NCBI RefSeq assembly: GCF_037040815.1
Contig: NZ_CP146232.1
Coordinates: 1,413,501 to 1,477,500 of the forward strand
From: Pararoseomonas sp. SCSIO 73927
Lineage (GTDB): Bacteria > Pseudomonadota > Alphaproteobacteria > Acetobacterales > Acetobacteraceae
Length of the DNA stretch: 64,000 nt
Direction: 5' to 3'
Of this stretch, positions 1 to 64,000 are shown in pieces. The translations under genes were made by a program, and so were the position numbers. The stretch's first letter is position 1. Every line of letters begins with the position of its first letter. Below the pieces are notes generated by a model. The model was not told the origin of the DNA and did no database searches. It saw only the letters and a list, made by a program, of their open reading frames with translations.

Positions 1-304
1 ACTTGGCGATGCACCAGGCGGCGGCCAGCCCGCCGATCAGGTTCACCGGCACCGTCACCAGCGCGACGAGAAGGGTGAGGCGGATGGCGGCGAGCGTGTC
101 CGGCTCCATGATCGCGTCCAGCGCCACGGGCAGGCCGCGTCGCAGCGCCTCCACGAAGACCGCGACAAGCGGCAGGGCGAGCATCAGCACCGCCACCAGC
201 ACCGCGGCCGCGGCCAGCAGGCGCTGGATCCAGGGCCGGTCCTCCCAGGCGTAGCGGAAGGGCTTCGGGCGAGAAGGCTCGGGGCGGAAGGGCTCCCCGC
301 TCAT
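1..304 (-). CDS. cysW: Sulfate ABC transporter permease CysW (N-terminal part, cut by window edge)
   Basis: Only the first ~100 residues are present; the gene runs off the left edge. The product would be the second inner-membrane permease of the CysTWA sulfate/thiosulfate importer. A hydrophobic segment rich in A, L and V lies at about residues 30-55 and a second at about 75-95, as expected for the first two membrane helices. The ATG overlaps the cysT stop (ATGA), which fixes both start and frame and implies translational coupling. The identification rests on the order binding protein, CysT, CysW and on the family-like N-terminus; the EAA loop is outside the window. Confidence 0.85.
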   Translation of the reverse strand, partial: MSGEPFRPEPSRPKPFRYAWEDRPWIQRLLAAAAVLVAVLMLALPLVAVFVEALRRGLPVALDAIMEPDTLAAIRLTLLVALVTVPVNLIGGLAAAWCIAK

Positions 305-1164
305 CGGCGCCCCCGGCGCAGCCGGCGCTGCAGCAGGTTGACCGCCAGCAGCACGACGAAGGAGAGGGCGAGCATCGCCAGCCCCACCGCCGCCGCCCCG
401 GCATAGTCGAACTGCTCCAGCCGGATCACGATCAGCAGCGGCGCGATCTCCGTGACCATCGGCATGTTGCCGGCGATGAAGATGACGCTGCCGTACTCCC
501 CCACCGCCCGGGCGAAGGCGAGGGCGAAGCCCGTCAGCAGGGTGGGCAGCAGGGCCGGCAGCACCACCCGCCACAGCGTCTGCGCGCGGCTGGCGCCAAG
601 GGTCGCCGCCGCTTCCTCGGCCTCCAGCGGCATGTCCCGCAGCACCGGCTCCAGCGTGCGGGCGATGAAGGGCAGGCCGACGAACATCAGGGCGAAGACG
701 ATGCCGGCCTGGCTGAAGGCGATCTTCCAGCCGAACAGGGCCATGACAGGCGCGCCGAGCCACCCGTTCGGCGCCGTCAGCGCGGTGAGCGCGATGCCGG
801 CCACGGCGGTGGGAAGGGCGAAGGGAAGGTCCAGCGCCGCATCCAGAATGCCGCGGCCGGGAAAGCGCAGCCGCACGATGGCCCAGGCCAGCAGCAGCCC
901 CAGCGGCAGGTCGAGCAGCGCCGCCAGGAAGGCGGCGCCGAAGGAGAGGTGGAGCGCGGCCACCACCCGCTCATCCGCCAGCGATTCCCATAGCCCCAGC
1001 GGCCCCATCTCCAGCGGCCGCAGCACGAGCGCGAGGAGCGGGATCAGCACGATGCTGCCCGCCCAGAGCAGGGTGACGCCGAGGCTGGTGCGGAAGCCCG
1101 GCACGGCGCGGATCGGCGCCGCCCGTCCCCGGGCGGCGCCGATCGTCGCGGCCGAAGCGCTCAC
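301..1164 (-). CDS. cysT: Sulfate ABC transporter permease CysT
   Basis: A 287-residue inner-membrane protein, the usual length for CysT (also called CysU). It forms the sulfate channel together with CysW. Several hydrophobic helices are visible, and the permease EAA loop ([20 protein letters not shown]) lies near residues 175-200, where it would dock on the CysA ATPase. The chosen GTG start overlaps the stop of the binding-protein gene (GTGA) and gives the expected N-terminus (SASAATIG...) before the first helix; the longer open frame upstream is antisense read-through inside the previous gene's region. The neighbouring binding protein and CysW make the assignment firm. No CysA ATPase lies in the window; it may lie left of the edge. 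Confidence 0.93.
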
Positions 1165-2216
1165 CGCGCCGCCGCCCGCGCTGCCCCGGCGATGCGGTCG
1201 AAGATCCCACCATCGCCGAAATGCGTTGCCTGCGCGCGCGTCCAGCCGCCGAAGAGCGGGTCGTCCACCGTCACCAGCTCCATCCTCGGGAAGCGGGCCG
1301 CGTTCGCCTCCAGCAGCGCCGCGTCGCGCGGGCGGTAGAAGTGCTTCGCCGCCAGCGCCTGCCCCTCCGGCTCGTAGAGGCCGCGCAGATAGGCCTCCGC
1401 CACCGCCCGCGTCCCGCGCCGGTCCACGTTCGTGTCCACCACGGCCACCGAGGGCTCGGCGAGCACGGAAAGGCCGGGGTGCACGATGTCGAAATTGCTG
1501 GCACCGAACTCCTGCATCGCCAGGTGCGCCTCGTTCTCCCAGGCCAGCAGAACGTCGCCGAGGCCGCGCTGGGCGAAGGTGGTGGTGGATCCCCGCGCGC
1601 CCGTATCCAGCACGGGCACGTTGCGGAACAGCTTCACCATCTCCGCCTCCGTCCCCGCCTCCGTGGCACCGGGCCGGCGCATCAGCCAGGCCCAGGCCGC
1701 CAGGTAGTTCCAGCGCGCGCCGCCGGAGGTCTTGGGGTTGGGCGTGATCACGGCGATGCCGGGCCTCATCAGGTCGCCCCACTCACGAACCGCCTTCGGG
1801 TTCCCCTTCTTCACCAGGAACACGATGGTGCTGGTGTAGGGGGCGCTGTTGTTGGGCAGGCGCCCCATCCAGTCCTTTGCGATCAGCCCGCGCCCGGCGA
1901 TCTCGTCCACGTCGTAGGCGAGGGCGAGGGTGACGACATCGGCCTGCAGCCCGTCGATCACGGAGCGGGCCTGCCGGCCGGAGCCGCCATGAGAGGTGTT
2001 CACCCGCACCGCCACGCCGCCCCCCGCCCGCCAGCGGGCCGCGAAGCTCGCGTTGTATTCCCGGTAGAACTCCCGCGTGGGGTCGTAGGAGACGTTCAGC
2101 AGGGTGCCCGCCCCTTGACCCGTCCCTTGGCCCGCGGCCGGCCGCACGGCGGCGCCGACGAGCCCGGCGACCAGCACGCCGCGGCGGGTGGCGGTGATGG
2201 AAGGACCCTTGGTCAT
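1161..2216 (-). CDS. Periplasmic sulfate/thiosulfate-binding protein
   Basis: A 351-residue solute-binding protein that would capture sulfate in the periplasm and deliver it to CysTW. The N-terminus carries a twin-arginine-like export signal ([14 protein letters not shown], about residues 10-25). Family signatures include [18 protein letters not shown] (about residues 70-90), which lines the anion site, and [14 protein letters not shown] near residue 150. The start has a good ribosome site (AAGGAGA about 8 nt upstream). It is the first gene of the sbp-cysT-cysW operon, with 4-nt overlaps throughout. Whether it belongs to the Sbp or the CysP subgroup cannot be decided by eye. Confidence 0.92.
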
Positions 2217-2579
2217 CGGCAGGTCTCCTTGCGGGAGGGCGGGACGCGGACGGGGTGGCCGGGTGCGCGCGGCCTGCCACCGTACCGGGAAAGGCGGGGC
2301 CCCGTCCCGCGCCGTCCGGCGGGCCTGCCCGGAGAAATCCTATGAAGCTGCTAGGAATTGCGGCAACGACTTTCGGCCACCCTCCTGATGGCTTTGTCGT
2401 GAGCGCCCGACCGTGGCCGGCCGTGCGGGACGGTCACGCCTTGTAGGGCCGGCCCGATTGCCCGGGCAGGCCGATCGTGCGATCTCGGCAGGGCGCGTCG
2501 CGGTGCTCCACAAGGGTGATCGCGCGTCCCCGCGGACAGGGCAGGGCCGCGCTGTCGGCAGCAGAGCGCAGGATTTCCG
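2217..2579. other. Divergent intergenic region between sulfate importer and 2580 gene
   Basis: About 360 bp separates the leftward sulfate operon from the rightward gene at 2580. It must hold promoters for both directions. A weak minus-strand promoter candidate is listed separately. Short open frames here (for example a ~34-codon frame starting at 2342) have no family features or ribosome site and are not called. No riboswitch-like structure was recognised. Confidence 0.6.
2337..2366 (-). promoter_or_regulatory. Possible promoter of the sulfate importer operon
   Basis: Reading the minus strand, TTGCCG (2366-2361) and TAGGAT (2342-2337) are separated by 18 bp and lie about 120 bp upstream of the binding-protein start. 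It is the best sigma70-like match seen in a GC-rich spacer, but it could be chance. Confidence 0.3.
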
Positions 2580-4010
2580 ATGGACACCGACTTCACGCCC
2601 GACCCGCAGGACCAGCTCGCGCGGCTGCGCGAGAGGGCCGCCGCGCTCGCCGCCGGCTTCGCGGAGATCCATGGTGGGCTGGAGCACCTGCTGGACGAGA
2701 TGGGCGGCGCCGCGTCGCGCTCCGCCCGGGAGGAGCTGGACACGGCGCAGGAGAGGATCCGGGATCTCGAGGCGCGGCTGGCCGGGCAGGAGGAGGAGCT
2801 GGCGGCGCTGCGTCTGGAGAGAGACCGCCAGGCCGCCTCCCTCGGGGAGCGCTTCGCCGAGCTCGCGGTGCTGACGCGCCTGCTGGAGGATCAGCGCCGG
2901 GCCGCCGCGGCTTCCAAGCCGGGGAAGGGCGGGAAACGGAAATCCGCCTCGCCCCCCTCGCCCATCCCCTCACCGGCGACCGCCCCGCCCGCGGAGGAGC
3001 AGATGCCGGACCCGCCCTGGCACGTCCTCGACCTGCGCACGGATTCGCTGCTGGCGACGGTGGCGCTGAACCACGTCGCGATCGAGCGGGCGGCCGGGCT
3101 GGGCCCGTCGGTCTGGAACGCGGGCGGGGTGGCGCCCGCCGGCTTCGCCTGGCAGGCCCGGCGCCTCGCGGCGATGGAGGGCTTCTCCCCCCAGGACGCG
3201 CCGCCGGGTCCCGGCTCCACGCTCTTCGTCTATGGCCTGCGCCTGCTGGAGGAGCTGATTGGGGCCGGCCTGCCCGCCGGGCTCCGGCTTCAGGCTCTCG
3301 TCAGCCTCCGCGAGGAGCGCGCGGCGGCGGAGGAGGCCCTGGCGAAAGCAGGGCTGTCCGGGCGGGCGCTGCTGGCCGGCCGCTTCCTCTTCGCCGGGCG
3401 GGAGCCGGCAGCGGGCAGCGGCCGGGACGACACCTGGCGCGACACCTGGCCGGCGGCGCTGCATCTCGGCCTCTTCGACGATCCGGGGCCGGGAACACGG
3501 ATCGTCACCGGCCGCGTCGGCCTCTCCCTCCAGGGCCGCCGGCTGGCGGCGCGGGACGAGAGGCTCGTCGCCGCCATCGGCGCGGCGCTGCCGGACCCGC
3601 TCGTCGTGCTGGCCGACGAGGCGGACCGCAAGCGGCTCCGCGAGCTCGGCGCCGAGGTGGTGGTCGTGAACCGGGCGCGGAACTTCTGGAGCGACTTCTT
3701 CGACGAGGTGGGCACGCTGGTGGACTGGCCGGCGCGGATGGAGGAGGTGCAGGTCACCTCGGCCGCGGCGCAGGCCCTGCAGCGGGGGCGGCTGCTGGCC
3801 CTCCTCACGGAGGAGGCGCCCCCGCCGGGCGTGGCGGCCTTCGCCCGGCCCGATGCGCTGCTCGCCCATCTGCGGGAGGTCACCGCCTCGCCGGAGCGGC
3901 ACGCGGCGGCGCTGCGCGACGTGCGGGAGAGCGTCTCCGCGACCTATGGCCGTGACTTCCACCTGCGCCGGCTGAACCTGACGGCGGGCCAGGGGGACGG
4001 GGCCGCGTAG
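2580..4010 (+). CDS. Coiled-coil protein of unknown function, glycan locus
   Basis: A 476-residue protein that I do not recognise. Residues ~1-110 are charged and heptad-like (long runs of E, R, L and A), consistent with a coiled coil. Residues ~115-140 form a K/S/P-rich linker, and the remaining ~330 residues look like a folded alpha/beta domain (motifs PLVVLADEADRKRLRELGAE and VVNRARNFWSDFFDE). There is no signal peptide or membrane segment, so it is probably cytoplasmic. The start has an AGGA ribosome site 8 nt upstream. It sits directly before the galectin-like and glycosyltransferase genes and may serve polymer length control or a glycosyltransferase-associated role, but that is inference from position only. 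Confidence 0.75.
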   Translation: MDTDFTPDPQDQLARLRERAAALAAGFAEIHGGLEHLLDEMGGAASRSAREELDTAQERIRDLEARLAGQEEELAALRLERDRQAASLGERFAELAVLTRLLEDQRRAAAASKPGKGGKRKSASPPSPIPSPATAPPAEEQMPDPPWHVLDLRTDSLLATVALNHVAIERAAGLGPSVWNAGGVAPAGFAWQARRLAAMEGFSPQDAPPGPGSTLFVYGLRLLEELIGAGLPAGLRLQALVSLREERAAAEEALAKAGLSGRALLAGRFLFAGREPAAGSGRDDTWRDTWPAALHLGLFDDPGPGTRIVTGRVGLSLQGRRLAARDERLVAAIGAALPDPLVVLADEADRKRLRELGAEVVVVNRARNFWSDFFDEVGTLVDWPARMEEVQVTSAAAQALQRGRLLALLTEEAPPPGVAAFARPDALLAHLREVTASPERHAAALRDVRESVSATYGRDFHLRRLNLTAGQGDGAA

Positions 4011-4101
4011 GGCGGGCCAGCGCCGTCCGGGCGCGGCCCCGCTTCACCCTCCCGAGAGTCCCGGTCCGCAGGCCCGGCCATCCCGTGCAGAATGGTCAGC
4101 T

Positions 4102-4130
4102 TTCAGCTGAGTCTGCCAGGATGTGTTAAT
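4102..4130 (+). promoter_or_regulatory. Possible promoter for the 4175 glycan operon
   Basis: TTCAGC (4102-4107) and GTTAAT (4125-4130) are 17 bp apart, 45 bp upstream of the ATG at 4175, in the only AT-richer patch of the spacer. An inverted TCAGCT/CAGCTGA motif overlaps the -35 side. It is a weak match. Confidence 0.35.
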
Positions 4131-4174
4131 CCAGGGGCCGACAAGCTCCTGCGCCGACACGAGATCCCGTCCCC

Positions 4175-5134
4175 ATGACAAGAACGGACCCAGGCCATCC
4201 CCCGCCGCTCGCCGGCCGCCACGACCTGCTGATCGCGGCCGCGGCCGCGGCCCGGGGCGAGAGCCTGGACGTGGTGACGGGGGAGGACATCCTCCTCCAC
4301 GTCAAGCCCGCGCCGCACGGCCTCGTGGTGAACAGCCGCCTCTCCGGGCAGTGGGGGGTCGAGCGGCGGATCGCGCTTCCCGACGATGCCGTGGGGCCGG
4401 AGCTGGCCCTCTCCATCGAGCTGGAGGAGGGGCAGGCGGCCCTCCTCTCGCACGGGACCCCCCTGGCGGAGATCCCGCTCGCGCTGCCGCTGGCGGGGGC
4501 GCGGCTGCTGCTGTCGGACAACATCCTGAAGGCGGATGGCGGAACCCCGGGCGTCCTCCACGGGCAGATCGCCCGGGCGGACACCCAGCACCTCTCCGGC
4601 CTGATCCAGCTCGGCGCGGGGGAGGGGATGGCGGAGATCGAGTTCCGCGCGGACGGGCGCCCCCTCTCGCGGCTGGAGCTCGCGCCCGGCGCCGCCCTCC
4701 GCTTCAGCCTTCCCCATCCCTGGGAGGCCCTGGTCTACGAGGGGATGTGGGTGGAGATGCGGCACGCGGGCGCGGTGCTGGACGCGGTGCCCCTGCGCTC
4801 CCGCTACTTCGGCGCCGTCGAGCACTGCTCGGAGCGCAGCGTCAGCGGCTGGGTGCGCAACCCCGCGCTGCCCGCCTCCCCGCTGGTGGTGGACATCCTC
4901 GTGAACGGGCGCTTCCAGGGCTCCGCCCGCGCGAACGGCGCGCGCCCCGGCACGCCGCAGGACGGCGCCGGCTTCCACTTCCGCTTCCCAGAGCCCGTCC
5001 TCCTGCCGGAGGGCCGGGAGGCGCGCGTTTCGGTCCGGGTGGGTGACACGGAGCTGGAGCTGACGAACAGTCCCTGGTGGATCTGCCGCCCCGTCACCTA
5101 TACCGGCCCCCTGCCCACGGGGACCACGGATTGA
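4175..5134 (+). CDS. Galectin-like lectin domain plus GWxxN module
   Basis: A 319-residue protein with two visible modules. Residues ~30-110 resemble a galectin carbohydrate-recognition domain: H42 (LLHVKP), V51-V-N53, then W60-G-V-E63-R-R65. In animal galectins the sugar-binding pattern is HxNxR...VxN...WxxExR, and the 7-residue N-to-W spacing is identical here; the N and R of HxNxR are replaced by K and A. Residues ~210-295 carry a second module (GAVEHCSERSVSGWVRNP, then DILVNGRFQGS and GAGFHFRFP) also present at 10058. No signal peptide is evident. It overlaps the next glycosyltransferase gene by 4 nt, so a role in building or binding the same glycan is likely. The galectin call is my inference from residue pattern; an unrelated beta-sandwich remains possible. 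Confidence 0.6.
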   Translation: MTRTDPGHPPPLAGRHDLLIAAAAAARGESLDVVTGEDILLHVKPAPHGLVVNSRLSGQWGVERRIALPDDAVGPELALSIELEEGQAALLSHGTPLAEIPLALPLAGARLLLSDNILKADGGTPGVLHGQIARADTQHLSGLIQLGAGEGMAEIEFRADGRPLSRLELAPGAALRFSLPHPWEALVYEGMWVEMRHAGAVLDAVPLRSRYFGAVEHCSERSVSGWVRNPALPASPLVVDILVNGRFQGSARANGARPGTPQDGAGFHFRFPEPVLLPEGREARVSVRVGDTELELTNSPWWICRPVTYTGPLPTGTTD

Positions 5135-7371
5135 GGATCTGCATCGCCTCTCCCGACATTGTCGGGCCGATCAACAATGGCGGGGTGGGCACGGCCTGCA
5201 CGGCGCTCGCCCAGTTCCTCGCGGCCGAGGGGCACGAGGTGACGCTGTTCTACACCTCCACTTTCTTCGAGCGCGGCGACCGCGAGGCCTGGGCGGCAGC
5301 CTACGCGCGGCAGGGCATCGCCATGATGTTCCTTGAGAGCGGCGGCCTGCCCGCGGTGCACCGCACGCCCAGCGTCTACGACGACGACAACCTCGCCCGC
5401 TCCTACCACGTGTACCGGCAGCTGAAGGACACGGCCTTCGACGTGATCCACTTCGTGGACTACATCGGCCTCGGCTACTTCACCGCCCTCGCCCGCTCCC
5501 AGGGCCTCGCGCTGCAGGGAACCGCGCTGACGGTCACGGCGCACTCGCCCACCCTCTGGTCGCGCCTATCCAACCTGCGGACGGTGGACGACATCACCTA
5601 CATGATCCGGGACCGGATGGAGCGGCGCCTGATCGCGCTCTGCGACCGGGTGATCAGTCCCAGCCGCTACATGCTGCGCTGGCTGCAGGAGAACGGCTTC
5701 ACCCTGCCCGCGCGGCAGCACGTCATCCCCAACCTCATGCCGCGCCGCCTGGCGCCCGCCGCGCCCGCGCCGGAGGCTTCCGCGCCCTCGGCGATCGGGG
5801 AGGTCGTGTTCTTCGGCCGCATCGAGCCGCGCAAGGGCCTGCTCGTCTTCTGCGACGCCATCGACCGGATCCGGGACCGGCTGCCGCCGGGGCTCCGCAT
5901 CACCTTTCTCGGCAAGTCCGGCGCGGACTACCCGCCCGCCAGCATCGAGGCCCGCGCCGCCCGCTGGGGCCGCGAGGTGCGGGTGCTGGACGACCTCGAC
6001 ACCTTCCAGGCGAACGACTACCTGCGCGCGCCCGGCCGCTTGGCCGTGCTCGCGGCGCTGTCCGACAACTCGCCCTACACGGTGCTGGAGTGCCTCTCCA
6101 ACCGCATCCCCTTCATCGCCTCAGACGTCGGCGGGGTCGCGGAGCTGATCGCGCCGGAGAGCCAGGACCGGGTGCTGTTCCAGCCCACCCCCGCCGCCCT
6201 GGCGGAACGGCTGGAGGCCGCGCTCGCCGCGCCCGCCGGCGGCTTCGGCCCCGCCGGCTCCGCGGTGCGGGAGGAGGAGACGGAGGAGGCCTTCCGCCGC
6301 CTGCACACCGAGATCGCGGCCCGGCTCGCGCGGCCCGCGCGTGCCCCCGCGGCCCGAGCGGCGACGGTCAGCGTCCTCATCCTCCACTACGAGCGGCCGG
6401 CGGGGCTGGCCCAGGCGCTGGCCGGGCTCGCCGCGCAGACCCGGGCGCCGGACGAGATCATCGTGGTGGACAATGGCAGCCGCACGGCGGCCGCGGTGGA
6501 GTTCCTGGCGGCGCTGGAGGCGGAGGGCCGGCCCGGCCTGCGGGTCCTCCGCATGGGCGAGAACGCCTACGAGCCCGCGGCGCGCAACGCCGGCGCCTAC
6601 GCCGCCACCGGCCAGTGGCTGCTGCACATGGACGACGACAACGTCCCCAAGCCGGAGGAGGTGGACACCTTCCTGCGCGCCGCCGAGACGAGCGGGGCCG
6701 ACCTGCTGACCTGCTTCAACGACCACTTCACCGGCGAGGTCCCGCCGGCAAGCGAGGCGGAAGCGGTGAAGCGCTTCATCGTCATGGGCGATTTCGGGCC
6801 ACTCGGCCTCATCGTGAACGGCTACGGCGACCTGAACTGCTTCGTCCGGCGCGACCTCTTCCTCGAGATCGGCGGCTTCGTCGTGGACGGGCGCTTCAAC
6901 CACGCCGAGGACTGGCGCTTCTTCGCCAAGGCCTGGTCGCGCGGGCTGAAGCTCGACGTCGTGCCGGAGGCGCTGATCTGGTACCGCACGGGGGAAGGCA
7001 GCTGGGGCGGCAGCTGGCGCAAGCGGGACCGCGCCGGCGCGCTCATGCGGGCCGCCGAGACCTACCTCTCCGTCGCCCCGCCCGCGCTCCGCCCCTTCCT
7101 CCTTCTCTCCCAGGGACTGTTCTGGAAGGCGCTGGAGGCCGAGACCGGCCGCCGTTCCCAGAACGTGGAGCTGACGATGCTGCGGCGCCAGGCCGCGCAG
7201 CTGACGGAGCGGACGGCGCTGCTGGAACTGGAGAACGAGAGGCTGCGCCAGCGGCTGGCCCAGGTGGGCGGCTTCGTCGAGCACCTGGCGGAGGAGCACC
7301 TGCCGGAGGACCCGGCGCTGCAACGTGGGGTCGCCTTCATCCGCCGCCTCGGCCGGAAGTACGCGAATTGA
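5131..7371 (+). CDS. Two-headed glycosyltransferase (GT4 + GT2)
   Basis: A 746-residue protein joining two sugar transferases. Residues ~1-400 form a GT-B fold GT4-type enzyme: a glycine-rich N-terminal loop (GPINNGGVGTA), VFFGRIEPRKGL near residue 230, and the donor-binding SDNSPYTVLE...SDVGGVAELI around residues 310-335. Residues ~413-640 form a GT-A fold GT2 enzyme: VSVLILHYERP, IIVVDNGS, and the metal-binding HMDDDN near residue 500. The last ~60 residues look like a coiled coil (LLELENERLRQRL). The TTG start overlaps the stop of the previous gene (TTGA) and gives the correct first beta strand (RICIASPD); the longer upstream frame is rejected. It probably adds two successive sugars in a surface-glycan repeat unit at the cytoplasmic face. 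Confidence 0.88.
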   Translation: MRICIASPDIVGPINNGGVGTACTALAQFLAAEGHEVTLFYTSTFFERGDREAWAAAYARQGIAMMFLESGGLPAVHRTPSVYDDDNLARSYHVYRQLKDTAFDVIHFVDYIGLGYFTALARSQGLALQGTALTVTAHSPTLWSRLSNLRTVDDITYMIRDRMERRLIALCDRVISPSRYMLRWLQENGFTLPARQHVIPNLMPRRLAPAAPAPEASAPSAIGEVVFFGRIEPRKGLLVFCDAIDRIRDRLPPGLRITFLGKSGADYPPASIEARAARWGREVRVLDDLDTFQANDYLRAPGRLAVLAALSDNSPYTVLECLSNRIPFIASDVGGVAELIAPESQDRVLFQPTPAALAERLEAALAAPAGGFGPAGSAVREEETEEAFRRLHTEIAARLARPARAPAARAATVSVLILHYERPAGLAQALAGLAAQTRAPDEIIVVDNGSRTAAAVEFLAALEAEGRPGLRVLRMGENAYEPAARNAGAYAATGQWLLHMDDDNVPKPEEVDTFLRAAETSGADLLTCFNDHFTGEVPPASEAEAVKRFIVMGDFGPLGLIVNGYGDLNCFVRRDLFLEIGGFVVDGRFNHAEDWRFFAKAWSRGLKLDVVPEALIWYRTGEGSWGGSWRKRDRAGALMRAAETYLSVAPPALRPFLLLSQGLFWKALEAETGRRSQNVELTMLRRQAAQLTERTALLELENERLRQRLAQVGGFVEHLAEEHLPEDPALQRGVAFIRRLGRKYAN

Positions 7372-8237
7372 GGGCAGACGCGGCCCGCAGCGAGCCGGAC
7401 GCCACGCGGGAGATCCCGACGATCCTCGTGGAAGGGATGCCGGAGTTCCGCCTCCGGCCGGGCGAGCACCGTTACCGGATCGAGGGCGAGGCCCTGCCGA
7501 TCGACGTCTACGCGCGGCTGGTCGGCCCCGACCGGCCGCTGATCGTCTTCGGGCAGGGCATGGTCAAGCGCAGCGAGGTCTCCCTGCCCCGCTTCCAGCG
7601 CCTCGACTGGGTGCGGCACTTCCCGGAGAACGTCATGATTCTCAGCGACCCCACGCTGGGCCTCGACCCCGGGCTCGGGCTGGGCTGGCTGCTCGGCACG
7701 GCCGAGCACCCCGTGCTGCCCCGCATCCTGGAACTGGTGGAGCGGGCCAGGGACGGAATCGGCCTGTCGAACCGGCAGGTCCTGTTCTTCGGCAGCTCCG
7801 CCGGCGGCTTCGGCTCGCTCATGCTCGCCTCCCGGCTGGAAGGCTCCTCCGCCTTCGTCAACAACCCGCAGACCGACGTGCTGCAATTCCGGCGCGGCGG
7901 CGTGGCCCACCTGCTGCGCGTCGCCTTCGGCGGCATCGCGCCGGCAGAGGCCGCGGAGCGCTTCGGCGCGCGCTTCTCCTTCATCGAGGCCCTGCGGCAG
8001 GGCGCGACGATGCCCCGCACCTACTACCTGCAGAACACACTCGACGCGGACCACTACGAGGACCAGCTACTACCGCTGCTCTCGGCCCTGCGCGGCCTTG
8101 GCCCCGGCAACGACGATCTCGGCGGACGACGCTTCGTGCTGGACCTCTACGCGGATGAGAGAAAACTGCACAACCCGGTCGGGCTGCAGCGCGTGCTCTC
8201 CTGCATGGACGTGGTCAGGCCCTGGATTTCCGGCTGA
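7368..8237 (+). CDS. Alpha/beta-hydrolase-like protein of the glycan operon
   Basis: A 289-residue protein. A nucleophile-elbow-like motif, FFGSSAGGFGSL (GxSxG), near residues 142-153, followed by a small-residue helix, suggests an alpha/beta-hydrolase or acyl-ester-handling fold. HxxD-like residues (LDADHYED; LHNPVGLQ near the C-terminus) could supply the acid and base, but I cannot place the triad with certainty. No signal peptide is seen. The TTG start overlaps the glycosyltransferase stop (TTGA), placing it in the same operon as the galectin-like and GT genes. A role in adding or removing acyl groups on the glycan, or in product release, is an inference from position. Confidence 0.7.
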   Translation: MRADAARSEPDATREIPTILVEGMPEFRLRPGEHRYRIEGEALPIDVYARLVGPDRPLIVFGQGMVKRSEVSLPRFQRLDWVRHFPENVMILSDPTLGLDPGLGLGWLLGTAEHPVLPRILELVERARDGIGLSNRQVLFFGSSAGGFGSLMLASRLEGSSAFVNNPQTDVLQFRRGGVAHLLRVAFGGIAPAEAAERFGARFSFIEALRQGATMPRTYYLQNTLDADHYEDQLLPLLSALRGLGPGNDDLGGRRFVLDLYADERKLHNPVGLQRVLSCMDVVRPWISG

Positions 8238-8270
8238 ACGGGGGGGGTCTCGTCCTGACGGGTTCGGAGG

Positions 8271-8504
8271 CAGGGGGCGCCGCCCCCTGAAACCCCCGCC
8301 AAGGGCCTGAGGCCCTTGGAACCCCTTCTGGCTGCCGCCACGCCGTCCTGAGACGGTAGCTCTGCATGGAGGGCTTTATCCTGACCTTGCAGTCGCCTCG
8401 GGTCACCGGCCCGAGGCGCACCGTCAGCAGGGTAAAACCACCTACTAGAAAAAGATGATGGTGAGGGGTCCGGGGAGAGGAAGAATTCCATCTTCCTCTC
8501 CCCG
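8271..8504 (-). repeat. Mosaic hairpin repeat, copy 1 (type 1)
   Basis: This copy fills the convergent gap between the 7368 gene and ugd. Its hairpins, from right to left, are: an A hairpin with 14-bp arms around a GAATTC-containing centre (8471-8504) that ends 28 bp past the ugd stop; the tract agaaaaagatgatgg; a B hairpin with arms CGCCTCGGG/CCCGAGGCG (8394-8418) flanked by cggtgcg-type sequence; a degenerate CTGCCGCCA box (near 8331); and two short D hairpins (8271-8289, 8300-8319). The order and flanking words match the copies at 29461, 37700 and 52333. Confidence 0.85.
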
Positions 8505-8532
8505 GGACAGACCGCCAGCCCCGATCCTTCGC

Positions 8533-9837
8533 CTACGGGCGTCCGATGGAGGAGTAGTTGAGGCCGCACTCGCGGAAGGCTTCGGGGTCCCATGCGTTGC
8601 GGAGGTCCAGCACCACGTCGCCCTTCATGGCCGCTTGCAGGCGCTTGGGCGAGAGGGCGCGGAACTCGTTCCACTCCGTCAGCAGCACCACCGCGTCCGC
8701 GCCTTCTGCCGCCTCCAGCGCGCCCTCGGCGAAGACGGTGTTGGCCGGCAGCAGCTGCTTGGCGTGGGCGGGCTGGGGGTCGAAGGCCCGGATCGTGGCG
8801 CCTGCCGCGGCCAGGCGCGGCACGACGACGAGCGACGGCGCGTCGCGCATGTCGTCCGTCTCCGGCTTGAAGGTCAGCCCGAGCACGGCCACCGTCTTGC
8901 CCGCCACCGACCCGCCCAGGGCCGCGACCACGCGCTCGGCCATCTGCTCCTTGCGCGCGTCGTTGGCCGCGATCGTCTGCTCGACGATCGTCACCGGCGC
9001 CCCGAGCTCCTGGGCCGTGCGGGCCAGCGCCAGCGTGTCCTTGGGGAAGCACGAGCCGCCGTAGCCCGGGCCCGCGTGCAGGAACTTGCGCCCGATCCGC
9101 CCGTCCAGCCCCATCCCGCGCGCCACGTCGTGCACGTTCGCCCCGGCGCGCTCGCAGAGGTCGGCCATCTGGTTGATGAAGGTGATCTTGACCGCCAGGA
9201 ACGCGTTCGCCGCGTACTTGATCAGCTCCGCCGTCTCGATCCCCGTCTGCACGATCGGCGTCTCGATGAGGTAGAGCGGACGGTACAGCCGCCGCAGCAC
9301 CTGGAACGCCCGGTCGTCCTCGGCCCCGATCACCACGCGGTCCGGGCGCATGAAGTCGGCGATCGCGCTGCCCTCGCGCAGGAACTCGGGGTTCGACGCC
9401 ACCACGATCTCGTGCCCCGGCCGCACCTCGTCCAGCACCGCCTTGATCCGCCGCCCCGTGCCCACCGGCACGGTCGACTTCGTCACCAGCACCAGCGGGC
9501 CGCGGGCCGCGCGGGCCACCTGCTCGGCCGCCGCGAACACGTAGGAGAGGTCCGCGTGCCCGTCGCCGCGCCGCGACGGCGTGCCCACCGCCAGGAACAC
9601 CGCGTCCGCCCCCTCCATCGCCTCCTCGAGCGCGGTGGTGAAGCTCAGCCGCCCGTCCCGGACGTTCTCCTCCACCAGCTTGTCCAGCCCGGGCTCGTAG
9701 ATCGGAATGCGCCCGTCCCGCAGCGCCTCCACCTTGGAGGCCTCCGTGTCCACCACGCAGACATCCACCCCGAACTCGGCAAAGCAGGCACCGGACACGA
9801 GCCCGACATACCCGGCACCGATCATCGCGACGCGCAT
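8533..9837 (-). CDS. ugd: UDP-glucose 6-dehydrogenase
   Basis: A 434-residue enzyme that oxidises UDP-glucose twice with NAD+ to give UDP-glucuronate, the donor for acidic polysaccharides. The Rossmann motif GAGYVG lies at residues 7-12; ASNPEFLREGSA lies in the middle; the catalytic-cysteine motif GGSCFPKD is near residue 260; and GLTFKPETDDMRD begins the C-terminal UDP-binding domain. The start at MRVAMIG is chosen because it places the Rossmann strand correctly; 13 extra upstream codons are possible but unlikely. Length is typical. It is transcribed leftwards, alone, among glycan genes, and would supply uronic acid to the same polymer. Confidence 0.96.
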   Translation of the reverse strand: MRVAMIGAGYVGLVSGACFAEFGVDVCVVDTEASKVEALRDGRIPIYEPGLDKLVEENVRDGRLSFTTALEEAMEGADAVFLAVGTPSRRGDGHADLSYVFAAAEQVARAARGPLVLVTKSTVPVGTGRRIKAVLDEVRPGHEIVVASNPEFLREGSAIADFMRPDRVVIGAEDDRAFQVLRRLYRPLYLIETPIVQTGIETAELIKYAANAFLAVKITFINQMADLCERAGANVHDVARGMGLDGRIGRKFLHAGPGYGGSCFPKDTLALARTAQELGAPVTIVEQTIAANDARKEQMAERVVAALGGSVAGKTVAVLGLTFKPETDDMRDAPSLVVVPRLAAAGATIRAFDPQPAHAKQLLPANTVFAEGALEAAEGADAVVLLTEWNEFRALSPKRLQAAMKGDVVLDLRNAWDPEAFRECGLNYSSIGRP

Positions 9838-9970
9838 CGATTTCCCCTGCGAGGTCAGGGCCGCCCAGGCCCGCACCCCGCCTCCCTATCCCACCACCAC
9901 GCCCGCGACCATCCCCGCCATGCCGCAACTGCGAAATTCCTTCCGACCCCGATACACAAACAGCATGCAC

Positions 9971-10000
9971 TTGCGAAACGGGTGGACGAGAGGATAGGAA
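9971..10000 (+). promoter_or_regulatory. Possible promoter for the 10058 gene
   Basis: TTGCGA (9971-9976) and TAGGAA (9995-10000) are 18 bp apart in the spacer divergent from ugd, about 58 bp before the TTG start. The match is weak. Confidence 0.3.
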
Positions 10001-10057
10001 TATCAGGACCTTGAGGGGGGCATTCCTCCTCGCCCCTCCTTTCCCGGTGACCGGCCC

Positions 10058-10828
10058 TTGGAGCGACCCATCGACGATCCTCCGGCCCCCGGCAGCGTCC
10101 ACCGCTTCAAGGTGCGCTTCCCCGGGAACCGGCCGCAGATCATCGACTATATGGACGATGATTCGATCCACCTGCACGTCAGCCTGCGCCCAGCGGCCGA
10201 GCTGATCGTGCTGAACGACTTCATCGGCGGGTCCTGGAACGGGCAGGTCGAGCTTCCCCTGCCCCGGCTGCGCCCGGACGAAGCGCTGATGCTGGAGCTG
10301 CATTTCGGCGCGGAAGGGCTGGAGGTCTGGGCGGGCGGGCAGCGCGCCGTCTTCGCCGACCGCCGCGGCGTCGTCTCCGAGGCGCGGGCGCTGCGCACGA
10401 GCGAGGGCGTGTCCCTGCTCAGGGAGGATCCCGCGCTGCCGGATCCGCCCGCCGCCCCCTCCCTGCCCGGCGAGGGGCGATTCGCCGGCGCGATCGATCG
10501 CTGCAGCGAGTCCCTGGTGCGCGGATGGGCGGCGGACCTCGACCGCCCGGGAAGTCCCGTGCAGGTGGAGATCCTCGTGGACGGCCAGGTGCAGGGCCGC
10601 GTCTCCGCGAGCAGGCTGCGGAACGACCTCACCCGGATGGACCCGGAGCTCGGCGCCACCGGCTTCCTCTTCCGCTTCCCCAGGCCGCTGGAGCCCAAGG
10701 GCCGCGACGTCGACGTCGTCGTCCGCATTGCCGGGCAGCGGGTGGAACTGGCCCACAGCCCCTGGCCGGTCTTCCGCGCCGTGCCTGACGAGCTCCAGCC
10801 GCTCCAGGCCCCTGCCGAGATCACCTAG
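10058..10828 (+). CDS. Second galectin-like protein with GWxxD module
   Basis: A 256-residue paralogue in architecture of the 4175 protein. Residues ~15-120 again show a galectin-type pattern: H40-V-S42-L-R44, V51-L-N53, then W60 seven residues after the asparagine, with Q63 and E65 in place of the usual E and R. Here the HxNxR box is better kept than in the first protein, while WxxExR is poorer. Residues ~143-225 repeat the second module (GAIDRCSESLVRGWAADL, VEILVDGQVQG, GATGFLFRFP). No signal peptide or membrane helix is visible. The TTG start is uncertain, with no clear ribosome site; a later start would cut into the lectin-like domain. It stands alone between ugd and a convergent pyruvyltransferase-family gene. 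Confidence 0.6.
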   Translation: MERPIDDPPAPGSVHRFKVRFPGNRPQIIDYMDDDSIHLHVSLRPAAELIVLNDFIGGSWNGQVELPLPRLRPDEALMLELHFGAEGLEVWAGGQRAVFADRRGVVSEARALRTSEGVSLLREDPALPDPPAAPSLPGEGRFAGAIDRCSESLVRGWAADLDRPGSPVQVEILVDGQVQGRVSASRLRNDLTRMDPELGATGFLFRFPRPLEPKGRDVDVVVRIAGQRVELAHSPWPVFRAVPDELQPLQAPAEIT

Positions 10829-10849
10829 GGCTGCGGGGCCGCCCTTCCC

Positions 10850-11935
10850 TCACGCAAGGCGGTGCGGCAGCCCGGCTTCCTCGACGTAGCTCCTGAAAAG
10901 GGCGTAGCGGGCTGGGTAGCCGGCCAGGAAGCCGGAGGGATCCGCCAGCTCGCGCAGGGCGGCGATGTCCCGGACCTTCATCGCCTCCTCCAGCGCGACG
11001 GAGGGCAGCCCCAGATGCTCGCAGAGCTCCTGCGTCCGCCTGTCATGGACGAGCCAGAGCGCGGGAACCCCGGCCTGCAGCGCGAACATGTTGCCGTGGA
11101 AGCGGCTGCCGAGGCTGAAGGCGTAGCGCCGCATGTGCTCCAGCCAGGCATCGGTCTCGAAGAACTTGTGGAACCGCGCCCGGCAATAGGCGGAGTAATC
11201 CTCCGGGCTGAGGTCCTGCGTCCGGAAGAAGCGCTCCATCCGGGGATCGTCGGGCGGCACGGCGCCGGCCCGGACGCTCTCCTCGTACCCCTCCTGCTGC
11301 CCGATCATGTCGAAGCCGCCTGCGACGGCCCATCTCACCAGGGGCCCTTCGCGGTTCATCGAAGTGTAGTTGAAGGCGACGCGCCCCTCTTCCGTGCCGG
11401 CTTCGGCCAGCGGCCGGTCCAGCGCGTAGGGGAAGGACGGCGACCGGCTGAGAAAGCAGGACTGGCAGCCCACGACGGCGGCGTTGGTGATGCCGAACCG
11501 CTCCAGCACCTCGGCGGTGAAGCGGCCGCGCACCGCGATCCGCCGGGACCGCTCCGCGATGATCCGCAGCAGCCGCAGCGTCGCCTCCGGGACCGTGGTG
11601 CCGGCCTCCGCGCCGGAGGGCGCCTGCGCGCCGAGGCCGAACACGACGACCGGCCGGTCCACCCGGGCGAGGTTCGCCGCCATGGCCTCGTGGAAGGGGG
11701 AGAGGCCGTTCTGGGTGGTGCCGAGCCGGATCGCGTTCGCCATGACGACGACGATGTGCGAGAGGCCCTGCGCCCTCTCCGCCTCCGCCCCTGTCCAGGC
11801 GCGGCCGGTGGGCAGCTCGACATGGTCCTGCAGCAGCCTGCGCGCCGCCACGGCGTGGAGGAGGTTGCCCGTATTGTCCGGGCGCAGGGGCCGGTACACC
11901 GTGCCCGTCCCGATGACGCCGGGAACTCCGGGCAT
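10850..11935 (-). CDS. Polysaccharide pyruvyltransferase family protein
   Basis: A 361-residue protein of the PS_pyruv_trans family (CsaB/WcaK-like), which includes enzymes that transfer pyruvate from phosphoenolpyruvate onto glycan sugars. Visible hallmarks are an N-terminal glycine-rich start (GTGTVYRPLRPDNTGN), VVVFGLGAQAP near residue 97, RIAVRGRFTAEVLE (the 'being called by number' segment) near residue 136, and the conserved GSRFHGNM near residue 276. The ATG at 11935 has GGAGAG 5 nt upstream and is preferred over the long upstream extension. It ends convergently with the second galectin-like gene. Acceptor sugar cannot be predicted, and some family members have unknown activity. Confidence 0.82.
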   Translation of the reverse strand: MPGVPGVIGTGTVYRPLRPDNTGNLLHAVAARRLLQDHVELPTGRAWTGAEAERAQGLSHIVVVMANAIRLGTTQNGLSPFHEAMAANLARVDRPVVVFGLGAQAPSGAEAGTTVPEATLRLLRIIAERSRRIAVRGRFTAEVLERFGITNAAVVGCQSCFLSRSPSFPYALDRPLAEAGTEEGRVAFNYTSMNREGPLVRWAVAGGFDMIGQQEGYEESVRAGAVPPDDPRMERFFRTQDLSPEDYSAYCRARFHKFFETDAWLEHMRRYAFSLGSRFHGNMFALQAGVPALWLVHDRRTQELCEHLGLPSVALEEAMKVRDIAALRELADPSGFLAGYPARYALFRSYVEEAGLPHRLA

Positions 11936-12041
11936 CCATCTCTCCTGGCCATGCCCTCGGCCGTGAACGGCGCCACGGCAGGATCCGCCCCGCACGGGGG
12001 CGCGCCTCGGCGGCCCTGCCGGGGGCGTCGTGGTAGCCCGG

Positions 12042-12587
12042 CTAGATCCTCTCGTCCACGGGCTCGGCGCGGCCCTCCATGCTCTCCGGCTCGCCCTCCC
12101 GGAGATCCTCCGCACCGGAGCTGCCCCCCCGGGAATCGCTCCCGTCAGGATCGTCGCCGAGCACGGCCTCCCCATGGGCTGCCAGCTCGGCCAGGCTGGT
12201 CCCGTCGAGCACCGTGGCCGTGGCGTCGCGCACCTGCCGCATCAACCGCTGGATGGCGCAGGCCTGCGGGCGCGGACAGTCCAGACAGGCGCGGTAGGCG
12301 GTGAGGCTGGCGCAGGGGATGGGCGCCAGCGGGCCGTCGATGGCGCGGATGATGTCCCCGACCCGGATGATACGGGGTGGCTGCGCCAGGCCGTAGCCCC
12401 CCGCCTTGCCCCGGCGGCTGAAGACGAAGCCGTGCCGCCGCAGGTCGAGGAGGATCGCCTCCAGGAACTTGTGCGGGGCGTGAGCGCGCAGCGCGATGTC
12501 CAGAATTGTCATGGTCGGGCTCTCCGGCGCCCCCTGCGCCAGGATCGCCAGAGCCCGCAGCCCGTACTTCGCCTTCTGGGTCAGCAT
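12042..12587 (-). CDS. Rrf2-family transcriptional regulator with cysteine cluster
   Basis: A 181-residue regulator. Residues 1-80 form the Rrf2 winged helix (MLTQKAKYGLRALAILA at the start; RRGKAGGYGLAQPP at the wing). Four cysteines follow at 92, 101, 104 and 110 (CASLTAYRACLDCPRPQAC), resembling the Fe-S-binding loop of IscR/NsrR-type members, so it probably senses iron, nitric oxide or redox state through a cluster. The last ~40 residues are acidic and low-complexity, an unusual tail. It lies alone within the glycan locus. Rrf2 proteins can also control cysteine and sulfur genes, so control of sulfate import or sulfation is possible but unproven. Confidence 0.9.
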   Translation of the reverse strand: MLTQKAKYGLRALAILAQGAPESPTMTILDIALRAHAPHKFLEAILLDLRRHGFVFSRRGKAGGYGLAQPPRIIRVGDIIRAIDGPLAPIPCASLTAYRACLDCPRPQACAIQRLMRQVRDATATVLDGTSLAELAAHGEAVLGDDPDGSDSRGGSSGAEDLREGEPESMEGRAEPVDERI

Positions 12588-12882
12588 CGTCCGGGTTTAG
12601 CCAGGGCGGGCGGGCATCACCAGCGGTCTCGCGGGGGGCCGCGCCGACACCCCCGCAGGGGCTCCCGTCGCAGTGCCCACCGGAGCCGTGGCCCCGTTCC
12701 CCGCTGCCCCGCGCCGGGGCGGATCACGGGCGGGGGCGCCGCACGCCCCGGTTGCAGGCGGCGGCAGGCCGCCGCCGAGCTGACCCGGGCGGAGAGGCAG
12801 TGATTTCACAATAATTTACCCTTGGAGGACGGGTTATTGCAGGGCCTCGCGTCCTTGCCAGGGGGCCGATGGTCGGCCAAGG

Positions 12883-15800
12883 TTGATCGGTGGTCCGCGG
12901 GAAGTAATTCCGGAGAACTTCGGGGGTTTTCTGCACGCGGTGGTTGAGGGTGACACTGTGGTTCTGCCCTATATTTCGTCAGGGAGCCGTTACGCCGGGG
13001 CGGTGGACTACATCGACGACGCGCTGGGCATCCGCGGTTGGCTTCTCGACCTGTCGCCCCCTGCGCTCCCCGTCGGCCTGGACCTCCGCTGCGGCGATGC
13101 ACTTCTCGGGACCACCATCGCCTTCCTCGACCGGCCGGACATCGACAAGGTGGTGCAGCGGCCGACCTGGTGCGGGTTCCTGATCGGGTGGAGCCGCATC
13201 GACCGCGCCGCGCTGCAGGCGGCCGCCCCCGATGCGCCCGTCGTGTTCCAGATCCGGGGCAGCGACGAGGCCGTGCCGGTGGTGTGCCGGCCGCTGACGG
13301 CCAGCGGCCTCCTCTCCCTCGTCGCCGCGGGCACCGGGCGCGATCGCCGCCCCCCCTTCCATGAGCTGAACGACTACCTGGACATCGCCGGCTCCGGCCT
13401 TTTCGACGAGGCGTGGTACCGCCGCACGCAGATGCGGGAGGCGGAGCTCCTGCCGCCTATCCTCCACTACCTGCGGACGGGCGAGGCGGCGGGCGCGCAG
13501 CCCTCCCCCTTCTTCGAGCCGGCGGCCTACGCCGCCGAGGCGGGGCTGGAAGGGCGGCCGGGGGCGCTGCTCCACTACCTCCGGCACGGCGGCCCGTCGG
13601 GCCTGCCGCCCGGCCCCTTCTTCGACCCGGCCTGGTACGCCGCCACGCACGCGGTGCCGCCCGGGCAGCTCCCCCTGGCGCACCACATGGCGCACCGGCA
13701 CGAGACGGCGCCGAACCCCTGGTTCGACCCCGCCTACTACGCGGCCGTCGCGGCGCTTCCGGAGGACACGGCGGACCCCTTCCTGCACTTCATGGAGGAG
13801 GGGCTCGCGGCGGGCCTGCTCCCCTCCGCCGCCTTCGAGCCCGCCGCCCCCGGGCCGCCCCCGCCGAAGGCGGAGCGCCTGCTGGACCTGGTGCGCCGCC
13901 GGGCGCGGCCGGACGGGGATGCCGCGGCCGCCGATTCTGCCCCGGAGGACGAGGAGGCGCGCTGCACTGAGGAAGGGGCCGGAGAGGAAGCCGGGGCAGT
14001 GAGGCCGCCCCCCTCCATCGCGGCCCTGGTCGGCCTTCCCGAGCGCCACGCCCCCGAGCACGAGAGCCCCGAGCGCCACGCGGAGGCGGCGGCCGGGGAG
14101 CCGGCGATCGGGCCCGCGGCGGCGGAGCCGTGCTTCCGGCCGCTGGAGGCCGGCTTCGCCGGCGCGGAGAGCCACCTGCTCTCCCTCCCCGCCGACCGGC
14201 GCGGGCTCCTCCTGGCGAGGGCCGAGCGCGAGATGGAGGAGAGGACCGGCGCGGCCGCCGCCGGGGCGGCGCTGCTGGTGGCCGTCGGCCGCTACCTCGC
14301 CGGGGACCGGCCGGGCAGCGCGCGCGCGCAGATCGCGTTCCTGGCGGCGCCCGCGGAGGTCGAGCCCGCGACTCTCGCGGAGATCGGCTCGCGCTTCGCG
14401 GCGCTCAACCGGGTCCTCTACGACGACCGGAACCGCGACGAGGCGGTGCAGGTCTATCGCCTGCTGAACGCCCGGGGTGTCCGCGACTACTACGCCAGCC
14501 TGCGGCTGCTGGAGCTCGCGCTCGACGCGGGCGACGTTCCCGCCGCCAAGCCGCACGCGCTGGAGCTGGAGCGGAACCAGGACGGCGACCTGAACGTCTG
14601 GGGATCGCTGGCCGTCGCCCGCTACTACCAGGCGACCGGGGAGAAGCCGAAGAGCCTGCAGATCCTGCGCCGGCTGCCGCTCCACCCGGCGACCGAGGCC
14701 GTCGCGGAGGCGGTGATCGCCCACCGGCTGATGGAGGCGGGCGCGATGGACGCGGCCGCCACCCGGCTGGAGGCAGTGGGCGGGAGCGACCTGCCGGAGG
14801 TCTTCCACGCCCGCTTCCGCCTCGCCGCGCGGCGCAAGGACATCCTCGGCCTCGCGCTGCTGCTCGAGGACAGCCGGGCCGAGAGGATGCCGGACTGGCA
14901 GCTGGCGGAGGCGATGTTCCTCTGCATCGACCCCGGCCAAATGCGGGTGGGGGAAGGCCACAGGCTGCTCACGACGCTGTACCGCCTGCTCGAGGGGCGC
15001 GGGACGGGCAGCAACACCGTCGTGCAGGCGCGCATCAACTTCCTGCTGCAGCAGAAGCGCTGGGACGAGCTGGGCGCCCTCTTCGAGGAGATCGAGGGCA
15101 GCCCGATCGCGGAGCGGCGCGACACGCTGCTGCGGAAGGTGGAGTTCCACTGCCACGCCGAGAACCTCGAGGAGGCCGAGCGCATCTACCGCGACGTGTT
15201 CCAGGGCTCGAAGCTGAGCAAGTGGGAGGGCCTGACCGTCCTGCGCCTGCTCAGCGAGCTGGGGCGGTGGGAGGAGGCGGGAAGGATCCTGCTGGCCCAT
15301 GTCGCGAACGGCTACGGCATCGGCGGCGCGGCGCACCTGGCGATGCGCGTGGTCCGCAAGGCCGAGATCCACCAGGAGCTCTCCGACACCGCGGCCGGGA
15401 TCGCCGGGGAGTCCGGGGGCGGGCTGGAGCCCGACCTGGAGGAGTTCCTGGCCCGGGTGCACGAGGACCTCGCGATCCTGCACCGGGCGCGCGCGATGGC
15501 GACGAAGGTGCCCGCCCGCGGCACCCCGGCCCGCTACCGCTCGAACTGGATCCTCTCGCCCCCCGACACCGGGGAGGCGGGGCAGGACGAGATCTGCCTC
15601 TATCTCTGCGCCAACCAGCGCTACTTCCTCTCGCTGCTCACCTTCCTCTGCTCCTTCCTCGGCCAGTCGCCGCAGGTGGGCGGGCGCCTCTTCGTCTTCC
15701 TGGACCGCGACGTGCCGCGGCACTGGCACGGCTCCATCGCCATGGTCGCCGCCCGCTTCGGCCGCGCGATCGACGTGGTGGGAGAGGAGGAGTTCATGCC

Positions 15801-16449
15801 GGCCGCCGTGGACCACCGCACGGATTACGGCTTCTTCGCCGGCGGCAGCGCGCTGTCCCGCGCCGCCTACTTCCGCCTCTACGCGGCGCGCTACCTGCTG
15901 CAGCGCCACACCTTCCGCCGCGCCGCCTACATCGACACGGACATCATCTGCCGCGGCGACCTGACGGGGCTGTTCCAGACGGAGCTGGGGGACATGCTTC
16001 TCGCCGCCCGGGTGGAGGACTACGCGCCGGAGGTGATCAACGCCGCCCGCCGCAACGGGCTGAACCCCAATACCTACTTCAACTCCGGCGTGCTTCTCCT
16101 CAAGTGCGACGACCCGATGCTGCCGGAGGTGATCGAGGAGGCGATCCGCATCTCCGAGACGGAACCGGAGCGCCTGGTCTTCCACGACCAGTGCGCGCTG
16201 AACGTCGCCTTCCGCGACCGTTTCACGATGATGGCGGACCGCTTCAACTTCTTCCTCCGCCCCAGCCGCGAGCGCAACGGCCACATCGAGGACGGCGTGC
16301 TCCTCCACTTCCTCGACAAGCCGAAGCCCTGGGACGTGGTGTTCGACCGGAGCTACCGCGAGGAGTGGCGGGTCTGGGCCCTCGTGCTCGGGTCGGTCCT
16401 GCCCCAGGGGCTCTATGTGGACATCTTCGCGGCGGCGAACCGGGACTGA
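12883..16449 (+). CDS. GWxxD-WY repeat-TPR-GT8 glycosyltransferase
   Basis: A 1188-residue multidomain protein. Residues ~38-105 contain a variant of the GWxxD module (GAVDYIDDALGIRGWLLDL). Residues ~174-315 hold four ~45-residue repeats, each starting like FDxAWYxxxx and ending in an LxHYLxxGxxxG-type phrase, a module often found before alphaproteobacterial glycosyltransferases. After an acidic linker, residues ~440-880 look like TPR-type helical repeats. Residues ~904-1188 form a GT8-type transferase: EICLYLCANQRYF, the metal site AAYIDTDIICRGDL, NTYFNSGVLLLKCDD and FHDQCALNVAF. The start is uncertain: TTG at 12883 is used, but GTG at 12940 in the same frame is possible. It probably transfers a sugar onto a glycan or protein at the cytoplasmic side. 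Confidence 0.85.
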   Translation: MIGGPREVIPENFGGFLHAVVEGDTVVLPYISSGSRYAGAVDYIDDALGIRGWLLDLSPPALPVGLDLRCGDALLGTTIAFLDRPDIDKVVQRPTWCGFLIGWSRIDRAALQAAAPDAPVVFQIRGSDEAVPVVCRPLTASGLLSLVAAGTGRDRRPPFHELNDYLDIAGSGLFDEAWYRRTQMREAELLPPILHYLRTGEAAGAQPSPFFEPAAYAAEAGLEGRPGALLHYLRHGGPSGLPPGPFFDPAWYAATHAVPPGQLPLAHHMAHRHETAPNPWFDPAYYAAVAALPEDTADPFLHFMEEGLAAGLLPSAAFEPAAPGPPPPKAERLLDLVRRRARPDGDAAAADSAPEDEEARCTEEGAGEEAGAVRPPPSIAALVGLPERHAPEHESPERHAEAAAGEPAIGPAAAEPCFRPLEAGFAGAESHLLSLPADRRGLLLARAEREMEERTGAAAAGAALLVAVGRYLAGDRPGSARAQIAFLAAPAEVEPATLAEIGSRFAALNRVLYDDRNRDEAVQVYRLLNARGVRDYYASLRLLELALDAGDVPAAKPHALELERNQDGDLNVWGSLAVARYYQATGEKPKSLQILRRLPLHPATEAVAEAVIAHRLMEAGAMDAAATRLEAVGGSDLPEVFHARFRLAARRKDILGLALLLEDSRAERMPDWQLAEAMFLCIDPGQMRVGEGHRLLTTLYRLLEGRGTGSNTVVQARINFLLQQKRWDELGALFEEIEGSPIAERRDTLLRKVEFHCHAENLEEAERIYRDVFQGSKLSKWEGLTVLRLLSELGRWEEAGRILLAHVANGYGIGGAAHLAMRVVRKAEIHQELSDTAAGIAGESGGGLEPDLEEFLARVHEDLAILHRARAMATKVPARGTPARYRSNWILSPPDTGEAGQDEICLYLCANQRYFLSLLTFLCSFLGQSPQVGGRLFVFLDRDVPRHWHGSIAMVAARFGRAIDVVGEEEFMPAAVDHRTDYGFFAGGSALSRAAYFRLYAARYLLQRHTFRRAAYIDTDIICRGDLTGLFQTELGDMLLAARVEDYAPEVINAARRNGLNPNTYFNSGVLLLKCDDPMLPEVIEEAIRISETEPERLVFHDQCALNVAFRDRFTMMADRFNFFLRPSRERNGHIEDGVLLHFLDKPKPWDVVFDRSYREEWRVWALVLGSVLPQGLYVDIFAAANRD

Positions 16450-16471
16450 GCGAGGCGGCCTCCGGCCCCGG

Positions 16472-17275
16472 TCAGCCCTTGTAGCCGAACAGGGCCAGTT
16501 CCTCGGCGAGCATCTCGTCCAGTCGGGCGATCGTCGGCGCGTCGAGCTTCTCGCGATGGTCGCCCGGCCGCACGCGGCGGACGAACTCGGCCGGCCGCTC
16601 CTCCTCCGGCATCACATCGGCCCAGCCCAGGATCAGCCCGATCAGGCGGTCGTCGACGGGCCAGCCGAACTGCCCGCACACGTCGCGGAGGAACCGGCCC
16701 TTGTTCATGATCGCGTCCTCGTAGCGGTAGAGGCGCAGGCCCGGCATCGAGAGGAACCCTTGGTACTCGCGCATCGTCCTGGCGAAGTGCGGCGCCCGCT
16801 TCAGCACGAATTCCTGCACGGAGGCGTTCAGCGCCTGCGCGCGGTTCTGTAGCATCATGTCGCGCGTCTCCCCCCCGGTAGGGATCGAGTGGGAGAAGGC
16901 GTTGGAGAAGTATTCGCTGACGAGCGCGTCGCGCGGGTCGCGGACGAGCAGGACCTTCGGGCCGGTCTCCAGGCGCGGGTGCCCGAGAAGGCCGAGCGGG
17001 GCGTTGCGAAAGCCCCCGTAGAGGTTGCCGCCGTGCAGCAGCCCGCCCAGCCCGGCGTCCTCCTGCCACGCCGCAACGCCCACGCCCCTGGCGAAGAGCT
17101 GGCCCGGCACGTCGACGAAGTTGACGCCGTTGTGCTTCGCCAGCGCCGTCATCATGGCGTTCGCGATGGAGCTGCCGGACTTGCGGATGCCGAAGAGGAA
17201 GTAGGCCGGGGCGCTCTCGTCGAGGGCGACATCGAATTCCGCGCCGAGATAGGCGACCCGCGTCTTCTCTGCCAT
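16472..17275 (-). CDS. Sulfotransferase-family protein
   Basis: A 267-residue P-loop-like sulfotransferase. The 5'-phosphosulfate-binding motif RKSGSS is at residues 31-36 and the 3'-phosphate motif RDPRDALVSEYFSNAFSHS at about 112-130; PGDHREKLD near the C-terminus matches the same segment in the divergent neighbour. It would transfer sulfate from PAPS to a hydroxyl or amine acceptor, probably on a glycan or lipid. There is no signal peptide, so it acts in the cytoplasm. The ATG has GGAGGG about 6 nt upstream. It lies head to head with a second sulfotransferase, and a sulfate importer is encoded 14 kb to the left. The acceptor is unknown. Confidence 0.85.
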   Translation of the reverse strand: MAEKTRVAYLGAEFDVALDESAPAYFLFGIRKSGSSIANAMMTALAKHNGVNFVDVPGQLFARGVGVAAWQEDAGLGGLLHGGNLYGGFRNAPLGLLGHPRLETGPKVLLVRDPRDALVSEYFSNAFSHSIPTGGETRDMMLQNRAQALNASVQEFVLKRAPHFARTMREYQGFLSMPGLRLYRYEDAIMNKGRFLRDVCGQFGWPVDDRLIGLILGWADVMPEEERPAEFVRRVRPGDHREKLDAPTIARLDEMLAEELALFGYKG

Positions 17276-17592
17276 CCAGCCCTCCACCTGCGCGGCCCGG
17301 TCCGCGTCAGGGCCGGGATCGTCCTCGGCGGCCTCGCCGGGGATCGCTGGCCGGGAAGCGGAGTCTACTGGGAGCGGGCGCGACGATGTGACGCTACTAT
17401 GCACGCCACGGCGCGACAATGCGGGGCGGCCGGCCGGGGTGCCACTGTCCCGCCCTCGGTCCTGTGAGCCCTCCCGCGCCCGCAGGCACAACCGGAACGA
17501 CGTCCGCGCCGGCGCCTTGCAACCCCCACTGCGCCAGCTATCCTCGGACCACCGCCGGCGACCCGTCCACCCCAGACTTCGAGAGGCGACCG
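17276..17592. other. Divergent promoter region between two sulfotransferases
   Basis: About 317 bp separates the starts of the two sulfotransferase genes. It must serve as a shared control region. One rightward promoter candidate is listed separately. A leftward candidate (TTGTCG...CATAGT near 17396-17419) has too short a spacer and is not called. No gene is seen. Confidence 0.6.
17517..17544 (+). promoter_or_regulatory. Possible promoter of the rightward sulfotransferase
   Basis: TTGCAA (17517-17522) and TATCCT (17539-17544) are 16 bp apart and end 48 bp before the ATG at 17593, a normal position for a sigma70-type promoter. Confidence 0.4.
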
Positions 17593-18474
17593 ATGCAGCA
17601 GGCCACGCCAGTTGACGAGAGCGCGGGCACAGTGGAGCCGGTCACGGTCACCATCGGCGACAAGGGGAAGCTGACCTTCCGCGTCGCCCGGCCCGCTGCC
17701 AGTTCCGATGCGGGGCCCGGGATCCGGAACGCCTGCTTCTGCCTCGGCGTGCGGAAGTCCGGCAGCACCATGCTGCACAAGATCGTCCAATCTCTCGCCC
17801 GCCAGAACGGCGTGAATGCCGTCGACGTTCCCGGCACCTTCTTCAAGAACGGCTTCGTCGTGGCCGACTGGGTCGGCGCGGACCTCACGGAAGTGGTCCG
17901 GCCGAACAACGTCTATATCGGCTTCCGGTCCTTCCCCACGAACCTCACGGGGTACGAGGCGTTCCGGGGTGGCCGGAAGATCTTCATGTTCCGGGATCCG
18001 CGGGACGCGCTGGTGAGCCAGTACTTCTCGGACGCCTACTCCCATTCCCTGCCCTCGGCGGAGACCGAGGCGGGAGCGAAGGCCTCGGCGGAGTTCCTGA
18101 GGAAGCGGGCCGAAACCCTCGCGACCGAGATCGACGCCTACGTCCTGAAGCACGCGCGCAACTTCCAGAACACGCTGCTGGCGTTCCGGGACATGCTGGA
18201 CGACCCGAGCTGCCTGACGCTCCGCTACGAGGAGTACATCTTCCAGAAGAAGCGCATGATCCACAAGATCCTGAAGCACTTCGACTGGTCGTGCCCGCCC
18301 GGGCGGGTCGAGGTGCTGCTGAGCCAGATCGACGAGGTGCCGGACGAGGAGGAGAAGACGCGCTTCGTCCGCCGCGTGATCCCCGGCGACCACCGCAACA
18401 AGCTGCAGGACGAGACCATCCGGCGGCTGAACAACCAGATGCGCGAGGCGATGGAACTCTACGACTACTACTGA
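17593..18474 (+). CDS. Sulfotransferase-family protein (paralogue)
   Basis: A 293-residue paralogue of the leftward sulfotransferase. It has the 5'-PSB loop RKSGST at residues 54-59, the 3'-phosphate-binding RDPRDALVSQYFSDAYSHS at about 134-152, and PGDHRNKL near the C-terminus. An extra ~25 residues at the N-terminus carry no signal peptide. Like its neighbour it should use PAPS and act in the cytoplasm. The two proteins clearly share ancestry but differ in the acceptor-binding middle part, so they may modify different positions or sugars. The ATG start is supported by GAGGCGACC just upstream. A hairpin resembling the A module of the local repeat family follows the gene. Confidence 0.85.
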   Translation: MQQATPVDESAGTVEPVTVTIGDKGKLTFRVARPAASSDAGPGIRNACFCLGVRKSGSTMLHKIVQSLARQNGVNAVDVPGTFFKNGFVVADWVGADLTEVVRPNNVYIGFRSFPTNLTGYEAFRGGRKIFMFRDPRDALVSQYFSDAYSHSLPSAETEAGAKASAEFLRKRAETLATEIDAYVLKHARNFQNTLLAFRDMLDDPSCLTLRYEEYIFQKKRMIHKILKHFDWSCPPGRVEVLLSQIDEVPDEEEKTRFVRRVIPGDHRNKLQDETIRRLNNQMREAMELYDYY

Positions 18475-18531
18475 TCCGCACCGGGTCACCGCCCGAAGTC
18501 GCCCGAGGTCATCGGATGTGTGGGGGTTCTA

Positions 18532-18558
18532 AGGGGAGAGGATCCCTCCTCTCCCCCT
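18532..18558. terminator. Solo A-type hairpin between convergent genes
   Basis: AGGGGAGAGG (18532-18541) pairs with CCTCTCCCCCT (18548-18558), around a GGATCC-like centre. It lies 57 bp after the sulfotransferase stop and 21 bp from the stop of the convergent molybdenum-enzyme gene. The preceding words (gtgggggttct) match those before the right A hairpin at 26433, so it is probably a minimal member of the same repeat family acting as a two-way terminator. Confidence 0.6.
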
Positions 18559-18579
18559 GGGGCCGCGCGCTCCGTCCGC

Positions 18580-20832
18580 TCAGAACTGCGGCCAGTCCGC
18601 GATCAGCGCCTCGATTGCCACCGGGAACTGGCGGACGCGCACACCCGTCGCGTGCCACACCGCGTTGGCGACGGCGCCGGCCGAGCCGGTGATGCCGATC
18701 TCGCCCACGCCCTTGATGCCCAGCGCGTTCACGTGCGGGTCGTGCTCCTCCACCAGGATGGCCTCCAGCGAGGGGACGTCGGCGTTCACCGGCACGTGGT
18801 ACTCGGCCAGGTTCGCGTTCATCACGCGGCCGGAGCGCGGGTCCATCACGGCCGCCTCGTGCAGGGCGAAGGAGACGCCCCAGATCATCCCGCCGAGGTA
18901 CTGGCTGCGGACCAGGCGCGGGTTGATGACGTTGCCGGCCGCGAAGGCGCCGACGAGGCGCGTGGCGCGCACCTGCCCGAGCTCGGGGTCGACCTTCACC
19001 TCGGCGAAGACGGCGCCGTGGGCGTGCATGGCGTAGCGCTCCTGCGCGGCCGGGTCGGCTGCGCCCTGGCCCTGCCCTTCGATCTCCTCCAGCCCGGCGC
19101 GGGCCAGGACGCTCTCGAAGGCCTCGCCGCGGCTCTCGTCATCGCGCCGGAGCAGCCGGCCGTCGCGGGCGACCACGCCGGCATTGCCCGCGCCGAAGAG
19201 GGGGGAGCGCTCGTCGGCCATGGCGAGCGCGGCGAGCTTCGCCACCACGTCCTCGCCGGCGGCCCGCAGCGCCGATCCGGCGGTGGCAGTGTGGCCGGAG
19301 CCGCCGGCGATCCCGGCATCGGGCAGGGTGGAATCGCCGGCGCGGAACTCCAGCCTGTCGATGCCGAGGCCCATGCTGTCCGCGGCGATCTGGGCCAGCG
19401 CGGTCCAGGCGCCCTGGCCCATGTCGTGCGCCCCGGTCTCGGCCAGGCCGCTGCCGTCGCGCCGCAGCACGGCGCGCGCCCTGGCCTGGAAGATGTGCAC
19501 CGGGAAGGTCGCGGTGCCCATGCCCCAGCCCACCAGCAGCCCGTTCTCGTCGCGCATGCCCCGCGGTGCGCGGGGCCGCCCCGCCCAGCCGAAGGCGGCC
19601 GCGCCGCGCGCGTAGCACTCCCGCAGCGCCTTGGAGGAGAAGGGCTTGCCGGAGGACGGCTCCGTCTCCGCGTAGTTGCGCAGGCGGAACTCCAGCGGGT
19701 CCATGCCCAGCGCCTCGGCCATCTCGTCCATCGCGCTCTCCAGCGCGATGCTGCCGCTCGCCTCGCCGGGGGCGCGCATGAAGGTGGGCGTGCCGGTGTC
19801 CAGCCGCACCGCCTCCGTCGTCGTCTCCAGGGCGGGCGCGGCGTAGAGGGCGTGGGAGGCCTGCGCGGCGGGCTCGAAGAAGTCGTCGAAGCGGCTGCTG
19901 GAGGTGCGGACGTGGTGCGCGATGGCGGTCAGCGCGCCCGTGGCGTCCGCGCCCAGGCGAAAGGTCTGCCGCGTCGGCGCCCGGTGGCCCACCGGGCCGT
20001 ACATCTGCTCCCGCCGCAGCGCGAACTTCACGGGCCGCCCGACCATGCGGGCGGCGAGAATCCCGAGGACCTGCGGGCCGGAGACGAGCTTGGAGCCGAA
20101 GCCGCCGCCGAGGAACGGGCTGCGGATGTGGATCCCCTCGGGCGGGACGCCGAACAGCCCGGCGATCCGGGCCTGGGTGAGGGCCAGGCCCTGGGTGGGG
20201 ATGTCCAGGGTCAGGCGGTCGCCCTCCCAGGCCGCGACGACGGAGTGGGGCTCCATCGCGTTATGGTACTGCATGGGCGTGTCGTAGGTGGCGGCGATCC
20301 GGGCCTCGGCCGCGGCCAGCCCGGCCTCCACGTCGCCGTTCCGCAGCGCCGAGGGGGTGCCGACGCCGATGGTGGAGGGCAGGAACACCTCCGCCCCGTC
20401 CAGCTCCGCCTGCACCGGCTCGGCCTCGTAGCGGGGCGCGAGCAGCAAGGCGCCCTCCGTCGCCGCCTCCAGCGTCTCCGCCACCACCACAGCGACCGGC
20501 TGCCCGGCGTAGCGGACGCGGTCGTCCTGCAGCAGCTCCATCCGGAAGTTGAAGGGACTGTCCTTCGCGTCCGGGTCCTGCGCCAGGGGCGGACGGTTGG
20601 CGGGGGTGATCACCTCCACCACGCCGGGATGGGCCCGCGCGGCCGCCACGTCCAGGAAGGCGACGCGGCCGCGGGCGACCGTGCTGGTGGCCAGCACGGC
20701 GTGCAGCAGGCCCGGAGGGTTGTTGTCGGTGGCGTAGGTCGCGGCGCCCGTGACCTTCAGCGGGCCGTCGCGGCGGGTTAGCGGCTGGCCGATGCTGGAG
20801 CCGTGCCGGCGCAGGATGGCGGGTTCAGCCAT
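18580..20832 (-). CDS. Xanthine dehydrogenase-family molybdopterin-binding subunit
   Basis: A 750-residue catalytic subunit of a molybdenum hydroxylase (XdhC/CoxL/PaoC type) that would oxidise an aldehyde or heterocycle with water as oxygen source. Cofactor motifs include GGGFGSK (near residue 245), RAPGEASG (near 355) and MGQGAWT (near 470). The C-terminal GIKGVGEIGITGS holds the conserved catalytic glutamate. No export signal is present, in keeping with the short 2Fe-2S partner, so the enzyme is probably cytoplasmic. The ATG overlaps the end of the FAD-subunit gene by 8 nt. It is the third gene of a small-medium-large operon facing a TetR gene. Substrate is unknown. Confidence 0.92.
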   Translation of the reverse strand: MAEPAILRRHGSSIGQPLTRRDGPLKVTGAATYATDNNPPGLLHAVLATSTVARGRVAFLDVAAARAHPGVVEVITPANRPPLAQDPDAKDSPFNFRMELLQDDRVRYAGQPVAVVVAETLEAATEGALLLAPRYEAEPVQAELDGAEVFLPSTIGVGTPSALRNGDVEAGLAAAEARIAATYDTPMQYHNAMEPHSVVAAWEGDRLTLDIPTQGLALTQARIAGLFGVPPEGIHIRSPFLGGGFGSKLVSGPQVLGILAARMVGRPVKFALRREQMYGPVGHRAPTRQTFRLGADATGALTAIAHHVRTSSSRFDDFFEPAAQASHALYAAPALETTTEAVRLDTGTPTFMRAPGEASGSIALESAMDEMAEALGMDPLEFRLRNYAETEPSSGKPFSSKALRECYARGAAAFGWAGRPRAPRGMRDENGLLVGWGMGTATFPVHIFQARARAVLRRDGSGLAETGAHDMGQGAWTALAQIAADSMGLGIDRLEFRAGDSTLPDAGIAGGSGHTATAGSALRAAGEDVVAKLAALAMADERSPLFGAGNAGVVARDGRLLRRDDESRGEAFESVLARAGLEEIEGQGQGAADPAAQERYAMHAHGAVFAEVKVDPELGQVRATRLVGAFAAGNVINPRLVRSQYLGGMIWGVSFALHEAAVMDPRSGRVMNANLAEYHVPVNADVPSLEAILVEEHDPHVNALGIKGVGEIGITGSAGAVANAVWHATGVRVRQFPVAIEALIADWPQF

Positions 20833-21913
20833 GGAGGGACGCTCCTGCAACAGGGGCCATGGGGGAGGCGGCCAAAGGAGAGGCAGCCAAAGGAGACGCA
20901 GGAAGAGCGGGGATGCGCTCCGGCGTGCCGGCGGCCGCGAGCGCCAGGGCGCGCGCGGCGATGCGGCGCGCCAACTCGATCTTGAAGCGGTTCTCGCCGG
21001 AGGGGCGGGCCCCCTCCAGCGCCACCTCCGCCGCGCGGCGGAAAGCGGCGGCATCCGGGCGGGCGCCGGCGAGCACCGCCTCCGCCTCCCGCGCGCGCCA
21101 GGGCTTGAGCGCGACGCCGCCGAGCGCCAGCCGCGCCTCTGCGATGGTGTCCCCCTCCATCCGCAGCATCGCGGCGGCGGAGACGACGGCGAAGGCGTAG
21201 GAGGTGCGCTCCCGCAGCTTCACGTAGCGGGCATGGGCGGCGAAGGCCTCGGCCCCGGCGGGCAGGCGCAGCGCCACCACCAGCTCGCCGGGGGCCAGCA
21301 CGCTCTCGCGCTCCGGCGTCTCGCCGGGCAGCAGGTGGAACGTCTCCAGCGGCACCTCGCGCCGCCCCGCCGCGCCCTCGATCTCGACGACGGCGTCGAG
21401 GGCGGCCAGCGGCACGCAGAAGTCGGAGGGATGGGTGGCGATGCAGCGCTCGCTCCAGCCCAGCACGGCGTGCAGCCGGTTCTCGCCGCCGAGCGCGTCG
21501 CAGCCCGCACCGGGCTCGCGCTTGTTGCAGGCGCTGGCGGCGTCGTAGAAATAGGCGCAGCGCGTGCGCTGCAGCAGGTTGCCGCCCGCCGTCGCCGCGT
21601 TCCGCAGCTGGGCGGAGGCGCCGGAGAGCAGGGCCTCCGCCACCGCCGGGAAGCGGCGCGCGAAGTCCGGATCATGCGCGAGGTCGGCGTTCCGCACCCG
21701 CGCGCCGATCCGCAGGCCGCCGTCCGGCAGCGCCTCGACCCTGTCCAGCCCGGGCAGGCGGCCGACATCCACCAGCCGCTCCAGCCGGACGACGCCGCCC
21801 TTCATCAGGTCCAGCAGGTTGGTCCCGGCCGCGAGGAAGGCGCTGCCCGGCACCGCGGCGGCCGCCACGGCCTCGGCCAGGGTGGTGGGGCGGATATAGT
21901 CGAAGCGGTTCAT
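20825..21913 (-). CDS. FAD-binding subunit with extra [4Fe-4S] site (PaoB-like)
   Basis: A 362-residue medium subunit that passes electrons from the 2Fe-2S protein to FAD. FAD motifs are visible ([11 protein letters not shown] near residue 30; [12 protein letters not shown] near 110). Four cysteines in the order RCAYFYD...ACNKREPGAGC...RCIATHPSD match the extra [4Fe-4S] cluster known from PaoB and 4-hydroxybenzoyl-CoA reductase beta subunits. The C-terminus ends in a short tandem repeat (ASPLAASPLAASPMAP) encoded by an imperfect 15-bp DNA duplication, absent from the paralogue at 44818. The ATG overlaps the stop of the 2Fe-2S gene. Confidence 0.92.
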   Translation of the reverse strand: MNRFDYIRPTTLAEAVAAAAVPGSAFLAAGTNLLDLMKGGVVRLERLVDVGRLPGLDRVEALPDGGLRIGARVRNADLAHDPDFARRFPAVAEALLSGASAQLRNAATAGGNLLQRTRCAYFYDAASACNKREPGAGCDALGGENRLHAVLGWSERCIATHPSDFCVPLAALDAVVEIEGAAGRREVPLETFHLLPGETPERESVLAPGELVVALRLPAGAEAFAAHARYVKLRERTSYAFAVVSAAAMLRMEGDTIAEARLALGGVALKPWRAREAEAVLAGARPDAAAFRRAAEVALEGARPSGENRFKIELARRIAARALALAAAGTPERIPALPASPLAASPLAASPMAPVAGASLHG

Positions 21914-22407
21914 GCGGCCTTCTCCCAGCCATCCGCGCCCATGCGGCGCGCCGCGTCCAGCACGGCCTCCGTGATGCCCTGGTAGGCGCCGCAGCGGCAG
22001 AGATTGCCGCTCATGCACTCCCGCACCCGCTCCGGGTCCTCCCCGGCCTGGCCCTCCCCGATCAACCCCACCGCGCTCATGATCTGGCCGGGGGTGCAGT
22101 AGCCGCACTGGAAGGCGTCGTGCTCGATGAAGGCGGCCTGCACGGGGTGCAGAACCCCTTCCCGGGCCAGCCCCTCGATTGTCACCACCTCGGCGCCGTC
22201 GTGGCTGACGGCGAGCGACAGGCAGGAGTTCACGCGCCGCCCGTCCAGCAGCACGGTGCAGGCGCCGCACTGCCCGCGGTCGCAGCCCTTCTTGCTGCCG
22301 GTCAGGTCGAGGCGCTCCCGCAGGAGGTCAAGCAGCGTGACGCGCGGGTCGTCCAGCTCGACGCGCCGCGTCTCGCCGTTGACGGTGAGGGTGATGGACC
22401 AACTCAT
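21910..22407 (-). CDS. [2Fe-2S] subunit of molybdenum hydroxylase, cytoplasmic form
   Basis: A 165-residue small subunit with two [2Fe-2S] clusters. The plant-ferredoxin-type site is [16 protein letters not shown] (residues ~41-56), and the C-terminal site is made of CGYCTPGQI (near 102) and CRCGAY (near 139). The protein begins directly with the ferredoxin domain and lacks any Tat signal, unlike the paralogue at 45765, so this complex should stay in the cytoplasm. It is the first gene of the operon, divergent from the TetR gene, and overlaps the FAD gene by 4 nt. Confidence 0.95.
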   Translation of the reverse strand: MSWSITLTVNGETRRVELDDPRVTLLDLLRERLDLTGSKKGCDRGQCGACTVLLDGRRVNSCLSLAVSHDGAEVVTIEGLAREGVLHPVQAAFIEHDAFQCGYCTPGQIMSAVGLIGEGQAGEDPERVRECMSGNLCRCGAYQGITEAVLDAARRMGADGWEKAA

Positions 22408-22481
22408 GCTGGGCCTCCGATGGGGTGCTGTGCGCTATGATCCGCCGGGATGATGCGCCCGGGCGGCGGTCGGGCCTGCGA

Positions 22482-22496
22482 ACGGTGTGCGACCGT
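22482..22496. promoter_or_regulatory. Candidate TetR operator
   Basis: A perfect inverted repeat ACGGT-N5-ACCGT lies midway between the divergent molybdenum-hydroxylase operon and the TetR gene. A looser CGGTCG/CGACCG pair (22467-22495) overlaps it. Position and size fit an operator for the neighbouring TetR protein; no direct evidence exists. Confidence 0.4.
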
Positions 22497-22635
22497 CCCG
22501 GGACGCGGCTGTACGAAACTGTCGTGATGGCGTTGAGAAGAAGGGCGCGGGATGGGCGGCGATCGCCGTCCGGCGTCCTGTCGCATAGAATATGGAGGGT
22601 GCCTCCGTTTGCAAGAGGCGAATGAGGACAGGCGC

Positions 22636-23226
22636 GTGAAATCGGGTGTCACCATCGAGAGGGCGAGGAGGCCGCGGGCCGATGCGGTCCGCAACCGCGA
22701 GCGCGTGCTGGAGGCGGCGAAGGCGGTGTTCAGCCAGGGCGGGGCGGGCGCCAGCCTGGAGGCGGTGGCGCGAGGCGCCGGGGTCGGGATCGGCACGCTG
22801 TACCGCCACTTCCCCACGCGCGAGGCCCTCTATGAGGCGGTGTACCGGCGCGAGGTGGAGCAGCTCGTCGAGATGGCCCAGGCCCTGAGGGCCGAGCCGA
22901 GCCCGGCCGAGGCGCTCCGCCTCTGGCTCCGCGCCAGCGTGACCTTCGTGGCCACGAAAAAGGGGATGCTGGCGGCCCTCGCCCTCGTCACACAGAAGAA
23001 CCCGGACCTCGCGGCCTACTCCTCCGACCGCTTCACCCGCGCCGTGGGGGAGTTGCTGGCGCGCGCGGTCGCCGCCGGCGAGATCCGGGACGACATCGGC
23101 CCTGGGGAGGTGCTCCGGGCGTTGATCGGCATGTGCTACGCCCAGGAAGGGGATGACTGGCAGGCCAGCGTGCTGCGGCTTCTCGACGTTCTGGTGGACG
23201 GGCTGCGGCGCCGGCCCGCGCCCTGA
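22636..23226 (+). CDS. TetR/AcrR-family repressor
   Basis: A 196-residue regulator. The helix-turn-helix lies in residues ~15-60 (RERVLEAAKAVFSQGG...GIGTLYRHFPTREALYEAVY), followed by a helical ligand-binding domain. GTG at 22636 (VKSGVTIERA) is chosen because an AGGA-type site lies just upstream and the open frame before it shows no conserved residues; a start further upstream at 22552 is possible. Divergent placement from the 2Fe-2S/FAD/Mo operon strongly suggests that it represses that operon and is released by the enzyme's substrate or a related aldehyde. A strong hairpin terminator follows. Confidence 0.92.
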   Translation: MKSGVTIERARRPRADAVRNRERVLEAAKAVFSQGGAGASLEAVARGAGVGIGTLYRHFPTREALYEAVYRREVEQLVEMAQALRAEPSPAEALRLWLRASVTFVATKKGMLAALALVTQKNPDLAAYSSDRFTRAVGELLARAVAAGEIRDDIGPGEVLRALIGMCYAQEGDDWQASVLRLLDVLVDGLRRRPAP

Positions 23227-23260
23227 GCCTCACGGCCTGAACCCTGCGGCCCTGATGCAG

Positions 23261-23287
23261 GGAAGGCCCGCTTGCGCGGGCCTTTCC
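23261..23287. terminator. Two-way hairpin terminator
   Basis: AAGGCCCGC (23263-23271) and GCGGGCCTT (23276-23284) form a 9-bp stem with a TTGC loop, flanked by GGAA-rich and TTCC-rich sequence. It sits between the convergent TetR and membrane-protein genes and can end transcription from both sides. Confidence 0.7.
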
Positions 23288-23326
23288 GTCACCCCGGGAG
23301 AGACCGTCCCGGGCAGCCCGATCATC

Positions 23327-23686
23327 TCAGCCGACGGGCTGGACCGTGCGCTCGCCGATCAGCTTGTTGGCGATCCAGGAGACCACCCAGATGATGATGG
23401 CCGCGAGGAAAGCCGTGCCGAAGCTGGTGATGCGCATGCCCGGCATCAGCAGCGCGGTGAGGGCCAGCATCAGCGCGTTGATCACCAGCGTGAACAGCCC
23501 GAGCGTGAGGACCGTCAGCGGCAGGGACAGGGTGGCGACGATCGGCCGAATCAGGGCATTGACGACGCCGAAGACGATGGCCGCGATGATGAGGTTCGTG
23601 AGGCTGGGGAAGTACAGCCCGCTGACCAGGTTCGCGGCGATGTAGAAGGCAACGGCCGTGATGGCCGTGCGGATCAGGAAGCCCAC
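23327..23686 (-). CDS. Small phage-holin-4-like (YvlD-type) membrane protein
   Basis: A 119-residue integral membrane protein with four hydrophobic segments. GVVNALIRPIVATLSLPLTVLTLG matches the pattern of the Phage_holin_4_2 / YvlD family (shown here only in part: NALIRPI and LPLTVLTLG are the key words). Despite the family name these are usually chromosomal and not part of a prophage, and none is seen here. The function in the family is unclear. It is transcribed alone. Confidence 0.85.
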   Translation of the reverse strand: MGFLIRTAITAVAFYIAANLVSGLYFPSLTNLIIAAIVFGVVNALIRPIVATLSLPLTVLTLGLFTLVINALMLALTALLMPGMRITSFGTAFLAAIIIWVVSWIANKLIGERTVQPVG

Positions 23687-23794
23687 CTTGCTCGACTCCT
23701 ATGCTGCCAGTGCGGCGCCGGACGGACCCGGCGGGACGCGGGGGCAACGCGGCCCCCGGGCGGCGGTTGCCCCCGCCGGCGCGCGGCGCGCGCC

Positions 23795-24688
23795 ATGAGC
23801 CGCGCGACGCTCGCCGGTGTGGCCGCGCTGCTGCTCTGGGCCTTCCTGGCAGTGCTGGCGCGGGGCTCGGCGGGGGTGCCGCCGCTGCAGCTGACGGCCA
23901 TGGCCTTCGGCACGGCAGGAGCGTTGGCCACGGCGGGGCTGGCACTGCGCGGACAGCTCCACCTGCTGCGCCAGCCCCCGCTGGCCTGGCTGCACGGGGT
24001 GGGCGGGCTGTTCGGCTACCACGCCCTCTACTTCGCGGCCCTGGCCTGGGCGCCGCCGGTGGAGGCGAGCCTTCTGAACTATCTCTGGCCGCTGCTGATC
24101 GTGCTGCTCTCCGCGCCGATCCTCGGCCTGCGGCTGGGGGCGCGGCGGCTGGCGGGGGTGGTGCTGGGGGGGCTGGGCTGCGCGCTGGTGGTGGGACCGG
24201 GCGCCTCCTTCCCGCCGGGGGCGGGCCTCGGCTTCCTCTGCGCGGCGGCGGCGGCCTTCGTTTGGGCGACCTACTCCGTCACCTCGCGCCGCATGGCCGC
24301 GGTGCCGACGGAGGCGGTGGCGGGGTTCTGCCTCGCCTCCGCCCTCCTCGCGCTCGTCGCCCATCTCGGCCTCGAGGCGACGGTGGTGCCGGATGCCCGG
24401 CAATGGGTCTCCGCCGTGCTGCTGGGCCTGGGGCCGGTTGGGGCGGCCTTCTTCCTGTGGGACATCGGCATGAAGCGGGGCGACCCGCGGCTGCTGGGCA
24501 CCCTGGCCTACGCGGTGCCCGTGGCCTCCACCCTCCTCCTGCTGCTGGCCGGGGAAGGCGTGGCGGGGCCGCGCGTCCTGGCGGCGGCGGCGATGGTGGT
24601 GGGCGGCGGCTGGCTCGCCGCCTCCGCGCGGGATCCCGCGAGGAGCAGGGAAGGGCCGCACCGGCCCCCGGCGCCGAAGGCGTCCTGA
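23795..24688 (+). CDS. EamA/DMT-family transporter
   Basis: A 297-residue inner-membrane protein with about ten hydrophobic segments, arranged as two EamA halves (residues ~5-140 and ~150-285). Members of the drug/metabolite transporter superfamily export amino acids, metabolites or dyes; YddG-type aromatic amino acid exporters have similar spacing, but no specific substrate can be claimed. The ATG start gives the expected short N-terminus before the first helix. It is followed after 125 bp by the LutA-like gene on the same strand. Confidence 0.88.
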   Translation: MSRATLAGVAALLLWAFLAVLARGSAGVPPLQLTAMAFGTAGALATAGLALRGQLHLLRQPPLAWLHGVGGLFGYHALYFAALAWAPPVEASLLNYLWPLLIVLLSAPILGLRLGARRLAGVVLGGLGCALVVGPGASFPPGAGLGFLCAAAAAFVWATYSVTSRRMAAVPTEAVAGFCLASALLALVAHLGLEATVVPDARQWVSAVLLGLGPVGAAFFLWDIGMKRGDPRLLGTLAYAVPVASTLLLLLAGEGVAGPRVLAAAAMVVGGGWLAASARDPARSREGPHRPPAPKAS

Positions 24689-24813
24689 CCCTGGCCGCCG
24701 GCGCCCTGGCCTCGCGCCGGAAGCACCGGGACACCACTGGCGGCGAGGCCGGGCCCGGTGGGCGGAAGGCCACCCGTGGCGCGGCCCCGCCCCCCGTTCT
24801 ATCCTGCGCCGCG

Positions 24814-25608
24814 ATGTTCCAGACCAAGCCGCGCGTGGCGCTCTTCGTGACCTGTCTGGTGGACCTCTACCGGCCCACGGTAGGGTTCGCGGCCATCCGG
24901 CTGCTGGAAAGGGCGGGGTGCCAGGTGGAGGTGCCGGCGACCCAGACCTGCTGCGGGCAGCCGGCCTACAACTCGGGCGACCGGGCGACGGCGAAGGACC
25001 TGGCGCGGGCGGTGGTCGACGCCTTCCTCGGCTATGACTTCGTGGTGGCGCCCTCCGGCTCCTGCGCGGGGATGATCGCGCACCACTACCCCGCCCTTTT
25101 CGCCGACGACCCGGACTACCGCGGCCGCGCGGAGGCGCTGGCGGCCCGCACGCAGGAGCTGACGGCCTTCCTCTCCGACGTGATGGGCGTGGAAGCGGCC
25201 GCCCCGCCCTATGACGGCGTGGCCGCCTACCACGATTCCTGCTCCGGCCTGCGGGAAATGGGCGTGCGGGACCAGCCGCGCCGCCTGCTGGCGGGGGTGC
25301 CGGGGCTGACCGTGAAGGAGCTGGCGGAGCGCGACGTGTGCTGCGGCTTCGGCGGCACCTTCTGCGTGAAGTACCCCGACATCTCCGCCCGCATGGTCAC
25401 GGACAAGGTGGCGGACATCCGCGCCAGCGGGGCGGACACGCTGCTGGCGGGCGACATGGGCTGCCTGCTGAACATCGCCGGCCGCCTGCGGCGCGAGGGC
25501 AGCGAGGTGCGCGTGCGCCATGTGGCCGAGGTGCTGGCCGGCATGACCGGCGACGTGCCCCCGATCGGCGAGCCCCGGATCGATGGGGCGGAGGACCCGC
25601 GCGCGTGA
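24814..25608 (+). CDS. LutA-like (Fe-S)-binding CCG protein, orphan
   Basis: A 264-residue protein with the two CCG domains of the LutA/LldE/GlcF-C family: TCCGQP near residue 49, a GSCAGM motif near residue 87, DSCSGLR near 144, and DVCCGFGGTFC near 176 followed by GDMGC. These cysteines would bind Fe-S clusters for electron transfer during lactate oxidation in LutABC. The usual partners LutB and LutC are absent from the neighbourhood, so either they lie elsewhere or this copy serves another oxidase. The GTG of the next gene overlaps its stop. Confidence 0.88.
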   Translation: MFQTKPRVALFVTCLVDLYRPTVGFAAIRLLERAGCQVEVPATQTCCGQPAYNSGDRATAKDLARAVVDAFLGYDFVVAPSGSCAGMIAHHYPALFADDPDYRGRAEALAARTQELTAFLSDVMGVEAAAPPYDGVAAYHDSCSGLREMGVRDQPRRLLAGVPGLTVKELAERDVCCGFGGTFCVKYPDISARMVTDKVADIRASGADTLLAGDMGCLLNIAGRLRREGSEVRVRHVAEVLAGMTGDVPPIGEPRIDGAEDPRA

Positions 25609-26237
25609 CCCTGCCGCGCCTCGGCCGCCGCCCGATCCTCATCGGGGCGCTGGCGGCGGGGGCGCTGGGCTGGGCCGCGGCGTGGTCCACGGGCTCGCGC
25701 GGCGCCGCCACTTGGCTCTTCGCCTGGGACGCGGCGGCGCTGGCCTATATCGGCGCGGTGCTGGTGGCGCTCTGGAGCGCCGATCCCGACCGGATGCGGA
25801 AGCGGGCGGAGGAGCTGGACGAGGACCAGTGGGTCATCCTGCTCCTCTCCGTCGTCGCCTCCCTCGCCTCCCTCGCAGCGGTGGCGGTGGACCTGGCCGG
25901 GGCGAAGGGCACGGACCGGGCGGACGGCGCCGCGCTGCTCGCGGGCGGCACCGTCCTCCTCTCCTGGGCCTTCGTGCAGGTGCTCTACGCCCACCACTAC
26001 GCCCACGCCCACTGGCTGCGCGGCGAGGGGCTGGACTTTCCCGGCAACAGGGAACCCGACTTCCCGGAGTTCCTCTACTTCGCGATGACCGTGGGCATGA
26101 CCGCCCAGGTCTCCGACGTCACCACCCGCTCCGCCGGGATGCGGCGGCTGGTGCTCGGGCACTCCATCCTGGCCTTCCTGTTCAATGCCGTGGTGGTGGC
26201 GGCGGCGGTGAACCTCGCGGCGGCGCTGGTGGGATAG
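25605..26237 (+). CDS. DUF1345-family membrane protein
   Basis: A 210-residue inner-membrane protein with about five hydrophobic helices. The family-like phrases are WVILLLSVVASL, ALLAGGTVLLSWAFVQVLYAHHYAH (quoted in part: WAFVQVLYAHHYAH) and FLYFAMTVGMTAQVSDV. Function is unknown in the family. The GTG start overlaps the stop of the LutA-like gene (GTGA), so both are translated from one message. Repeat copy C begins right after its stop. Confidence 0.85.
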   Translation: MTLPRLGRRPILIGALAAGALGWAAAWSTGSRGAATWLFAWDAAALAYIGAVLVALWSADPDRMRKRAEELDEDQWVILLLSVVASLASLAAVAVDLAGAKGTDRADGAALLAGGTVLLSWAFVQVLYAHHYAHAHWLRGEGLDFPGNREPDFPEFLYFAMTVGMTAQVSDVTTRSAGMRRLVLGHSILAFLFNAVVVAAAVNLAAALVG

Positions 26238-26244
26238 GTTTCTT

Positions 26245-26468
26245 CGGGAGGCTCCGCCTCCCGCACCCACCGCCAGGGGGAAGAAAGAATTCTTCCCCCT
26301 GGAACCCCCATCATCTTCTTCTATCGGTTGGCCCCGTGGAGACCTGTTCCGCGCCGAGGGTCGATGACCCTCGGCGAGCCGCAAGCCCTGCATTCCGCGG
26401 CAGCCCTATAGAAGAAGATGAGGGTGGGGGTTCCAGGGGGAGGGAGAACTCCTTCTCCCTCCCCCTGG
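26245..26468. repeat. Mosaic hairpin repeat, copy 2 (double-ended, type 2)
   Basis: This copy lies between convergent genes and is the only one with an A hairpin at both ends. After a short leading hairpin (26245-26263), the left A hairpin (26273-26302) lies 35 bp past the DUF1345 stop and the right one (26433-26468) 6 bp past the SDR stop. Between them are catcatcttctt, a B hairpin GCCGAGGG/CCCTCGGC (26353-26375), the box attccgcggcagcc and agaagaagatgagg. The double end fits a two-way terminator. Confidence 0.85.
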
Positions 26469-26474
26469 CCGTCA

Positions 26475-27242
26475 TCAGCCCTTGCCCGGCTCCGCCAGGC
26501 CGCGGTGCATCTCCGCCACCACGGCGGAGGGCAGCACGTTCGCCACCGCCGACTGCAGCTTGTTCTTCAGCCCGTACACCACGTCGCCGTCGCCGCGCAG
26601 CATGGCCGCGAAGCCGGTTTTCGCCACCTCGGCCGGATCGTCCTTCTTCTGCTGGCCGACGGGCGTGTCCATCATGTCGCCGCGCTCGAAGAACTCCGTC
26701 TCCGTCGCGCCGGGCATGAGGCAGGTCACGCTGACCTGGGTCTCCTTCAGCTCGTTGCGGATGGCCCAGGAGAAGGAGTTCAGGAAGGCCTTGGTGCCGT
26801 TGTACACGGCCTGGAAGCTGCCGGGCATGAAGCCGGCGATAGAGCCGGTGATGAGGATGCGCCCGGCGTTCCGCGCGCGCATGCCCTGCCCGACCTTGTG
26901 GATCAGGTAGAGCGTGCCGGTGATGTTGGTGTCCACCACACCCCGGATGCGGTCGAAATCCTGGTCCAGGAAGGCGTGGCCGAGGCCGCGGCCGGCATTG
27001 GCCAGAAGCGCCTCCACCTCGCGCCCGTTGGTCGCGGCCAGCAGCTTGTCCACGCCCTCTGTGGTGGAGAGGTCGGCCTGCAACGCCTCCACCTTCGCGC
27101 CGGCGGCGCGCAGCTCGCTGGCGGCGGTCTCGATCTCCGGCTCGTCGGCCGCGATCAGCAGCTCGTAGCCGTGCTTCGCGGCCTCGCGCGCGAGTTCCAG
27201 CCCGATGCCGGTGGAGGCGCCTGTGACGATGGCGAGTGCCAT
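26475..27242 (-). CDS. Short-chain dehydrogenase/reductase
   Basis: A 255-residue classical SDR. The NAD(P) motif TGASTGIG is at residues 7-14, the NAG-type motif ANAGRG near 83, the catalytic serine in TGSIAG near 133, and the catalytic YNGTK near 146-150. It most resembles the general DltE/YqjQ-like oxidoreductase group, with unknown substrate. The ATG start gives the usual N-terminal beta strand (MALAIVTGAS). It lies in a three-gene minus-strand run with a zinc alcohol dehydrogenase and another SDR. Confidence 0.9.
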   Translation of the reverse strand: MALAIVTGASTGIGLELAREAAKHGYELLIAADEPEIETAASELRAAGAKVEALQADLSTTEGVDKLLAATNGREVEALLANAGRGLGHAFLDQDFDRIRGVVDTNITGTLYLIHKVGQGMRARNAGRILITGSIAGFMPGSFQAVYNGTKAFLNSFSWAIRNELKETQVSVTCLMPGATETEFFERGDMMDTPVGQQKKDDPAEVAKTGFAAMLRGDGDVVYGLKNKLQSAVANVLPSAVVAEMHRGLAEPGKG

Positions 27243-27262
27243 GGTTCTTCTCTCCGAAGGGG

Positions 27263-28432
27263 TCAGGGCTTCAGGACGACCTTGATGCAGCCGTCCTTCT
27301 TGTCGCGGAAGGTCTTGTAGAGGTCCGGCCCGTCCTCCAGCCCCGCCGTGTGCGTGATGACGAAGGAGGGATCGATCTTCCCGTCCTGGATCATTCCCAG
27401 CAGCCGCGGCAGGTAGTGCTGCACGGGGGTCTGGGCCATTCGGAAGGTCAGGCCGCGATTGATGGCGGAGCCGAAGGGGATCTTGTCCAGGAGCCCGCCA
27501 TAGACGCCGATGATGGAGACCGTGCCGAAGTTGCGGCAGCAATGGATCGCCTGGCGAAGCACGTGCGGACGGTCCGTGCCCATGAAGGTCGCGACCTTGA
27601 TGCGGTCGATCACGGAATCGAAGCTTGCCGTGCCGTCCGCCTCGGTGCCGACCGCGTCGATGCAGGCATCGGCGCCGCGGCCCTTGGTCATCTCCTGGAT
27701 GGCGTCGTAGATGTCCACCTCACGGAAGTCGAGCGTCTCCGCGCCGGCGGCCCGCGCGAGCGCCAGGCGCTCCGGCACGGTGTCAATCGCGATCACCCGC
27801 TCCGCGCCGAGGATGAAGGCGCTGCGGATCGCCATCTGGCCCACGGGGCCACAGCCCCAGATGGCGATCGTCTCGCCGCCCTGGATGTTGCAGAAATCCG
27901 CGCCCATGAAGCCGGTGGGGAAGATGTCGGAGAGGAACAGCACCTGCTCATCCGTCATCCCCTCGGGGATCTTGATCGGGCCGACATCGGCGTAGGGCAC
28001 GCGCACGTACTCCGCCTGCCCGCCGGGGAAGCCGCCGAGAATGTGGGAGTAGCCGAACAGGCCGGCGGGCGAGTGGCCCCAGAGCTTCTCCGCCACCTTG
28101 GCATTGGGGTTGGACCGCTCGCAGCCGGAGAAGAACCCCTTCTGGCAGAAGAAGCACTCGCCGCAGGAGATGGTGAAGGGCACCACTACGCGGTCGCCGA
28201 CCTTCAGCTTTTTGTTGTCCTTGCCGACCTCGACCACCTCGCCCATGCACTCGTGGCCGACGACGTCACCGCGCTCCATGCCCGGGATCATCCCGTCCAT
28301 GATGTGCAGGTCCGAACCGCAGATGGCGCAGGACGTGACCTTGATGATGCAGTCGCGGCCGTCCTCGATCTTCGGGTCGGGCACCGTCTCGCAGCGCATG
28401 TCGCCCTTGCCGTGCCAGGTGATCGCCTTCAT
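27263..28432 (-). CDS. Zinc-dependent alcohol/formaldehyde dehydrogenase-like protein
   Basis: A 389-residue medium-chain dehydrogenase. The catalytic zinc site is shown by CAICGSDLH and GHECMGEV, and the structural zinc loop by [15 protein letters not shown]; the nucleotide-binding motif is GCGPVGQ near residue 193. The length and the phrase [11 protein letters not shown] suggest the glutathione-independent formaldehyde dehydrogenase-like subgroup, but substrate is uncertain. It uses NAD(P)+. Gene spacing of about 20-30 bp to both flanking SDR genes suggests one operon for aldehyde or stress metabolism. Confidence 0.9.
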
Positions 28433-28463
28433 GCGCGTTTCCCTTCGAGATGTCTGAGAGAGG

Positions 28464-29336
28464 TCAGCCGTTCACCACGTCGCCACCGTTCGGATGCAGC
28501 ACCTGCCCGTTGATGTAGGAGCTGTCCGAATCCGAGGCGAGAAAGATATAGGAGGGCGCGACCTCGTCCGGCTGCCCCGCACGGCCCATCTGGGCCGATG
28601 CGCCGTGCTCCGCCGTCTTCTCCGCGTCGAAGCTCGCGGGGATCAGCGGCGTCCAGATCGGCCCCGGCGCCACGGCGTTCACGCGGATCTTGCGCGCCTT
28701 GTAGAGCTGGTTCGACAGGCTGCGCGTGAAGGCGACGATGGCGCCTTTCGTGCTGGAGTAGTCGATCAGCTGCGGGCTGCCGCGATAGGCGGTGACGGAG
28801 GTGGTGTTCACGATCGAGGCCCCGTCCGGCATGTGCGGCAGCGCGAACTTCGCCATCCAGAAGTAGCCGAAGATGTTCGTGCGGAAGGTCCGCTCCACCT
28901 GCGCCGGGTCGATGTCCGCCAGGTACTCGCAGACGTGCTGCTCGGCAGCGTTGTTCACCAGCACGTCGATCCGCCCGCCGAGGAAGGAGACCGCCTTCTC
29001 CACCGCCTGCTTGGCGAAGGTCACCTCGCCCACGTCGCCCGCGATGGCCTCGCAGCGCCGCCCGGCGGCCTCCACCAGCCGCTTCGTCTCCGCCGCGTCC
29101 CCGTGCTCGTCCTTGTAGAGGATGACGACGTCCGCACCCTCCTTGGCGAAGCCCACCGCCACGGCGCGCCCAATGCCGGAATCCCCTCCCGTCACCAGCG
29201 CCTTCCTGCCCTCCAACTTGCCCGAACCCTTCCAGTCCTCCATGGCCGAGCGAGGGCGCGGCGTCATCTCGCTCTCGATGCCGGGCTGATGGGCCTGCTG
29301 CTGCGGCGGCTGGGGCGGCTTCGGGTTCTCGCTCAT
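28464..29336 (-). CDS. SDR with proline/glutamine-rich N-terminus (YhdG/GspA39-like)
   Basis: A 290-residue SDR. The first ~40 residues are rich in P and Q, then the Rossmann motif [12 protein letters not shown] appears near residue 50, NNAAEQ near 128, [10 protein letters not shown] near 178 and the catalytic YSSTKGA near 193. The C-terminal phrase [10 protein letters not shown] is typical of the glucose/ribitol dehydrogenase-like SDRs annotated as general stress proteins. It is the first gene of the minus-strand SDR-ADH-SDR run. Confidence 0.9.
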
Positions 29337-29460
29337 GCGCAGCTCCTTGAGGGCGCTGCCAGAACGGCTCCCACATGGGCACGGTTGCGCGATTCGACGC
29401 GGGTGACGAAACGCGATGCCAGTGCCGAGCGATGGATTATCTTATGTTGATGCGCGGGTT

Positions 29461-29703
29461 GGCCCCTAAGGGGCTTCGCCCCCTGGACCCCCACCAGGAG
29501 GCTGAGCCTCCTGGACCTGCATCGGGCTACCGCGGAACTGACGGGACGCGTCAGCTCTCTACGACCGGCACCCTTCCTGCCCTTGCAGTCGCCTCGGCTC
29601 CAAGAGCCGAGGCGCACCGTCAGCCGGGCAAAGGCCAAAGCCTAGAAGAAGATGATGGTGAGGGGTCCGGGGAGAGGAAGAATTCCTTCTTCCTCTCCCT
29701 GGC
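29461..29703 (-). repeat. Mosaic hairpin repeat, copy 3 (type 1)
   Basis: From right to left: A hairpin (about 29670-29702, GAATTC-centred), 20 bp past the stop of the truncated permease remnant; agaagaagatgatgg; B hairpin CGCCTCGGCTC...GAGCCGAGGCG (29590-29614) followed by gcaccgtcag; box ctaccgcggaactga; D hairpins (29494-29514 and near 29470-29482). The region from 29337 to 29460 before it shows no gene. Confidence 0.88.
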
Positions 29704-29723
29704 CACGGACCGGAAGCGAAGGA

Positions 29724-29878
29724 TCAGCGTATCCCAACCCGCATGAAGAGCTGCACGAACTGCCGCTGAAAGAGCAGGAAGGCGGTCAGCGGCGGCGCGG
29801 CGGTGAGGAGGGTGGCCGTGCTGATGATGGCCCGGTTGATGCCCTGGTCGGTCCAGGGTTGGGCCCATCGATCCAACC
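29724..29878 (-). pseudogene. C-terminal remnant of a carbohydrate ABC transporter permease
   Basis: About 50 codons in one minus-strand frame end at the stop 29726-29724. The last residues read AFLLFQRQFVQLFMRVGIR, preceded by NRAIISTATLLTAAPPLTA and a WTDQG-type phrase. This is the characteristic C-terminus of MalG/UgpE-type sugar permeases (last membrane helix, then FLLFQRQFV...GIR). No upstream part of the gene exists: within a few bases of 29880 the sequence becomes a D-type hairpin of the local repeat family. I conclude that a permease gene was cut, leaving only its 3' end together with the repeat-type hairpin that follows its stop. The protein identity is strong; the mechanism is inference. 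Confidence 0.75.
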
Positions 29879-29880
29879 AG

Positions 29881-29919
29881 CCTCCTGGCGGAGGGTCCAG
29901 GGAGGCGGCGCCTCTCTGG
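29881..29919. repeat. Partial mosaic repeat: D-type hairpin
   Basis: The stretch ggcggagggtccagggaggc (29888-29907) and the following arm make a 23-nt hairpin (29897-29919) nearly identical to the one at 35531-35553, including the same leader. It marks the point where the permease remnant ends. It lies about 80 bp before actA. Confidence 0.75.
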
Positions 29920-29999
29920 GGTCACGGGCGCAACGGCCTGCCCGCGCCCGAAACCGTCCCACACCCCCCGCGTTGCCGATCCCATTGGCCGGGGACTCG

Positions 30000-30671
30000 A
30001 TGGCGCAGATTTTCTCTCCCGCCGCCGATGCCCGGCTGCGCCTTGCCCTGGTCATCGGTGCGGCACTCCTTCTGCTGGGCCTGGCCTCAGGTTTCGCCTG
30101 GGTGCGCTCCGGCACGGCCTGGCGCGTGGGGGAGCCGGCGCCGCAGCCCATCCCCTTCAGCCACGCCGTGCACGCGGGCGGGCTGGGCCTGGATTGCCGC
30201 TTCTGCCACGCGGGCGTGGAGCGCGCGGCGGATGCGGGGATGCCGAGCGCCGAGACCTGCCTCGGCTGCCACGAGCGGGTGTGGAACGTCACCGCCCAGT
30301 TCGCGCCGCTGCGGGCCGCGATCGCGCGGGGGGCGGCGGTGGAGTGGTCCTCCGTCAGCCGCCTGCCGGACCATGCGCGCTTCGACCATTCCGCCCATAC
30401 CGCCGCCGGCGTGGCCTGCGGCACCTGCCACGGCAAGGTGGAGGAGATGCCGCGCACGGTGAAGGCGGAGACGCTGAACATGGGCTTCTGCCTGGACTGC
30501 CATCGCGAACCGGCGGCGCAGCAGCGCCCGGCGGGGTCGGTCTTCGCGCGCGACTACGTGCCAACGGGTGAGGCGCACGCGCTGCGGCCGCACGGGCTGC
30601 AATCCTTCCGCTACGAGCATTACGGGGTGGAGGTCTCGCCCCTCACCCGCTGCTCCACGTGCCACCGATGA
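30000..30671 (+). CDS. actA: Alternative complex III pentahaem cytochrome ActA
   Basis: A 223-residue periplasmic cytochrome anchored by one N-terminal helix (residues ~13-33). Five CxxCH haem sites are visible: CRFCH, CLGCH, CGTCH, CLDCH and CSTCH, the number expected for ActA. In alternative complex III (ACIII) it accepts electrons from the ActB iron-sulfur chain and passes them on towards the oxidase. The ATG is chosen because the upstream open frame runs through non-coding repeat sequence. It is the first gene of the act-cta block and overlaps actB by 4 nt. Confidence 0.92.
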   Translation: MAQIFSPAADARLRLALVIGAALLLLGLASGFAWVRSGTAWRVGEPAPQPIPFSHAVHAGGLGLDCRFCHAGVERAADAGMPSAETCLGCHERVWNVTAQFAPLRAAIARGAAVEWSSVSRLPDHARFDHSAHTAAGVACGTCHGKVEEMPRTVKAETLNMGFCLDCHREPAAQQRPAGSVFARDYVPTGEAHALRPHGLQSFRYEHYGVEVSPLTRCSTCHR

Positions 30672-33466
30672 GCACCGTCCCACCCCGGCGCGGCCCCGAT
30701 CCCGCGCCCGAGCCGCCGCAGCCCGCCGCCCTGGCCCCCGCGCCGCACGGCGTGCTGGAGCGGCGGGACGCGCTGCGGCTGATGGGCGCCTCCCTCGCCC
30801 TTTCGGCGCTGGCGGGCTGCGAGGAGGCACCGGAGCACGGCCACCCTCTGCACGCCCCCGCCCGCGCGGCCGACGGTGCGGCCTCCGCGGCGGAGTACGC
30901 GACGGTGCTGGAACTGGACGGGCTCTCGCGCGGGGTGATCGTCCGCACGCGGAACGGCCATGCGGTGAAGGTGGAGGGCAACCCGGCCCATCCCGCCAGC
31001 CTCGGCGCGACGGACATCTTCGCGGAGGCGGCGGTGCTCTCGCTGCACGACCCGCAGCGCGCCCGCCGCATCCGGCGGGACGGGCGTCCGGTGCCGGCGG
31101 AGATGCTGGAGGCGGCCATCGCCGCCGCCCGGGCGGAGCTGCTGCCGCGCGGCGGCCGGGGTCTGCGGATCCTCACCGGCCCCGTCTCCTCCCCCACCCT
31201 GGCGCGGGTGATGGCCGCTGTCCTGGCGGCCTTTCCGGAAGCGCGCTGGCACGGGCACGACCCGCTGGCGGACGACGCGGCGCTGGAAGGGGCGGTGCGC
31301 GCTTTCGGGCAGCCGCTCGCTGCCGTGCCGGACCTTTCGCGCGCCCGGGCGGTGCTCTGCCTCGGCGCCGATCCGCTGGGGACGATGCCCGGCCACCTTC
31401 GCCACGCGCGGGACTGGATCACGGCGCGGGCGGAAGGGCGGGGCGCGCGCCTGATCGTGGCGGAGGCCTCGCCGAGCATCACCGGCTCCCGGGCGGACCG
31501 GCGCATTCCCCTGCACCCCGGCAACGCCGCCCCCTTTGCCGGTGCCGTCGCCGCCGCGCTGGGCGTCGAGGGCGCGTCCGGCACCCATCCGGAGGCGGCG
31601 GCCGTCGCGGCGGAGCTGGCGGAAGCCGGACCGGGCGCCCTCGTCCTCGCCGGGCGCGGCATGGGGGCGGAGGTGCATGCCCTGGCCCACGCCATGAACG
31701 CGCGCCTGGGGGGCGAGGCGATGCGCCTGCTGCCGCACCCTCTGGCCCGGCCGGAGCCGATGGCGGCCTCCATCACCTCCCTCGCGGCCGACATCGCGGC
31801 GGGCGAGGTGACGCACCTGCTGATCCTCGGCGCCAACCCCGCCTACGACGCCCCGGCCGCGCTGGGCCTTGAGGCGGCCCTGCGCCGCATCCCCTTCACC
31901 CTGTATCTCGGCTTCCGCGCGGACGAGACGGCGCGGCTCTGCACTTGGCAGGTCCCGCTGGCGCACCCGCTGGAATCCTGGGGCGACTCCCGCGCCTTCG
32001 ACGGCACGCCCGCCATCCGCCAGCCCGCCACCGTCCCGTTGGCGAGGGAGGCGCGGGGCGAGGTGGAGATCCTCACCACCCTTCTCGGTGCCCCCGCCTC
32101 GGCCCGGGCGGCGGTGGAGGAGACCTGGCGCGTCGCCTGGGGCGAGGCCTTCGACGCGCGCTGGGCCGCCGCGCTGGAGAGCGGCGTGGCCGGCGAGGCC
32201 CCCGCCCCCCTGCGCCCGAGCTTGCGTCGGGACTGGAACCGCCCCGCTCCGCCCCCGCCCTCCGGCCTGGTCGCGGTCTTCGCGCCCGATCCCGGCACGC
32301 GCGGCGGGGAGGCGGCGCACGAGGCCTGGCTGCAGGAAATGCCCCGCCCGTTGACGAAGATCACCTGGGGCAACGCCGCGCTGATGGCCCCCACCACCGC
32401 CGCCGCGCACGGGCTCTCGGCCGGGGACGAGGTGGAGCTGGAACTCGGCGACCGCCGCGTCCTCGCGCCCTGCTGGCCCCTGCCCGGCCACGCGCCGGAC
32501 TGCGTCACCCTGCCCCTCGGCGGCGGGCGCCGCGCCGGCGGGCCGGTGGGGGAGGGGAGGGGCTTCGACGCCTACGCCCTGCGCCCCGCCGACGGCGCCT
32601 GGACCGCGCCCGGCCTCTCCATGCGCCCCACCGGCCGCAGGGCGGATGTCGTCACCACCGATTCCCACCACCGCGTGGACCCGTCCGAGGCCGTCCGCAC
32701 CGTGGCCCCCGGCGGCACCCTGCCGCAGCCGGGCCGCGACGCCTCGCTTCACCCGGACTGGCCCTACCCCGCCCAGGCCTGGGGCATGGCGATCGACCTG
32801 GACGCCTGCATTGGCTGCAACGCCTGCGCGGTAGCCTGCCAGGCGGAGAACAACGTGCCCGTGGTCGGCCCGCTGGCGGTCTCGCAGGGCCGGGAGATGC
32901 ACTGGCTGCGCGTGGACCGCTACCACCACGGCGAGGAAGGGAACCCCGCCTCCTCCTTCCAGCCCGTCCCCTGCATGCACTGCGAGCAGGCGCCCTGCGA
33001 GCCCGTCTGCCCCGTCAACGCCACGGTGCACGACCAGCAGGGCTTGAACGTGATGGTCTATCCGCGCTGCATCGGCACGCGGACCTGCTCCAACAACTGC
33101 CCCTACAAGGTGCGGCGCTTCAACTGGGCGGACCACCGCCGCCTGCTCGACACCCCCGCGCGCAACCCGGACGTGCCGCTGCGCCCGCGCGGCGTGATGG
33201 AGAAGTGTACCTACTGCTCCCACCGCATCGCCGGTGCCCGCAGCGCCGCCTCCGCCGAGGGCCGCGCGCTGCGGGACGGGGATGTGGAGACCGCCTGCCA
33301 GCGCGCCTGCCCGACCCGCGCCATCACCTTCGGCGACCTGAACGACCCGGAAAGCGCCGTCTCCCGCGCGCGGCAGGATGGCCGGCACTACGCCATGCTC
33401 GGCCATCTCGGCACGCGCCCCCGCACCACCTACCTCGCCCGCGTCGCGCCGGAGACGGAGGCATGA
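30668..33466 (+). CDS. actB: Alternative complex III iron-sulfur subunit ActB (molybdopterin-like/Fe-S fusion)
   Basis: A 932-residue fusion. The N-terminus shows a Tat-like signal with lipobox (ERRDALRLMGASLALSALAGC), so it is an exported lipoprotein. Residues ~60-690 resemble the molybdopterin oxidoreductase large subunit, which in ACIII carries no molybdenum. Residues ~714-900 are a ferredoxin-type electron wire with four cysteine groups: CIGCNACAVAC, CMHCEQAPCEPVC, CIGTRTCSNNC and CTYC...CQRAC, giving three [4Fe-4S] and one [3Fe-4S] cluster as in the family. It hands electrons from quinol at ActC to ActA. It overlaps actA and actC by 4 nt. Confidence 0.94.
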   Translation: MSTVPPRRGPDPAPEPPQPAALAPAPHGVLERRDALRLMGASLALSALAGCEEAPEHGHPLHAPARAADGAASAAEYATVLELDGLSRGVIVRTRNGHAVKVEGNPAHPASLGATDIFAEAAVLSLHDPQRARRIRRDGRPVPAEMLEAAIAAARAELLPRGGRGLRILTGPVSSPTLARVMAAVLAAFPEARWHGHDPLADDAALEGAVRAFGQPLAAVPDLSRARAVLCLGADPLGTMPGHLRHARDWITARAEGRGARLIVAEASPSITGSRADRRIPLHPGNAAPFAGAVAAALGVEGASGTHPEAAAVAAELAEAGPGALVLAGRGMGAEVHALAHAMNARLGGEAMRLLPHPLARPEPMAASITSLAADIAAGEVTHLLILGANPAYDAPAALGLEAALRRIPFTLYLGFRADETARLCTWQVPLAHPLESWGDSRAFDGTPAIRQPATVPLAREARGEVEILTTLLGAPASARAAVEETWRVAWGEAFDARWAAALESGVAGEAPAPLRPSLRRDWNRPAPPPPSGLVAVFAPDPGTRGGEAAHEAWLQEMPRPLTKITWGNAALMAPTTAAAHGLSAGDEVELELGDRRVLAPCWPLPGHAPDCVTLPLGGGRRAGGPVGEGRGFDAYALRPADGAWTAPGLSMRPTGRRADVVTTDSHHRVDPSEAVRTVAPGGTLPQPGRDASLHPDWPYPAQAWGMAIDLDACIGCNACAVACQAENNVPVVGPLAVSQGREMHWLRVDRYHHGEEGNPASSFQPVPCMHCEQAPCEPVCPVNATVHDQQGLNVMVYPRCIGTRTCSNNCPYKVRRFNWADHRRLLDTPARNPDVPLRPRGVMEKCTYCSHRIAGARSAASAEGRALRDGDVETACQRACPTRAITFGDLNDPESAVSRARQDGRHYAMLGHLGTRPRTTYLARVAPETEA

Positions 33467-34785
33467 GCGACGTCACCGCCCCCGTCGCCGCCGCAGCCCT
33501 CCGCCCGGGTGCCTGGGGCTTCCGCCTCTCCGTCGCCTTCTGCGCCGCGGGGGTGGTGGTACTGGCCGCTTCCGTCGCCGCCGTGCTGGTGCGGGGCGTG
33601 GGCGTGTGGGGGAACAACATCCCGCATGTCTGGGGCTTCGACCTGATCGGCTATGCTTGGTGGATCGGCATCGCCAACGCCGCCAGCCTCTTCGCCGCGG
33701 TCCTCGTGCTGCGGCGGCACGGGCTGCGCACGGCGGTGAACCGCTTCGCGGAGGCCGCGGCGCTGGCCGCCATCCTCGCCGCCGCCTTCTACCCCATCCT
33801 CCACCTCGGCCGGGCGGAGCTCTTCCTCTGGACCCTGCCCTACCCCTCCTACACCGGCCTCTGGCCCCAGTTCGGCAGCCCGCTGGTCTGGGATTTCTGG
33901 GGCATCATGTCGCACGTCGTCGTCACCAGCCTCTTCTGGTTCATCGGGCTGATCCCGGACCTCGCGACGATGCGCGACGCGGCGGCCACGCGCGGGCGGA
34001 TCGGCGCCGCGCGCGCCTACGGCCTGCTGGCGCTGGGCTGGCGCGGATCGGTGGCGCACTGGCACCGCCACCAGGCCGCCTACCGCCTCGTCGCCGCGCT
34101 GGTGCTGCCCCTCCTCCTCTGGGCGCAGACCGTGGTGGCGCTGGAATTCGCCACCACCCTCGTCCCGGGCTGGCACCAGGCGCGGCTGCCGCTGCACGTC
34201 GTCGTCACCGGCCTTCCCTCCGGACTCGGCGTGGTGCTGGCCCTCGCCGCCGTGCTGCGCCACGCCCTCTCCCTCCAGCGCTTCGTGGACCGGGAGGACA
34301 TGAACCTCCTGGCGCAGCTCACCGCCACCGCCGGCCTCATCGCCGCCCTGGCCTACGCGCACGAGCTGCTGGTTGGCTTCGCGGAGGAGGACGCCACTAC
34401 GCGCGCCGCCCTCTCCGCCCGCGTGCTGGGCCCGGGCGCACCGGCCTACTGGGGCGCCATCGCCCTCTCCGCCGCCCTGCCTCAAATCCTGTGGAGCGGC
34501 TGGGCGCGCCGCCGCACCCTTGTGCTTATCGCGGTCGGCATTCTAGCCGCCGCCGGCGTCTGGCTGGACCGCTGGTCCCTGGTGGTGGACGGCCTGCTGC
34601 GCGACCACCTCGTCGGCATCGGCCCGGGCTATTCGCCCAGCCCCGCGGAATGGGGCCTGCTCGGCGGCACCGTCGCCCTCTTCGGGCTGGTGCTCCTCCT
34701 CTTCGGCCGCCTCGTCCCCGCCGTCTCCATGTACGAGACCCGCCACGAGGAGAGCGAGGCCGAGATGGAGGAGGAGGAGCGGTGA
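33463..34785 (+). CDS. actC: Alternative complex III quinol-binding subunit ActC (NrfD-like)
   Basis: A 440-residue integral membrane protein of the NrfD/PsrC family with about ten hydrophobic helices, the length expected for ActC. It should hold the quinol oxidation site near the outer face and pass electrons to ActB. Family-like phrases include GFDLIGYAWWIGIANAAS, LWTLPYPSYTGLWPQFGSPL (in part) and WHQARLPLHVVVTGLPSG. The C-terminal tail is strongly acidic (EESEAEMEEEE). The ATG overlaps the actB stop and its own stop is overlapped by the actD GTG. Confidence 0.93.
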   Translation: MSDVTAPVAAAALRPGAWGFRLSVAFCAAGVVVLAASVAAVLVRGVGVWGNNIPHVWGFDLIGYAWWIGIANAASLFAAVLVLRRHGLRTAVNRFAEAAALAAILAAAFYPILHLGRAELFLWTLPYPSYTGLWPQFGSPLVWDFWGIMSHVVVTSLFWFIGLIPDLATMRDAAATRGRIGAARAYGLLALGWRGSVAHWHRHQAAYRLVAALVLPLLLWAQTVVALEFATTLVPGWHQARLPLHVVVTGLPSGLGVVLALAAVLRHALSLQRFVDREDMNLLAQLTATAGLIAALAYAHELLVGFAEEDATTRAALSARVLGPGAPAYWGAIALSAALPQILWSGWARRRTLVLIAVGILAAAGVWLDRWSLVVDGLLRDHLVGIGPGYSPSPAEWGLLGGTVALFGLVLLLFGRLVPAVSMYETRHEESEAEMEEEER

Positions 34786-35321
34786 GCCACCCCCCGCCCT
34801 TCGGCCAGATGGCCGAGTTCGCCGATGGCGACGCCCTGACGCAGGCCGTGCGCGCCGCCCGCGCCGCCGGCTGGCAGCGCCTGGAGGCCTACTCCCCCTA
34901 CCCCGTGCCCGAGGCCGCCGAGGCCCTCGGCGTCAGCGCCGCGCCGCTGGGCTACATCACGCTCGCCGCCGGTGCCTTCGGCGCCGCCCTCGCCGCCGGC
35001 ACCGCCTGGTATATCTCCGTCCACCTCTACCCCGTGAACGTCGGCGGCCGCCCCCTCAACGCCTGGCCGGCCTTCATGCCCACCACCTACCTCGTCGCGA
35101 TCCTCTGGGCCTGCGCCGCCGCCCTCATCGGGATGCTCGCCCTGAACGGCCTGCCCCGGCTGAGCCACCCCGCCTTCTTCGCCCGCGGCTTCCACCGCGC
35201 CAGCGCGGACCGCTTCTTCCTGTTCCTCTCCTCCGACGACCCGCTCTACGAGCCGGAGGCCACGGCGGGGTTCCTGCGCGGGCTCTCCCCGCTGCGCGTT
35301 TCTGAGGTGCGGAGCGCGTGA
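34782..35321 (+). CDS. actD: Alternative complex III subunit ActD (DUF3341)
   Basis: A 179-residue protein with two membrane helices (about residues 55-78 and 105-127). Typical ActD phrases are AYSPYPVPEAAEALG near residue 28 and VNVGGRPLNAWPAFMP near residue 87, with FFLFLSSDDPLY near the end. It stabilises the ACIII membrane arm; it binds no cofactor. The GTG start overlaps the actC stop. Repeat copy 4 begins 31 bp after its stop and separates it from actE. Confidence 0.92.
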   Translation: MSHPPPFGQMAEFADGDALTQAVRAARAAGWQRLEAYSPYPVPEAAEALGVSAAPLGYITLAAGAFGAALAAGTAWYISVHLYPVNVGGRPLNAWPAFMPTTYLVAILWACAAALIGMLALNGLPRLSHPAFFARGFHRASADRFFLFLSSDDPLYEPEATAGFLRGLSPLRVSEVRSA

Positions 35322-35352
35322 TGGGCAGTTCTGATCCGGTGCGCTGGTGGCC

Positions 35353-35553
35353 CCAGGAGGAGAGAAGGAATTCTCCCCTCCTGGACCTCCCCTCATCTTT
35401 TTCTTCAAAGCTGCCGCGGAATGCGAAGCAGGGGTCTCGCCGAGGGGCCATGCCCCTCGGCGCGGGACAGGGCGACCGGAACCAACGGATCGCGGGGTCC
35501 GGGGTGGCCGTTGCCACCCCGGCGGAGGGTCCAGGGAGGCAGAGCCTCCCTGG
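35353..35553 (+). repeat. Mosaic hairpin repeat, copy 4 (type 2), inside the complex III operon
   Basis: From left to right: A hairpin (35353-35384) centred near GAATTC, 31 bp past the actD stop; ctcatctttttctt; box gctgccgcggaatgcg; B hairpin CGCCGAGGGGC...GCCCCTCGGCG (35439-35463) followed by cgggacagggc; two D hairpins (35499-35522 and 35531-35553). The last D hairpin ends 6 bp before the actE ATG and so covers its ribosome-binding region. Confidence 0.88.
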
Positions 35554-35559
35554 GGCCAC

Positions 35560-35970
35560 ATGAGGCGCCTTCTCCTCCTCCTGCTTCTCGCCGCCTGCGA
35601 CGGCTGGCCCGAGAGCCCGAAGCCCCCCGCCCCGCTGCCCCCGCCGGAGGGCGCAGTGCCGCGCGGGGCCGCGGCGGAGCGTCGTGCCCTGGCCGCCCCC
35701 GGGCCGCCCGTGGACGCCGCCCTTCTGGCGGAGGGCGCGGACCGCTACGCCATCTTCTGCACGCCCTGCCACGGGGCGCGGGGCCTGGGGGACGGCGTGG
35801 TCGTCTCGCGCGGGCACCCGCCCATCCCGCCGCTGCCCGCCGATCCCGCGCGCAGCATGGCGGCGATCGCCGAGAATCGGGTGGGCGCGCATCCCCTGGC
35901 GGACCGGCTGGACCCGCGCCAGCGCTGGGCCGTGGCGCGGCACGTGGAAGTGCTGATAGGGAGGCGCTGA
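35560..35970 (+). CDS. actE: Alternative complex III monohaem cytochrome ActE
   Basis: A 136-residue lipoprotein cytochrome c. The signal ends in a lipobox (LLLLLLLAAC), followed by a proline-rich linker and one haem site CTPCH near residue 68. In ACIII, ActE sits on the periplasmic side beside ActA. The ATG directly follows the last hairpin of a repeat and no Shine-Dalgarno sequence other than the hairpin's own ctggggcc is present, so initiation may be weak or controlled by folding. Unlike the other act genes it is not overlapped by its neighbour. Confidence 0.9.
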   Translation: MRRLLLLLLLAACDGWPESPKPPAPLPPPEGAVPRGAAAERRALAAPGPPVDAALLAEGADRYAIFCTPCHGARGLGDGVVVSRGHPPIPPLPADPARSMAAIAENRVGAHPLADRLDPRQRWAVARHVEVLIGRR

Positions 35971-35983
35971 TGCGGGCGGGGCC

Positions 35984-36907
35984 ATGACCGCGTTCGGGGA
36001 GGCCTGGCTGCTGGCCTGGCTGCTCGCTGCCACGCTGGGGGCCGGGGCGCTGGCCGTGTTCGCCTCCGGCCTGCTGCTGCGGGAGCTGTGGGTGGAGCCG
36101 CTGCGGCCCGCCTTCTCCGCCGCCGGGCGGGCCATGCCGGCGCTGCTGGTCCTGGCGCTCCCGCTGGTTGCGTTGGCGCCGCATCTCTATCCCTGGGCGG
36201 GAGAGCCGCGGGCGGTGGCCATCGGGATCGCCACGGCGGTGATCCTGCCGCTCTGGTGCGTGCTGGGATGGTGGCTGGACCGGCGGGCGGAGACGCGCTG
36301 GCCCGCCGGCATCGCGCTGATGCTCGTGGTGCTCTCCGCCGCCATCGGGTTCGAGGACTGGGCGCTCTCCCGCGACCCGGGCTGGGTCGCCAGCCTGTAC
36401 GGGATCTCCCTGCTGGAGGGCGGGGCCGCCGCCGCCCTCGGCCTCTCCGTGCTCGTCCTCGGCTGCCCCGAGGAGCCGGAGGCGCGCACGGGGCTGGAGC
36501 GGGCGCTGCTCACCCTCGGCGTCTTCGCGCTCTGGCTGTGGTTCGTGGGGTTCGTCACCGTCTGGGCGGCCGACCTGCCGCCGGAGGCCGCCTGGTACCT
36601 GCGACGGCAGGAAGGGGGCTGGCCGTGGCTGAAGCTCGGCGTGGCCGTGCCCGCGCTGCTCGGCGCCGTCGCCCTGGCGGTCGTGCCGCAATGGCGGCCC
36701 CGGCGGATGCGGGCGGTCTGCGGGCTCCTCGTCGTGCAGCACGCGGCGGGGCTGCTGTGGTCCGTGCGGCCGGACGCACCGCTCGCCCCTGGCGCGGCGG
36801 CAGGGGCGCCGAGCACGGTGGCGGACGCGATTGTGATCGCCCTGGTCGTACTTCTTCTCGCCCTGGCCCTCCGCCTCGCGCGGCGCGGGCGCGCCGCTCC
36901 TGTATGA
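35984..36907 (+). CDS. Membrane subunit ActF-like
   Basis: A 307-residue integral membrane protein with about eight hydrophobic helices, in the position of ActF. The phrase ALAPHLYPWAG near residue 63 resembles the ActF/ActC-like motif that follows the second helix. In ACIII, ActF is a second NrfD-related membrane subunit; here the protein is shorter than the usual ~400 residues. The start at 35984 follows actE by 13 bp. The assignment is from position, topology and this motif. Confidence 0.75.
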   Translation: MTAFGEAWLLAWLLAATLGAGALAVFASGLLLRELWVEPLRPAFSAAGRAMPALLVLALPLVALAPHLYPWAGEPRAVAIGIATAVILPLWCVLGWWLDRRAETRWPAGIALMLVVLSAAIGFEDWALSRDPGWVASLYGISLLEGGAAAALGLSVLVLGCPEEPEARTGLERALLTLGVFALWLWFVGFVTVWAADLPPEAAWYLRRQEGGWPWLKLGVAVPALLGAVALAVVPQWRPRRMRAVCGLLVVQHAAGLLWSVRPDAPLAPGAAAGAPSTVADAIVIALVVLLLALALRLARRGRAAPV

Positions 36908-36941
36908 TCGTCCATGATTCGAGCAGCAGCAGGAGGCGCGC

Positions 36942-37664
36942 ATGAACCGAACGGATGCCGTGCCCTTCTGCGGCCTGCCGCCCCTGCCCGGTGAGGCGGG
37001 CTGGAACACCAGCCCCCTCCTGGCCGGGGTGCTCCTGGCCGGGCTCCTCATCGGCTGGCGTCCGGCGGCGGACCGGCGCCTTTTCCTCGTCGGCTGGGCC
37101 GTTCTGGCGGCGACGCTGGTCTCGCCCCTCTGCAGCCTCGCCGTCGCGCTCTTCTCCGTGCGGGTCGGGCAGCACCTCCTCATCATGCTCGTCGCCGCGC
37201 CGCTGATCGCCGCCGCCTTCCGCGCGCGCCCGGCCGGGCCCGGCGCACTGGCCCTCTCCGCCGCCCTCCTCGCCGTCGCGCTATGGTTCTGGCACCTGCC
37301 CGCGCCCTATGCCCTGACCTTCACCTCCGACATCGCCTGGTGGGCCATGCACGCCTCCCTCCTCGGCGCCGCCGCCCTCTTCTGGGCCGGCGTGACCCGT
37401 GCCGCGCGGGCGGACGCGGCCCTGCTCTCCGGCCTCGCCACCGCCGCGCAGATGGGCGCGCTCGGCGCCTTCCTCACCTTCGCGCCGCGCCCGCTCTTCG
37501 CCCCCCACGCCTTCACCACCCTGCCCTTCGGCCTCACGCCGCTGGAGGACCAGCAGCTCGGCGGCTTGCTGATGTGGGTGCCGGGCGGAATCGCCTTCGC
37601 GGCGCTCGCCCTCCTCGCCCTCTCCCGCGCGCTGCGGGCGGCGCCGGAGCAGATGGAGGCGTGA
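36942..37664 (+). CDS. ctaG: Cytochrome oxidase assembly protein CtaG (caa3 type)
   Basis: A 240-residue protein with about seven hydrophobic helices, matching the Caa3_CtaG family needed for maturation of caa3 oxidases. Family-like phrases are SVRVGQHLLIMLVAAPL near residue 72, ALWFWHLPAPY near residue 112, and GLTPLEDQQLGGLLMWVPGG near residue 195. An AGGAGG site lies 6 nt before the ATG. It is followed by repeat copy 5 and then the oxidase subunit II gene. Confidence 0.9.
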   Translation: MNRTDAVPFCGLPPLPGEAGWNTSPLLAGVLLAGLLIGWRPAADRRLFLVGWAVLAATLVSPLCSLAVALFSVRVGQHLLIMLVAAPLIAAAFRARPAGPGALALSAALLAVALWFWHLPAPYALTFTSDIAWWAMHASLLGAAALFWAGVTRAARADAALLSGLATAAQMGALGAFLTFAPRPLFAPHAFTTLPFGLTPLEDQQLGGLLMWVPGGIAFAALALLALSRALRAAPEQMEA

Positions 37665-37699
37665 CGGGTTCCGGTTCTGCGGTGCCCGGTCCGGTGGCC

Positions 37700-37932
37700 C
37701 CAGGGAGAGGAAGAAGGAATTCTTCCTCTCCCTGGACCCTCTCCATCATCTTTTTCTATCTGTCTGGGGTCATCCGGCGGGCGGTGCGCCTCGGGTCGAT
37801 GACCCGAGGCGACTGCGAACGCAGAATCAGTGCCGATCGTGGAGAACCGACACTTCAGGTCAGTTCCGCGGCAGCCAGATGCAGGTCCAGGAGGCTCAGC
37901 CTCCTGGCGGGGTGCAGGGGCGGAGCCCCTGC
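37700..37932 (+). repeat. Mosaic hairpin repeat, copy 5 (type 1), overlapping the subunit II start
   Basis: From left to right: A hairpin (37700-37735), a near-perfect palindrome centred on GAATTC, 35 bp past the ctaG stop; catcatctttttct; B hairpin CGCCTCGGGTC...GACCCGAGGCG (37787-37811); gactgc; box gttccgcggcagcc; D hairpins (37887-37907 and 37914-37932). The only in-frame ATG for the next gene lies in the B-hairpin loop, and the signal peptide is read from the D hairpins. Confidence 0.9.
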
Positions 37933-38884
37933 CCTTCTTCTGCTTGCGTCGTGCACCGGCGCGCAAACACCACTCGATCCCTGGGGCATCCAGGCCGATC
38001 GCATCGCGGTGCTCAGCCACGTGCTGTTCTGGGGTGGCGGCGCGGTGTTCCTCGTCACCATGGGCTTCCTGGCGCTCGCCTTCCTGGCGCCGCAAGGGTT
38101 GCGACGGGCGATGGGGTCGCGGCGCTTCCTGATCGGGGGCGGGATCGCGTTCCCGGTCGTCGTGCTGACGGCACTGCTGGGCTACTCGCTCACCGTCTCC
38201 CGCGCGCTGACAGAGCCCATGTCGGACGCGCCGCTGCGGGTGGAGATCATCGGGCGGCAGTACTGGTGGGAGGTGCGCTACCCCGACCTCGGCGAGGGCG
38301 CGGTGACGGCGAACGCGCTGCACCTGCCGCTGGGGCGGGAGGTGGAGCTGAACCTCACCTCGGGGGACGTGATCCACAGCGTCTGGATCCCGAACCTGCA
38401 CGGCAAGCTGGACATGATCCCCGGCCGCGTGAACCGGCAACGGCTGCGCGCGGACAGGTTGGGCGAGCTGCGCGGCCAGTGCACGGAGTTCTGCGGGCAG
38501 CAGCACGCGCTGATGGCCTTCGACGTGGTGGTGCAGACGCCGGAGGATTTCGACGCCTGGATCGCCCGCCAGCGCGCGCCCGTGCCCCAGCCGGAGACAG
38601 AGGAGCACCGGCGCGGGATGCAGGTGTTCGGCGAGGCAGGGTGCGGTGCCTGCCACGCGGTGCGCGGCACGCCCTGGGCGGCGCGGATCGCGCCGGATCT
38701 CTCGCGCGTGGGGTCGCGCGCCACGCTGGCGGCGGGGGTGCTGCCGAACAATCTCGGCAACCTCGCGGGCTGGATCGCGGCGCCGCAGGACATCAAGCCC
38801 GGCAACAACATGCCGTCCTACGCCCGATCCCTGGAGGGCTCCGACCTGCTCGCCCTCTCTTCCTGGCTGGAATCCCTGCGTTGA
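37799..38884 (+). CDS. ctaC: Cytochrome c oxidase subunit II with fused cytochrome c (caa3 type)
   Basis: A 361-residue protein if read from the ATG at 37799. Two membrane helices (about residues 70-95 and 110-135) precede a cupredoxin domain with the CuA ligands CTEFCGQQHALM (about 228-239) and a C-terminal cytochrome c with CGACH (about 282-286) and a distal methionine in GNNMPSY. It receives electrons for the caa3 oxidase. The N-terminus is odd: the lipobox LLLLASC and all codons before it lie in or next to repeat copy 5, and the only in-frame ATG is in the repeat's B hairpin. The true start may be a non-ATG codon closer to the lipobox. Confidence 0.9.
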   Translation: MTRGDCERRISADRGEPTLQVSSAAARCRSRRLSLLAGCRGGAPALLLLASCTGAQTPLDPWGIQADRIAVLSHVLFWGGGAVFLVTMGFLALAFLAPQGLRRAMGSRRFLIGGGIAFPVVVLTALLGYSLTVSRALTEPMSDAPLRVEIIGRQYWWEVRYPDLGEGAVTANALHLPLGREVELNLTSGDVIHSVWIPNLHGKLDMIPGRVNRQRLRADRLGELRGQCTEFCGQQHALMAFDVVVQTPEDFDAWIARQRAPVPQPETEEHRRGMQVFGEAGCGACHAVRGTPWAARIAPDLSRVGSRATLAAGVLPNNLGNLAGWIAAPQDIKPGNNMPSYARSLEGSDLLALSSWLESLR

Positions 38885-41391
38885 GCGATCTGCCGCACAC
38901 CCTGCCGCGCCCGCCGGAGGAGCTGGGCCGGCTGGAGGCCGCCTGGGCCTTCCCGCGCGGCTTCCGCGTGATTACGGAGATCAACAACAACCTCATCGGC
39001 CCGCTCTTCCTGGCGACCTCGCTGATGTTCCTGCTGCTGGCGGGGCTGCTGGGCGTGCTCATCCGGCTGCAGCTCGCCTTCCCCGGCCTGACTTTGATCG
39101 ACCCCAACACCTACAACCAGGTCTTCACCACCCACGGCACGATCATGATGTTCCTCTTCGCCGTGCCGGTGGTGGAGGCGGTGGGCATCGCGCTGCTGCC
39201 CGCCATGCTCGGCGCGCGGGAGATGCCGACGCCGCGGCTGGGCGCCTACGCCTACTGGATCTACCTGATCGGCGGTTCCGCCTTCTTCATGTCGCTGTTC
39301 TTCGGCGCGGCGCCCGACGGCGGGTGGTTCATGTATCCGCCGCTCACGGGCAAGGCGCACTCGCCCGGCGTGAACACGGACATGTACCTGCTGGGGATCG
39401 GCTTCATCGAGATCTCCGCCATCGCCGGCGCGATCGAGCTGATCACGGGCATCCTGCGCTGCCGCGCGCCGGGGATGACGCTGGGGCGGATGCCGGTCTT
39501 CGCCTGGGCGATGCTCGTCTTCGCGGGAATGGTGATCTTTGCCTTCCCCGCCGTGATCGTGGCTTCGACGCTGCTGGAGCTGGAGCGCGCCTTCGACTGG
39601 CCCTTCTTCCTGCCGGAGCGCGGCGGGGACCCGATGCTCTGGCAGCACCTGTTCTGGTTCTTCGGCCATCCGGAGGTCTACATCATCTTCCTGCCGGCGG
39701 CGGGCATGGTCTCCATGATCGTGCCGGCCATGGCGCGGGCGCCGCTGGTCGGGCACAGCCTCGTCGTGCTGGCGCTGGTGGGAACGGCCTTTCTCTCCTT
39801 CGGGCTCTGGGTCCACCACATGTACGCCACGGGCATCCCGGGGCTGAGCCTGGCCTTCTTCGCCTCCGCCGGCTTCGCCGTCTCGGTCCCCTCCGGCCTG
39901 CAGGTCTTCGCCTGGATCGCCACCTTCGCGAGCGGGCAGCGCGTGCGGATCGCGACGCCCACGCTCTTCATCCTCGGCTTCCTGTTCATCTTCACGCTGG
40001 GCGGGCTGACGGGGGTGATGGTCTCCGTCACGCCCTTCGACTGGCAGGCGCACGACACCTACTTCATCGTCGCGCACCTGCACTACGTGCTGATCGGCGG
40101 CATGGTCTTCCCGATCCTCGCCGCGCTCTACTACTGGGCGCCCTGCCTCGGCACGCCGCTGTCGGAACGGCTGGGGAAGTGGGTCTTCTGGCTCTGCTTC
40201 CTCGGCACCAACGTCACCTTCTTCCCCATGCACATCTCCGGCTTCCTCGGGATGCCCCGGCGCATCTACACCTACCCCGCGGGGATGGGGCTGGAGATCT
40301 GGAACCTCATCTCGACCATCGGCGCGCTGATGGTGCTGGCGGGCGGGGTCGTGCTGTTCGTGGACCTGATCCGGAACTTCCGGCTGGAGGACGGCGGTGA
40401 CAACACCTGGGACGCCGGCACGATGGAGTGGCTGCCCAACTACAATTACGGCCCGCGCAGCCTGCCCGCGGTGGACAGCCGCTACCCGCTCTGGCGTAAC
40501 CCGAAGCTGGCGGAGGAGGTGGAGGCGGGCGCGCACTACCTGCCCGGCACCATCACCGGGTTGCGCGAGGGGCTGGTGGTCAGCCCCGCGGAGGGAACGC
40601 CGCAATACGTGGCGGTGCTGCCCGGCCCCACCTGGGCGCACCTCGTCGCGGCGGTCGGCACGGCGGGCTTCTTCCTCGTGCTGACGGTGGAGTGGCTGGT
40701 GCCCGCCGCCGCCTTTGCCGCGCTGGCGCTGGCCGCCTTCCTCTACTGGCTCTGGACCGGCACGGATTTCGGCCCGATCGGTGAAGGGCGCGGCGACATC
40801 GGCGGCGGGATCGTGCTGCCCACCTATGTCACCGGCCCCATGTCCGTCTCCTGGTGGGCGATGTGCGGGCTGATGCTGGTGATGGGCTCCTGCTACGCCT
40901 GCCTCATCGGCACCTCCCTATTCCTGTGGCTGGTGAACGGGGACGGCATGTGGCCCCCCACCGGGATCGGCCTGCCGATCCTCGAGCGCGGCGGGATCGC
41001 CCTGGCCCTCTACCTCGGCGCGGGCGCCGTGATGCTGCTGGCCCGCGCGCTTCTGCGCCGGAACGACGCCCTGCCCTTCTGGGCCGTGCCGCTGGCGCTC
41101 GCCCTGCTGATCGGCGGCTACCTGGTGGACATCTCCGCCCTCACCGGCGCCGGCATCTGGCCGACGCAGCACGCCCACACCGCCTCCTCCTACGCGCTGC
41201 TCACCTGGCAGGGCGGCATCGTCATCACCTGCGCCATCATGGCGCTCTACACCCAGGCGCGCGCCTGGGCCGGCATGATCGACGCCACGCGCCGCCTGAC
41301 CTTCGATAACACGATGCTCTTCTGGCTCTACGCGGCCGGGCAGGGGGCGGTGGGGATCGTGCTGCTGCACGGCTTCCCGCGCCTGCTGTGA
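38881..41391 (+). CDS. ctaD: Cytochrome c oxidase subunit I fused to a subunit III-like region
   Basis: An 836-residue integral membrane protein. Residues ~1-540 are subunit I: FTTHGTIMMFLFAVP (low-spin haem histidine), FGHPEVY near 262 (CuB histidine and tyrosine), WVHHMY near 309 (two CuB histidines), and VAHLHYVL near 400 (histidines for the two haems). Residues ~580-836 add about seven helices resembling subunit III, a known I+III fusion of caa3 oxidases. It reduces oxygen to water and pumps protons. The TTG start overlaps the stop of subunit II (TTGA). Confidence 0.93.
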   Translation: MSDLPHTLPRPPEELGRLEAAWAFPRGFRVITEINNNLIGPLFLATSLMFLLLAGLLGVLIRLQLAFPGLTLIDPNTYNQVFTTHGTIMMFLFAVPVVEAVGIALLPAMLGAREMPTPRLGAYAYWIYLIGGSAFFMSLFFGAAPDGGWFMYPPLTGKAHSPGVNTDMYLLGIGFIEISAIAGAIELITGILRCRAPGMTLGRMPVFAWAMLVFAGMVIFAFPAVIVASTLLELERAFDWPFFLPERGGDPMLWQHLFWFFGHPEVYIIFLPAAGMVSMIVPAMARAPLVGHSLVVLALVGTAFLSFGLWVHHMYATGIPGLSLAFFASAGFAVSVPSGLQVFAWIATFASGQRVRIATPTLFILGFLFIFTLGGLTGVMVSVTPFDWQAHDTYFIVAHLHYVLIGGMVFPILAALYYWAPCLGTPLSERLGKWVFWLCFLGTNVTFFPMHISGFLGMPRRIYTYPAGMGLEIWNLISTIGALMVLAGGVVLFVDLIRNFRLEDGGDNTWDAGTMEWLPNYNYGPRSLPAVDSRYPLWRNPKLAEEVEAGAHYLPGTITGLREGLVVSPAEGTPQYVAVLPGPTWAHLVAAVGTAGFFLVLTVEWLVPAAAFAALALAAFLYWLWTGTDFGPIGEGRGDIGGGIVLPTYVTGPMSVSWWAMCGLMLVMGSCYACLIGTSLFLWLVNGDGMWPPTGIGLPILERGGIALALYLGAGAVMLLARALLRRNDALPFWAVPLALALLIGGYLVDISALTGAGIWPTQHAHTASSYALLTWQGGIVITCAIMALYTQARAWAGMIDATRRLTFDNTMLFWLYAAGQGAVGIVLLHGFPRLL

Positions 41392-41747
41392 GCGACGCCG
41401 CCTCCGTCGCCCGCGCCGTCCTCTGGCCCGCCGCCGGGCTCGCCGTCTGGGGCGCCCATTTTGGCGGGATCTACGCCATCCACGCCCATGCCTGCGAGCG
41501 CGCGCTGGAGAGCCGGCCCCTCCTCGGCCTGCCCTGGGTGCCCGCGCTGGTCGCCGCCGTCACGGTGCTGGCCCTGGTGGCGCTGGTTCTCCTCGTCCTC
41601 CTCGCCCAGCCCGTGAAGGGCGCGATGGAGGGCGGCGAGCCCGAGCCCGGCTTCACGCGCTGGTTCGGCGCGGCCGCCTGCGTGCTGGCCGGCTTTGCCG
41701 TGCTGTTCCAGGCGGCCCCGGCGGCGGTGCTGCCAGCCTGCTGGTAG
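41388..41747 (+). CDS. Small membrane protein at the end of the oxidase operon
   Basis: A 119-residue protein with three hydrophobic segments (about residues 10-30, 48-72 and 90-112). The GTG start overlaps the ctaD stop (GTGA), so it belongs to the operon. It may be a small accessory or assembly subunit of the caa3 oxidase, but I recognise no family motif. Repeat copy 6 follows the gene. Confidence 0.8.
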   Translation: MSDAASVARAVLWPAAGLAVWGAHFGGIYAIHAHACERALESRPLLGLPWVPALVAAVTVLALVALVLLVLLAQPVKGAMEGGEPEPGFTRWFGAAACVLAGFAVLFQAAPAAVLPACW

Positions 41748-41772
41748 CGCCCAGTCCTGATCCGTTCCGCAT

Positions 41773-42031
41773 CCCAGGGGGCCTTGCCCCCTGGAACCCC
41801 CACCGGGGTAGCAACGGCTACCCCGGACCCCGCGACCGGGCTGCCGCGGACACGACGATACCTGTCGCGCCGCAAACCTTTTGAATCCAGGTGAGCACGA
41901 ACGGCCCTGTCCCGCGCCTCGGGTCATGGACCCGAGGCGAGCCGCTAGCCCCGCATTCCGCGGCAGCCAACCAGAAGAAGATGAGGGGTGGGGTGCCAGG
42001 GGAGGGGAGCATTCCTTCTCCCCTCCCCTGG
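41773..42031 (-). repeat. Mosaic hairpin repeat, copy 6 (type 2)
   Basis: From right to left: A hairpin (41996-42031) 9 bp past the stop of the leftward cytochrome gene; agaagaagatgagg; box cattccgcggcagcc; B hairpin CGCCTCGGGTC...GACCCGAGGCG (41915-41939) followed on the other side by cgcgggacagggc (complement); two D hairpins (41803-41826 and 41773-41793). It has the same internal order as the copy at 35353, in opposite direction. Confidence 0.88.
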
Positions 42032-42040
42032 CCCGCAGCA

Positions 42041-42505
42041 TCAGGCCCGCGGCCTGATTCGTGGCTCCTCGCGCGGCCCGGCCTGCCCAGGCCCCAGCGG
42101 CAGCCCGGCCGGCACTTCGGGCACCCGCCCGGCCCCGAGGGTGAAGAGGTAGGCCGCCGCGTCGCGCGCCTCGGCCTCGGTCAGGCCGAGGTTGGGCATG
42201 GCGCTGCCGGGCGCCATCGCCTGGGGGTCGCGCAGCCAGGCGACGAGGGTATCGGGCGCGTTCGGGTGGTGGCCGGCCAGGTAGCCGCGCCGGGCCCACT
42301 CCGTCAGTGGCGGCCCGGCCCAGGAGGTAGCACCGCGCACGCCGGGGATGACGTGGCAGGCGCCGCATCCGCGGGCGCCGATCACGGCGCGGCCGCGTTC
42401 CGGATCGGCGCCGGCAATGCGGAGCGCGGCGGGGGGCGCCTCGTCACATGCGGCGAGGGCGAGCGCGAGGAGGGGAAGCAGCCGGAGGATCGGTGTTGTC
42501 CGCAT
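42041..42505 (-). CDS. Lipoprotein monohaem cytochrome c next to paoABC
   Basis: A 154-residue cytochrome c. A lipoprotein signal (LPLLALALAAC, about residues 10-20) precedes one haem site CGACH near residue 48 and a likely methionine ligand in GSAMPNLGL near residue 102. It lies 90 bp downstream of paoC on the same strand, with a strong hairpin in between, and is convergent with the oxidase operon. It is the natural candidate to take electrons from the periplasmic aldehyde oxidoreductase and deliver them to the caa3 oxidase. That link is inferred from position and shared compartment. Confidence 0.88.
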   Translation of the reverse strand: MRTTPILRLLPLLALALAACDEAPPAALRIAGADPERGRAVIGARGCGACHVIPGVRGATSWAGPPLTEWARRGYLAGHHPNAPDTLVAWLRDPQAMAPGSAMPNLGLTEAEARDAAAYLFTLGAGRVPEVPAGLPLGPGQAGPREEPRIRPRA

Positions 42506-42543
42506 CGGGTCCGCCGGGCGAACGCGGGCTTCCCGGCCGGGTT

Positions 42544-42576
42544 GCCGGCGGGAGGGGCTGGTGCCCTCCCGCCGGC
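42544..42576. terminator. Strong hairpin between paoC and the cytochrome gene
   Basis: GCCGGCGGGAGGG (42544-42556) pairs perfectly with CCCTCCCGCCGGC (42564-42576), 13 bp with a 7-nt loop. It follows the paoC stop by about 20 bp. No U-run follows in either direction, so it could be an attenuator or an mRNA-stability element that lowers or separates expression of the cytochrome. Confidence 0.55.
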
Positions 42577-42594
42577 AGGGCTCAGGCGTCGGGC

Positions 42595-44814
42595 TCAGGC
42601 CGGCTCCGGCAGGCGCTCGAGAAGCTTGTCGAGCGTGATGGGGTAGTCCCGCACGCGGATGCCGGTGGCGTTGTGGATGGCGTTTGCCACCGCCCCGCCG
42701 ACGCCGCAGATGCCGAGCTCGCCCACGCCCTTGGCCTTCATGGGGGAGGAGACCGGGTCCACCTCGTCCAGGAAGATCACCTCCTGGTGCGGGATGTCGG
42801 CGTGGACGGGCACCTCGTAGCCGGCCAGGTCGTGGTTCACGAAGAAGCCGTGGCGGGTGTCCACCTCCAGCGCCTCCGTCAGCGCGGCGCCGACGCCCAT
42901 GGTCATCGCGCCGATCACCTGGCTGCGCGCGGATTTGGGGTTCAGGATCCGGCCGGCGGCGCAGACGGCCAGCATGCGGCGCACACGGGTCTCGCCCGTC
43001 AGCGCGTCCACGCCCACCTCCACGAAGTGACCGGCGAAGGTGGATTGCTGGTAGCGCTTGCCGAGGTCGCCGTACTCGATCCCGTCCTCGGCCGAAAGTC
43101 CGGCCGGCCCGGCCGCCTCGCCCAGCGGCACGGCCCGGTTGCCGGCACGCACCTGCCCCTCCGCGAACGCCGTGTCGGCCGAGTTGAAGCCAAGCTTCTG
43201 CGCCACCGCCTCGCGCAGCTTCACGCAGGCGGCGTAGACGCCGGCGGTGGCGTTGTTCGCGCCCCACTGGCCGCCGGAGCCGGCGGAGGCCGGGAAGTCG
43301 GAATCGCCGAGGCGCACCACCACCCTCTCCACCGGCACGCCCATCATCTCGGCGGCCGTCTGGGCGATGATGGTGTAGCTGCCCGTGCCGATATCCGTCA
43401 TGTCGGTCTCGACCGTGACCACGCCCTGCCCATCCAGCCGCACGCGGGCGGCGGACTTCATCAGCAGGTTGTTGCGGAAGCCGGCCGCCACGCCCATGCC
43501 GACCAGCCAGCGACCCTCCCGCCGCGTGCCGGGGCGCTGGTTGCGGGTGGCCCAGCCGAAGCGCTCCGCGCCCATCCGCAGGCACTGGACCAGCTGGCGC
43601 TGGGAGAAGGGGCGCTCCGGGGCCTCCGGGTCCACCTGGGTGTCGTTCAGGACGCGGAACTCCACCGGGTCCATGCCCAGTTTCTCCGCCATCTCGTCGA
43701 TCGCGACCTCCAGCGCCATCATGCCCGGCGCCTCGCCGGGGGCGCGCATGGCGTTGCCCTCGGGCAGGTCCAGCTCGGCCATCCGCATGGAGGTCAGGCG
43801 GTTGGCGCCGGCGTAGAGCAGCTTCGTCTGCGCCACCGCCGTCTCGGGGTCGCCGCCCTTCAGGTTGCCCGAGATGCTCTCATGCGCGATGGCCGTGATC
43901 CGGCCGTCCCGCGTCGCGCCGAGGCGGATGCGCTGGATCGTGGCGGGGCGGTGCGTGGTGTTGTTGGCGATCAGCGGCCGGGTGAGGGCCACCTTCACCG
44001 GCCGCCCGGCGGCCTTCGCGCCGAGCGCCGCCAGCACGGCATCCACCCGTACGAAGAGCTTCGAGCCGAAGCCGCCGCCGACATAGGGGCTGTCGATCCG
44101 CACCCGCTCCGGCGGCAGGCCAAGGGTCTTCGCCAAGTCCCGCTTGCCCCAGGCGATCATCTGGTTGGAGGTCCAGACGGTGAGCTTCTCGCCCTCCCAG
44201 GCCGCGATGGAGGCGTGCGGCTCCATCGCCGCGTGGCTCTCGTCGGGGGTGGTGTAGGTCTCGTCGAGCTTCACCGGCGCGGCCGCGAAGGCCCCGTCGA
44301 AATCGCCGACGCGGTCCTCGGGCGGGGCGCCGCTCCCCTCCTCGCTGTCGCCGCCCACCAGCGGGGCGCGCGGGGCCTCGGCCTTGAGGTCGTAGCGGCC
44401 CGGCGCGCGGGCGTACTCCACCTTGATCAGCGCCGCGGCGTCGCGGGCCGCCTCGAAGGTCTCGGCCACCACGAGGGCGATCGCCTGGTGGTAGTGCTGC
44501 ACTTCCGCACCGCCGAAGAGGGCGGCGACGTTCGTCTGCCCCTTCTCCAGCCTCGGCATGTCGAGGGTGCTGACCACCGCGACCACCCCCGGCGCGCGGC
44601 GGGCGGCGGCGGTGTCCATGGCGGTGACGCGGCCCTTGGCGATGCCGGCGCCGAGGATGAAGCCGTAGGCCTGGTTCGGCACGGCGTCGTGGCGCTCATA
44701 GGCGTAAGGGGCGGTGCCCGTGGTCTTGCGCGGCCCGTCGATGCGGTCGATCGGGCGGCCGACGACCTTGAGCTGGTCGATCGGGTTCCGGCCGGCGGGG
44801 GTCTCGAACTTCAT
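42595..44814 (-). CDS. paoC: Periplasmic aldehyde oxidoreductase molybdenum subunit PaoC
   Basis: A 739-residue large subunit of the xanthine dehydrogenase family. Motifs include GGGFGSKLFV near residue 245, RAPGEAPGMMALE near 355, TDIGTGSYTI near 470 and the catalytic-glutamate segment KGVGELGICG near 700. It has no export signal of its own; in the PaoABC family the complex is folded in the cytoplasm and exported with the Tat signal of PaoA. It should oxidise aldehydes, often aromatic ones, to acids. It is third in the paoA-paoB-paoC operon. Confidence 0.9.
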   Translation of the reverse strand: MKFETPAGRNPIDQLKVVGRPIDRIDGPRKTTGTAPYAYERHDAVPNQAYGFILGAGIAKGRVTAMDTAAARRAPGVVAVVSTLDMPRLEKGQTNVAALFGGAEVQHYHQAIALVVAETFEAARDAAALIKVEYARAPGRYDLKAEAPRAPLVGGDSEEGSGAPPEDRVGDFDGAFAAAPVKLDETYTTPDESHAAMEPHASIAAWEGEKLTVWTSNQMIAWGKRDLAKTLGLPPERVRIDSPYVGGGFGSKLFVRVDAVLAALGAKAAGRPVKVALTRPLIANNTTHRPATIQRIRLGATRDGRITAIAHESISGNLKGGDPETAVAQTKLLYAGANRLTSMRMAELDLPEGNAMRAPGEAPGMMALEVAIDEMAEKLGMDPVEFRVLNDTQVDPEAPERPFSQRQLVQCLRMGAERFGWATRNQRPGTRREGRWLVGMGVAAGFRNNLLMKSAARVRLDGQGVVTVETDMTDIGTGSYTIIAQTAAEMMGVPVERVVVRLGDSDFPASAGSGGQWGANNATAGVYAACVKLREAVAQKLGFNSADTAFAEGQVRAGNRAVPLGEAAGPAGLSAEDGIEYGDLGKRYQQSTFAGHFVEVGVDALTGETRVRRMLAVCAAGRILNPKSARSQVIGAMTMGVGAALTEALEVDTRHGFFVNHDLAGYEVPVHADIPHQEVIFLDEVDPVSSPMKAKGVGELGICGVGGAVANAIHNATGIRVRDYPITLDKLLERLPEPA

Positions 44815-44817
44815 GGC

Positions 44818-45768
44818 TCAGCCCCTCGCCTCGGCCAGCACGGCGGCGATCGCCCGCTCGGCCAGCTTCACCTTGAACGCGTTCTCATGGGTCGGGCGCG
44901 CCCCGTCCAGGATCGCCGCCGTGGCGGGCCTGGCACCGCGCGGCAGCTCGGCTTCCGCCGCCTCCACCCGCCAGGGCTTGTGCGCCACGCCGCCCAGCGC
45001 CACCCGCCCCGTGCCGTCCCGCTGCACCACGGCGGCCACCGAGACGAGCGCGAAGGCGTAGGAGGCCCGATCGCGCACCTTGCGGTAGAAGTGCCGCCCG
45101 CCGAGCGGCGGCGGCAGGGTGACGGCGGTGATGAACTCGCCCGCCTCCAGCGCCGTCTCGATGTGCGGGGTGTCGCCGGGCAGGCGGTGGAACCCGGCCA
45201 TGGGGATGCGGCGCGTCGTGCCGTCCGCCTTCACCGTCTCCACGGTCGCGTCCAGCGCGCGCATGGCGACCGCCATGTCGCTGGGGTGGGTGGCGATGCA
45301 GGCCTCGCTTGTGCCGATCACAGCGAGCGCGCGGGTGACGCCGCCGATGGCCGAGCAGCCCGAGCCGGGCACGCGCTTGTTGCAGGGCTGGGCGGTGTCG
45401 TAGAAGTAGGGGCAGCGCGTGCGCTGGAGCAGGTTGCCCGCCGTCGTCGCCTTGTTGCGCAGCTGCCCGGAGGCGCCTGCCAGCAGCGCGCGGGAGAGCA
45501 CGCCGTAGTCCCGCCGCACCCGCTCATCCGCCGCCAGGTCGGTGTTCCGCACCAGGGCGCCGATCCGCAAGCCCCCCTCCGGCGTCGCCTCGATCCGATC
45601 GAGCCCGAGGCCGTTCACGTCCACCAGGTGGGTCGGCACCTCGATCTGCAGCTTCATCAGATCGAGCAGGTTCGTCCCGCCCGCGATGAACTTGGCGCCC
45701 GGCGTGCGGCTGGCCGCCGCTGCCGCCTCGGCAGGCGTGCGGGCGCGCTCGTAGGTGAAGGGCCTCAT
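44818..45768 (-). CDS. paoB: Aldehyde oxidoreductase FAD subunit PaoB with [4Fe-4S] site
   Basis: A 316-residue FAD subunit. FAD-binding phrases are [11 protein letters not shown] near residue 29 and [11 protein letters not shown] near 109. The extra [4Fe-4S] cluster is shown by RCPYFYD...[11 protein letters not shown]...CIATHPSD, as in E. coli PaoB. The ATG overlaps the paoA stop (ATGA), and paoC follows after 3 bp. It is a close paralogue of the 20825 gene but lacks that gene's C-terminal tandem repeat. Confidence 0.93.
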
Positions 45769-46406
45769 GCCTGCCTCCCCGCGACCTCGGTGATCGCGTC
45801 CACGATGTTGGAGTAGGCGCCGCAGCGGCAGATGTTGCCGCTCATGCGCTCGCGGATCTCGTCGGCGGTCACCTGCGGCGCGGACGTCAGGTCGGCGCTC
45901 ACATGGCTCGGCACCCCGTCCTTGATCTCCTGCAGCATCGCCACCGAGGCGCAGATCTGGCCCGGCGTGCAGTAGCCGCACTGGTAGCCGTCGTGCTTGA
46001 CGAAGGCGGCCTGCATGGGGTGTAGGTTCTCCGGCTGTCCCAGCCCCTCGATCGTCGTCACCTCGTCGCCCTCGTGCATCACGGCGAGCGTCAGGCAGGA
46101 ATAGACCCGCCGCCCGCCCACCATCACCGTGCACGCCCCGCACTGGCCGTGGTCGCAGCCCTTCTTGCTGCCTGTCAGGCGCATGTGGTCGCGCAGCGCG
46201 TCCAGCAGCGTCGTCCGCGTGTCCAGCTCCAGCGAGCGGGGCTGCCCGTTCACGATCAGGCTGACCCTGGACAGGACCGGGGCGCCGGGCGCGGCGGTGG
46301 CGGCCCCCGCCGGGGACGGGGCCGCGGCCAGGCCGCCGGCGGAGGCAGTGGCGGCGCCGGCCAGGAGGCCGCGCCGGGACATCTCGAGGTCATCCTTCCC
46401 CTGCAT
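45765..46406 (-). CDS. paoA: Aldehyde oxidoreductase [2Fe-2S] subunit PaoA with Tat signal
   Basis: A 213-residue small subunit. A twin-arginine signal ([17 protein letters not shown], about residues 9-25) precedes the ferredoxin domain, so the whole heterotrimer should be exported to the periplasm. The [2Fe-2S] sites are [26 protein letters not shown] and CRCGAY. The ATG at 46406 gives eight residues before the RR motif, a normal n-region. Compared with the cytoplasmic paralogue at 21910, the extra ~48 residues are this signal plus a short linker. Confidence 0.93.
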
Positions 46407-46759
46407 GAGGATCGATCCTTTGACTGGTGCGCATCGATGTCGGGTCTCCCCCCTGTAGCGCCGGGAGGGTTGCGCCGTTTCACGGGCCAGACTCCTTCTT
46501 CCGCCGTCGCACCCCGCCCCTTCGAGAGGCGGGAGACAGCCGCGGCAGAGATCCGGGGGAGGGACCGGCGGGTGGCGGGGCTCGTCAGCAGACCGCCGGG
46601 GGAGGCCCGTGCAACAGGACCGCGCCGGCCCATGTTCCCGATGCTGAATGGCTTTTCGGCGATTGAACGTCGTGGCGATGCTGTCTAGGCTCTCCCGGCC
46701 CTCGTCGGGCCCAGGATCGGGAGGAGGGGCGGGGCCCGCGGCACCGCCCTGTGACAGGA
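46407..46759. other. Divergent spacer between paoA and the acyl-CoA operon
   Basis: About 350 bp with promoters presumably in both directions. A rightward promoter candidate is listed separately. Several open frames cross it but show no family features. The inverted words cgcccc/ggggcg and cctctc occur but no strong operator was found. Confidence 0.5.
46663..46691 (+). promoter_or_regulatory. Possible promoter of the acyl-CoA operon
   Basis: TTGAAC (46663-46668) and TAGGCT (46686-46691) are 17 bp apart, about 65 bp upstream of the first gene, in an AT-richer island (gaatggcttttcggcgattg). Confidence 0.4.
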
Positions 46760-48916
46760 ATGGACCAGCTGCCACGGGGTGCCGCCGCGCCCGCATCGAG
46801 CGCCATGTCGGCCCTGCTCGCGCCGCGCTCCGTCGCCGTCATCGGCGCCTCGGGCGACCCGACGCGCATCGGCGGGCGCCCGATCGCCTCCATGCTCGGG
46901 CGCGGCTACGCCGGCACGATCCTGCCGGTGAACCCGAACCGCGACAGGGTCCAGGGCCTCGTGGCCTACCCCTCCGTCGCCGACCTGCCGATGGTGCCGG
47001 ACGCCGCCATCATCGCCGTGCCGGCGGATTCCGCCGAGGCCACGATCGAGGCGCTGGGCGCGCGCGGCACCCGCGCGGCGGTCCTCTTCAGCGCGGGCTT
47101 CGCCGAGATGGGCGAGGCCGGGGCGGCGGCCCAGGACCGCCTCGTCGCCGCGGCGCGGCGGCACGGCATGCGCCTGCTCGGCCCGAACTGCATCGGCCTC
47201 CTCAACACCGCGCTGGGCTACTACGGCACCTTCAGCACCTCGCTCGAGCGCGGCTATCCCGAGGCCGGCCCGATCGGCATCGCCAGCCAGTCCGGCGCCT
47301 ACGGCATGCACCTGTTCAGCATGGCGCGGGACGCGGGCATGGGCCTGTCCGTCTGCGCCACCACGGGCAACGAGGCGGACGTCAATGTCGGCGACCTGAT
47401 CGGCTGGATGGCCGACGACCCGCAAACCGAGGTCATCGCCGCCTATTCCGAGGGCATCCGCGACGCCACCAGCTTCCTCGCGGCGCTGGAGCGGGCGCGG
47501 CGGAACCGCAAGCCCGTGGTGATGATGAAGGTGGGGCGGAGCGAGGTGGGCAGTGCCGCCGCGCAGTCGCACACCGCCTCCATCGCCGGCGACGACGCGG
47601 TGACGGACGCCGTCCTCTCCGAGTTCGGCGTGGTGCGCGCCCGCACGACGGAGGAGCTGCTGGACATCGCGCGGCTGGCGACGCGCCGGATCTACCCCGC
47701 CGGCAACACGCTCGGCGTCCTCACCATCAGCGGCGGCGCCGGCGTGCTCATCTCGGACGCGGCCGGGGATGCGGGCCTGCCCGTGCCCCCCATGCCGGAG
47801 GCGGCGCAGGAGGCGCTGCGCGCCGCCATCCCCTTCTGCGCCCCCCGCAATCCCGTGGACTGCACGGCCCAGGTGCTCAACGACGTCTCCCTCCTCGGCT
47901 ATTTCGCGGAGGTGTTGGTGCGGGATGGGGGCTACGGCTCCATCCTCTGCTTCATGACCCACGCGGCGGGCGCCCCTTCCTTCGCGCCGCGGATGCGCGA
48001 GGTCCTGCGCGGGGTGCGGGAGGCCTATCCCGACCGCCTCTTCGTCCTCTCGGCCCTCGCCGATCCCCCGCTGGTGCGGGAGTTCGAGAGGGACGGCTTC
48101 GCGGTCTTCCCCGACCCCTCCCGCGCCGTGGTCGCGATCCGGGCCATGGGCCGCTTCGGCGACGCCTTCGCCGCCGCGCCGCCCGCGCCGCCCCCGGCGC
48201 CCCCGCCCGTGACGCTGCCCGACCGCACGCCGAGCGAGGCGGAGGCGAAGCGCATCCTGGCGGCGGCGGGGATCGAGGCCGCGCCGGAGCGCGCCTGCGC
48301 CACGGCGGAGGAGGCGGTGGCCGCCGCGGAGGCGATCGGCTACCCCGTGGTGCTGAAGATCCTGTCGCCGGACATCCTGCACAAGTCGGAGATCGGCGGT
48401 GTGCTGCTGGACCGCGCCGATGCAGCGGCCGTGCGGGAGGGTTTCGCGCTGCTGCTGGAGCGGGCCGCGGGCGCCGCGCCCGGCGCGCGGATCGAGGGCG
48501 TGCTCGTCGCGAAGCAGCTCTCCGGCGGGGTGGAATGCATCCTCGGTGTCCACCGCGACCCGGTCTTCGGCCCCGTCGCTATGTTCGGCCTCGGCGGCAT
48601 CTTCGTGGAGGTGCTGCGCGACGTTTCCTTCCGCCGCTGTCCCTTCGGAGAGGCGGAGGCGGAGGCGATGATCCGCTCCATCCGCGGCGCGCCGCTGCTG
48701 CTCGGCGCGCGCGGGCGGCCGCCGGCCGACATTCCCGCCCTGGCCCGCATGCTCTCCCGCCTCTCCGCCTTTGCCGTGGCGGCCGGGCCGCGGCTAGCGG
48801 GGATCGACCTGAACCCGGTCCTGGCCATGCCGGAGGGAAGGGGAGCCTTCGCGGCCGATGCGGTGATCGAAGTCGCGCCCGAGATTGCGCCCGGGCCCGT
48901 GGAGGGCGCGGCGTGA
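46760..48916 (+). CDS. Acyl-CoA synthetase (NDP-forming)
   Basis: A 718-residue enzyme of the Acd/SucCD-like group that makes an acyl-CoA from acid, CoA and ATP, releasing ADP and phosphate. Residues ~20-115 are the CoA-binding Rossmann domain (SVAVIGASGDPTRIGGRP), ~145-450 the ligase domains (GIASQSGAYG, the phosphohistidine region SHTASIAGDDAV near 275), and ~485-700 the ATP-grasp domain (SEAEAKRILAAAGI, GYPVVLKILSPDILHKSEIG). The start is uncertain between GTG 46751, ATG 46760 and ATG 46805. The gene overlaps the MaoC-like gene by 4 nt, so both act in one pathway. Confidence 0.9.
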   Translation: MDQLPRGAAAPASSAMSALLAPRSVAVIGASGDPTRIGGRPIASMLGRGYAGTILPVNPNRDRVQGLVAYPSVADLPMVPDAAIIAVPADSAEATIEALGARGTRAAVLFSAGFAEMGEAGAAAQDRLVAAARRHGMRLLGPNCIGLLNTALGYYGTFSTSLERGYPEAGPIGIASQSGAYGMHLFSMARDAGMGLSVCATTGNEADVNVGDLIGWMADDPQTEVIAAYSEGIRDATSFLAALERARRNRKPVVMMKVGRSEVGSAAAQSHTASIAGDDAVTDAVLSEFGVVRARTTEELLDIARLATRRIYPAGNTLGVLTISGGAGVLISDAAGDAGLPVPPMPEAAQEALRAAIPFCAPRNPVDCTAQVLNDVSLLGYFAEVLVRDGGYGSILCFMTHAAGAPSFAPRMREVLRGVREAYPDRLFVLSALADPPLVREFERDGFAVFPDPSRAVVAIRAMGRFGDAFAAAPPAPPPAPPPVTLPDRTPSEAEAKRILAAAGIEAAPERACATAEEAVAAAEAIGYPVVLKILSPDILHKSEIGGVLLDRADAAAVREGFALLLERAAGAAPGARIEGVLVAKQLSGGVECILGVHRDPVFGPVAMFGLGGIFVEVLRDVSFRRCPFGEAEAEAMIRSIRGAPLLLGARGRPPADIPALARMLSRLSAFAVAAGPRLAGIDLNPVLAMPEGRGAFAADAVIEVAPEIAPGPVEGAA

Positions 48917-49758
48917 TCGACTACGAGACCTTGCGGAACTTTCCGATCCCCGAGGTCCGCCAGGCCGTCACGCCCCACGACGCGGTGTTCTACGCCCTCT
49001 CGGTCGGGCTCGGGCAGGACCCAATGGACGAGCGGCAGCTGGACTACGTGGACGCCCACCGGAAGCTCCGCGCCCTGCCCTCCATGGCCGTGGTGCTCGG
49101 CCATCCCGGCTTCTGGCTCGCCAATCCCCGCACGGGCGTGGACGCGGTGCGCGTGGTGCACGGGGAGCAGTCCATCGCGCTGCACCACCCGCTCCCGGTG
49201 GAGGGAGAGATCGTCGCCACCACCCGCGTCGCCGGCCTCGTGGACAAGGGGGAGGGGAAGGGTGCGCTGCTCTACTCCGAGAAGATGATCCACGATGCCA
49301 GTGGCCGGCTTCTGGCGGTGACGGGCAGCACCACCGTCCTGCGCGGCGACGGCGGCTTCGGCGGCCCCGCCGGCCCGGTGCGGCCGCCCAACCCGGCGCC
49401 GGAGGGCGAGCCGGACCTGGTGGTGGACCTGCCCACCCGGCCGGAGCAGGCGCTGTACTACCGGCTGAACGGCGACAGCAACCCGCTGCACGCGGACCCG
49501 GCGGTGGCGGCGCGCGCCGGCTTCCCGCGGCCGATCCTGCACGGCCTCTGCACCCTCGGCGTGGTGGCGCACGCCCTGCTCCGCGCCCTCGGCGGCTACA
49601 GGGCGGATTCCATGAGGAACCTGTCCCTGCGCTTCTCCTCCCCGGTCTATCCCGGCGAGACGGTCCGGACGGAGATCTGGCGCAACGGCACCTTCCGCGC
49701 CACCGTGCCGGAGCGCGACGTGGTGGTGGTGAGCAACGGCGCGGCCACCTTCGCATGA
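48913..49758 (+). CDS. MaoC-like double-hotdog enoyl-CoA hydratase
   Basis: A 281-residue protein with two hotdog halves. The second half carries the hydratase-2 motif YRLNGDSNPLHADPAVAARAGF with its catalytic D and H (given here in part: LNGDSNPLHADP), followed by PILHGLCTLG. It should add water to a trans-2-enoyl-CoA. GTG is chosen because it overlaps the synthetase stop (GTGA). Next to an Ltp2-like protein and a DUF35 protein, it resembles the MaoC-DUF35-aldolase assemblies used in sterol side-chain breakdown; see the findings. Confidence 0.9.
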   Translation: MIDYETLRNFPIPEVRQAVTPHDAVFYALSVGLGQDPMDERQLDYVDAHRKLRALPSMAVVLGHPGFWLANPRTGVDAVRVVHGEQSIALHHPLPVEGEIVATTRVAGLVDKGEGKGALLYSEKMIHDASGRLLAVTGSTTVLRGDGGFGGPAGPVRPPNPAPEGEPDLVVDLPTRPEQALYYRLNGDSNPLHADPAVAARAGFPRPILHGLCTLGVVAHALLRALGGYRADSMRNLSLRFSSPVYPGETVRTEIWRNGTFRATVPERDVVVVSNGAATFA

Positions 49759-49789
49759 CCGCCGGAAGGCCCCCTGGAGGAACCGACGC

Positions 49790-50962
49790 TTGAGCATCCG
49801 AGGCAAGGCCTGCATCGTCGGGGCCTACGAGCACCCGGCGCGCAAGGCCGAGGACAGGAGCACCGCGCAGCTGCACGCGGAGGTGGCGCTGGGCGCGCTG
49901 CGCGACGCCGGGCTGACCCGGGCCGACGTGGACGGCTACTTCTGCGCCGGCGACGCGCCGGGCATGGGGCCGCTCAGCATGGCCGACTACCTCGGCCTGG
50001 ACCGGCTGCGCCACGTGGACTCCACCGACATCGGCGGCTCCTCCTACCTCGCGCACGTGTCGCACGCGGCGCAGGCCATCGCGCTGGGCCGGTGCAGCGT
50101 CGCGCTCATCACCCTAGCCGGCCGGCCGCGCTCTGAGGGCGTGGCGACCGGCACGGCCCCGCGCGCGGGCAACCCCGCCCAGCCCGACGTGCAGTTCGAG
50201 TACCCCTACGGCGCCGCCATCGCGAACATGTACGCCATGTGCGCCAGGCGCCACATGCACGAGTACGGGACGACGAGCGAGCAGCTCGCCTGGGTCAAGG
50301 TCGCCGCCTCCCACCACGCGCAGCACAACGCGCACGCGATGCTCCGCAAGGTGGTGACGGTGGAGGAGGTGCTGGCATCGCCCCTGGTGGCGGACCCGCT
50401 GCACCGGCTGGACTGCTGCGTGATCTCGGATGGCGGCGGCGCGCTTGTCGTCGCGCGGCCGGAGGTGGCGCGCGGCCTGAAGCGCCCGGTGGTTTCCGTG
50501 CGCGGCGCGGGGGAGGCGGTGAAGCACCAGATGGGCGGGCAGATCGACCTGACCTACACGGGCGCCCGCTTCTCCGGCCAGCGGGCCTTCGAGGAGGCGG
50601 GCGTCACGCCCGCCGACATCCGCTACGCCAGCATCTACGACAGCTTCACCATCACGGTGCTGATGCAGCTGGAGGATCTCGGCTTCTGCGAGAAGGGGGC
50701 GGGCGGCCGCTTCGTGCAGGACGGCAACCTGATCTCCGGCGTCGGCCGCCTGCCCTTCAACACGGATGGCGGCGGGCTGTGCAACAACCACCCCGCCAAC
50801 CGCGGCGGCATCACCAAGGTGATCGAGGCCGTGCGCCAGCTGCGGGGGGAGGCGCACCCGGCCGTGCAGGTGAAGGACTGCCACCTGGCCCTGGCGCACG
50901 GCACGGGCGGCTCGCTCGGCACGCGCCACGGCAGCGCGACCCTGGTGCTGGAGAGGCTGTGA
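49790..50962 (+). CDS. Thiolase-fold protein without the usual cysteine (Ltp2-like aldolase candidate)
   Basis: A 390-residue thiolase-superfamily protein of the lipid-transfer/SCP2 type. The segment where thiolases carry the nucleophilic cysteine reads STDIGGSSYLAHVSHAAQAI, with serine instead. Conserved late motifs are YDSFTITVLMQLEDLGFC and NTDGGGLCNNHPANRGG and the C-terminal LALAHGTGG. The lack of the cysteine argues against thiolysis and fits Ltp2-type retroaldolases, which work with a DUF35 partner. The TTG start has a good GGAGGAA site 8 nt upstream. It overlaps the DUF35 gene by 1 nt. Confidence 0.88.
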   Translation: MSIRGKACIVGAYEHPARKAEDRSTAQLHAEVALGALRDAGLTRADVDGYFCAGDAPGMGPLSMADYLGLDRLRHVDSTDIGGSSYLAHVSHAAQAIALGRCSVALITLAGRPRSEGVATGTAPRAGNPAQPDVQFEYPYGAAIANMYAMCARRHMHEYGTTSEQLAWVKVAASHHAQHNAHAMLRKVVTVEEVLASPLVADPLHRLDCCVISDGGGALVVARPEVARGLKRPVVSVRGAGEAVKHQMGGQIDLTYTGARFSGQRAFEEAGVTPADIRYASIYDSFTITVLMQLEDLGFCEKGAGGRFVQDGNLISGVGRLPFNTDGGGLCNNHPANRGGITKVIEAVRQLRGEAHPAVQVKDCHLALAHGTGGSLGTRHGSATLVLERL

Positions 50963-51357
50963 TGAGCGAGACCCTTCCCCCGCGCACGCCGCCCGCCCCC
51001 ACGCCCGATCCCTCCACCCGTGCCTTCTGGGACGCGGCGAGGGAGGGCAGGCTGCTGATCGGCCGCAACACGCGCACAGGCCGGTTCCACTACCCGCCGC
51101 GCCCGGTCTGCCCCTTCGACGACGAGGGCGAGGTGGAGCTCGTGCCCGCCGCCGGCACGGGCACGATCTACACCTACAGCGTCATGCGGGCGAAGACGCC
51201 CTACGTGATCGCCTATGTCGAGCTCGCCGAGGGCCCGCGGATCATGACCAACATCGTGGACTGCGACCCGGCGGCGCTGCGCGTCGGCCAGCCCGTCCGC
51301 CTGGCCTTCGTGGCGGCCGAGGACGGCCAGCCGATCCCCGTTTTCACCCCGGCCTGA
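50962..51357 (+). CDS. DUF35 OB-fold protein with degraded zinc ribbon
   Basis: A 131-residue DUF35 protein, the obligate partner of thiolase-fold enzymes of this type. The N-terminal segment LLIGRNTRTGRFHYPPRPVC corresponds to the rubredoxin-like zinc ribbon, which normally has four cysteines as CxxC...CxxC; only the cysteine after PPRP remains, so zinc binding is probably lost. The C-terminal OB fold (GTIYTYSVM...VIAYVELAEGPRIMTNI) is normal. It starts within the stop of the thiolase-like gene (TGATG). Confidence 0.9.
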   Translation: MSETLPPRTPPAPTPDPSTRAFWDAAREGRLLIGRNTRTGRFHYPPRPVCPFDDEGEVELVPAAGTGTIYTYSVMRAKTPYVIAYVELAEGPRIMTNIVDCDPAALRVGQPVRLAFVAAEDGQPIPVFTPA

Positions 51358-51371
51358 GAGGGAGGCGAGCC

Positions 51372-52286
51372 ATGTCGATGCTGGAGGGCAAGGTCGCGAT
51401 CGTCACCGGCGCCGGCGGCGGGATCGGGCGGGAGATCGCGCTGGCGATGGCGCTGGCCGGGGCGAAGGTCGTGGTGAACGACATCGGCGCCTCCCTGACC
51501 GGCCTCGGCGAGAGCTCCGCCACCCCCGGCGAGGGCACGAAGGCCATCATCGAGCAGCGCGGCGGCGTGGCGGTGACGGACACGAACAGCGTGGCCGAGT
51601 GGGACAGCGCGAAGCGCATCGTGGCGACCGCGATCGAGGCCTTCGGGCGCGTGGACATCGTGGTGAACAACGCGGGCATCCTGCGCGATCAGATCTTCCA
51701 CAAGATGACGCCCGAGGAGTGGCGGGCGGTGATCGACGTGCACCTGAACGGGGGCTTCTACGTCTCCCGCGCCGCGGCGGAGCACTTCCGCGCGCAGGGC
51801 GCGGGCGCCTATGTCCACATGACCTCCACCTCCGGCCTCGTCGGCAATTTCGGGCAGGCGAACTACGCGGCGGCGAAGCTCGGAATCGTGGCGCTGTCCA
51901 AGTCCATCGCGCTGGATATGCAGCGCTTCGGCGTGCGCTCCAACTGCATCGCGCCCTTCGCCTGGAGCCGCATGACGAGTTCCATCCCCGCCGAGACGCC
52001 GGAACAGCAGGCGCGGGTGGAGAAGCTGAAGCGCATGACGCCGGAAAAGAACGCGCCGCTCGCCGTCTTCCTCGCGAGCGACGCCGCGAGCAACGTCACG
52101 GGCCAGGTCTTCGCCGCGCGGAACAACGAGATCTTCCTGTTCAGCCAGCCGCGCCCTGTGCGAAGCCTGCACCGCGGCGAGGGCTGGACGCCGGAGCTGA
52201 TCGCGGAGCAGGCCATGCCCGCCCTGCGCGCCGGGTTCCTGCCCCTCGACCGCAGCCCCGACGTCTTCTCCTGGGATCCGGTGTGA
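51372..52286 (+). CDS. SDR of the hydroxyacyl-CoA dehydrogenase (MFE-2-like) type
   Basis: A 304-residue SDR. The cofactor motif TGAGGGIGREIA is at about residues 12-23, NNAGILRD near 98, the catalytic serine in TSTSG near 155 and YAAAKLG near 170. The long insertion before the NAG motif and the C-terminal extension (FAARNNEIFLFSQPRP) are typical of the (3R)-hydroxyacyl-CoA dehydrogenase domain of MFE-2. It should oxidise the hydroxyacyl-CoA made by the MaoC protein. A GGGAGGCG site precedes the ATG. Repeat copy 7 follows it. Confidence 0.9.
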   Translation: MSMLEGKVAIVTGAGGGIGREIALAMALAGAKVVVNDIGASLTGLGESSATPGEGTKAIIEQRGGVAVTDTNSVAEWDSAKRIVATAIEAFGRVDIVVNNAGILRDQIFHKMTPEEWRAVIDVHLNGGFYVSRAAAEHFRAQGAGAYVHMTSTSGLVGNFGQANYAAAKLGIVALSKSIALDMQRFGVRSNCIAPFAWSRMTSSIPAETPEQQARVEKLKRMTPEKNAPLAVFLASDAASNVTGQVFAARNNEIFLFSQPRPVRSLHRGEGWTPELIAEQAMPALRAGFLPLDRSPDVFSWDPV

Positions 52287-52332
52287 GGTCGGCGAGGCTT
52301 CGTTCCAGTCCTTCGCCGGGCCTCCGTGGCCA

Positions 52333-52572
52333 GAGGGAGGAAGAAGGAATTCTTCCTCCCTCCGGACCTCCCACCATCATCTTCTTCTTCAGGTTGGGAT
52401 CACTCGACTGACGGTGCGCCTCGGCTCGTGGAGCCGAGGCGATTCCAGGGGCAGGACCGGGTAGGCTGGGGTCAACGCACCAGCTCAGCTCCGTCCCGCG
52501 GCAGCCATCCGGGGATCCAAGGGCCTCAGGCCTTTGGCCGGTGAGGTCCGGAGAGGGCGGCGCCCTCTCCGG
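52333..52572 (+). repeat. Mosaic hairpin repeat, copy 7 (type 1)
   Basis: From left to right: A hairpin, a near-perfect palindrome around GAATTC (52333-52362), 46 bp past the SDR stop; catcatcttcttcttc; actgacggtgcg; B hairpin CGCCTCGGCTC...GAGCCGAGGCG (52417-52441); box gtcccgcggcagcc; D hairpins (52517-52537 and 52548-52572). The last hairpin ends 30 bp from the stop of the convergent receptor gene. Confidence 0.88.
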
Positions 52573-52601
52573 TCCCGCAAGATCAGGACAAGGGCCGGGA
52601 C

Positions 52602-53615
52602 CTAGCCCAGGTCCATCTGCAGCCCTTCCTGCCGCACCACGCGGCCCCACTTCTCCGTCTCCGCCGCCACGAAGGCGGCGAACTCGGCGGGGGTGCCGTA
52701 GGCGGGCTCCCCGCCCATCTCGGCGAAGCGCTGCCGCGTCGCGGGCAGGGCCAGCATGCCCTTGATCTCGGTGTTCAGCGCCGTCACGGCGGGCTCGGGC
52801 GTGCCGCCCGGCAGGAAGGCGCCGAACCAGGTGCTCACGTCGTAGTTCGCCAGCTCCGGCATCGTCTCGCGCATGGCCGGCAGGTCCGGCAGTTGGGCGT
52901 TGCGCGCGCTGCTGGTGACGGCCAGGCCCCGGACCTTGCCGGCGCGGATCTGCTCCACCGCGGTGGTCAGGTTGTCCACGGCGAACTCCACATCCCCCGC
53001 CATGAGCGCGAGCATGGCCGGGCCGGCGCCGCGGAAATGCGCCGCGGTGGCCTGGGTGCCGGTGAGCTGCTGGAACCAGACGCAGGCAAGGTGCCCGGAC
53101 TGGCCGGGGCCGGAGGTGCAGTAGTTCAGCCCGCCCCGCTTCTGCTTCATGTACTGCACCAGCTCGGGCACCGTGCGGGCGGGGACCGAGGGGTGGACCA
53201 TCAGCGCGTTCGGCCCGCTGATCATGTTGGAGACGGGCGCGAAGTTCTCCGGCCGGTAGGGCAGGTTCCGGAACAGGGAGTAGGCGATCGCCTGCGGCCC
53301 AATGTTGCTGACGAGGATCGTGTGGCCATCCGCCCGGGCCCGCGCCACCTCCGCCGCGCCGAGCGTGCCGCCGGCACCTGAGCGGTTCTCGACCACCGCC
53401 GGCTGGCCCCAGCGCTCCTGCAGGACCGGCGCGAGCAGGCGCCCCATGATGTCCGTCGTGCCCGCCGCCGCCGCGGGTACGACGATCCGGACGGGCTGGG
53501 TGGGCCGCCAAGCCCCTTGCGCTCCCCCTTGCGCCCGCAGAACCCGCGGGGCGGCGAGGGCGGTCGCGATGAGGGCCGTGCGCCCGAGAACGGCGCGACG
53601 CTCGATGGACTTCAT
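52602..53615 (-). CDS. Tripartite tricarboxylate-type (Bug) solute receptor
   Basis: A 337-residue periplasmic binding protein of the TctC/Bug family. A signal peptide with an ERRAVLGRTALIATALAAP-like region spans residues ~4-25. Family motifs are PVRIVVPAAAAGTTDIMGRL (in part: GTTDIMGR), VVENRSGAGGTLGAAEVA, and NYCTSGPGQSGH near residue 165. It binds a carboxylic acid, but the TctAB membrane subunits are not in the window. A GGGAGGAGA-type site precedes the ATG. It lies between the acyl-CoA operon and the IclR gene, suggesting that the acid it binds feeds one of these. Confidence 0.9.
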   Translation of the reverse strand: MKSIERRAVLGRTALIATALAAPRVLRAQGGAQGAWRPTQPVRIVVPAAAAGTTDIMGRLLAPVLQERWGQPAVVENRSGAGGTLGAAEVARARADGHTILVSNIGPQAIAYSLFRNLPYRPENFAPVSNMISGPNALMVHPSVPARTVPELVQYMKQKRGGLNYCTSGPGQSGHLACVWFQQLTGTQATAAHFRGAGPAMLALMAGDVEFAVDNLTTAVEQIRAGKVRGLAVTSSARNAQLPDLPAMRETMPELANYDVSTWFGAFLPGGTPEPAVTALNTEIKGMLALPATRQRFAEMGGEPAYGTPAEFAAFVAAETEKWGRVVRQEGLQMDLG

Positions 53616-53712
53616 GCCTGTCTCCTCCCGCGGCCAGCCCGTCCCGGTGGTCCGCATTCTCCAGTCCGCACGGGGCGATCCTGCCGCAGGGCAGGCGGCA
53701 AGTCATTCCAAA

Positions 53713-54525
53713 TCAGGAATGCCGTTCAGGCCCGGGAACGCCTTTCGGGAAGAGCGCCCGGCCGGCCAGCCCCGCCAGCTCGCGCAGGTCCTCCCCGAGG
53801 CTGGGGAAGACCGCCTCGTCGTGCTGCGCCGCCAGGGCGATCCCGCTGATTCCGAAGCGAGGCGCGCCCGTCTCATCCGTCACGATGGAGGCGACGGTGA
53901 CCATCCCGCGGTACATGTGCCCGAGGTCCATGCTCCAGCCCGTCTCGCGGGCCCGCTGCACGTCGGCCCAGTACGCCTCGAAGCTCGGCGGCACCTGCCA
54001 GCGGAGGGCGTCGAAGCGCCGGCGGAGCTCGGCCCGGGGCAGGGCCATGCTGGCCGCCACGCAGCGCCCGACGGCGCCCACGAGCATCGGCAGCCGGATG
54101 CCCACCGGCATCTCCACCCGCACCACCGTGGGGCTGAAGGCCCGGTCCATCAGCACGATGTGCCCGTCCTCTGTCACCCGCCACAGCACGACCATCATGC
54201 CGTACTTCGAGGCGAGCTGACGCATCTCCGGGCGGATCAGCTCCGCGTGGCTCATCCCGAAGAAGCCGGCCGCGATCTCGGCCACCGCAAGGCCCAGCGC
54301 GTAGGTCTTGCCCGTCTCGTCGAAGGACACGAAGCGCGCGCGGACGAGGGTGCGCAGGATGTTGAAGCAGGTGCTGACGCTGACCCCCGCGCCGCGCGCG
54401 ATGGCGGCCACGCCGAGCGGCGCCGAGGCCCCGGACAGGTAGCGGAGGATGGCGACGGCGTGGACGACCGCGCCGACATCGCGGCGCCCGGGCGGATCGG
54501 CCTTCGTAGGAGGAGGATCGCCCAT
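53713..54525 (-). CDS. IclR-family transcriptional regulator
   Basis: A 270-residue regulator. The N-terminal winged helix covers residues ~20-85 (AVAILRYLSG...GVSVSTCFNILRTLVRARFV), and the effector domain covers ~100-260. It faces a secreted hydrolase gene, with a perfect 16-bp palindrome just upstream of its own ATG. IclR proteins often bind such sites and respond to aromatic or carboxylic acids. It may control itself, the hydrolase and possibly the downstream receptor gene, which is on the same strand 98 bp away. Confidence 0.92.
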   Translation of the reverse strand: MGDPPPTKADPPGRRDVGAVVHAVAILRYLSGASAPLGVAAIARGAGVSVSTCFNILRTLVRARFVSFDETGKTYALGLAVAEIAAGFFGMSHAELIRPEMRQLASKYGMMVVLWRVTEDGHIVLMDRAFSPTVVRVEMPVGIRLPMLVGAVGRCVAASMALPRAELRRRFDALRWQVPPSFEAYWADVQRARETGWSMDLGHMYRGMVTVASIVTDETGAPRFGISGIALAAQHDEAVFPSLGEDLRELAGLAGRALFPKGVPGPERHS

Positions 54526-54541
54526 GCCGGACCCTGTCGCG

Positions 54542-54557
54542 ATGCTGGCGCCAGCAT
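54542..54557. promoter_or_regulatory. Candidate IclR operator (perfect palindrome)
   Basis: ATGCTGGCGCCAGCAT is a perfect 16-bp inverted repeat, 17 bp upstream of the iclR-type ATG and 118 bp upstream of the divergent hydrolase ATG. Size and place fit an operator; binding is not shown. Confidence 0.5.
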
Positions 54558-54675
54558 AGGTTCGCCGGAGGCCGCGGCAAGCAGCGCGGCGCGCCCTCGA
54601 TACCGTCACCGCCATTCCCCTGGCCAGCGGCGTCCTCCTCCCGATACGGTTCCCGGACGAACAAGGGAGGAAGAG

Positions 54676-56637
54676 ATGCGGTTGCGGAGGCTGCACCTGG
54701 CGCACGCCCTGGCCATGGGCGCCGCGGCCCTGCCCTGCGGAACGGCGCGGGCCGAGGTGACGCGCTTCGAACTCCTCTCGCGCGAGAGCCCGGCCCTCGG
54801 CGGCCGCAGCTTCGGCGGGCGTGGCCAGGCCGAGAAGATCACTGCGCGCGCCACGATCGCGCTGGACCCCACCGATCCCCGCAACGCCGTCATCGCGGAT
54901 CTCGACCGCGCGCCGCGGAACGCGGAGGGCCGGGTCGAGGCGACGACGGACGTGGTCATCCTTCGCCCCGCGCGCCCGAACGGGACGCTCGTGTTCGACG
55001 TGCTGAACCGCGGCCGCAAGCTGATCACCGGCCGGACGCTGGACACGGATACGGCGGCCTCCAGCCGGCTGGACCGGGCGGAGGATGGCGGCAACGGCTT
55101 CCTCCTGGACCAGGGCTTCACCCTGGTCTGGGCCGCCTGGCAGGCCGATGCGCCGGATGAGCCGGGCGCGATGCGCATCGCCGTTCCCGTCGTGCCCGAC
55201 CTCACCGGCCCCTCGCGCGAGGAGTGGAGCTTCAACGACGCGGAGGGCCCGAGGCGCGTGACGCTGAGCTACCCCGCGGCGGACCGCGGATCGGCGCGGC
55301 TGACCGTGCGCGCGCGGACGGACGAGGCGCGGGCCACGCCGCCCGGCCTCGGCCTGCGCTTCCTCGACGACAGCACGGTGGAGATCGCCCGCCCCGCCGG
55401 AATGCCGGCCGGGGCGATCTACGAGCTGACCTACACCGCCCGCGACCCCCGGGTGATGGGGATGGGCCTCGCGGCCATCCGCGACGTGACGAGCTTCCTG
55501 CGGCGCGAGGGCGGCCCGGCCAACCCGCTGGCCGCCGGGGGACGGTCCGGGATCGACCGCGCCATCGGCTTCGGCGTCTCCCAGTCCGGGCGCGTGCTGC
55601 GCGATGCCCTCTACTTCGGCATGAACGAGGACGAGGCGGGGCGGATCGTCTTCGAGGGGATGATGCCGATCATCCCTGGCGCGCGCCGCAGCTTCACCAA
55701 TGCCCGCTTCGCCCAGCCCGGCCGCAATCCCGGCCCGCAACACGACCGGCTCTTTCCCGTGCTGCAGTTCCCCTTCACCTACGAGGTGCTGGACGACCCC
55801 GTGAGCGGCCGGCGCGACGGGCTGCTGCTGCGCTGCCGCCTGTCGAACACCTGCCCGGTGGTCATGCAGATGGACTCCGAATTCGAGTTCTGGGGCTCCC
55901 AGGCCAGCCTTCTCGTGACCGATCCGGTCGGCCGCCACATCGACCTGCCCGCGAACGTGCGCGCCTACATGGTCGCCGGTGCCCCGCACGGGAACGCGGC
56001 CGACGCGGTGATGCGGGACATGCCGGCCTGCGCCCTGCCGCTGAACCCGGTTTATCAGGGCCCGGCGCTGCGGGCGCTGCTGATGGCGATGGAGCGCTGG
56101 GTGCGCGATGGCGTCGAGCCGCCCTCCAGCCGCTACCCCATGCTCGCCCACGGGACCCTGGCGCGGGCGGAATCCGTCTATCCCGCCATCCCCGGCCTGC
56201 CCTATCGCGGACAGTACGTCCGGGCCGAGGCGATCGGGCAGGCGGCGCCCCTGCCCCTGGTGCGCGGGAGCTACCCACTCTTCCTCCCGCGCGCCGGGCT
56301 GGACGGCAACGCGATCGCCGGGATCCGCCTCCCGATCATCGCGGCGCCGCGCGCCACCTATGTCGGCTGGAACCCCCAGAGGAACACGGAGGGCCCGCAG
56401 GACCTCTGCACCCAGGTCGGCGGCGTGCTGCCCTTCGCCGCGACCGGGGCGGAACGGCAGGCCGGGCGCGACCCGCGCCCCTCCATCGAGGAGCTCTACC
56501 CCGACCCCGCCGCCTACGAGGCGGCCGTCCGCGCCGCGGCCGCCCGGCTGGTGGCGGAGCGGCTGCTGCTGCCGATGGACGCCGAGGCGGCCGGGGCCGC
56601 GGCGAGAGGCGGGAGGCTCGCGGGCCTCTCACCCTGA
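54676..56637 (+). CDS. Secreted alpha/beta-hydrolase-domain protein
   Basis: A 653-residue exported protein. A signal peptide covers residues ~1-26 (ending in TARAE). The rest resembles the large 'alpha/beta hydrolase domain-containing' family (Abhydrolase_10 type). GFGVSQSGRVLRD near residue 298 supplies the GxSxSG nucleophile, and APHGN near residue 437 could supply the histidine. Substrates in the family are not well known. The ATG has a GGGAGGAAG site about 5 nt upstream. It is divergent from the IclR gene and ends convergently, 18 bp before the LysR gene's stop. Confidence 0.85.
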   Translation: MRLRRLHLAHALAMGAAALPCGTARAEVTRFELLSRESPALGGRSFGGRGQAEKITARATIALDPTDPRNAVIADLDRAPRNAEGRVEATTDVVILRPARPNGTLVFDVLNRGRKLITGRTLDTDTAASSRLDRAEDGGNGFLLDQGFTLVWAAWQADAPDEPGAMRIAVPVVPDLTGPSREEWSFNDAEGPRRVTLSYPAADRGSARLTVRARTDEARATPPGLGLRFLDDSTVEIARPAGMPAGAIYELTYTARDPRVMGMGLAAIRDVTSFLRREGGPANPLAAGGRSGIDRAIGFGVSQSGRVLRDALYFGMNEDEAGRIVFEGMMPIIPGARRSFTNARFAQPGRNPGPQHDRLFPVLQFPFTYEVLDDPVSGRRDGLLLRCRLSNTCPVVMQMDSEFEFWGSQASLLVTDPVGRHIDLPANVRAYMVAGAPHGNAADAVMRDMPACALPLNPVYQGPALRALLMAMERWVRDGVEPPSSRYPMLAHGTLARAESVYPAIPGLPYRGQYVRAEAIGQAAPLPLVRGSYPLFLPRAGLDGNAIAGIRLPIIAAPRATYVGWNPQRNTEGPQDLCTQVGGVLPFAATGAERQAGRDPRPSIEELYPDPAAYEAAVRAAAARLVAERLLLPMDAEAAGAAARGGRLAGLSP

Positions 56638-56655
56638 AGAGGGACGCGCCCCTTC

Positions 56656-57534
56656 CTAGAGGCGCTGCATCAGGCCGTGCAGCGCCTCCAGCGCCGGGTT
56701 TCCGGTTTCCGCCTTCCAGACGGCGTAAAGCTCCACCGTCAGGCCGGGCGGCATCGCCAGGGGTCGGATCGCCACGTTCGGGAAGCCGATGTTCCGCGCG
56801 TCCGAGGGGAGCAGCGCGACCCCCACACCGGCGCTGACGAGGGAGAGGATGGTCTGCGCCTGGGCAACGGACTGGACGACCCGCGGCGTCACCCCCGCCC
56901 CGCTCAGCGCCCGCGCGACGAGGCCGCGCATGTACGGCCCCTCCTCCGAGTAGCCGATGAAGTCCTGATCCTGAAGGTCGCGCAGGCTGAGGCGGCGGCG
57001 CGGGCCGAGCGGGTGGTCCAGCGGAAGCGCCAGGACCAGCTCCTCCGTCGAGACGAGCCGCGAGGAAAGGGTCAGCATGTCCTGGGAGGGGCGGACGAGG
57101 CCGATATCCAGCCGCCCCACCCGGAGGGCTTCGAGCTGGGCCGCGCCGCTCATCTCCCGCAGCAGGATCTCCGTGCCCGGCAGTTCCGTCCGGGCGCGGG
57201 CGACCAGCCGCGGAAGGAAGGCGTAGGTGCTGGCGCTGAAGAAGCCCAGCTTCACCGCGCCCCCGCCGCGGTGCTCCATGGCGCGCCGCGCGGTCTGGAC
57301 CGCCCTCTCGCTCGCCGCCAGCACCGCGCGCGCCTCCGGCAGGAAGGCCCGGCCCGCCGCCGTCAGCGCCACGCCGTGGCGCGACCGGTCCAGCAGTACG
57401 GCCCCCAGCCTCGCCTCCAGCAGCTGGATCTGGCGGCTCAGCGGCGGCTGCGACATGCCCAGCCGCCGGGCCGCGCGGCCGAAATGCAGCTCCTCCGCCA
57501 CGCAGACGAAGGAGCGGAGATGGCCGAGTTCCAT
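56656..57534 (-). CDS. LysR-family transcriptional regulator
   Basis: A 292-residue LysR regulator. The N-terminal helix-turn-helix is MELGHLRSFVCVAEELHFGRAA...LGMSQPPLSRQIQ (in part: HFGRAARRLGMSQPPLSRQI), and the effector domain follows from residue ~90. It is divergent from the two-dehydratase operon; a strong promoter with an overlapping inverted repeat lies in the gap. It is therefore the likely activator of that operon, with a sugar acid or its product as effector. Confidence 0.93.
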   Translation of the reverse strand: MELGHLRSFVCVAEELHFGRAARRLGMSQPPLSRQIQLLEARLGAVLLDRSRHGVALTAAGRAFLPEARAVLAASERAVQTARRAMEHRGGGAVKLGFFSASTYAFLPRLVARARTELPGTEILLREMSGAAQLEALRVGRLDIGLVRPSQDMLTLSSRLVSTEELVLALPLDHPLGPRRRLSLRDLQDQDFIGYSEEGPYMRGLVARALSGAGVTPRVVQSVAQAQTILSLVSAGVGVALLPSDARNIGFPNVAIRPLAMPPGLTVELYAVWKAETGNPALEALHGLMQRL

Positions 57535-57587
57535 GGCTCAGCCACTCCTGTGATGCCGCCCGTGTATCACCACGATGCTGTACCGGT

Positions 57588-57617
57588 GTTGGACAGGCAT
57601 CAACCCGAAAATAGAAT
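57588..57617 (+). promoter_or_regulatory. Promoter of the sugar-acid operon with LysR-type box
   Basis: TTGGAC (57589-57594) and TAGAAT (57612-57617) are exactly 17 bp apart and end 50 bp before the first dehydratase ATG. GTTG-N9-CAAC (57588-57604), which contains the T-N11-A pattern of LysR sites, overlaps the -35 box. It is the best promoter match in the window. Confidence 0.6.
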
Positions 57618-57667
57618 GATGGGAAGAGAGCACCGGCGGCAGCGCGGCGGCCGGAGGGAGGGATCAG

Positions 57668-59194
57668 ATGTCCATGGGCCATGACGCCCCGCCATCGCGG
57701 CCGGCCGCCACCATCCGGGCGGATGAGCGCGACAACACCGCCACCGTCCTTCGCCCCCTTGCCGCGGGTGCCGTGCTCGGCACGGGCCTCGCCGCGCTGG
57801 AGGAGGTGCCGCCCGGGCACAAGCTGGCCCTGCGCGACATCCGGCGCGGCGAGCCGGTGCTGAAGGCCGGCCTCCCGATCGGCCTGGCCGCCGTGGACAT
57901 CCCGGCCGGGGCGCATCTGCGCGGCGAGCTCCTGGCGCCAGCGGTGCCCGCGCCCCTGCCCGCCGCCGGCCCGGTCCGCGCGGTGGCGCCCGCCACCTTC
58001 CAGGGCTTCGTGCGGCCGGATGGGCGCGTGGGCACCCGCAACTTCCTCGGCGTGGTCATCGCCAGCAACTGCGGCGCCACGGCCGCGCGGCAGGCGGCCG
58101 ACTGGTTCGACGAGGAGCGCCTGGCCGCTTTCCCGAACGTGGACGGGGTGGTCCCCCTGGTTCACGCCCTGGGCTGCGGCATGGAGATGACGGGGGAGCC
58201 GATGGACCTGCTCCGCCGCACCCTCTCGGGCGTGATCCGCAACCCCAACATGGCCGGCGCCGTGATCGTCGCCCTGGGCTGCGAGCGCAACAACCTGAAG
58301 GTCTTCCTGGAGAAGGAGGGGCTGGAGGTCGGCGACCGGCTGCAGACGGTGACGCTGCAGGAGGTGGGCGGCACCCGGGCCGCGGTGGAGGCGGCGAAGG
58401 CGGGCATCCAGGCCATGCTGCCCGTGGCGGACGCGGCGCGCCGCACGACGGTCCCGGCCTCGCGCCTCGTGCTGGGCCTGCAGACGGGCGCGGCGGACGG
58501 GCTCTGCGGCCTCTCGGCCAATCCCGCGCTCGGCGTGGCGGTGGACATGCTCGTGGCCCAGGGCGGGACGGCGATCCTGTCGGAGACGCCGGACCTCCTC
58601 CTCTCCGGCGGCGCCTTCGCGGACCGCGCGGCGAGCCCCGAGATCGCGGCCGCCCTGCGGGAGCGGCTGGACTGGTGGCAGGAGTACGGCAACGGGCGCG
58701 AGACCCGGCTCGACGGCCGACTGGACCGGGGCGGCGAGCGCGGCGGCTTCGCCAGCGGGCTGGAGCGGGCGCTGGACGGGCTGGGCAAGGCGGGGAGCAC
58801 CCCGATCGCGGCGGTGCACCGCTACGCGGAGCGGGTGAGCGGCCCCGGCCTCGTCTTCATGGACAGCCCGGACCACGATCCCGTCTCCGTCACCGGGCAG
58901 GCGGCGTCCGGCGCGACGCTGATCGCGATGACCACGGGGCTGGGCACCGACTTCGGCTCCCTCCCGGCGCCGACGGTGAAGATCGCCTCCAACACCGAGA
59001 CCTACCGGCGCATGGCGGACGCCATCGACCTCGATGCCGGCCCGGTGCTGGAGGGCGCGGAGACGGTGGAGGAGGCGGGCGCGCGGATCTTCGCGGCGAT
59101 CCTGCGCCACGCCTCCGGCGAGAGGACCAAGGGCGAGATTGAGGGCATGGGGGAGAGCGGCTTCGCCCCCTGGCCCATCGGCGTCTGCTCCTGA
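57668..59194 (+). CDS. UxaA-family dehydratase, copy 1 (N-half cysteines kept)
   Basis: A 508-residue protein of the altronate/galactarate dehydratase (UxaA) family. Residues ~15-90 form the SAF domain and the rest the two UxaA lobes. The conserved N-lobe cysteines are present (C135 in NCGAT, C170 in LGCGME, C205 in LGCERNN). In the C lobe the family motif QCGGSDGFSG is changed to QTGAADGLCG (T273 instead of C), GN.AGG...EKSLG is changed to RGGERGGF...ERALDG, and the late NCG is absent. It would dehydrate a sugar acid such as altronate, possibly only together with the next gene. It lies 20 bp upstream of that gene. Confidence 0.9.
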   Translation: MSMGHDAPPSRPAATIRADERDNTATVLRPLAAGAVLGTGLAALEEVPPGHKLALRDIRRGEPVLKAGLPIGLAAVDIPAGAHLRGELLAPAVPAPLPAAGPVRAVAPATFQGFVRPDGRVGTRNFLGVVIASNCGATAARQAADWFDEERLAAFPNVDGVVPLVHALGCGMEMTGEPMDLLRRTLSGVIRNPNMAGAVIVALGCERNNLKVFLEKEGLEVGDRLQTVTLQEVGGTRAAVEAAKAGIQAMLPVADAARRTTVPASRLVLGLQTGAADGLCGLSANPALGVAVDMLVAQGGTAILSETPDLLLSGGAFADRAASPEIAAALRERLDWWQEYGNGRETRLDGRLDRGGERGGFASGLERALDGLGKAGSTPIAAVHRYAERVSGPGLVFMDSPDHDPVSVTGQAASGATLIAMTTGLGTDFGSLPAPTVKIASNTETYRRMADAIDLDAGPVLEGAETVEEAGARIFAAILRHASGERTKGEIEGMGESGFAPWPIGVCS

Positions 59195-59214
59195 GCGAGA
59201 GGGAGGGCATCATT

Positions 59215-60759
59215 ATGGACGGCGACATCCTCCGCCCCAACTACAACCCCTTCATCCGGCTGGACCCCCGGGACAACGTGGTGGTCGCGCGCCTTCCCGT
59301 TGCCGCCGGCACGGCCGTGCCCGCGGAGGGCGTGGTCACGCTGCAGGACGTGCCCGCGGGCCACAAGATCGCCGCGCGCTTCATCGCCAAGGGCGAGGCG
59401 GTGCGGAAGTACGACACGGTGATCGGCTTCGCCTCCGAGAACCTGGCGCCCGGCACCTGGATGCACAGCCACAACATCCTCTTCGACGATGTCGAGAAGG
59501 ACTACGCCTACTCCCGCGACTACCGCCCGACGGAGTTCGTGCCGGAGGCACGGCGCGCCACTTTCCAGGGCATCCGCCGCGCCGATGGCCGCGTGGGCAC
59601 GCGCAACTACGTCGGCGTCTTCGCCCTCGGCGCCGCGGGCGCCACGGCGGCGCGCCGGATCGCCGCCCACTTCACGCCGGACCGCCTGGAAGACTTCCCG
59701 ATGGTGGACGGGGTGGCCCCCTTCGCCCACGAGGGCGGGGACGGAATGGAGCGCGGCGGCGAGCCCATGGCGCTGCTGCGGCGGACCATCGGCGGCACGC
59801 TGCGGAACCCGAACACCGCCGCCGCCCTCGTCATCGCCTCGGCCGCCGAGGCGAACGACCTAGACGGCTTCCTGGCGGCGCAGGGGCTGGAGCGCGGGCC
59901 GGCGCTGCGGACGCTGGTGATCGGCGAGGGCGGCGGGCTGCGCCGCACGGTGGAGGCCGGCATCGCGCTGGTCCGGGAGATGCTGCCGGCCGCGGACGCC
60001 GTGACGCGGGAGCCGGTCTCGGCCGAGCACCTGACGATCGGCATGCAGTGCGGCGGGTCCGACGGCTTCTCCGGCCTCTCGGCCAACCCCGCCCTCGGCG
60101 CCGCCATGGACATCCTGATCCGGAACGGCGGCACCGCCATCCTCTCCGAGACGACGGAGATCTTCGGGGTGGAGCACACGCTGACGGCACGCGCCGTGAC
60201 GCCGGAGGTCGGGCGGAAGCTGGTGGAGCGCATGGACTGGTGGCTGCGCCACAGCGAGGGCCGGGACAGCCAGATCAACGGTAAGGTGGCGCCCGGCAAC
60301 AATGCGGGGGGACTGGCCAACATCCTGGAGAAGTCGCTCGGCGGTTCCAAGAAGGGCGGCAGCACCGGGCTGATGGCGGTGTACGAGTACGCGGAGCCGG
60401 TAACGGCGCGCGGCTTCGTCTTCATGGACACGCCGGGCTACGATCCCGTGGCGGCCACCGGGCAGATCGCCGGCGGGGCGAACATGGTGATCTTCACCAC
60501 CGGCCGCGGCTCCTGCTTCGGCTCCCTGCCGGCGCCGACGATGAAGCTCGCTTCCAACACGCCGATGTACGAGCGCATGGTGGCGGACATGGACGTGAAC
60601 TGCGGCACCATCATCGACGGGGAGGAGACGCTGGAGCAGGCAGGGCGGCGCATCTTCGAGCGGCTGCTGCGCCACGCCTCCGGCGAGAGGACGAAGAGCG
60701 AGCTGGCGGGCGTCGGCACCAACGAGTTCGTGCCCTGGCCGATCGGCGTGACGGCGTGA
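59215..60759 (+). CDS. UxaA-family dehydratase, copy 2 (C-half motifs kept)
   Basis: A 514-residue tandem paralogue of the previous gene. Here the C lobe is canonical: QCGGSDGFSGLSANPALG (C279), APGNNAGGL...EKSLGGSKKGGS, PGYDPVAATGQ, GRGSCFG and NCGTIIDG. The N-lobe cysteines are gone: A141 in place of C135, D176 for C170 and A211 for C205. The two proteins therefore keep complementary halves of the family's conserved residues. An AGAGGGAGGG site precedes the ATG. The Ldh gene overlaps its stop. It probably forms a mixed oligomer with copy 1. Confidence 0.9.
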   Translation: MDGDILRPNYNPFIRLDPRDNVVVARLPVAAGTAVPAEGVVTLQDVPAGHKIAARFIAKGEAVRKYDTVIGFASENLAPGTWMHSHNILFDDVEKDYAYSRDYRPTEFVPEARRATFQGIRRADGRVGTRNYVGVFALGAAGATAARRIAAHFTPDRLEDFPMVDGVAPFAHEGGDGMERGGEPMALLRRTIGGTLRNPNTAAALVIASAAEANDLDGFLAAQGLERGPALRTLVIGEGGGLRRTVEAGIALVREMLPAADAVTREPVSAEHLTIGMQCGGSDGFSGLSANPALGAAMDILIRNGGTAILSETTEIFGVEHTLTARAVTPEVGRKLVERMDWWLRHSEGRDSQINGKVAPGNNAGGLANILEKSLGGSKKGGSTGLMAVYEYAEPVTARGFVFMDTPGYDPVAATGQIAGGANMVIFTTGRGSCFGSLPAPTMKLASNTPMYERMVADMDVNCGTIIDGEETLEQAGRRIFERLLRHASGERTKSELAGVGTNEFVPWPIGVTA

Positions 60760-61817
60760 GCGCGGCGGAGGGCCAGGCGGCCGCCGCCCGACACGACGCC
60801 GGCGCGCTGCGCGGCTTCGCCGCGGATCTGTTCACCGCCGCCGGACTGGACGCGCCGAAGGCTGCGGCGGTCGCCGATATCCTGGTGGAGGCCGACATGC
60901 TCGGCCACGACACGCACGGGCTGGAGCTGGCCGCCCGCTACCTCGGTGACATCGAGGCCGGGGGGATGAATCCCTCAGGCGATCCGGAGGTGCTGTCCGA
61001 CCGCGGGGCCTGCCTGGCCTGGAACGGCCGGCGCCTGCCCGGCCCGTGGCTGATGCTGCGCGCGATGGAAATCGCCTTCGAGCGGGTGGGGCAGTACGGC
61101 ACCGTCAGCATCGCCATCGGCAACGGCCACCATATCGGCTGCCTCGCCGCCTATCTGCGCCGCGCGGCGGAGCGCGGGCTGGTGCTGTCCATCCACTCCT
61201 CGGCACCGGGCGTCGCGACGGTGGCGCCCTTCGGCGGGCTTCGCGCCGCACTCTCGCCAGCGCCCTTTTCCATCGGCTTTCCCACGGGCGGCGATCCCGT
61301 GATGATCGACGTCAGCGCTTCCATCACCACGAACAACATGGCGCTTCGCCTCTCCCGCGAGGGGCGGCGGTACGAGCGGCCCTGGCTGATGACCGCCGAG
61401 GGCAAGGCCAGCGACGACCCCGCGGTGCTTCAGGGCGGCGGCACGGTGCTGCCGGCGGGCGGCCAGGACCACGGCCAGAAGGGCTATGGCTGGGCGCTGG
61501 CGGCGGAGGCACTGAGCCAGGGCCTCTCCGGGCAGGGGCGGGCGGACGGGCCGAAGGGCATGGTGAACGCGGTCTTCCTGCAGGTGTTCGATCCGTCCGC
61601 CTTTGCGGGGCTGGATGCCTTCACCCGGCAGACCGGCGCGATCGCGGAGGGCTGCCGCGCCAGCCCGCCGCGTCCCGGTTCCGCACCCGTTCGGCTGCCC
61701 GGCGAGGCCGGCCTGCGACGCTACCGGAAGGCGGAGGAGAGCGGGGTCGCGCTGCGCGAGGGCATCCTCGACGCGCTGCGCCCCTGGGCCGGCAAGCTCG
61801 GGGTGGCCATGCCCTGA
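60756..61817 (+). CDS. Ldh-family (malate/L-lactate dehydrogenase type) oxidoreductase
   Basis: A 353-residue member of the Ldh/MdhII-type NAD(P)-dependent 2-hydroxyacid dehydrogenases, which are unrelated to classical LDH. Family phrases are GHDTHGLELAARYL near residue 49, GNGHHIGCLAAYLRRA near 122, and DVSASITTNNMALRLSREG near 190. It would interconvert a 2-hydroxy acid and a 2-keto acid, perhaps downstream of the dehydratases. The GTG start overlaps the copy 2 stop (GTGA). It is third in the LysR-controlled operon. Confidence 0.9.
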   Translation: MSAAEGQAAAARHDAGALRGFAADLFTAAGLDAPKAAAVADILVEADMLGHDTHGLELAARYLGDIEAGGMNPSGDPEVLSDRGACLAWNGRRLPGPWLMLRAMEIAFERVGQYGTVSIAIGNGHHIGCLAAYLRRAAERGLVLSIHSSAPGVATVAPFGGLRAALSPAPFSIGFPTGGDPVMIDVSASITTNNMALRLSREGRRYERPWLMTAEGKASDDPAVLQGGGTVLPAGGQDHGQKGYGWALAAEALSQGLSGQGRADGPKGMVNAVFLQVFDPSAFAGLDAFTRQTGAIAEGCRASPPRPGSAPVRLPGEAGLRRYRKAEESGVALREGILDALRPWAGKLGVAMP

Positions 61818-61891
61818 ACCTGCCGCACCGACCCGCGGCGAGCGATGTCCAGCGCCATGACAAGAAGCGGCGCGGTCGAGGAGGCGGAAGC

Positions 61892-62884
61892 ATGACAACA
61901 CTCTCCCGGCGAGAGGCGCTCGGCCTGGCAGGCGCCGCGCTGGCCTCACCGGCTCTGGCGCAGGCTCCCCTCGGGCAGGCCGCGGAGTGGCGGCCCAGCC
62001 GCCCGATGCGCTACATCGTGCCCTTCGCGCCGGCCGGGACGGCCGACATTCTCTCCCGCATGATGGCGGAAGCGATCTCCGCCCGCCTCGGCCAGCCCGT
62101 GATCGTGGAGAACCGTGCGGGCGCGGGCGGCGGGATCGGCACGGAGGTCCTCGCCAAGGCGGATCCGGACGGCCACACGATCGGGCTGGTCACCGTTGGT
62201 ACCGGCGCGATCAACTACGCCATGTACCGCAACCTGGGCTACCGCCCGTCCGACATCGCGGCGGTGTCGAACATCTGCACGGTGCCGAACGTCATCATGG
62301 TCGCGAACCGCGTTCCGGTGCGAACCCTGGGCGAGTTGGTGGAGCTGGTGCGCAGGACGCCGGGGGGCTTCAACTTCGGCTCGTCCGGAGTCGGCACCAG
62401 CCTTCACCTGACGGGCGAGATGCTGAAAAACGGGAGCGGGCTGGATATGACGCACGTCCCCTTCCGCGGCGCGGCGCAGATGCTGCTGGAGGCGGCCGCC
62501 GGGCGTGTGGAGATGCTGGTGGACAATCTTCCCTCCGGCCTGCCGCAGATCAAGGACGGACGGGTGCGCGCGCTGGCCGTGACGGACACGCGCCGCAGCG
62601 CTTCCCTGCCGGATGTGCCGACGACGGCCGAGGCGGGCTTCCCCGACGTGCAGGCCGTCGCTTGGTTCGGCACCGTGGCGCCCGCCCGCACGCCGCGCGC
62701 GGCGATCAAGGTTATCTCCGCCGCCCTTCAGGAAGCGGCACGCCAGCCCGCGTTCCTGGCGAAGCTGACGGAGCAGGGAGCCGAGCCCGTTGGCAGCTCA
62801 CCCGCGCAGTTCGAGGCGTTCATCAGGGACGAGATCGCCAAGTGGGGCGACGTGGTGCGCAGGGCAGAGGTGCAGATTGAGTAG
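61892..62884 (+). CDS. Tripartite tricarboxylate-type (Bug) solute receptor, second copy
   Basis: A 330-residue periplasmic receptor of the TctC/Bug family. A Tat-like signal (LSRREALGLAGAALASPALA, about residues 4-23) is present. Family motifs are FAPAGTADILSR, VENRAGAGGGIGTEVLAKA and NFGSSGVGTSLHLTGEM (in part). It is the last gene of the sugar-acid operon and probably binds the imported acid; no TctAB genes are seen in the window. A terminator hairpin follows 32 bp after its stop. Confidence 0.9.
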   Translation: MTTLSRREALGLAGAALASPALAQAPLGQAAEWRPSRPMRYIVPFAPAGTADILSRMMAEAISARLGQPVIVENRAGAGGGIGTEVLAKADPDGHTIGLVTVGTGAINYAMYRNLGYRPSDIAAVSNICTVPNVIMVANRVPVRTLGELVELVRRTPGGFNFGSSGVGTSLHLTGEMLKNGSGLDMTHVPFRGAAQMLLEAAAGRVEMLVDNLPSGLPQIKDGRVRALAVTDTRRSASLPDVPTTAEAGFPDVQAVAWFGTVAPARTPRAAIKVISAALQEAARQPAFLAKLTEQGAEPVGSSPAQFEAFIRDEIAKWGDVVRRAEVQIE

Positions 62885-62916
62885 AGATCCAGGACATCTG
62901 CCCTGTGCACAAACGC

Positions 62917-62952
62917 GAACCCCCTCGGCACGGTTATGTGCTGAGGGGGTTC
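62917..62952. terminator. Terminator between the receptor gene and tRNA-fMet
   Basis: GAACCCCCTCGGCAC (62917-62931) pairs with GTGCTGAGGGGGTTC (62938-62952), one mismatch, 6-nt loop. It ends 8 bp from the encoded CCA end of the leftward tRNA and can stop both the rRNA operon and the rightward operon. Confidence 0.75.
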
Positions 62953-62959
62953 TGAGGCT

Positions 62960-63036
<77 letters not shown>

Positions 63037-63067
63037 GTGGTGTAGTGATCATGTTCTCCGGTCGGGT

Positions 63068-63185
63068 GGCCTGGCGCTGACCGACTCTCCCGCGTCTTAA
63101 GACGCAGTACCATGGGCGCAGGGGCGTTTCACGGCCGAGTTCGGGATGGGATCGGGTGTGGCAGCCTCGCTATAGGCACCAGGCC
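63068..63185 (-). rRNA. rrf: 5S ribosomal RNA
   Basis: About 118 nt on the minus strand. Conserved features are GCCTGGTG at the 5' end pairing with CGCCAGGC at the 3' end, CCCGATCCCATCCCGAACTCGG, and GTGAAACGCC followed by ATGGTACTG (only short words quoted). Ends are placed by alignment with the E. coli 5S from memory and may be off by a few bases. Confidence 0.95.
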
Positions 63186-63317
63186 ACCGGGCCGGAGGAC
63201 ATGATGGGTGGGCGGACGCGGAGCGTTCTGCCCGGGATGGAAGGTGGTGTGTGGGTGGTGTGTTTGCGTGTTGGTGCTGCGTGCGGCGAGGGGGTTAGCC
63301 CTCAGCGGTGGGGGAGT

Positions 63318-64000
<683 letters not shown>

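Follow-up and report, generated by a model that had tools for sequence, protein, structure and literature searches.

Mosaic palindromic repeats inserted into gene-end spacers of Pararoseomonas and their possible role at RNA 3' ends

A hairpin-rich sequence of ~270 bp recurs along a 64-kb window of the Pararoseomonas sp. SCSIO 73927 genome (G000), and one of its parts, the A hairpin, repeatedly lies close to a stop codon. Do such copies shape the 3' ends of the transcripts that they adjoin, or are they selfish repeats that survive downstream of genes? An earlier note on this DNA favored 3'-UTR terminators or mRNA-end elements over random insertions. We examined the copies in the window, across the genome and across the genus.

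Self-BLAST, alignments and model matches recovered the seven near-complete copies reported before (near 8271, 26245, 29461, 35353, 37700, 41773 and 52333) with their shared modules, and the two layouts described for them, here types I and II, were confirmed. Convergent genes flank a type I copy at 8269..8514 (minus strand; A module 8442-8508 (-), D hairpins at the left, A 28 bp from the stop), a second type I copy at 52309..52572 (plus strand; A module 52327-52393, stop 44 bp upstream) and a type II copy at 41748..42040 (minus strand; A module 41968-42034 (-)). The copy said to carry two A hairpins does so: located between convergent genes at 26269..26472 with no strand assigned, it is self-inverted over 26269-26472 by self-BLAST and holds A modules at 26270-26330 (+) and 26405-26471 (-). 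Two copies lie in an alternative complex III/cox cluster (gene names from Pfam), a type II copy between actD and the next gene (35322..35559, plus strand; A module 35350-35412) and a type I copy at the ctaG/coxB junction (37665..37933, plus strand; A module 37697-37762). In the GC-rich DNA around the ctaG/coxB junction, reading from the former GTG start meets no stop within the element. A short reading frame (29724-29858 (-)) has its stop ahead of the A module in the remaining type I copy (29469..29723, minus strand; A module 29639-29705 (-)), and it is also adjoined by a D-end fragment (29857..29925, plus strand, extent drawn by eye) into which a further hairpin has been inserted. This fragment is the partial copy previously placed at 29881, and it stands as such by a 42 bp BLAST match of 29884-29925 to 35518-35559 in another copy; the partial copy proposed at 18532 gave a weak A-model match only (E 0.05).

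A search with the A-module model revealed that the family is widespread in this genome, with at least 150 A modules at no fewer than 143 places. These 150, the best of 4211 first-look candidates, matched with E-values of 2e-22 to 3e-10 and are thus more than chance. The true number is likely above 150, because 39 evenly spaced 20-kb stretches, scanned without restriction, yielded 16 matches at E <1e-4, of which 13 were among the listed 150 and three were not. Across the genus, A-module counts were patchy, from 0 (G003, G004, G012) to at least 86, a top figure obtained with stricter filters than those used for G000. One partial copy, in Roseomonas mucosa AD2, was the only match among plasmid records, and phage records gave none. 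Rfam found rRNA and tRNA in the window and no match to the element above gathering score, which rejects a known Rfam family as its identity; searches of L001, L009 and L039 returned three weak matches in L001 and L009, all falling far short of the gathering scores, and none in L039. No description of such a repeat in Roseomonas was found in the open-licence literature, covered in part through the best-ranked results.

Orthologous sites indicated how the copies arrived. Three window sites (those of the 35322, 37665 and 41748 copies) had no element in six of six congeners compared, the insertion at sites empty in relatives that is expected of a MITE, and Roseomonas harenae likewise had none. At the 35322..35559 site, actD and the next gene overlap by 4 nt in the six congeners; at the 41748..42040 site, the same six have a spacer of 1-668 bp with no A module. 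G006 carries the element at both the 35322..35559 and the 37665..37933 sites. Since orthologous sites are empty and A-module counts range from 0 to at least 86 within the genus, the elements are insertions. The phrase "not random insertions" in the earlier note thus holds for placement relative to stop codons and fails as a denial of insertion. Among 111 anchored copies of the 134 longer than 200 bp, no direct repeat stood out strongly at any fixed offset, and hence no clear target duplication was seen. Separately, a possible RTGA duplication was seen by eye at one site. The element ends looked related by eye, and their position-by-position inverted matches were weak (at most 0.43 over four positions in type I, compared with a direct-match mean of ~0.29). 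No parent transposon was found in a transposase search directed at Y1_Tnp.

Placement followed stop codons, less strictly than had been proposed. In the window, all eight A modules in the seven copies lay 7-44 bp past a stop codon (28, 36, 7, 22, 32, 36, 10 and 44 bp), where the 22 bp distance, for 29639-29705, uses the stop of reading frame 29724-29858, missed by the gene caller. Genome-wide, "always" did not survive: A followed a stop in 113 of the 150 listed modules, within 80 bp in 109 of these. Nor did the claim that A and its tract point the same way as the gene before them, as A faced the stop in 26 tandem pairs and the next start in 33, a split without any preferred orientation (binomial p 0.43). 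We therefore rejected the strict form of the rule, in which A would come after a stop and run with the gene that this stop ends. What remains is that either end of the element abuts a stop codon. Gene contexts, assigned with a purpose-built codon-usage gene caller, were 87 convergent, 59 tandem and 4 divergent for the 150 listed modules, with at least one of the four divergent copies (29639) being a gene-caller error; the expectation was 18.9/110.4/20.8 from the mix of gene pairs and 25.5/81.0/43.5 when spacers were weighted by length. Counting each place once gave 84/55/4. Relatives gave 39 convergent, 31 tandem and 0 divergent (n = 70, from 75 A matches, 74 after one partial was dropped, with neighbors within limits on both sides), in a set drawn largely from G006 and from stretches picked partly for holding copies. 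Placement relative to stop codons, named by the earlier note as its own check, is therefore far from random, with a strong convergent excess.

The stop itself appears to belong to the gene. Many junctions read C-TGA-TCC, and we rejected the TGA as the element's own because all 15 genus genomes have TGA at the end of the serA-like gene, whether or not the element is there; the stop of a DegT-family gene differs among genomes (TGA, TAA or TAG), so this conclusion rests on one locus, the serA-like gene.

Two features of the A module are conserved. Aligned sequences show covariation in the A hairpin, with two-sided change at 10 of 16 pairs and 139 two-sided cells against 46.5 in shuffles, while further pair types were not above shuffles (20 vs 20.5). 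Its loop reads AAGGAATT in 119 of 144 anchored modules and AAAGAATT in 13. GGA in the loop is a CsrA-like motif, a reading we dropped because those 13 loops read AAAGAATT. Behind the hairpin, 142 of the 150 listed modules have a G-free run of at least 18 nt, a C/U-rich tract in which a C-rich linker lies between the A stem and the T-rich stretch.

We consider it likely, with a probability of roughly 0.65, that the family consists of non-autonomous mosaics of palindromes, ~270 bp long, which have spread by inserting into spacers at gene ends and which act at RNA 3' ends. The element inserts with either end against a stop codon and would be co-transcribed as 3' UTR, where its hairpins would set the RNA 3' end or shield it. 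Exonucleases moving 3' to 5' may be blocked by the A hairpin, the C/U-rich G-free tract may load Rho or terminate weakly, and in convergent spacers the element can replace a native hairpin. Such a replacement was seen at one of two loci looked at, a convergent one: six element-free congeners with the same neighbor have another hairpin at the serA-like gene, where three genomes (G000, G006, G014) have the element, and no congener-type hairpin is left beside it. The proposal of a 3'-UTR terminator or mRNA-end element therefore keeps the non-random placement, the covarying A hairpin, the conserved tract and the serA-like swap in its favor, and loses the one-way direction and the terminator calls at A. 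The gene cluster that holds two copies argues against an RNA role, since strong termination would be polar there: one copy lies at the gene pair with the 4-nt overlap and the second at the next junction. Random tandem orientation and the lack of an immediate U run, a Y1 transposase and a clear target duplication also count against this reading. A stronger version, in which the mobile repeat takes over gene 3' ends, displaces the native terminator and ends both convergent transcripts through hairpin and G-free tract, is doubtful; if true, part of the chromosome runs on transposon-derived transcript ends.

The closest competitor, to which we give about even odds, holds that the copies are selfish repeats with no host function, which survive downstream of genes because they do least harm there and keep their hairpins for transposition. 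It shares mobility with the preferred reading and differs over the RNA role. Patchy genus counts, free orientation, insertion at operon junctions and the rarity of divergent copies fit it, and the available text of PMC3049150 reads the same convergent bias in pneumococcus as tolerance. Against it, copies nearly fill their spacers (~16 bp median left after a nominal 262 bp is subtracted, compared with a median of 64 bp, or 598 bp length-weighted, for element-free convergent spacers), no congener-type hairpin remains next to the element at the serA-like gene, and the tract conserved along with the hairpin lies outside it.

It is unlikely that the copies are dedicated intrinsic terminators in which the A hairpin and T-rich tract end transcription of the upstream gene, the view of the earlier note. 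The six window A stretches that were folded reached -26 to -41 kcal/mol (two of them only 1.9 sd below shuffles), a pyrimidine tract follows and most listed A modules come after a stop, all as this view expects. However, 33 of 59 tandem modules face the next gene's start, copies sit at operon junctions, and the C-rich linker parts the stem from the T-rich stretch; a GC-rich stem with an immediate U run was not found at the A hairpin. Of the eight window A modules, six fall in the stretch scanned for terminators (24500-44400); not one of the six was called, and a canonical terminator at A was rejected. The scan's four called sites (5.2 in shuffles) included two that overlap at one D hairpin, and a call fell on the outer D hairpin in the copy at 37.7 kb. 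Least probable are repeats of the REP/BIME type that a Y1 (RAYT) transposase has moved, which palindromes and gene-end position would suit (REP pattern as excerpted from PMC3733652), and which we rejected because PF01797 was present in 0 of 15 genus genomes and 5 of 14 controls, the unit is ~270 bp rather than 20-40 bp, and there is no constant foot tag (of 150 A hairpins, 4 have GTAG upstream and 1 has it downstream, and 34 have CGTC upstream and none downstream).

If the preferred reading of an RNA role is true, close species with and without the element at the same gene pair form natural before/after pairs, in which one can ask if transcription terminators can give way to a mobile repeat and how operon neighbors tolerate a 240-270 bp hairpin insertion. 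The family is also a marker of rapid structural change in Roseomonas-like genomes.

Among known systems, REP/BIME elements are likewise palindromic, high in copy number and located in convergent or tandem spacers near ORF 3' ends, sometimes touching stops (excerpts of PMC3733652), and the copies here are, like REPs, extragenic, near gene 3' ends and rare in divergent spacers; they differ in being ~270-bp composites of fixed module order, without a constant GTAG/CGTC tag and with no Y1 transposase in the genus. The same excerpts report CGTC repeats as missing from Acetobacteraceae. Intergenic CIR repeats of Caulobacter and Brucella are also alphaproteobacterial, with more than one RNA arm, but are ~110 bp with conserved GANTC sites, as given in part of PMC2229807; GANTC occurs in only 32 of the 134 copies longer than 200 bp, and we rejected a CIR-like identity. 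ERIC/IRU/RU-1, YPAL and small MITE-like repeats resemble the family in being non-autonomous and mainly intergenic with stable RNA folds, and ERIC is reported to affect upstream mRNA stability (passages of PMC2229807 and PMC2759123), whereas the element here is larger and composite, with no clear target duplication found. Pneumococcal BOX is similarly modular, and some BOX copies encode the stop of the flanking gene (PMC3049150, in part); its modules differ, and at the serA-like gene the stop is the gene's, not the element's. SPRITE of Streptococcus pneumoniae shares a long hairpin followed by a U-rich tract and enrichment in convergent spacers and at 3' ends (same partial source), but the tract here is C/U-rich, G-free and set behind a C-rich linker, the unit adds B, box and D modules, and the host belongs to another phylum. 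The best reading is a family of mosaic repeats of the REP/BOX/ERIC/SPRITE kind that is new and specific to this lineage and whose copies are probably transcript 3'-end elements.

When the window is compared with itself, a repeat of 200-290 bp appears in seven near-complete copies, which are ~71-83% alike in their longer matches. Type I copies have the module order A hairpin, CATCATCTTCTTC tract, B hairpin, box and D hairpins. In type II the box lies on both sides of the B hairpin, and the two boxes paired with each other in the one type II copy that was folded. Whole-copy folds lay 5.5 and 6.0 sd below shuffles. Alignments comprised 30 type I loci (20 re-shown in a single orientation) and 13 type II loci. 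Within 29724-29925, a short reading frame of 44 residues has a type I copy on one side and a D-end fragment on the other; by eye it resembles what is left of the C-terminus of a transport permease, and 43 of its residues had no match in Pfam.

The covariance-model search proposed in the earlier note was run with a model, R1, built from 40 A modules, which found 8 A modules in the window and at least 150, at 143 places, in the source genome (G000). In the alignment of 117 R1 matches (110 distinct), which was fitted to the model and is therefore biased towards the R1 structure, 95.2% of cells pair and 10 of 16 pairs change on both sides, giving 139 two-sided cells (46.5 for shuffles; no more than 26 for slid controls); the 20 further pair types did not exceed the shuffles' 20.5. 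An alignment-independent check of 55 distinct arm pairs, with the register picked for best pairing, gave 91% pairing versus 78% for shuffled arms. By its two-sided changes, the A hairpin covaries. The inner 5' arm is almost entirely purine. Of the 144 modules that could be anchored (6 of the 150 could not), 119 have the loop AAGGAATT and 13 have AAAGAATT. Across the 75 nt that start at about the loop, the longest G-free run was at least 18 nt in 142 of the 150 listed modules (median 24); in sampled sequence elsewhere, such runs occur at 0.2 per kb per strand.

Gene contexts, which rest on our own gene calls, revealed a strong bias in placement. The spacers of the 150 listed A modules are convergent in 87 cases, tandem in 59 and divergent in 4 (84, 55 and 4 when each place is counted once), versus 79, 462 and 87 among the element-free gene pairs of 39 evenly spaced 20-kb stretches. 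Both this gene-pair null and a spacer-length null were rejected (p < 1e-41), which bears out the proposal that placement relative to stop codons is non-random. The narrower rule in the earlier note, that the A hairpin always lies just past a stop with the tract in that gene's direction, survives only in part: a stop precedes the A end in 113 of the 150 listed modules (median 22 bp; four lie more than 80 bp away), but in tandem pairs A points towards the stop in 26 and towards the start in 33. Because the D end is the one near the stop in those 33 cases, the rule becomes one end against a stop rather than A against a stop. In relatives, the spacers of 70 A modules are convergent in 39 cases and tandem in 31, with none divergent; of the tandem ones, 17 have A and 14 have D at the stop. 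The median length of element-bearing convergent spacers is 278 bp, which leaves ~16 bp beyond the nominal 262-bp element.

The cox1 gene was matched full-length in seven congeners. One of these, G006 (~92% identical over the region), has the insertions at 35322 and 37665 too. No A module was detected at the 35322, 37665 or 41748 sites in the remaining six (G008, G007, G009, G011, G002 and G005). At 35322, each of the six has the two genes overlapping by 4 nt; at 37665, all six have GTGA at the stop, which by eye may double as the downstream start; and at 41748, the spacers are 1, 4, 30, 32, 112 and 668 bp. All three sites are likewise empty in Roseomonas harenae (L256), probably one of the six. 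These empty orthologous sites demonstrate, at the level of genome comparison, that the elements are insertions; of the suggestion that the copies are not random insertions, non-random placement is what remains. By eye, a common convergent spacer at 1.53 Mb holds different elements in opposite orientation in G000 and G006. Under stricter filters, at least 85-86 A modules each (lower bounds) were counted in seven of the 15 genus genomes (G000, G001, G002, G006, G007, G011 and G014), followed by G009 (21), G005 (14), G008 (5), G013 (2) and G010 (1), with zero in G003, G004 and G012. Three of 21 other family genomes have A modules (14, 4 and 1), as do 0 of 24 in the wider class; many of the low counts come from weak hits (best E, 1e-9 to 2e-4), those in G008 and in G024, from outside the genus, being better. 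Insertion and spread of the element are, as read from these sequences, established. No Y1 transposase, the only family looked for, was found in the 15 genomes, and the element ends carry no clear target duplication. A partial copy (48% of the query) lies on a Roseomonas mucosa plasmid (NZ_CP025188.1 148490-148617; L348), where the nearest genes in an incomplete gene table are convergent, ~180 bp and ~1.2 kb away.

Replacement of a hairpin site was examined at two loci. The gene before the 3.59-Mb copy encodes 2-hydroxyacid dehydrogenase and ACT domains and is serA-like, a name that follows its C-terminus. Its TGA stop is identical in 15 of 15 genus genomes, and an element follows it in three (G000, G006 and G014) and in none of the other twelve. 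Six of these twelve (G008, G002, G013, G003, G004 and G012) share the convergent neighbor, and the 78-142 bp from the stop to ~28 bp inside this neighbor contain a strong hairpin; short runs of A and T, 3-5 nt long, flank it in five of the six (G013 is without runs). The run-flanked hairpin has the look of a putative two-way terminator. No such hairpin was found beside the element in G000, G006 or G014, and the element thus appears to take over a hairpin site at the serA-like gene. At a DegT-family gene (Pfam) with a neighbor common to five genomes, G000 and G006 have the element, G007 and G002 have short hairpins, and G014 has an apparent ~60-bp remnant (by eye); G009 and G005 were not comparable. 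An extra palindrome (GGTTGGAC..GTCCAACC), nested in the D hairpin behind the serA-like gene in G000 and the DegT-family gene in G006, resembles the window fragment at 29857.

Within the 5.47-Mb contig, 134 of the 150 listed A modules lie at 0.65-2.6 Mb (36% of the contig), and a DnaA gene lies at 2.56 Mb, by one edge of this region. An uncapped scan of sampled stretches agreed, with 13 matches in 13 stretches inside and 3 in 26 outside. The flanks of the 41748-42040 copy match different G006 contigs (C3 and C5). Of the 21 alignment ends that are internal both to the G006 stretches and to the larger G000 pieces, 12 have an element of one or the other genome no more than 60 bp away, some ends being plain insertion differences or paralogue matches; the element is present in 24 of the 439 spacers of these pieces.

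We infer that the element functions in RNA. The A hairpin folds strongly, and a C-rich linker lies between its stem and the T-rich stretch. A terminator scan called none of the six A modules in the scanned stretch; in the 37.7-kb copy it did call the outer D hairpin, with a tail inside coxB. A G-free C/U tract such as that of the element would be suited to Rho loading. Random orientation and insertions in operons speak against strong termination in one direction; a boundary at the 3' end that would halt exonucleases fits both orientations better. At 37661-37990, reading from the former GTG start of coxB gives a frame that is open through the element into the lipoprotein signal.

We found no description of this family, its composite layout or the serA-like takeover in the open-licence literature, where long result lists were covered in their top part. 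CGTC repeats are stated to be missing in Acetobacteraceae (PMC3733652), and REP repeats are described as lying no more than 20 bp from the 3' ends of convergent ORFs and, for tandem pairs, close to where the upstream ORF ends (PMC3733652). SPRITE combines an 18-bp duplex and a tract of ~48% uridine and is enriched between convergent genes (PMC3049150), and ERIC is reported to change mRNA stability (PMC2229807). With these precedents, the element belongs to a kind of repeat that is already known.
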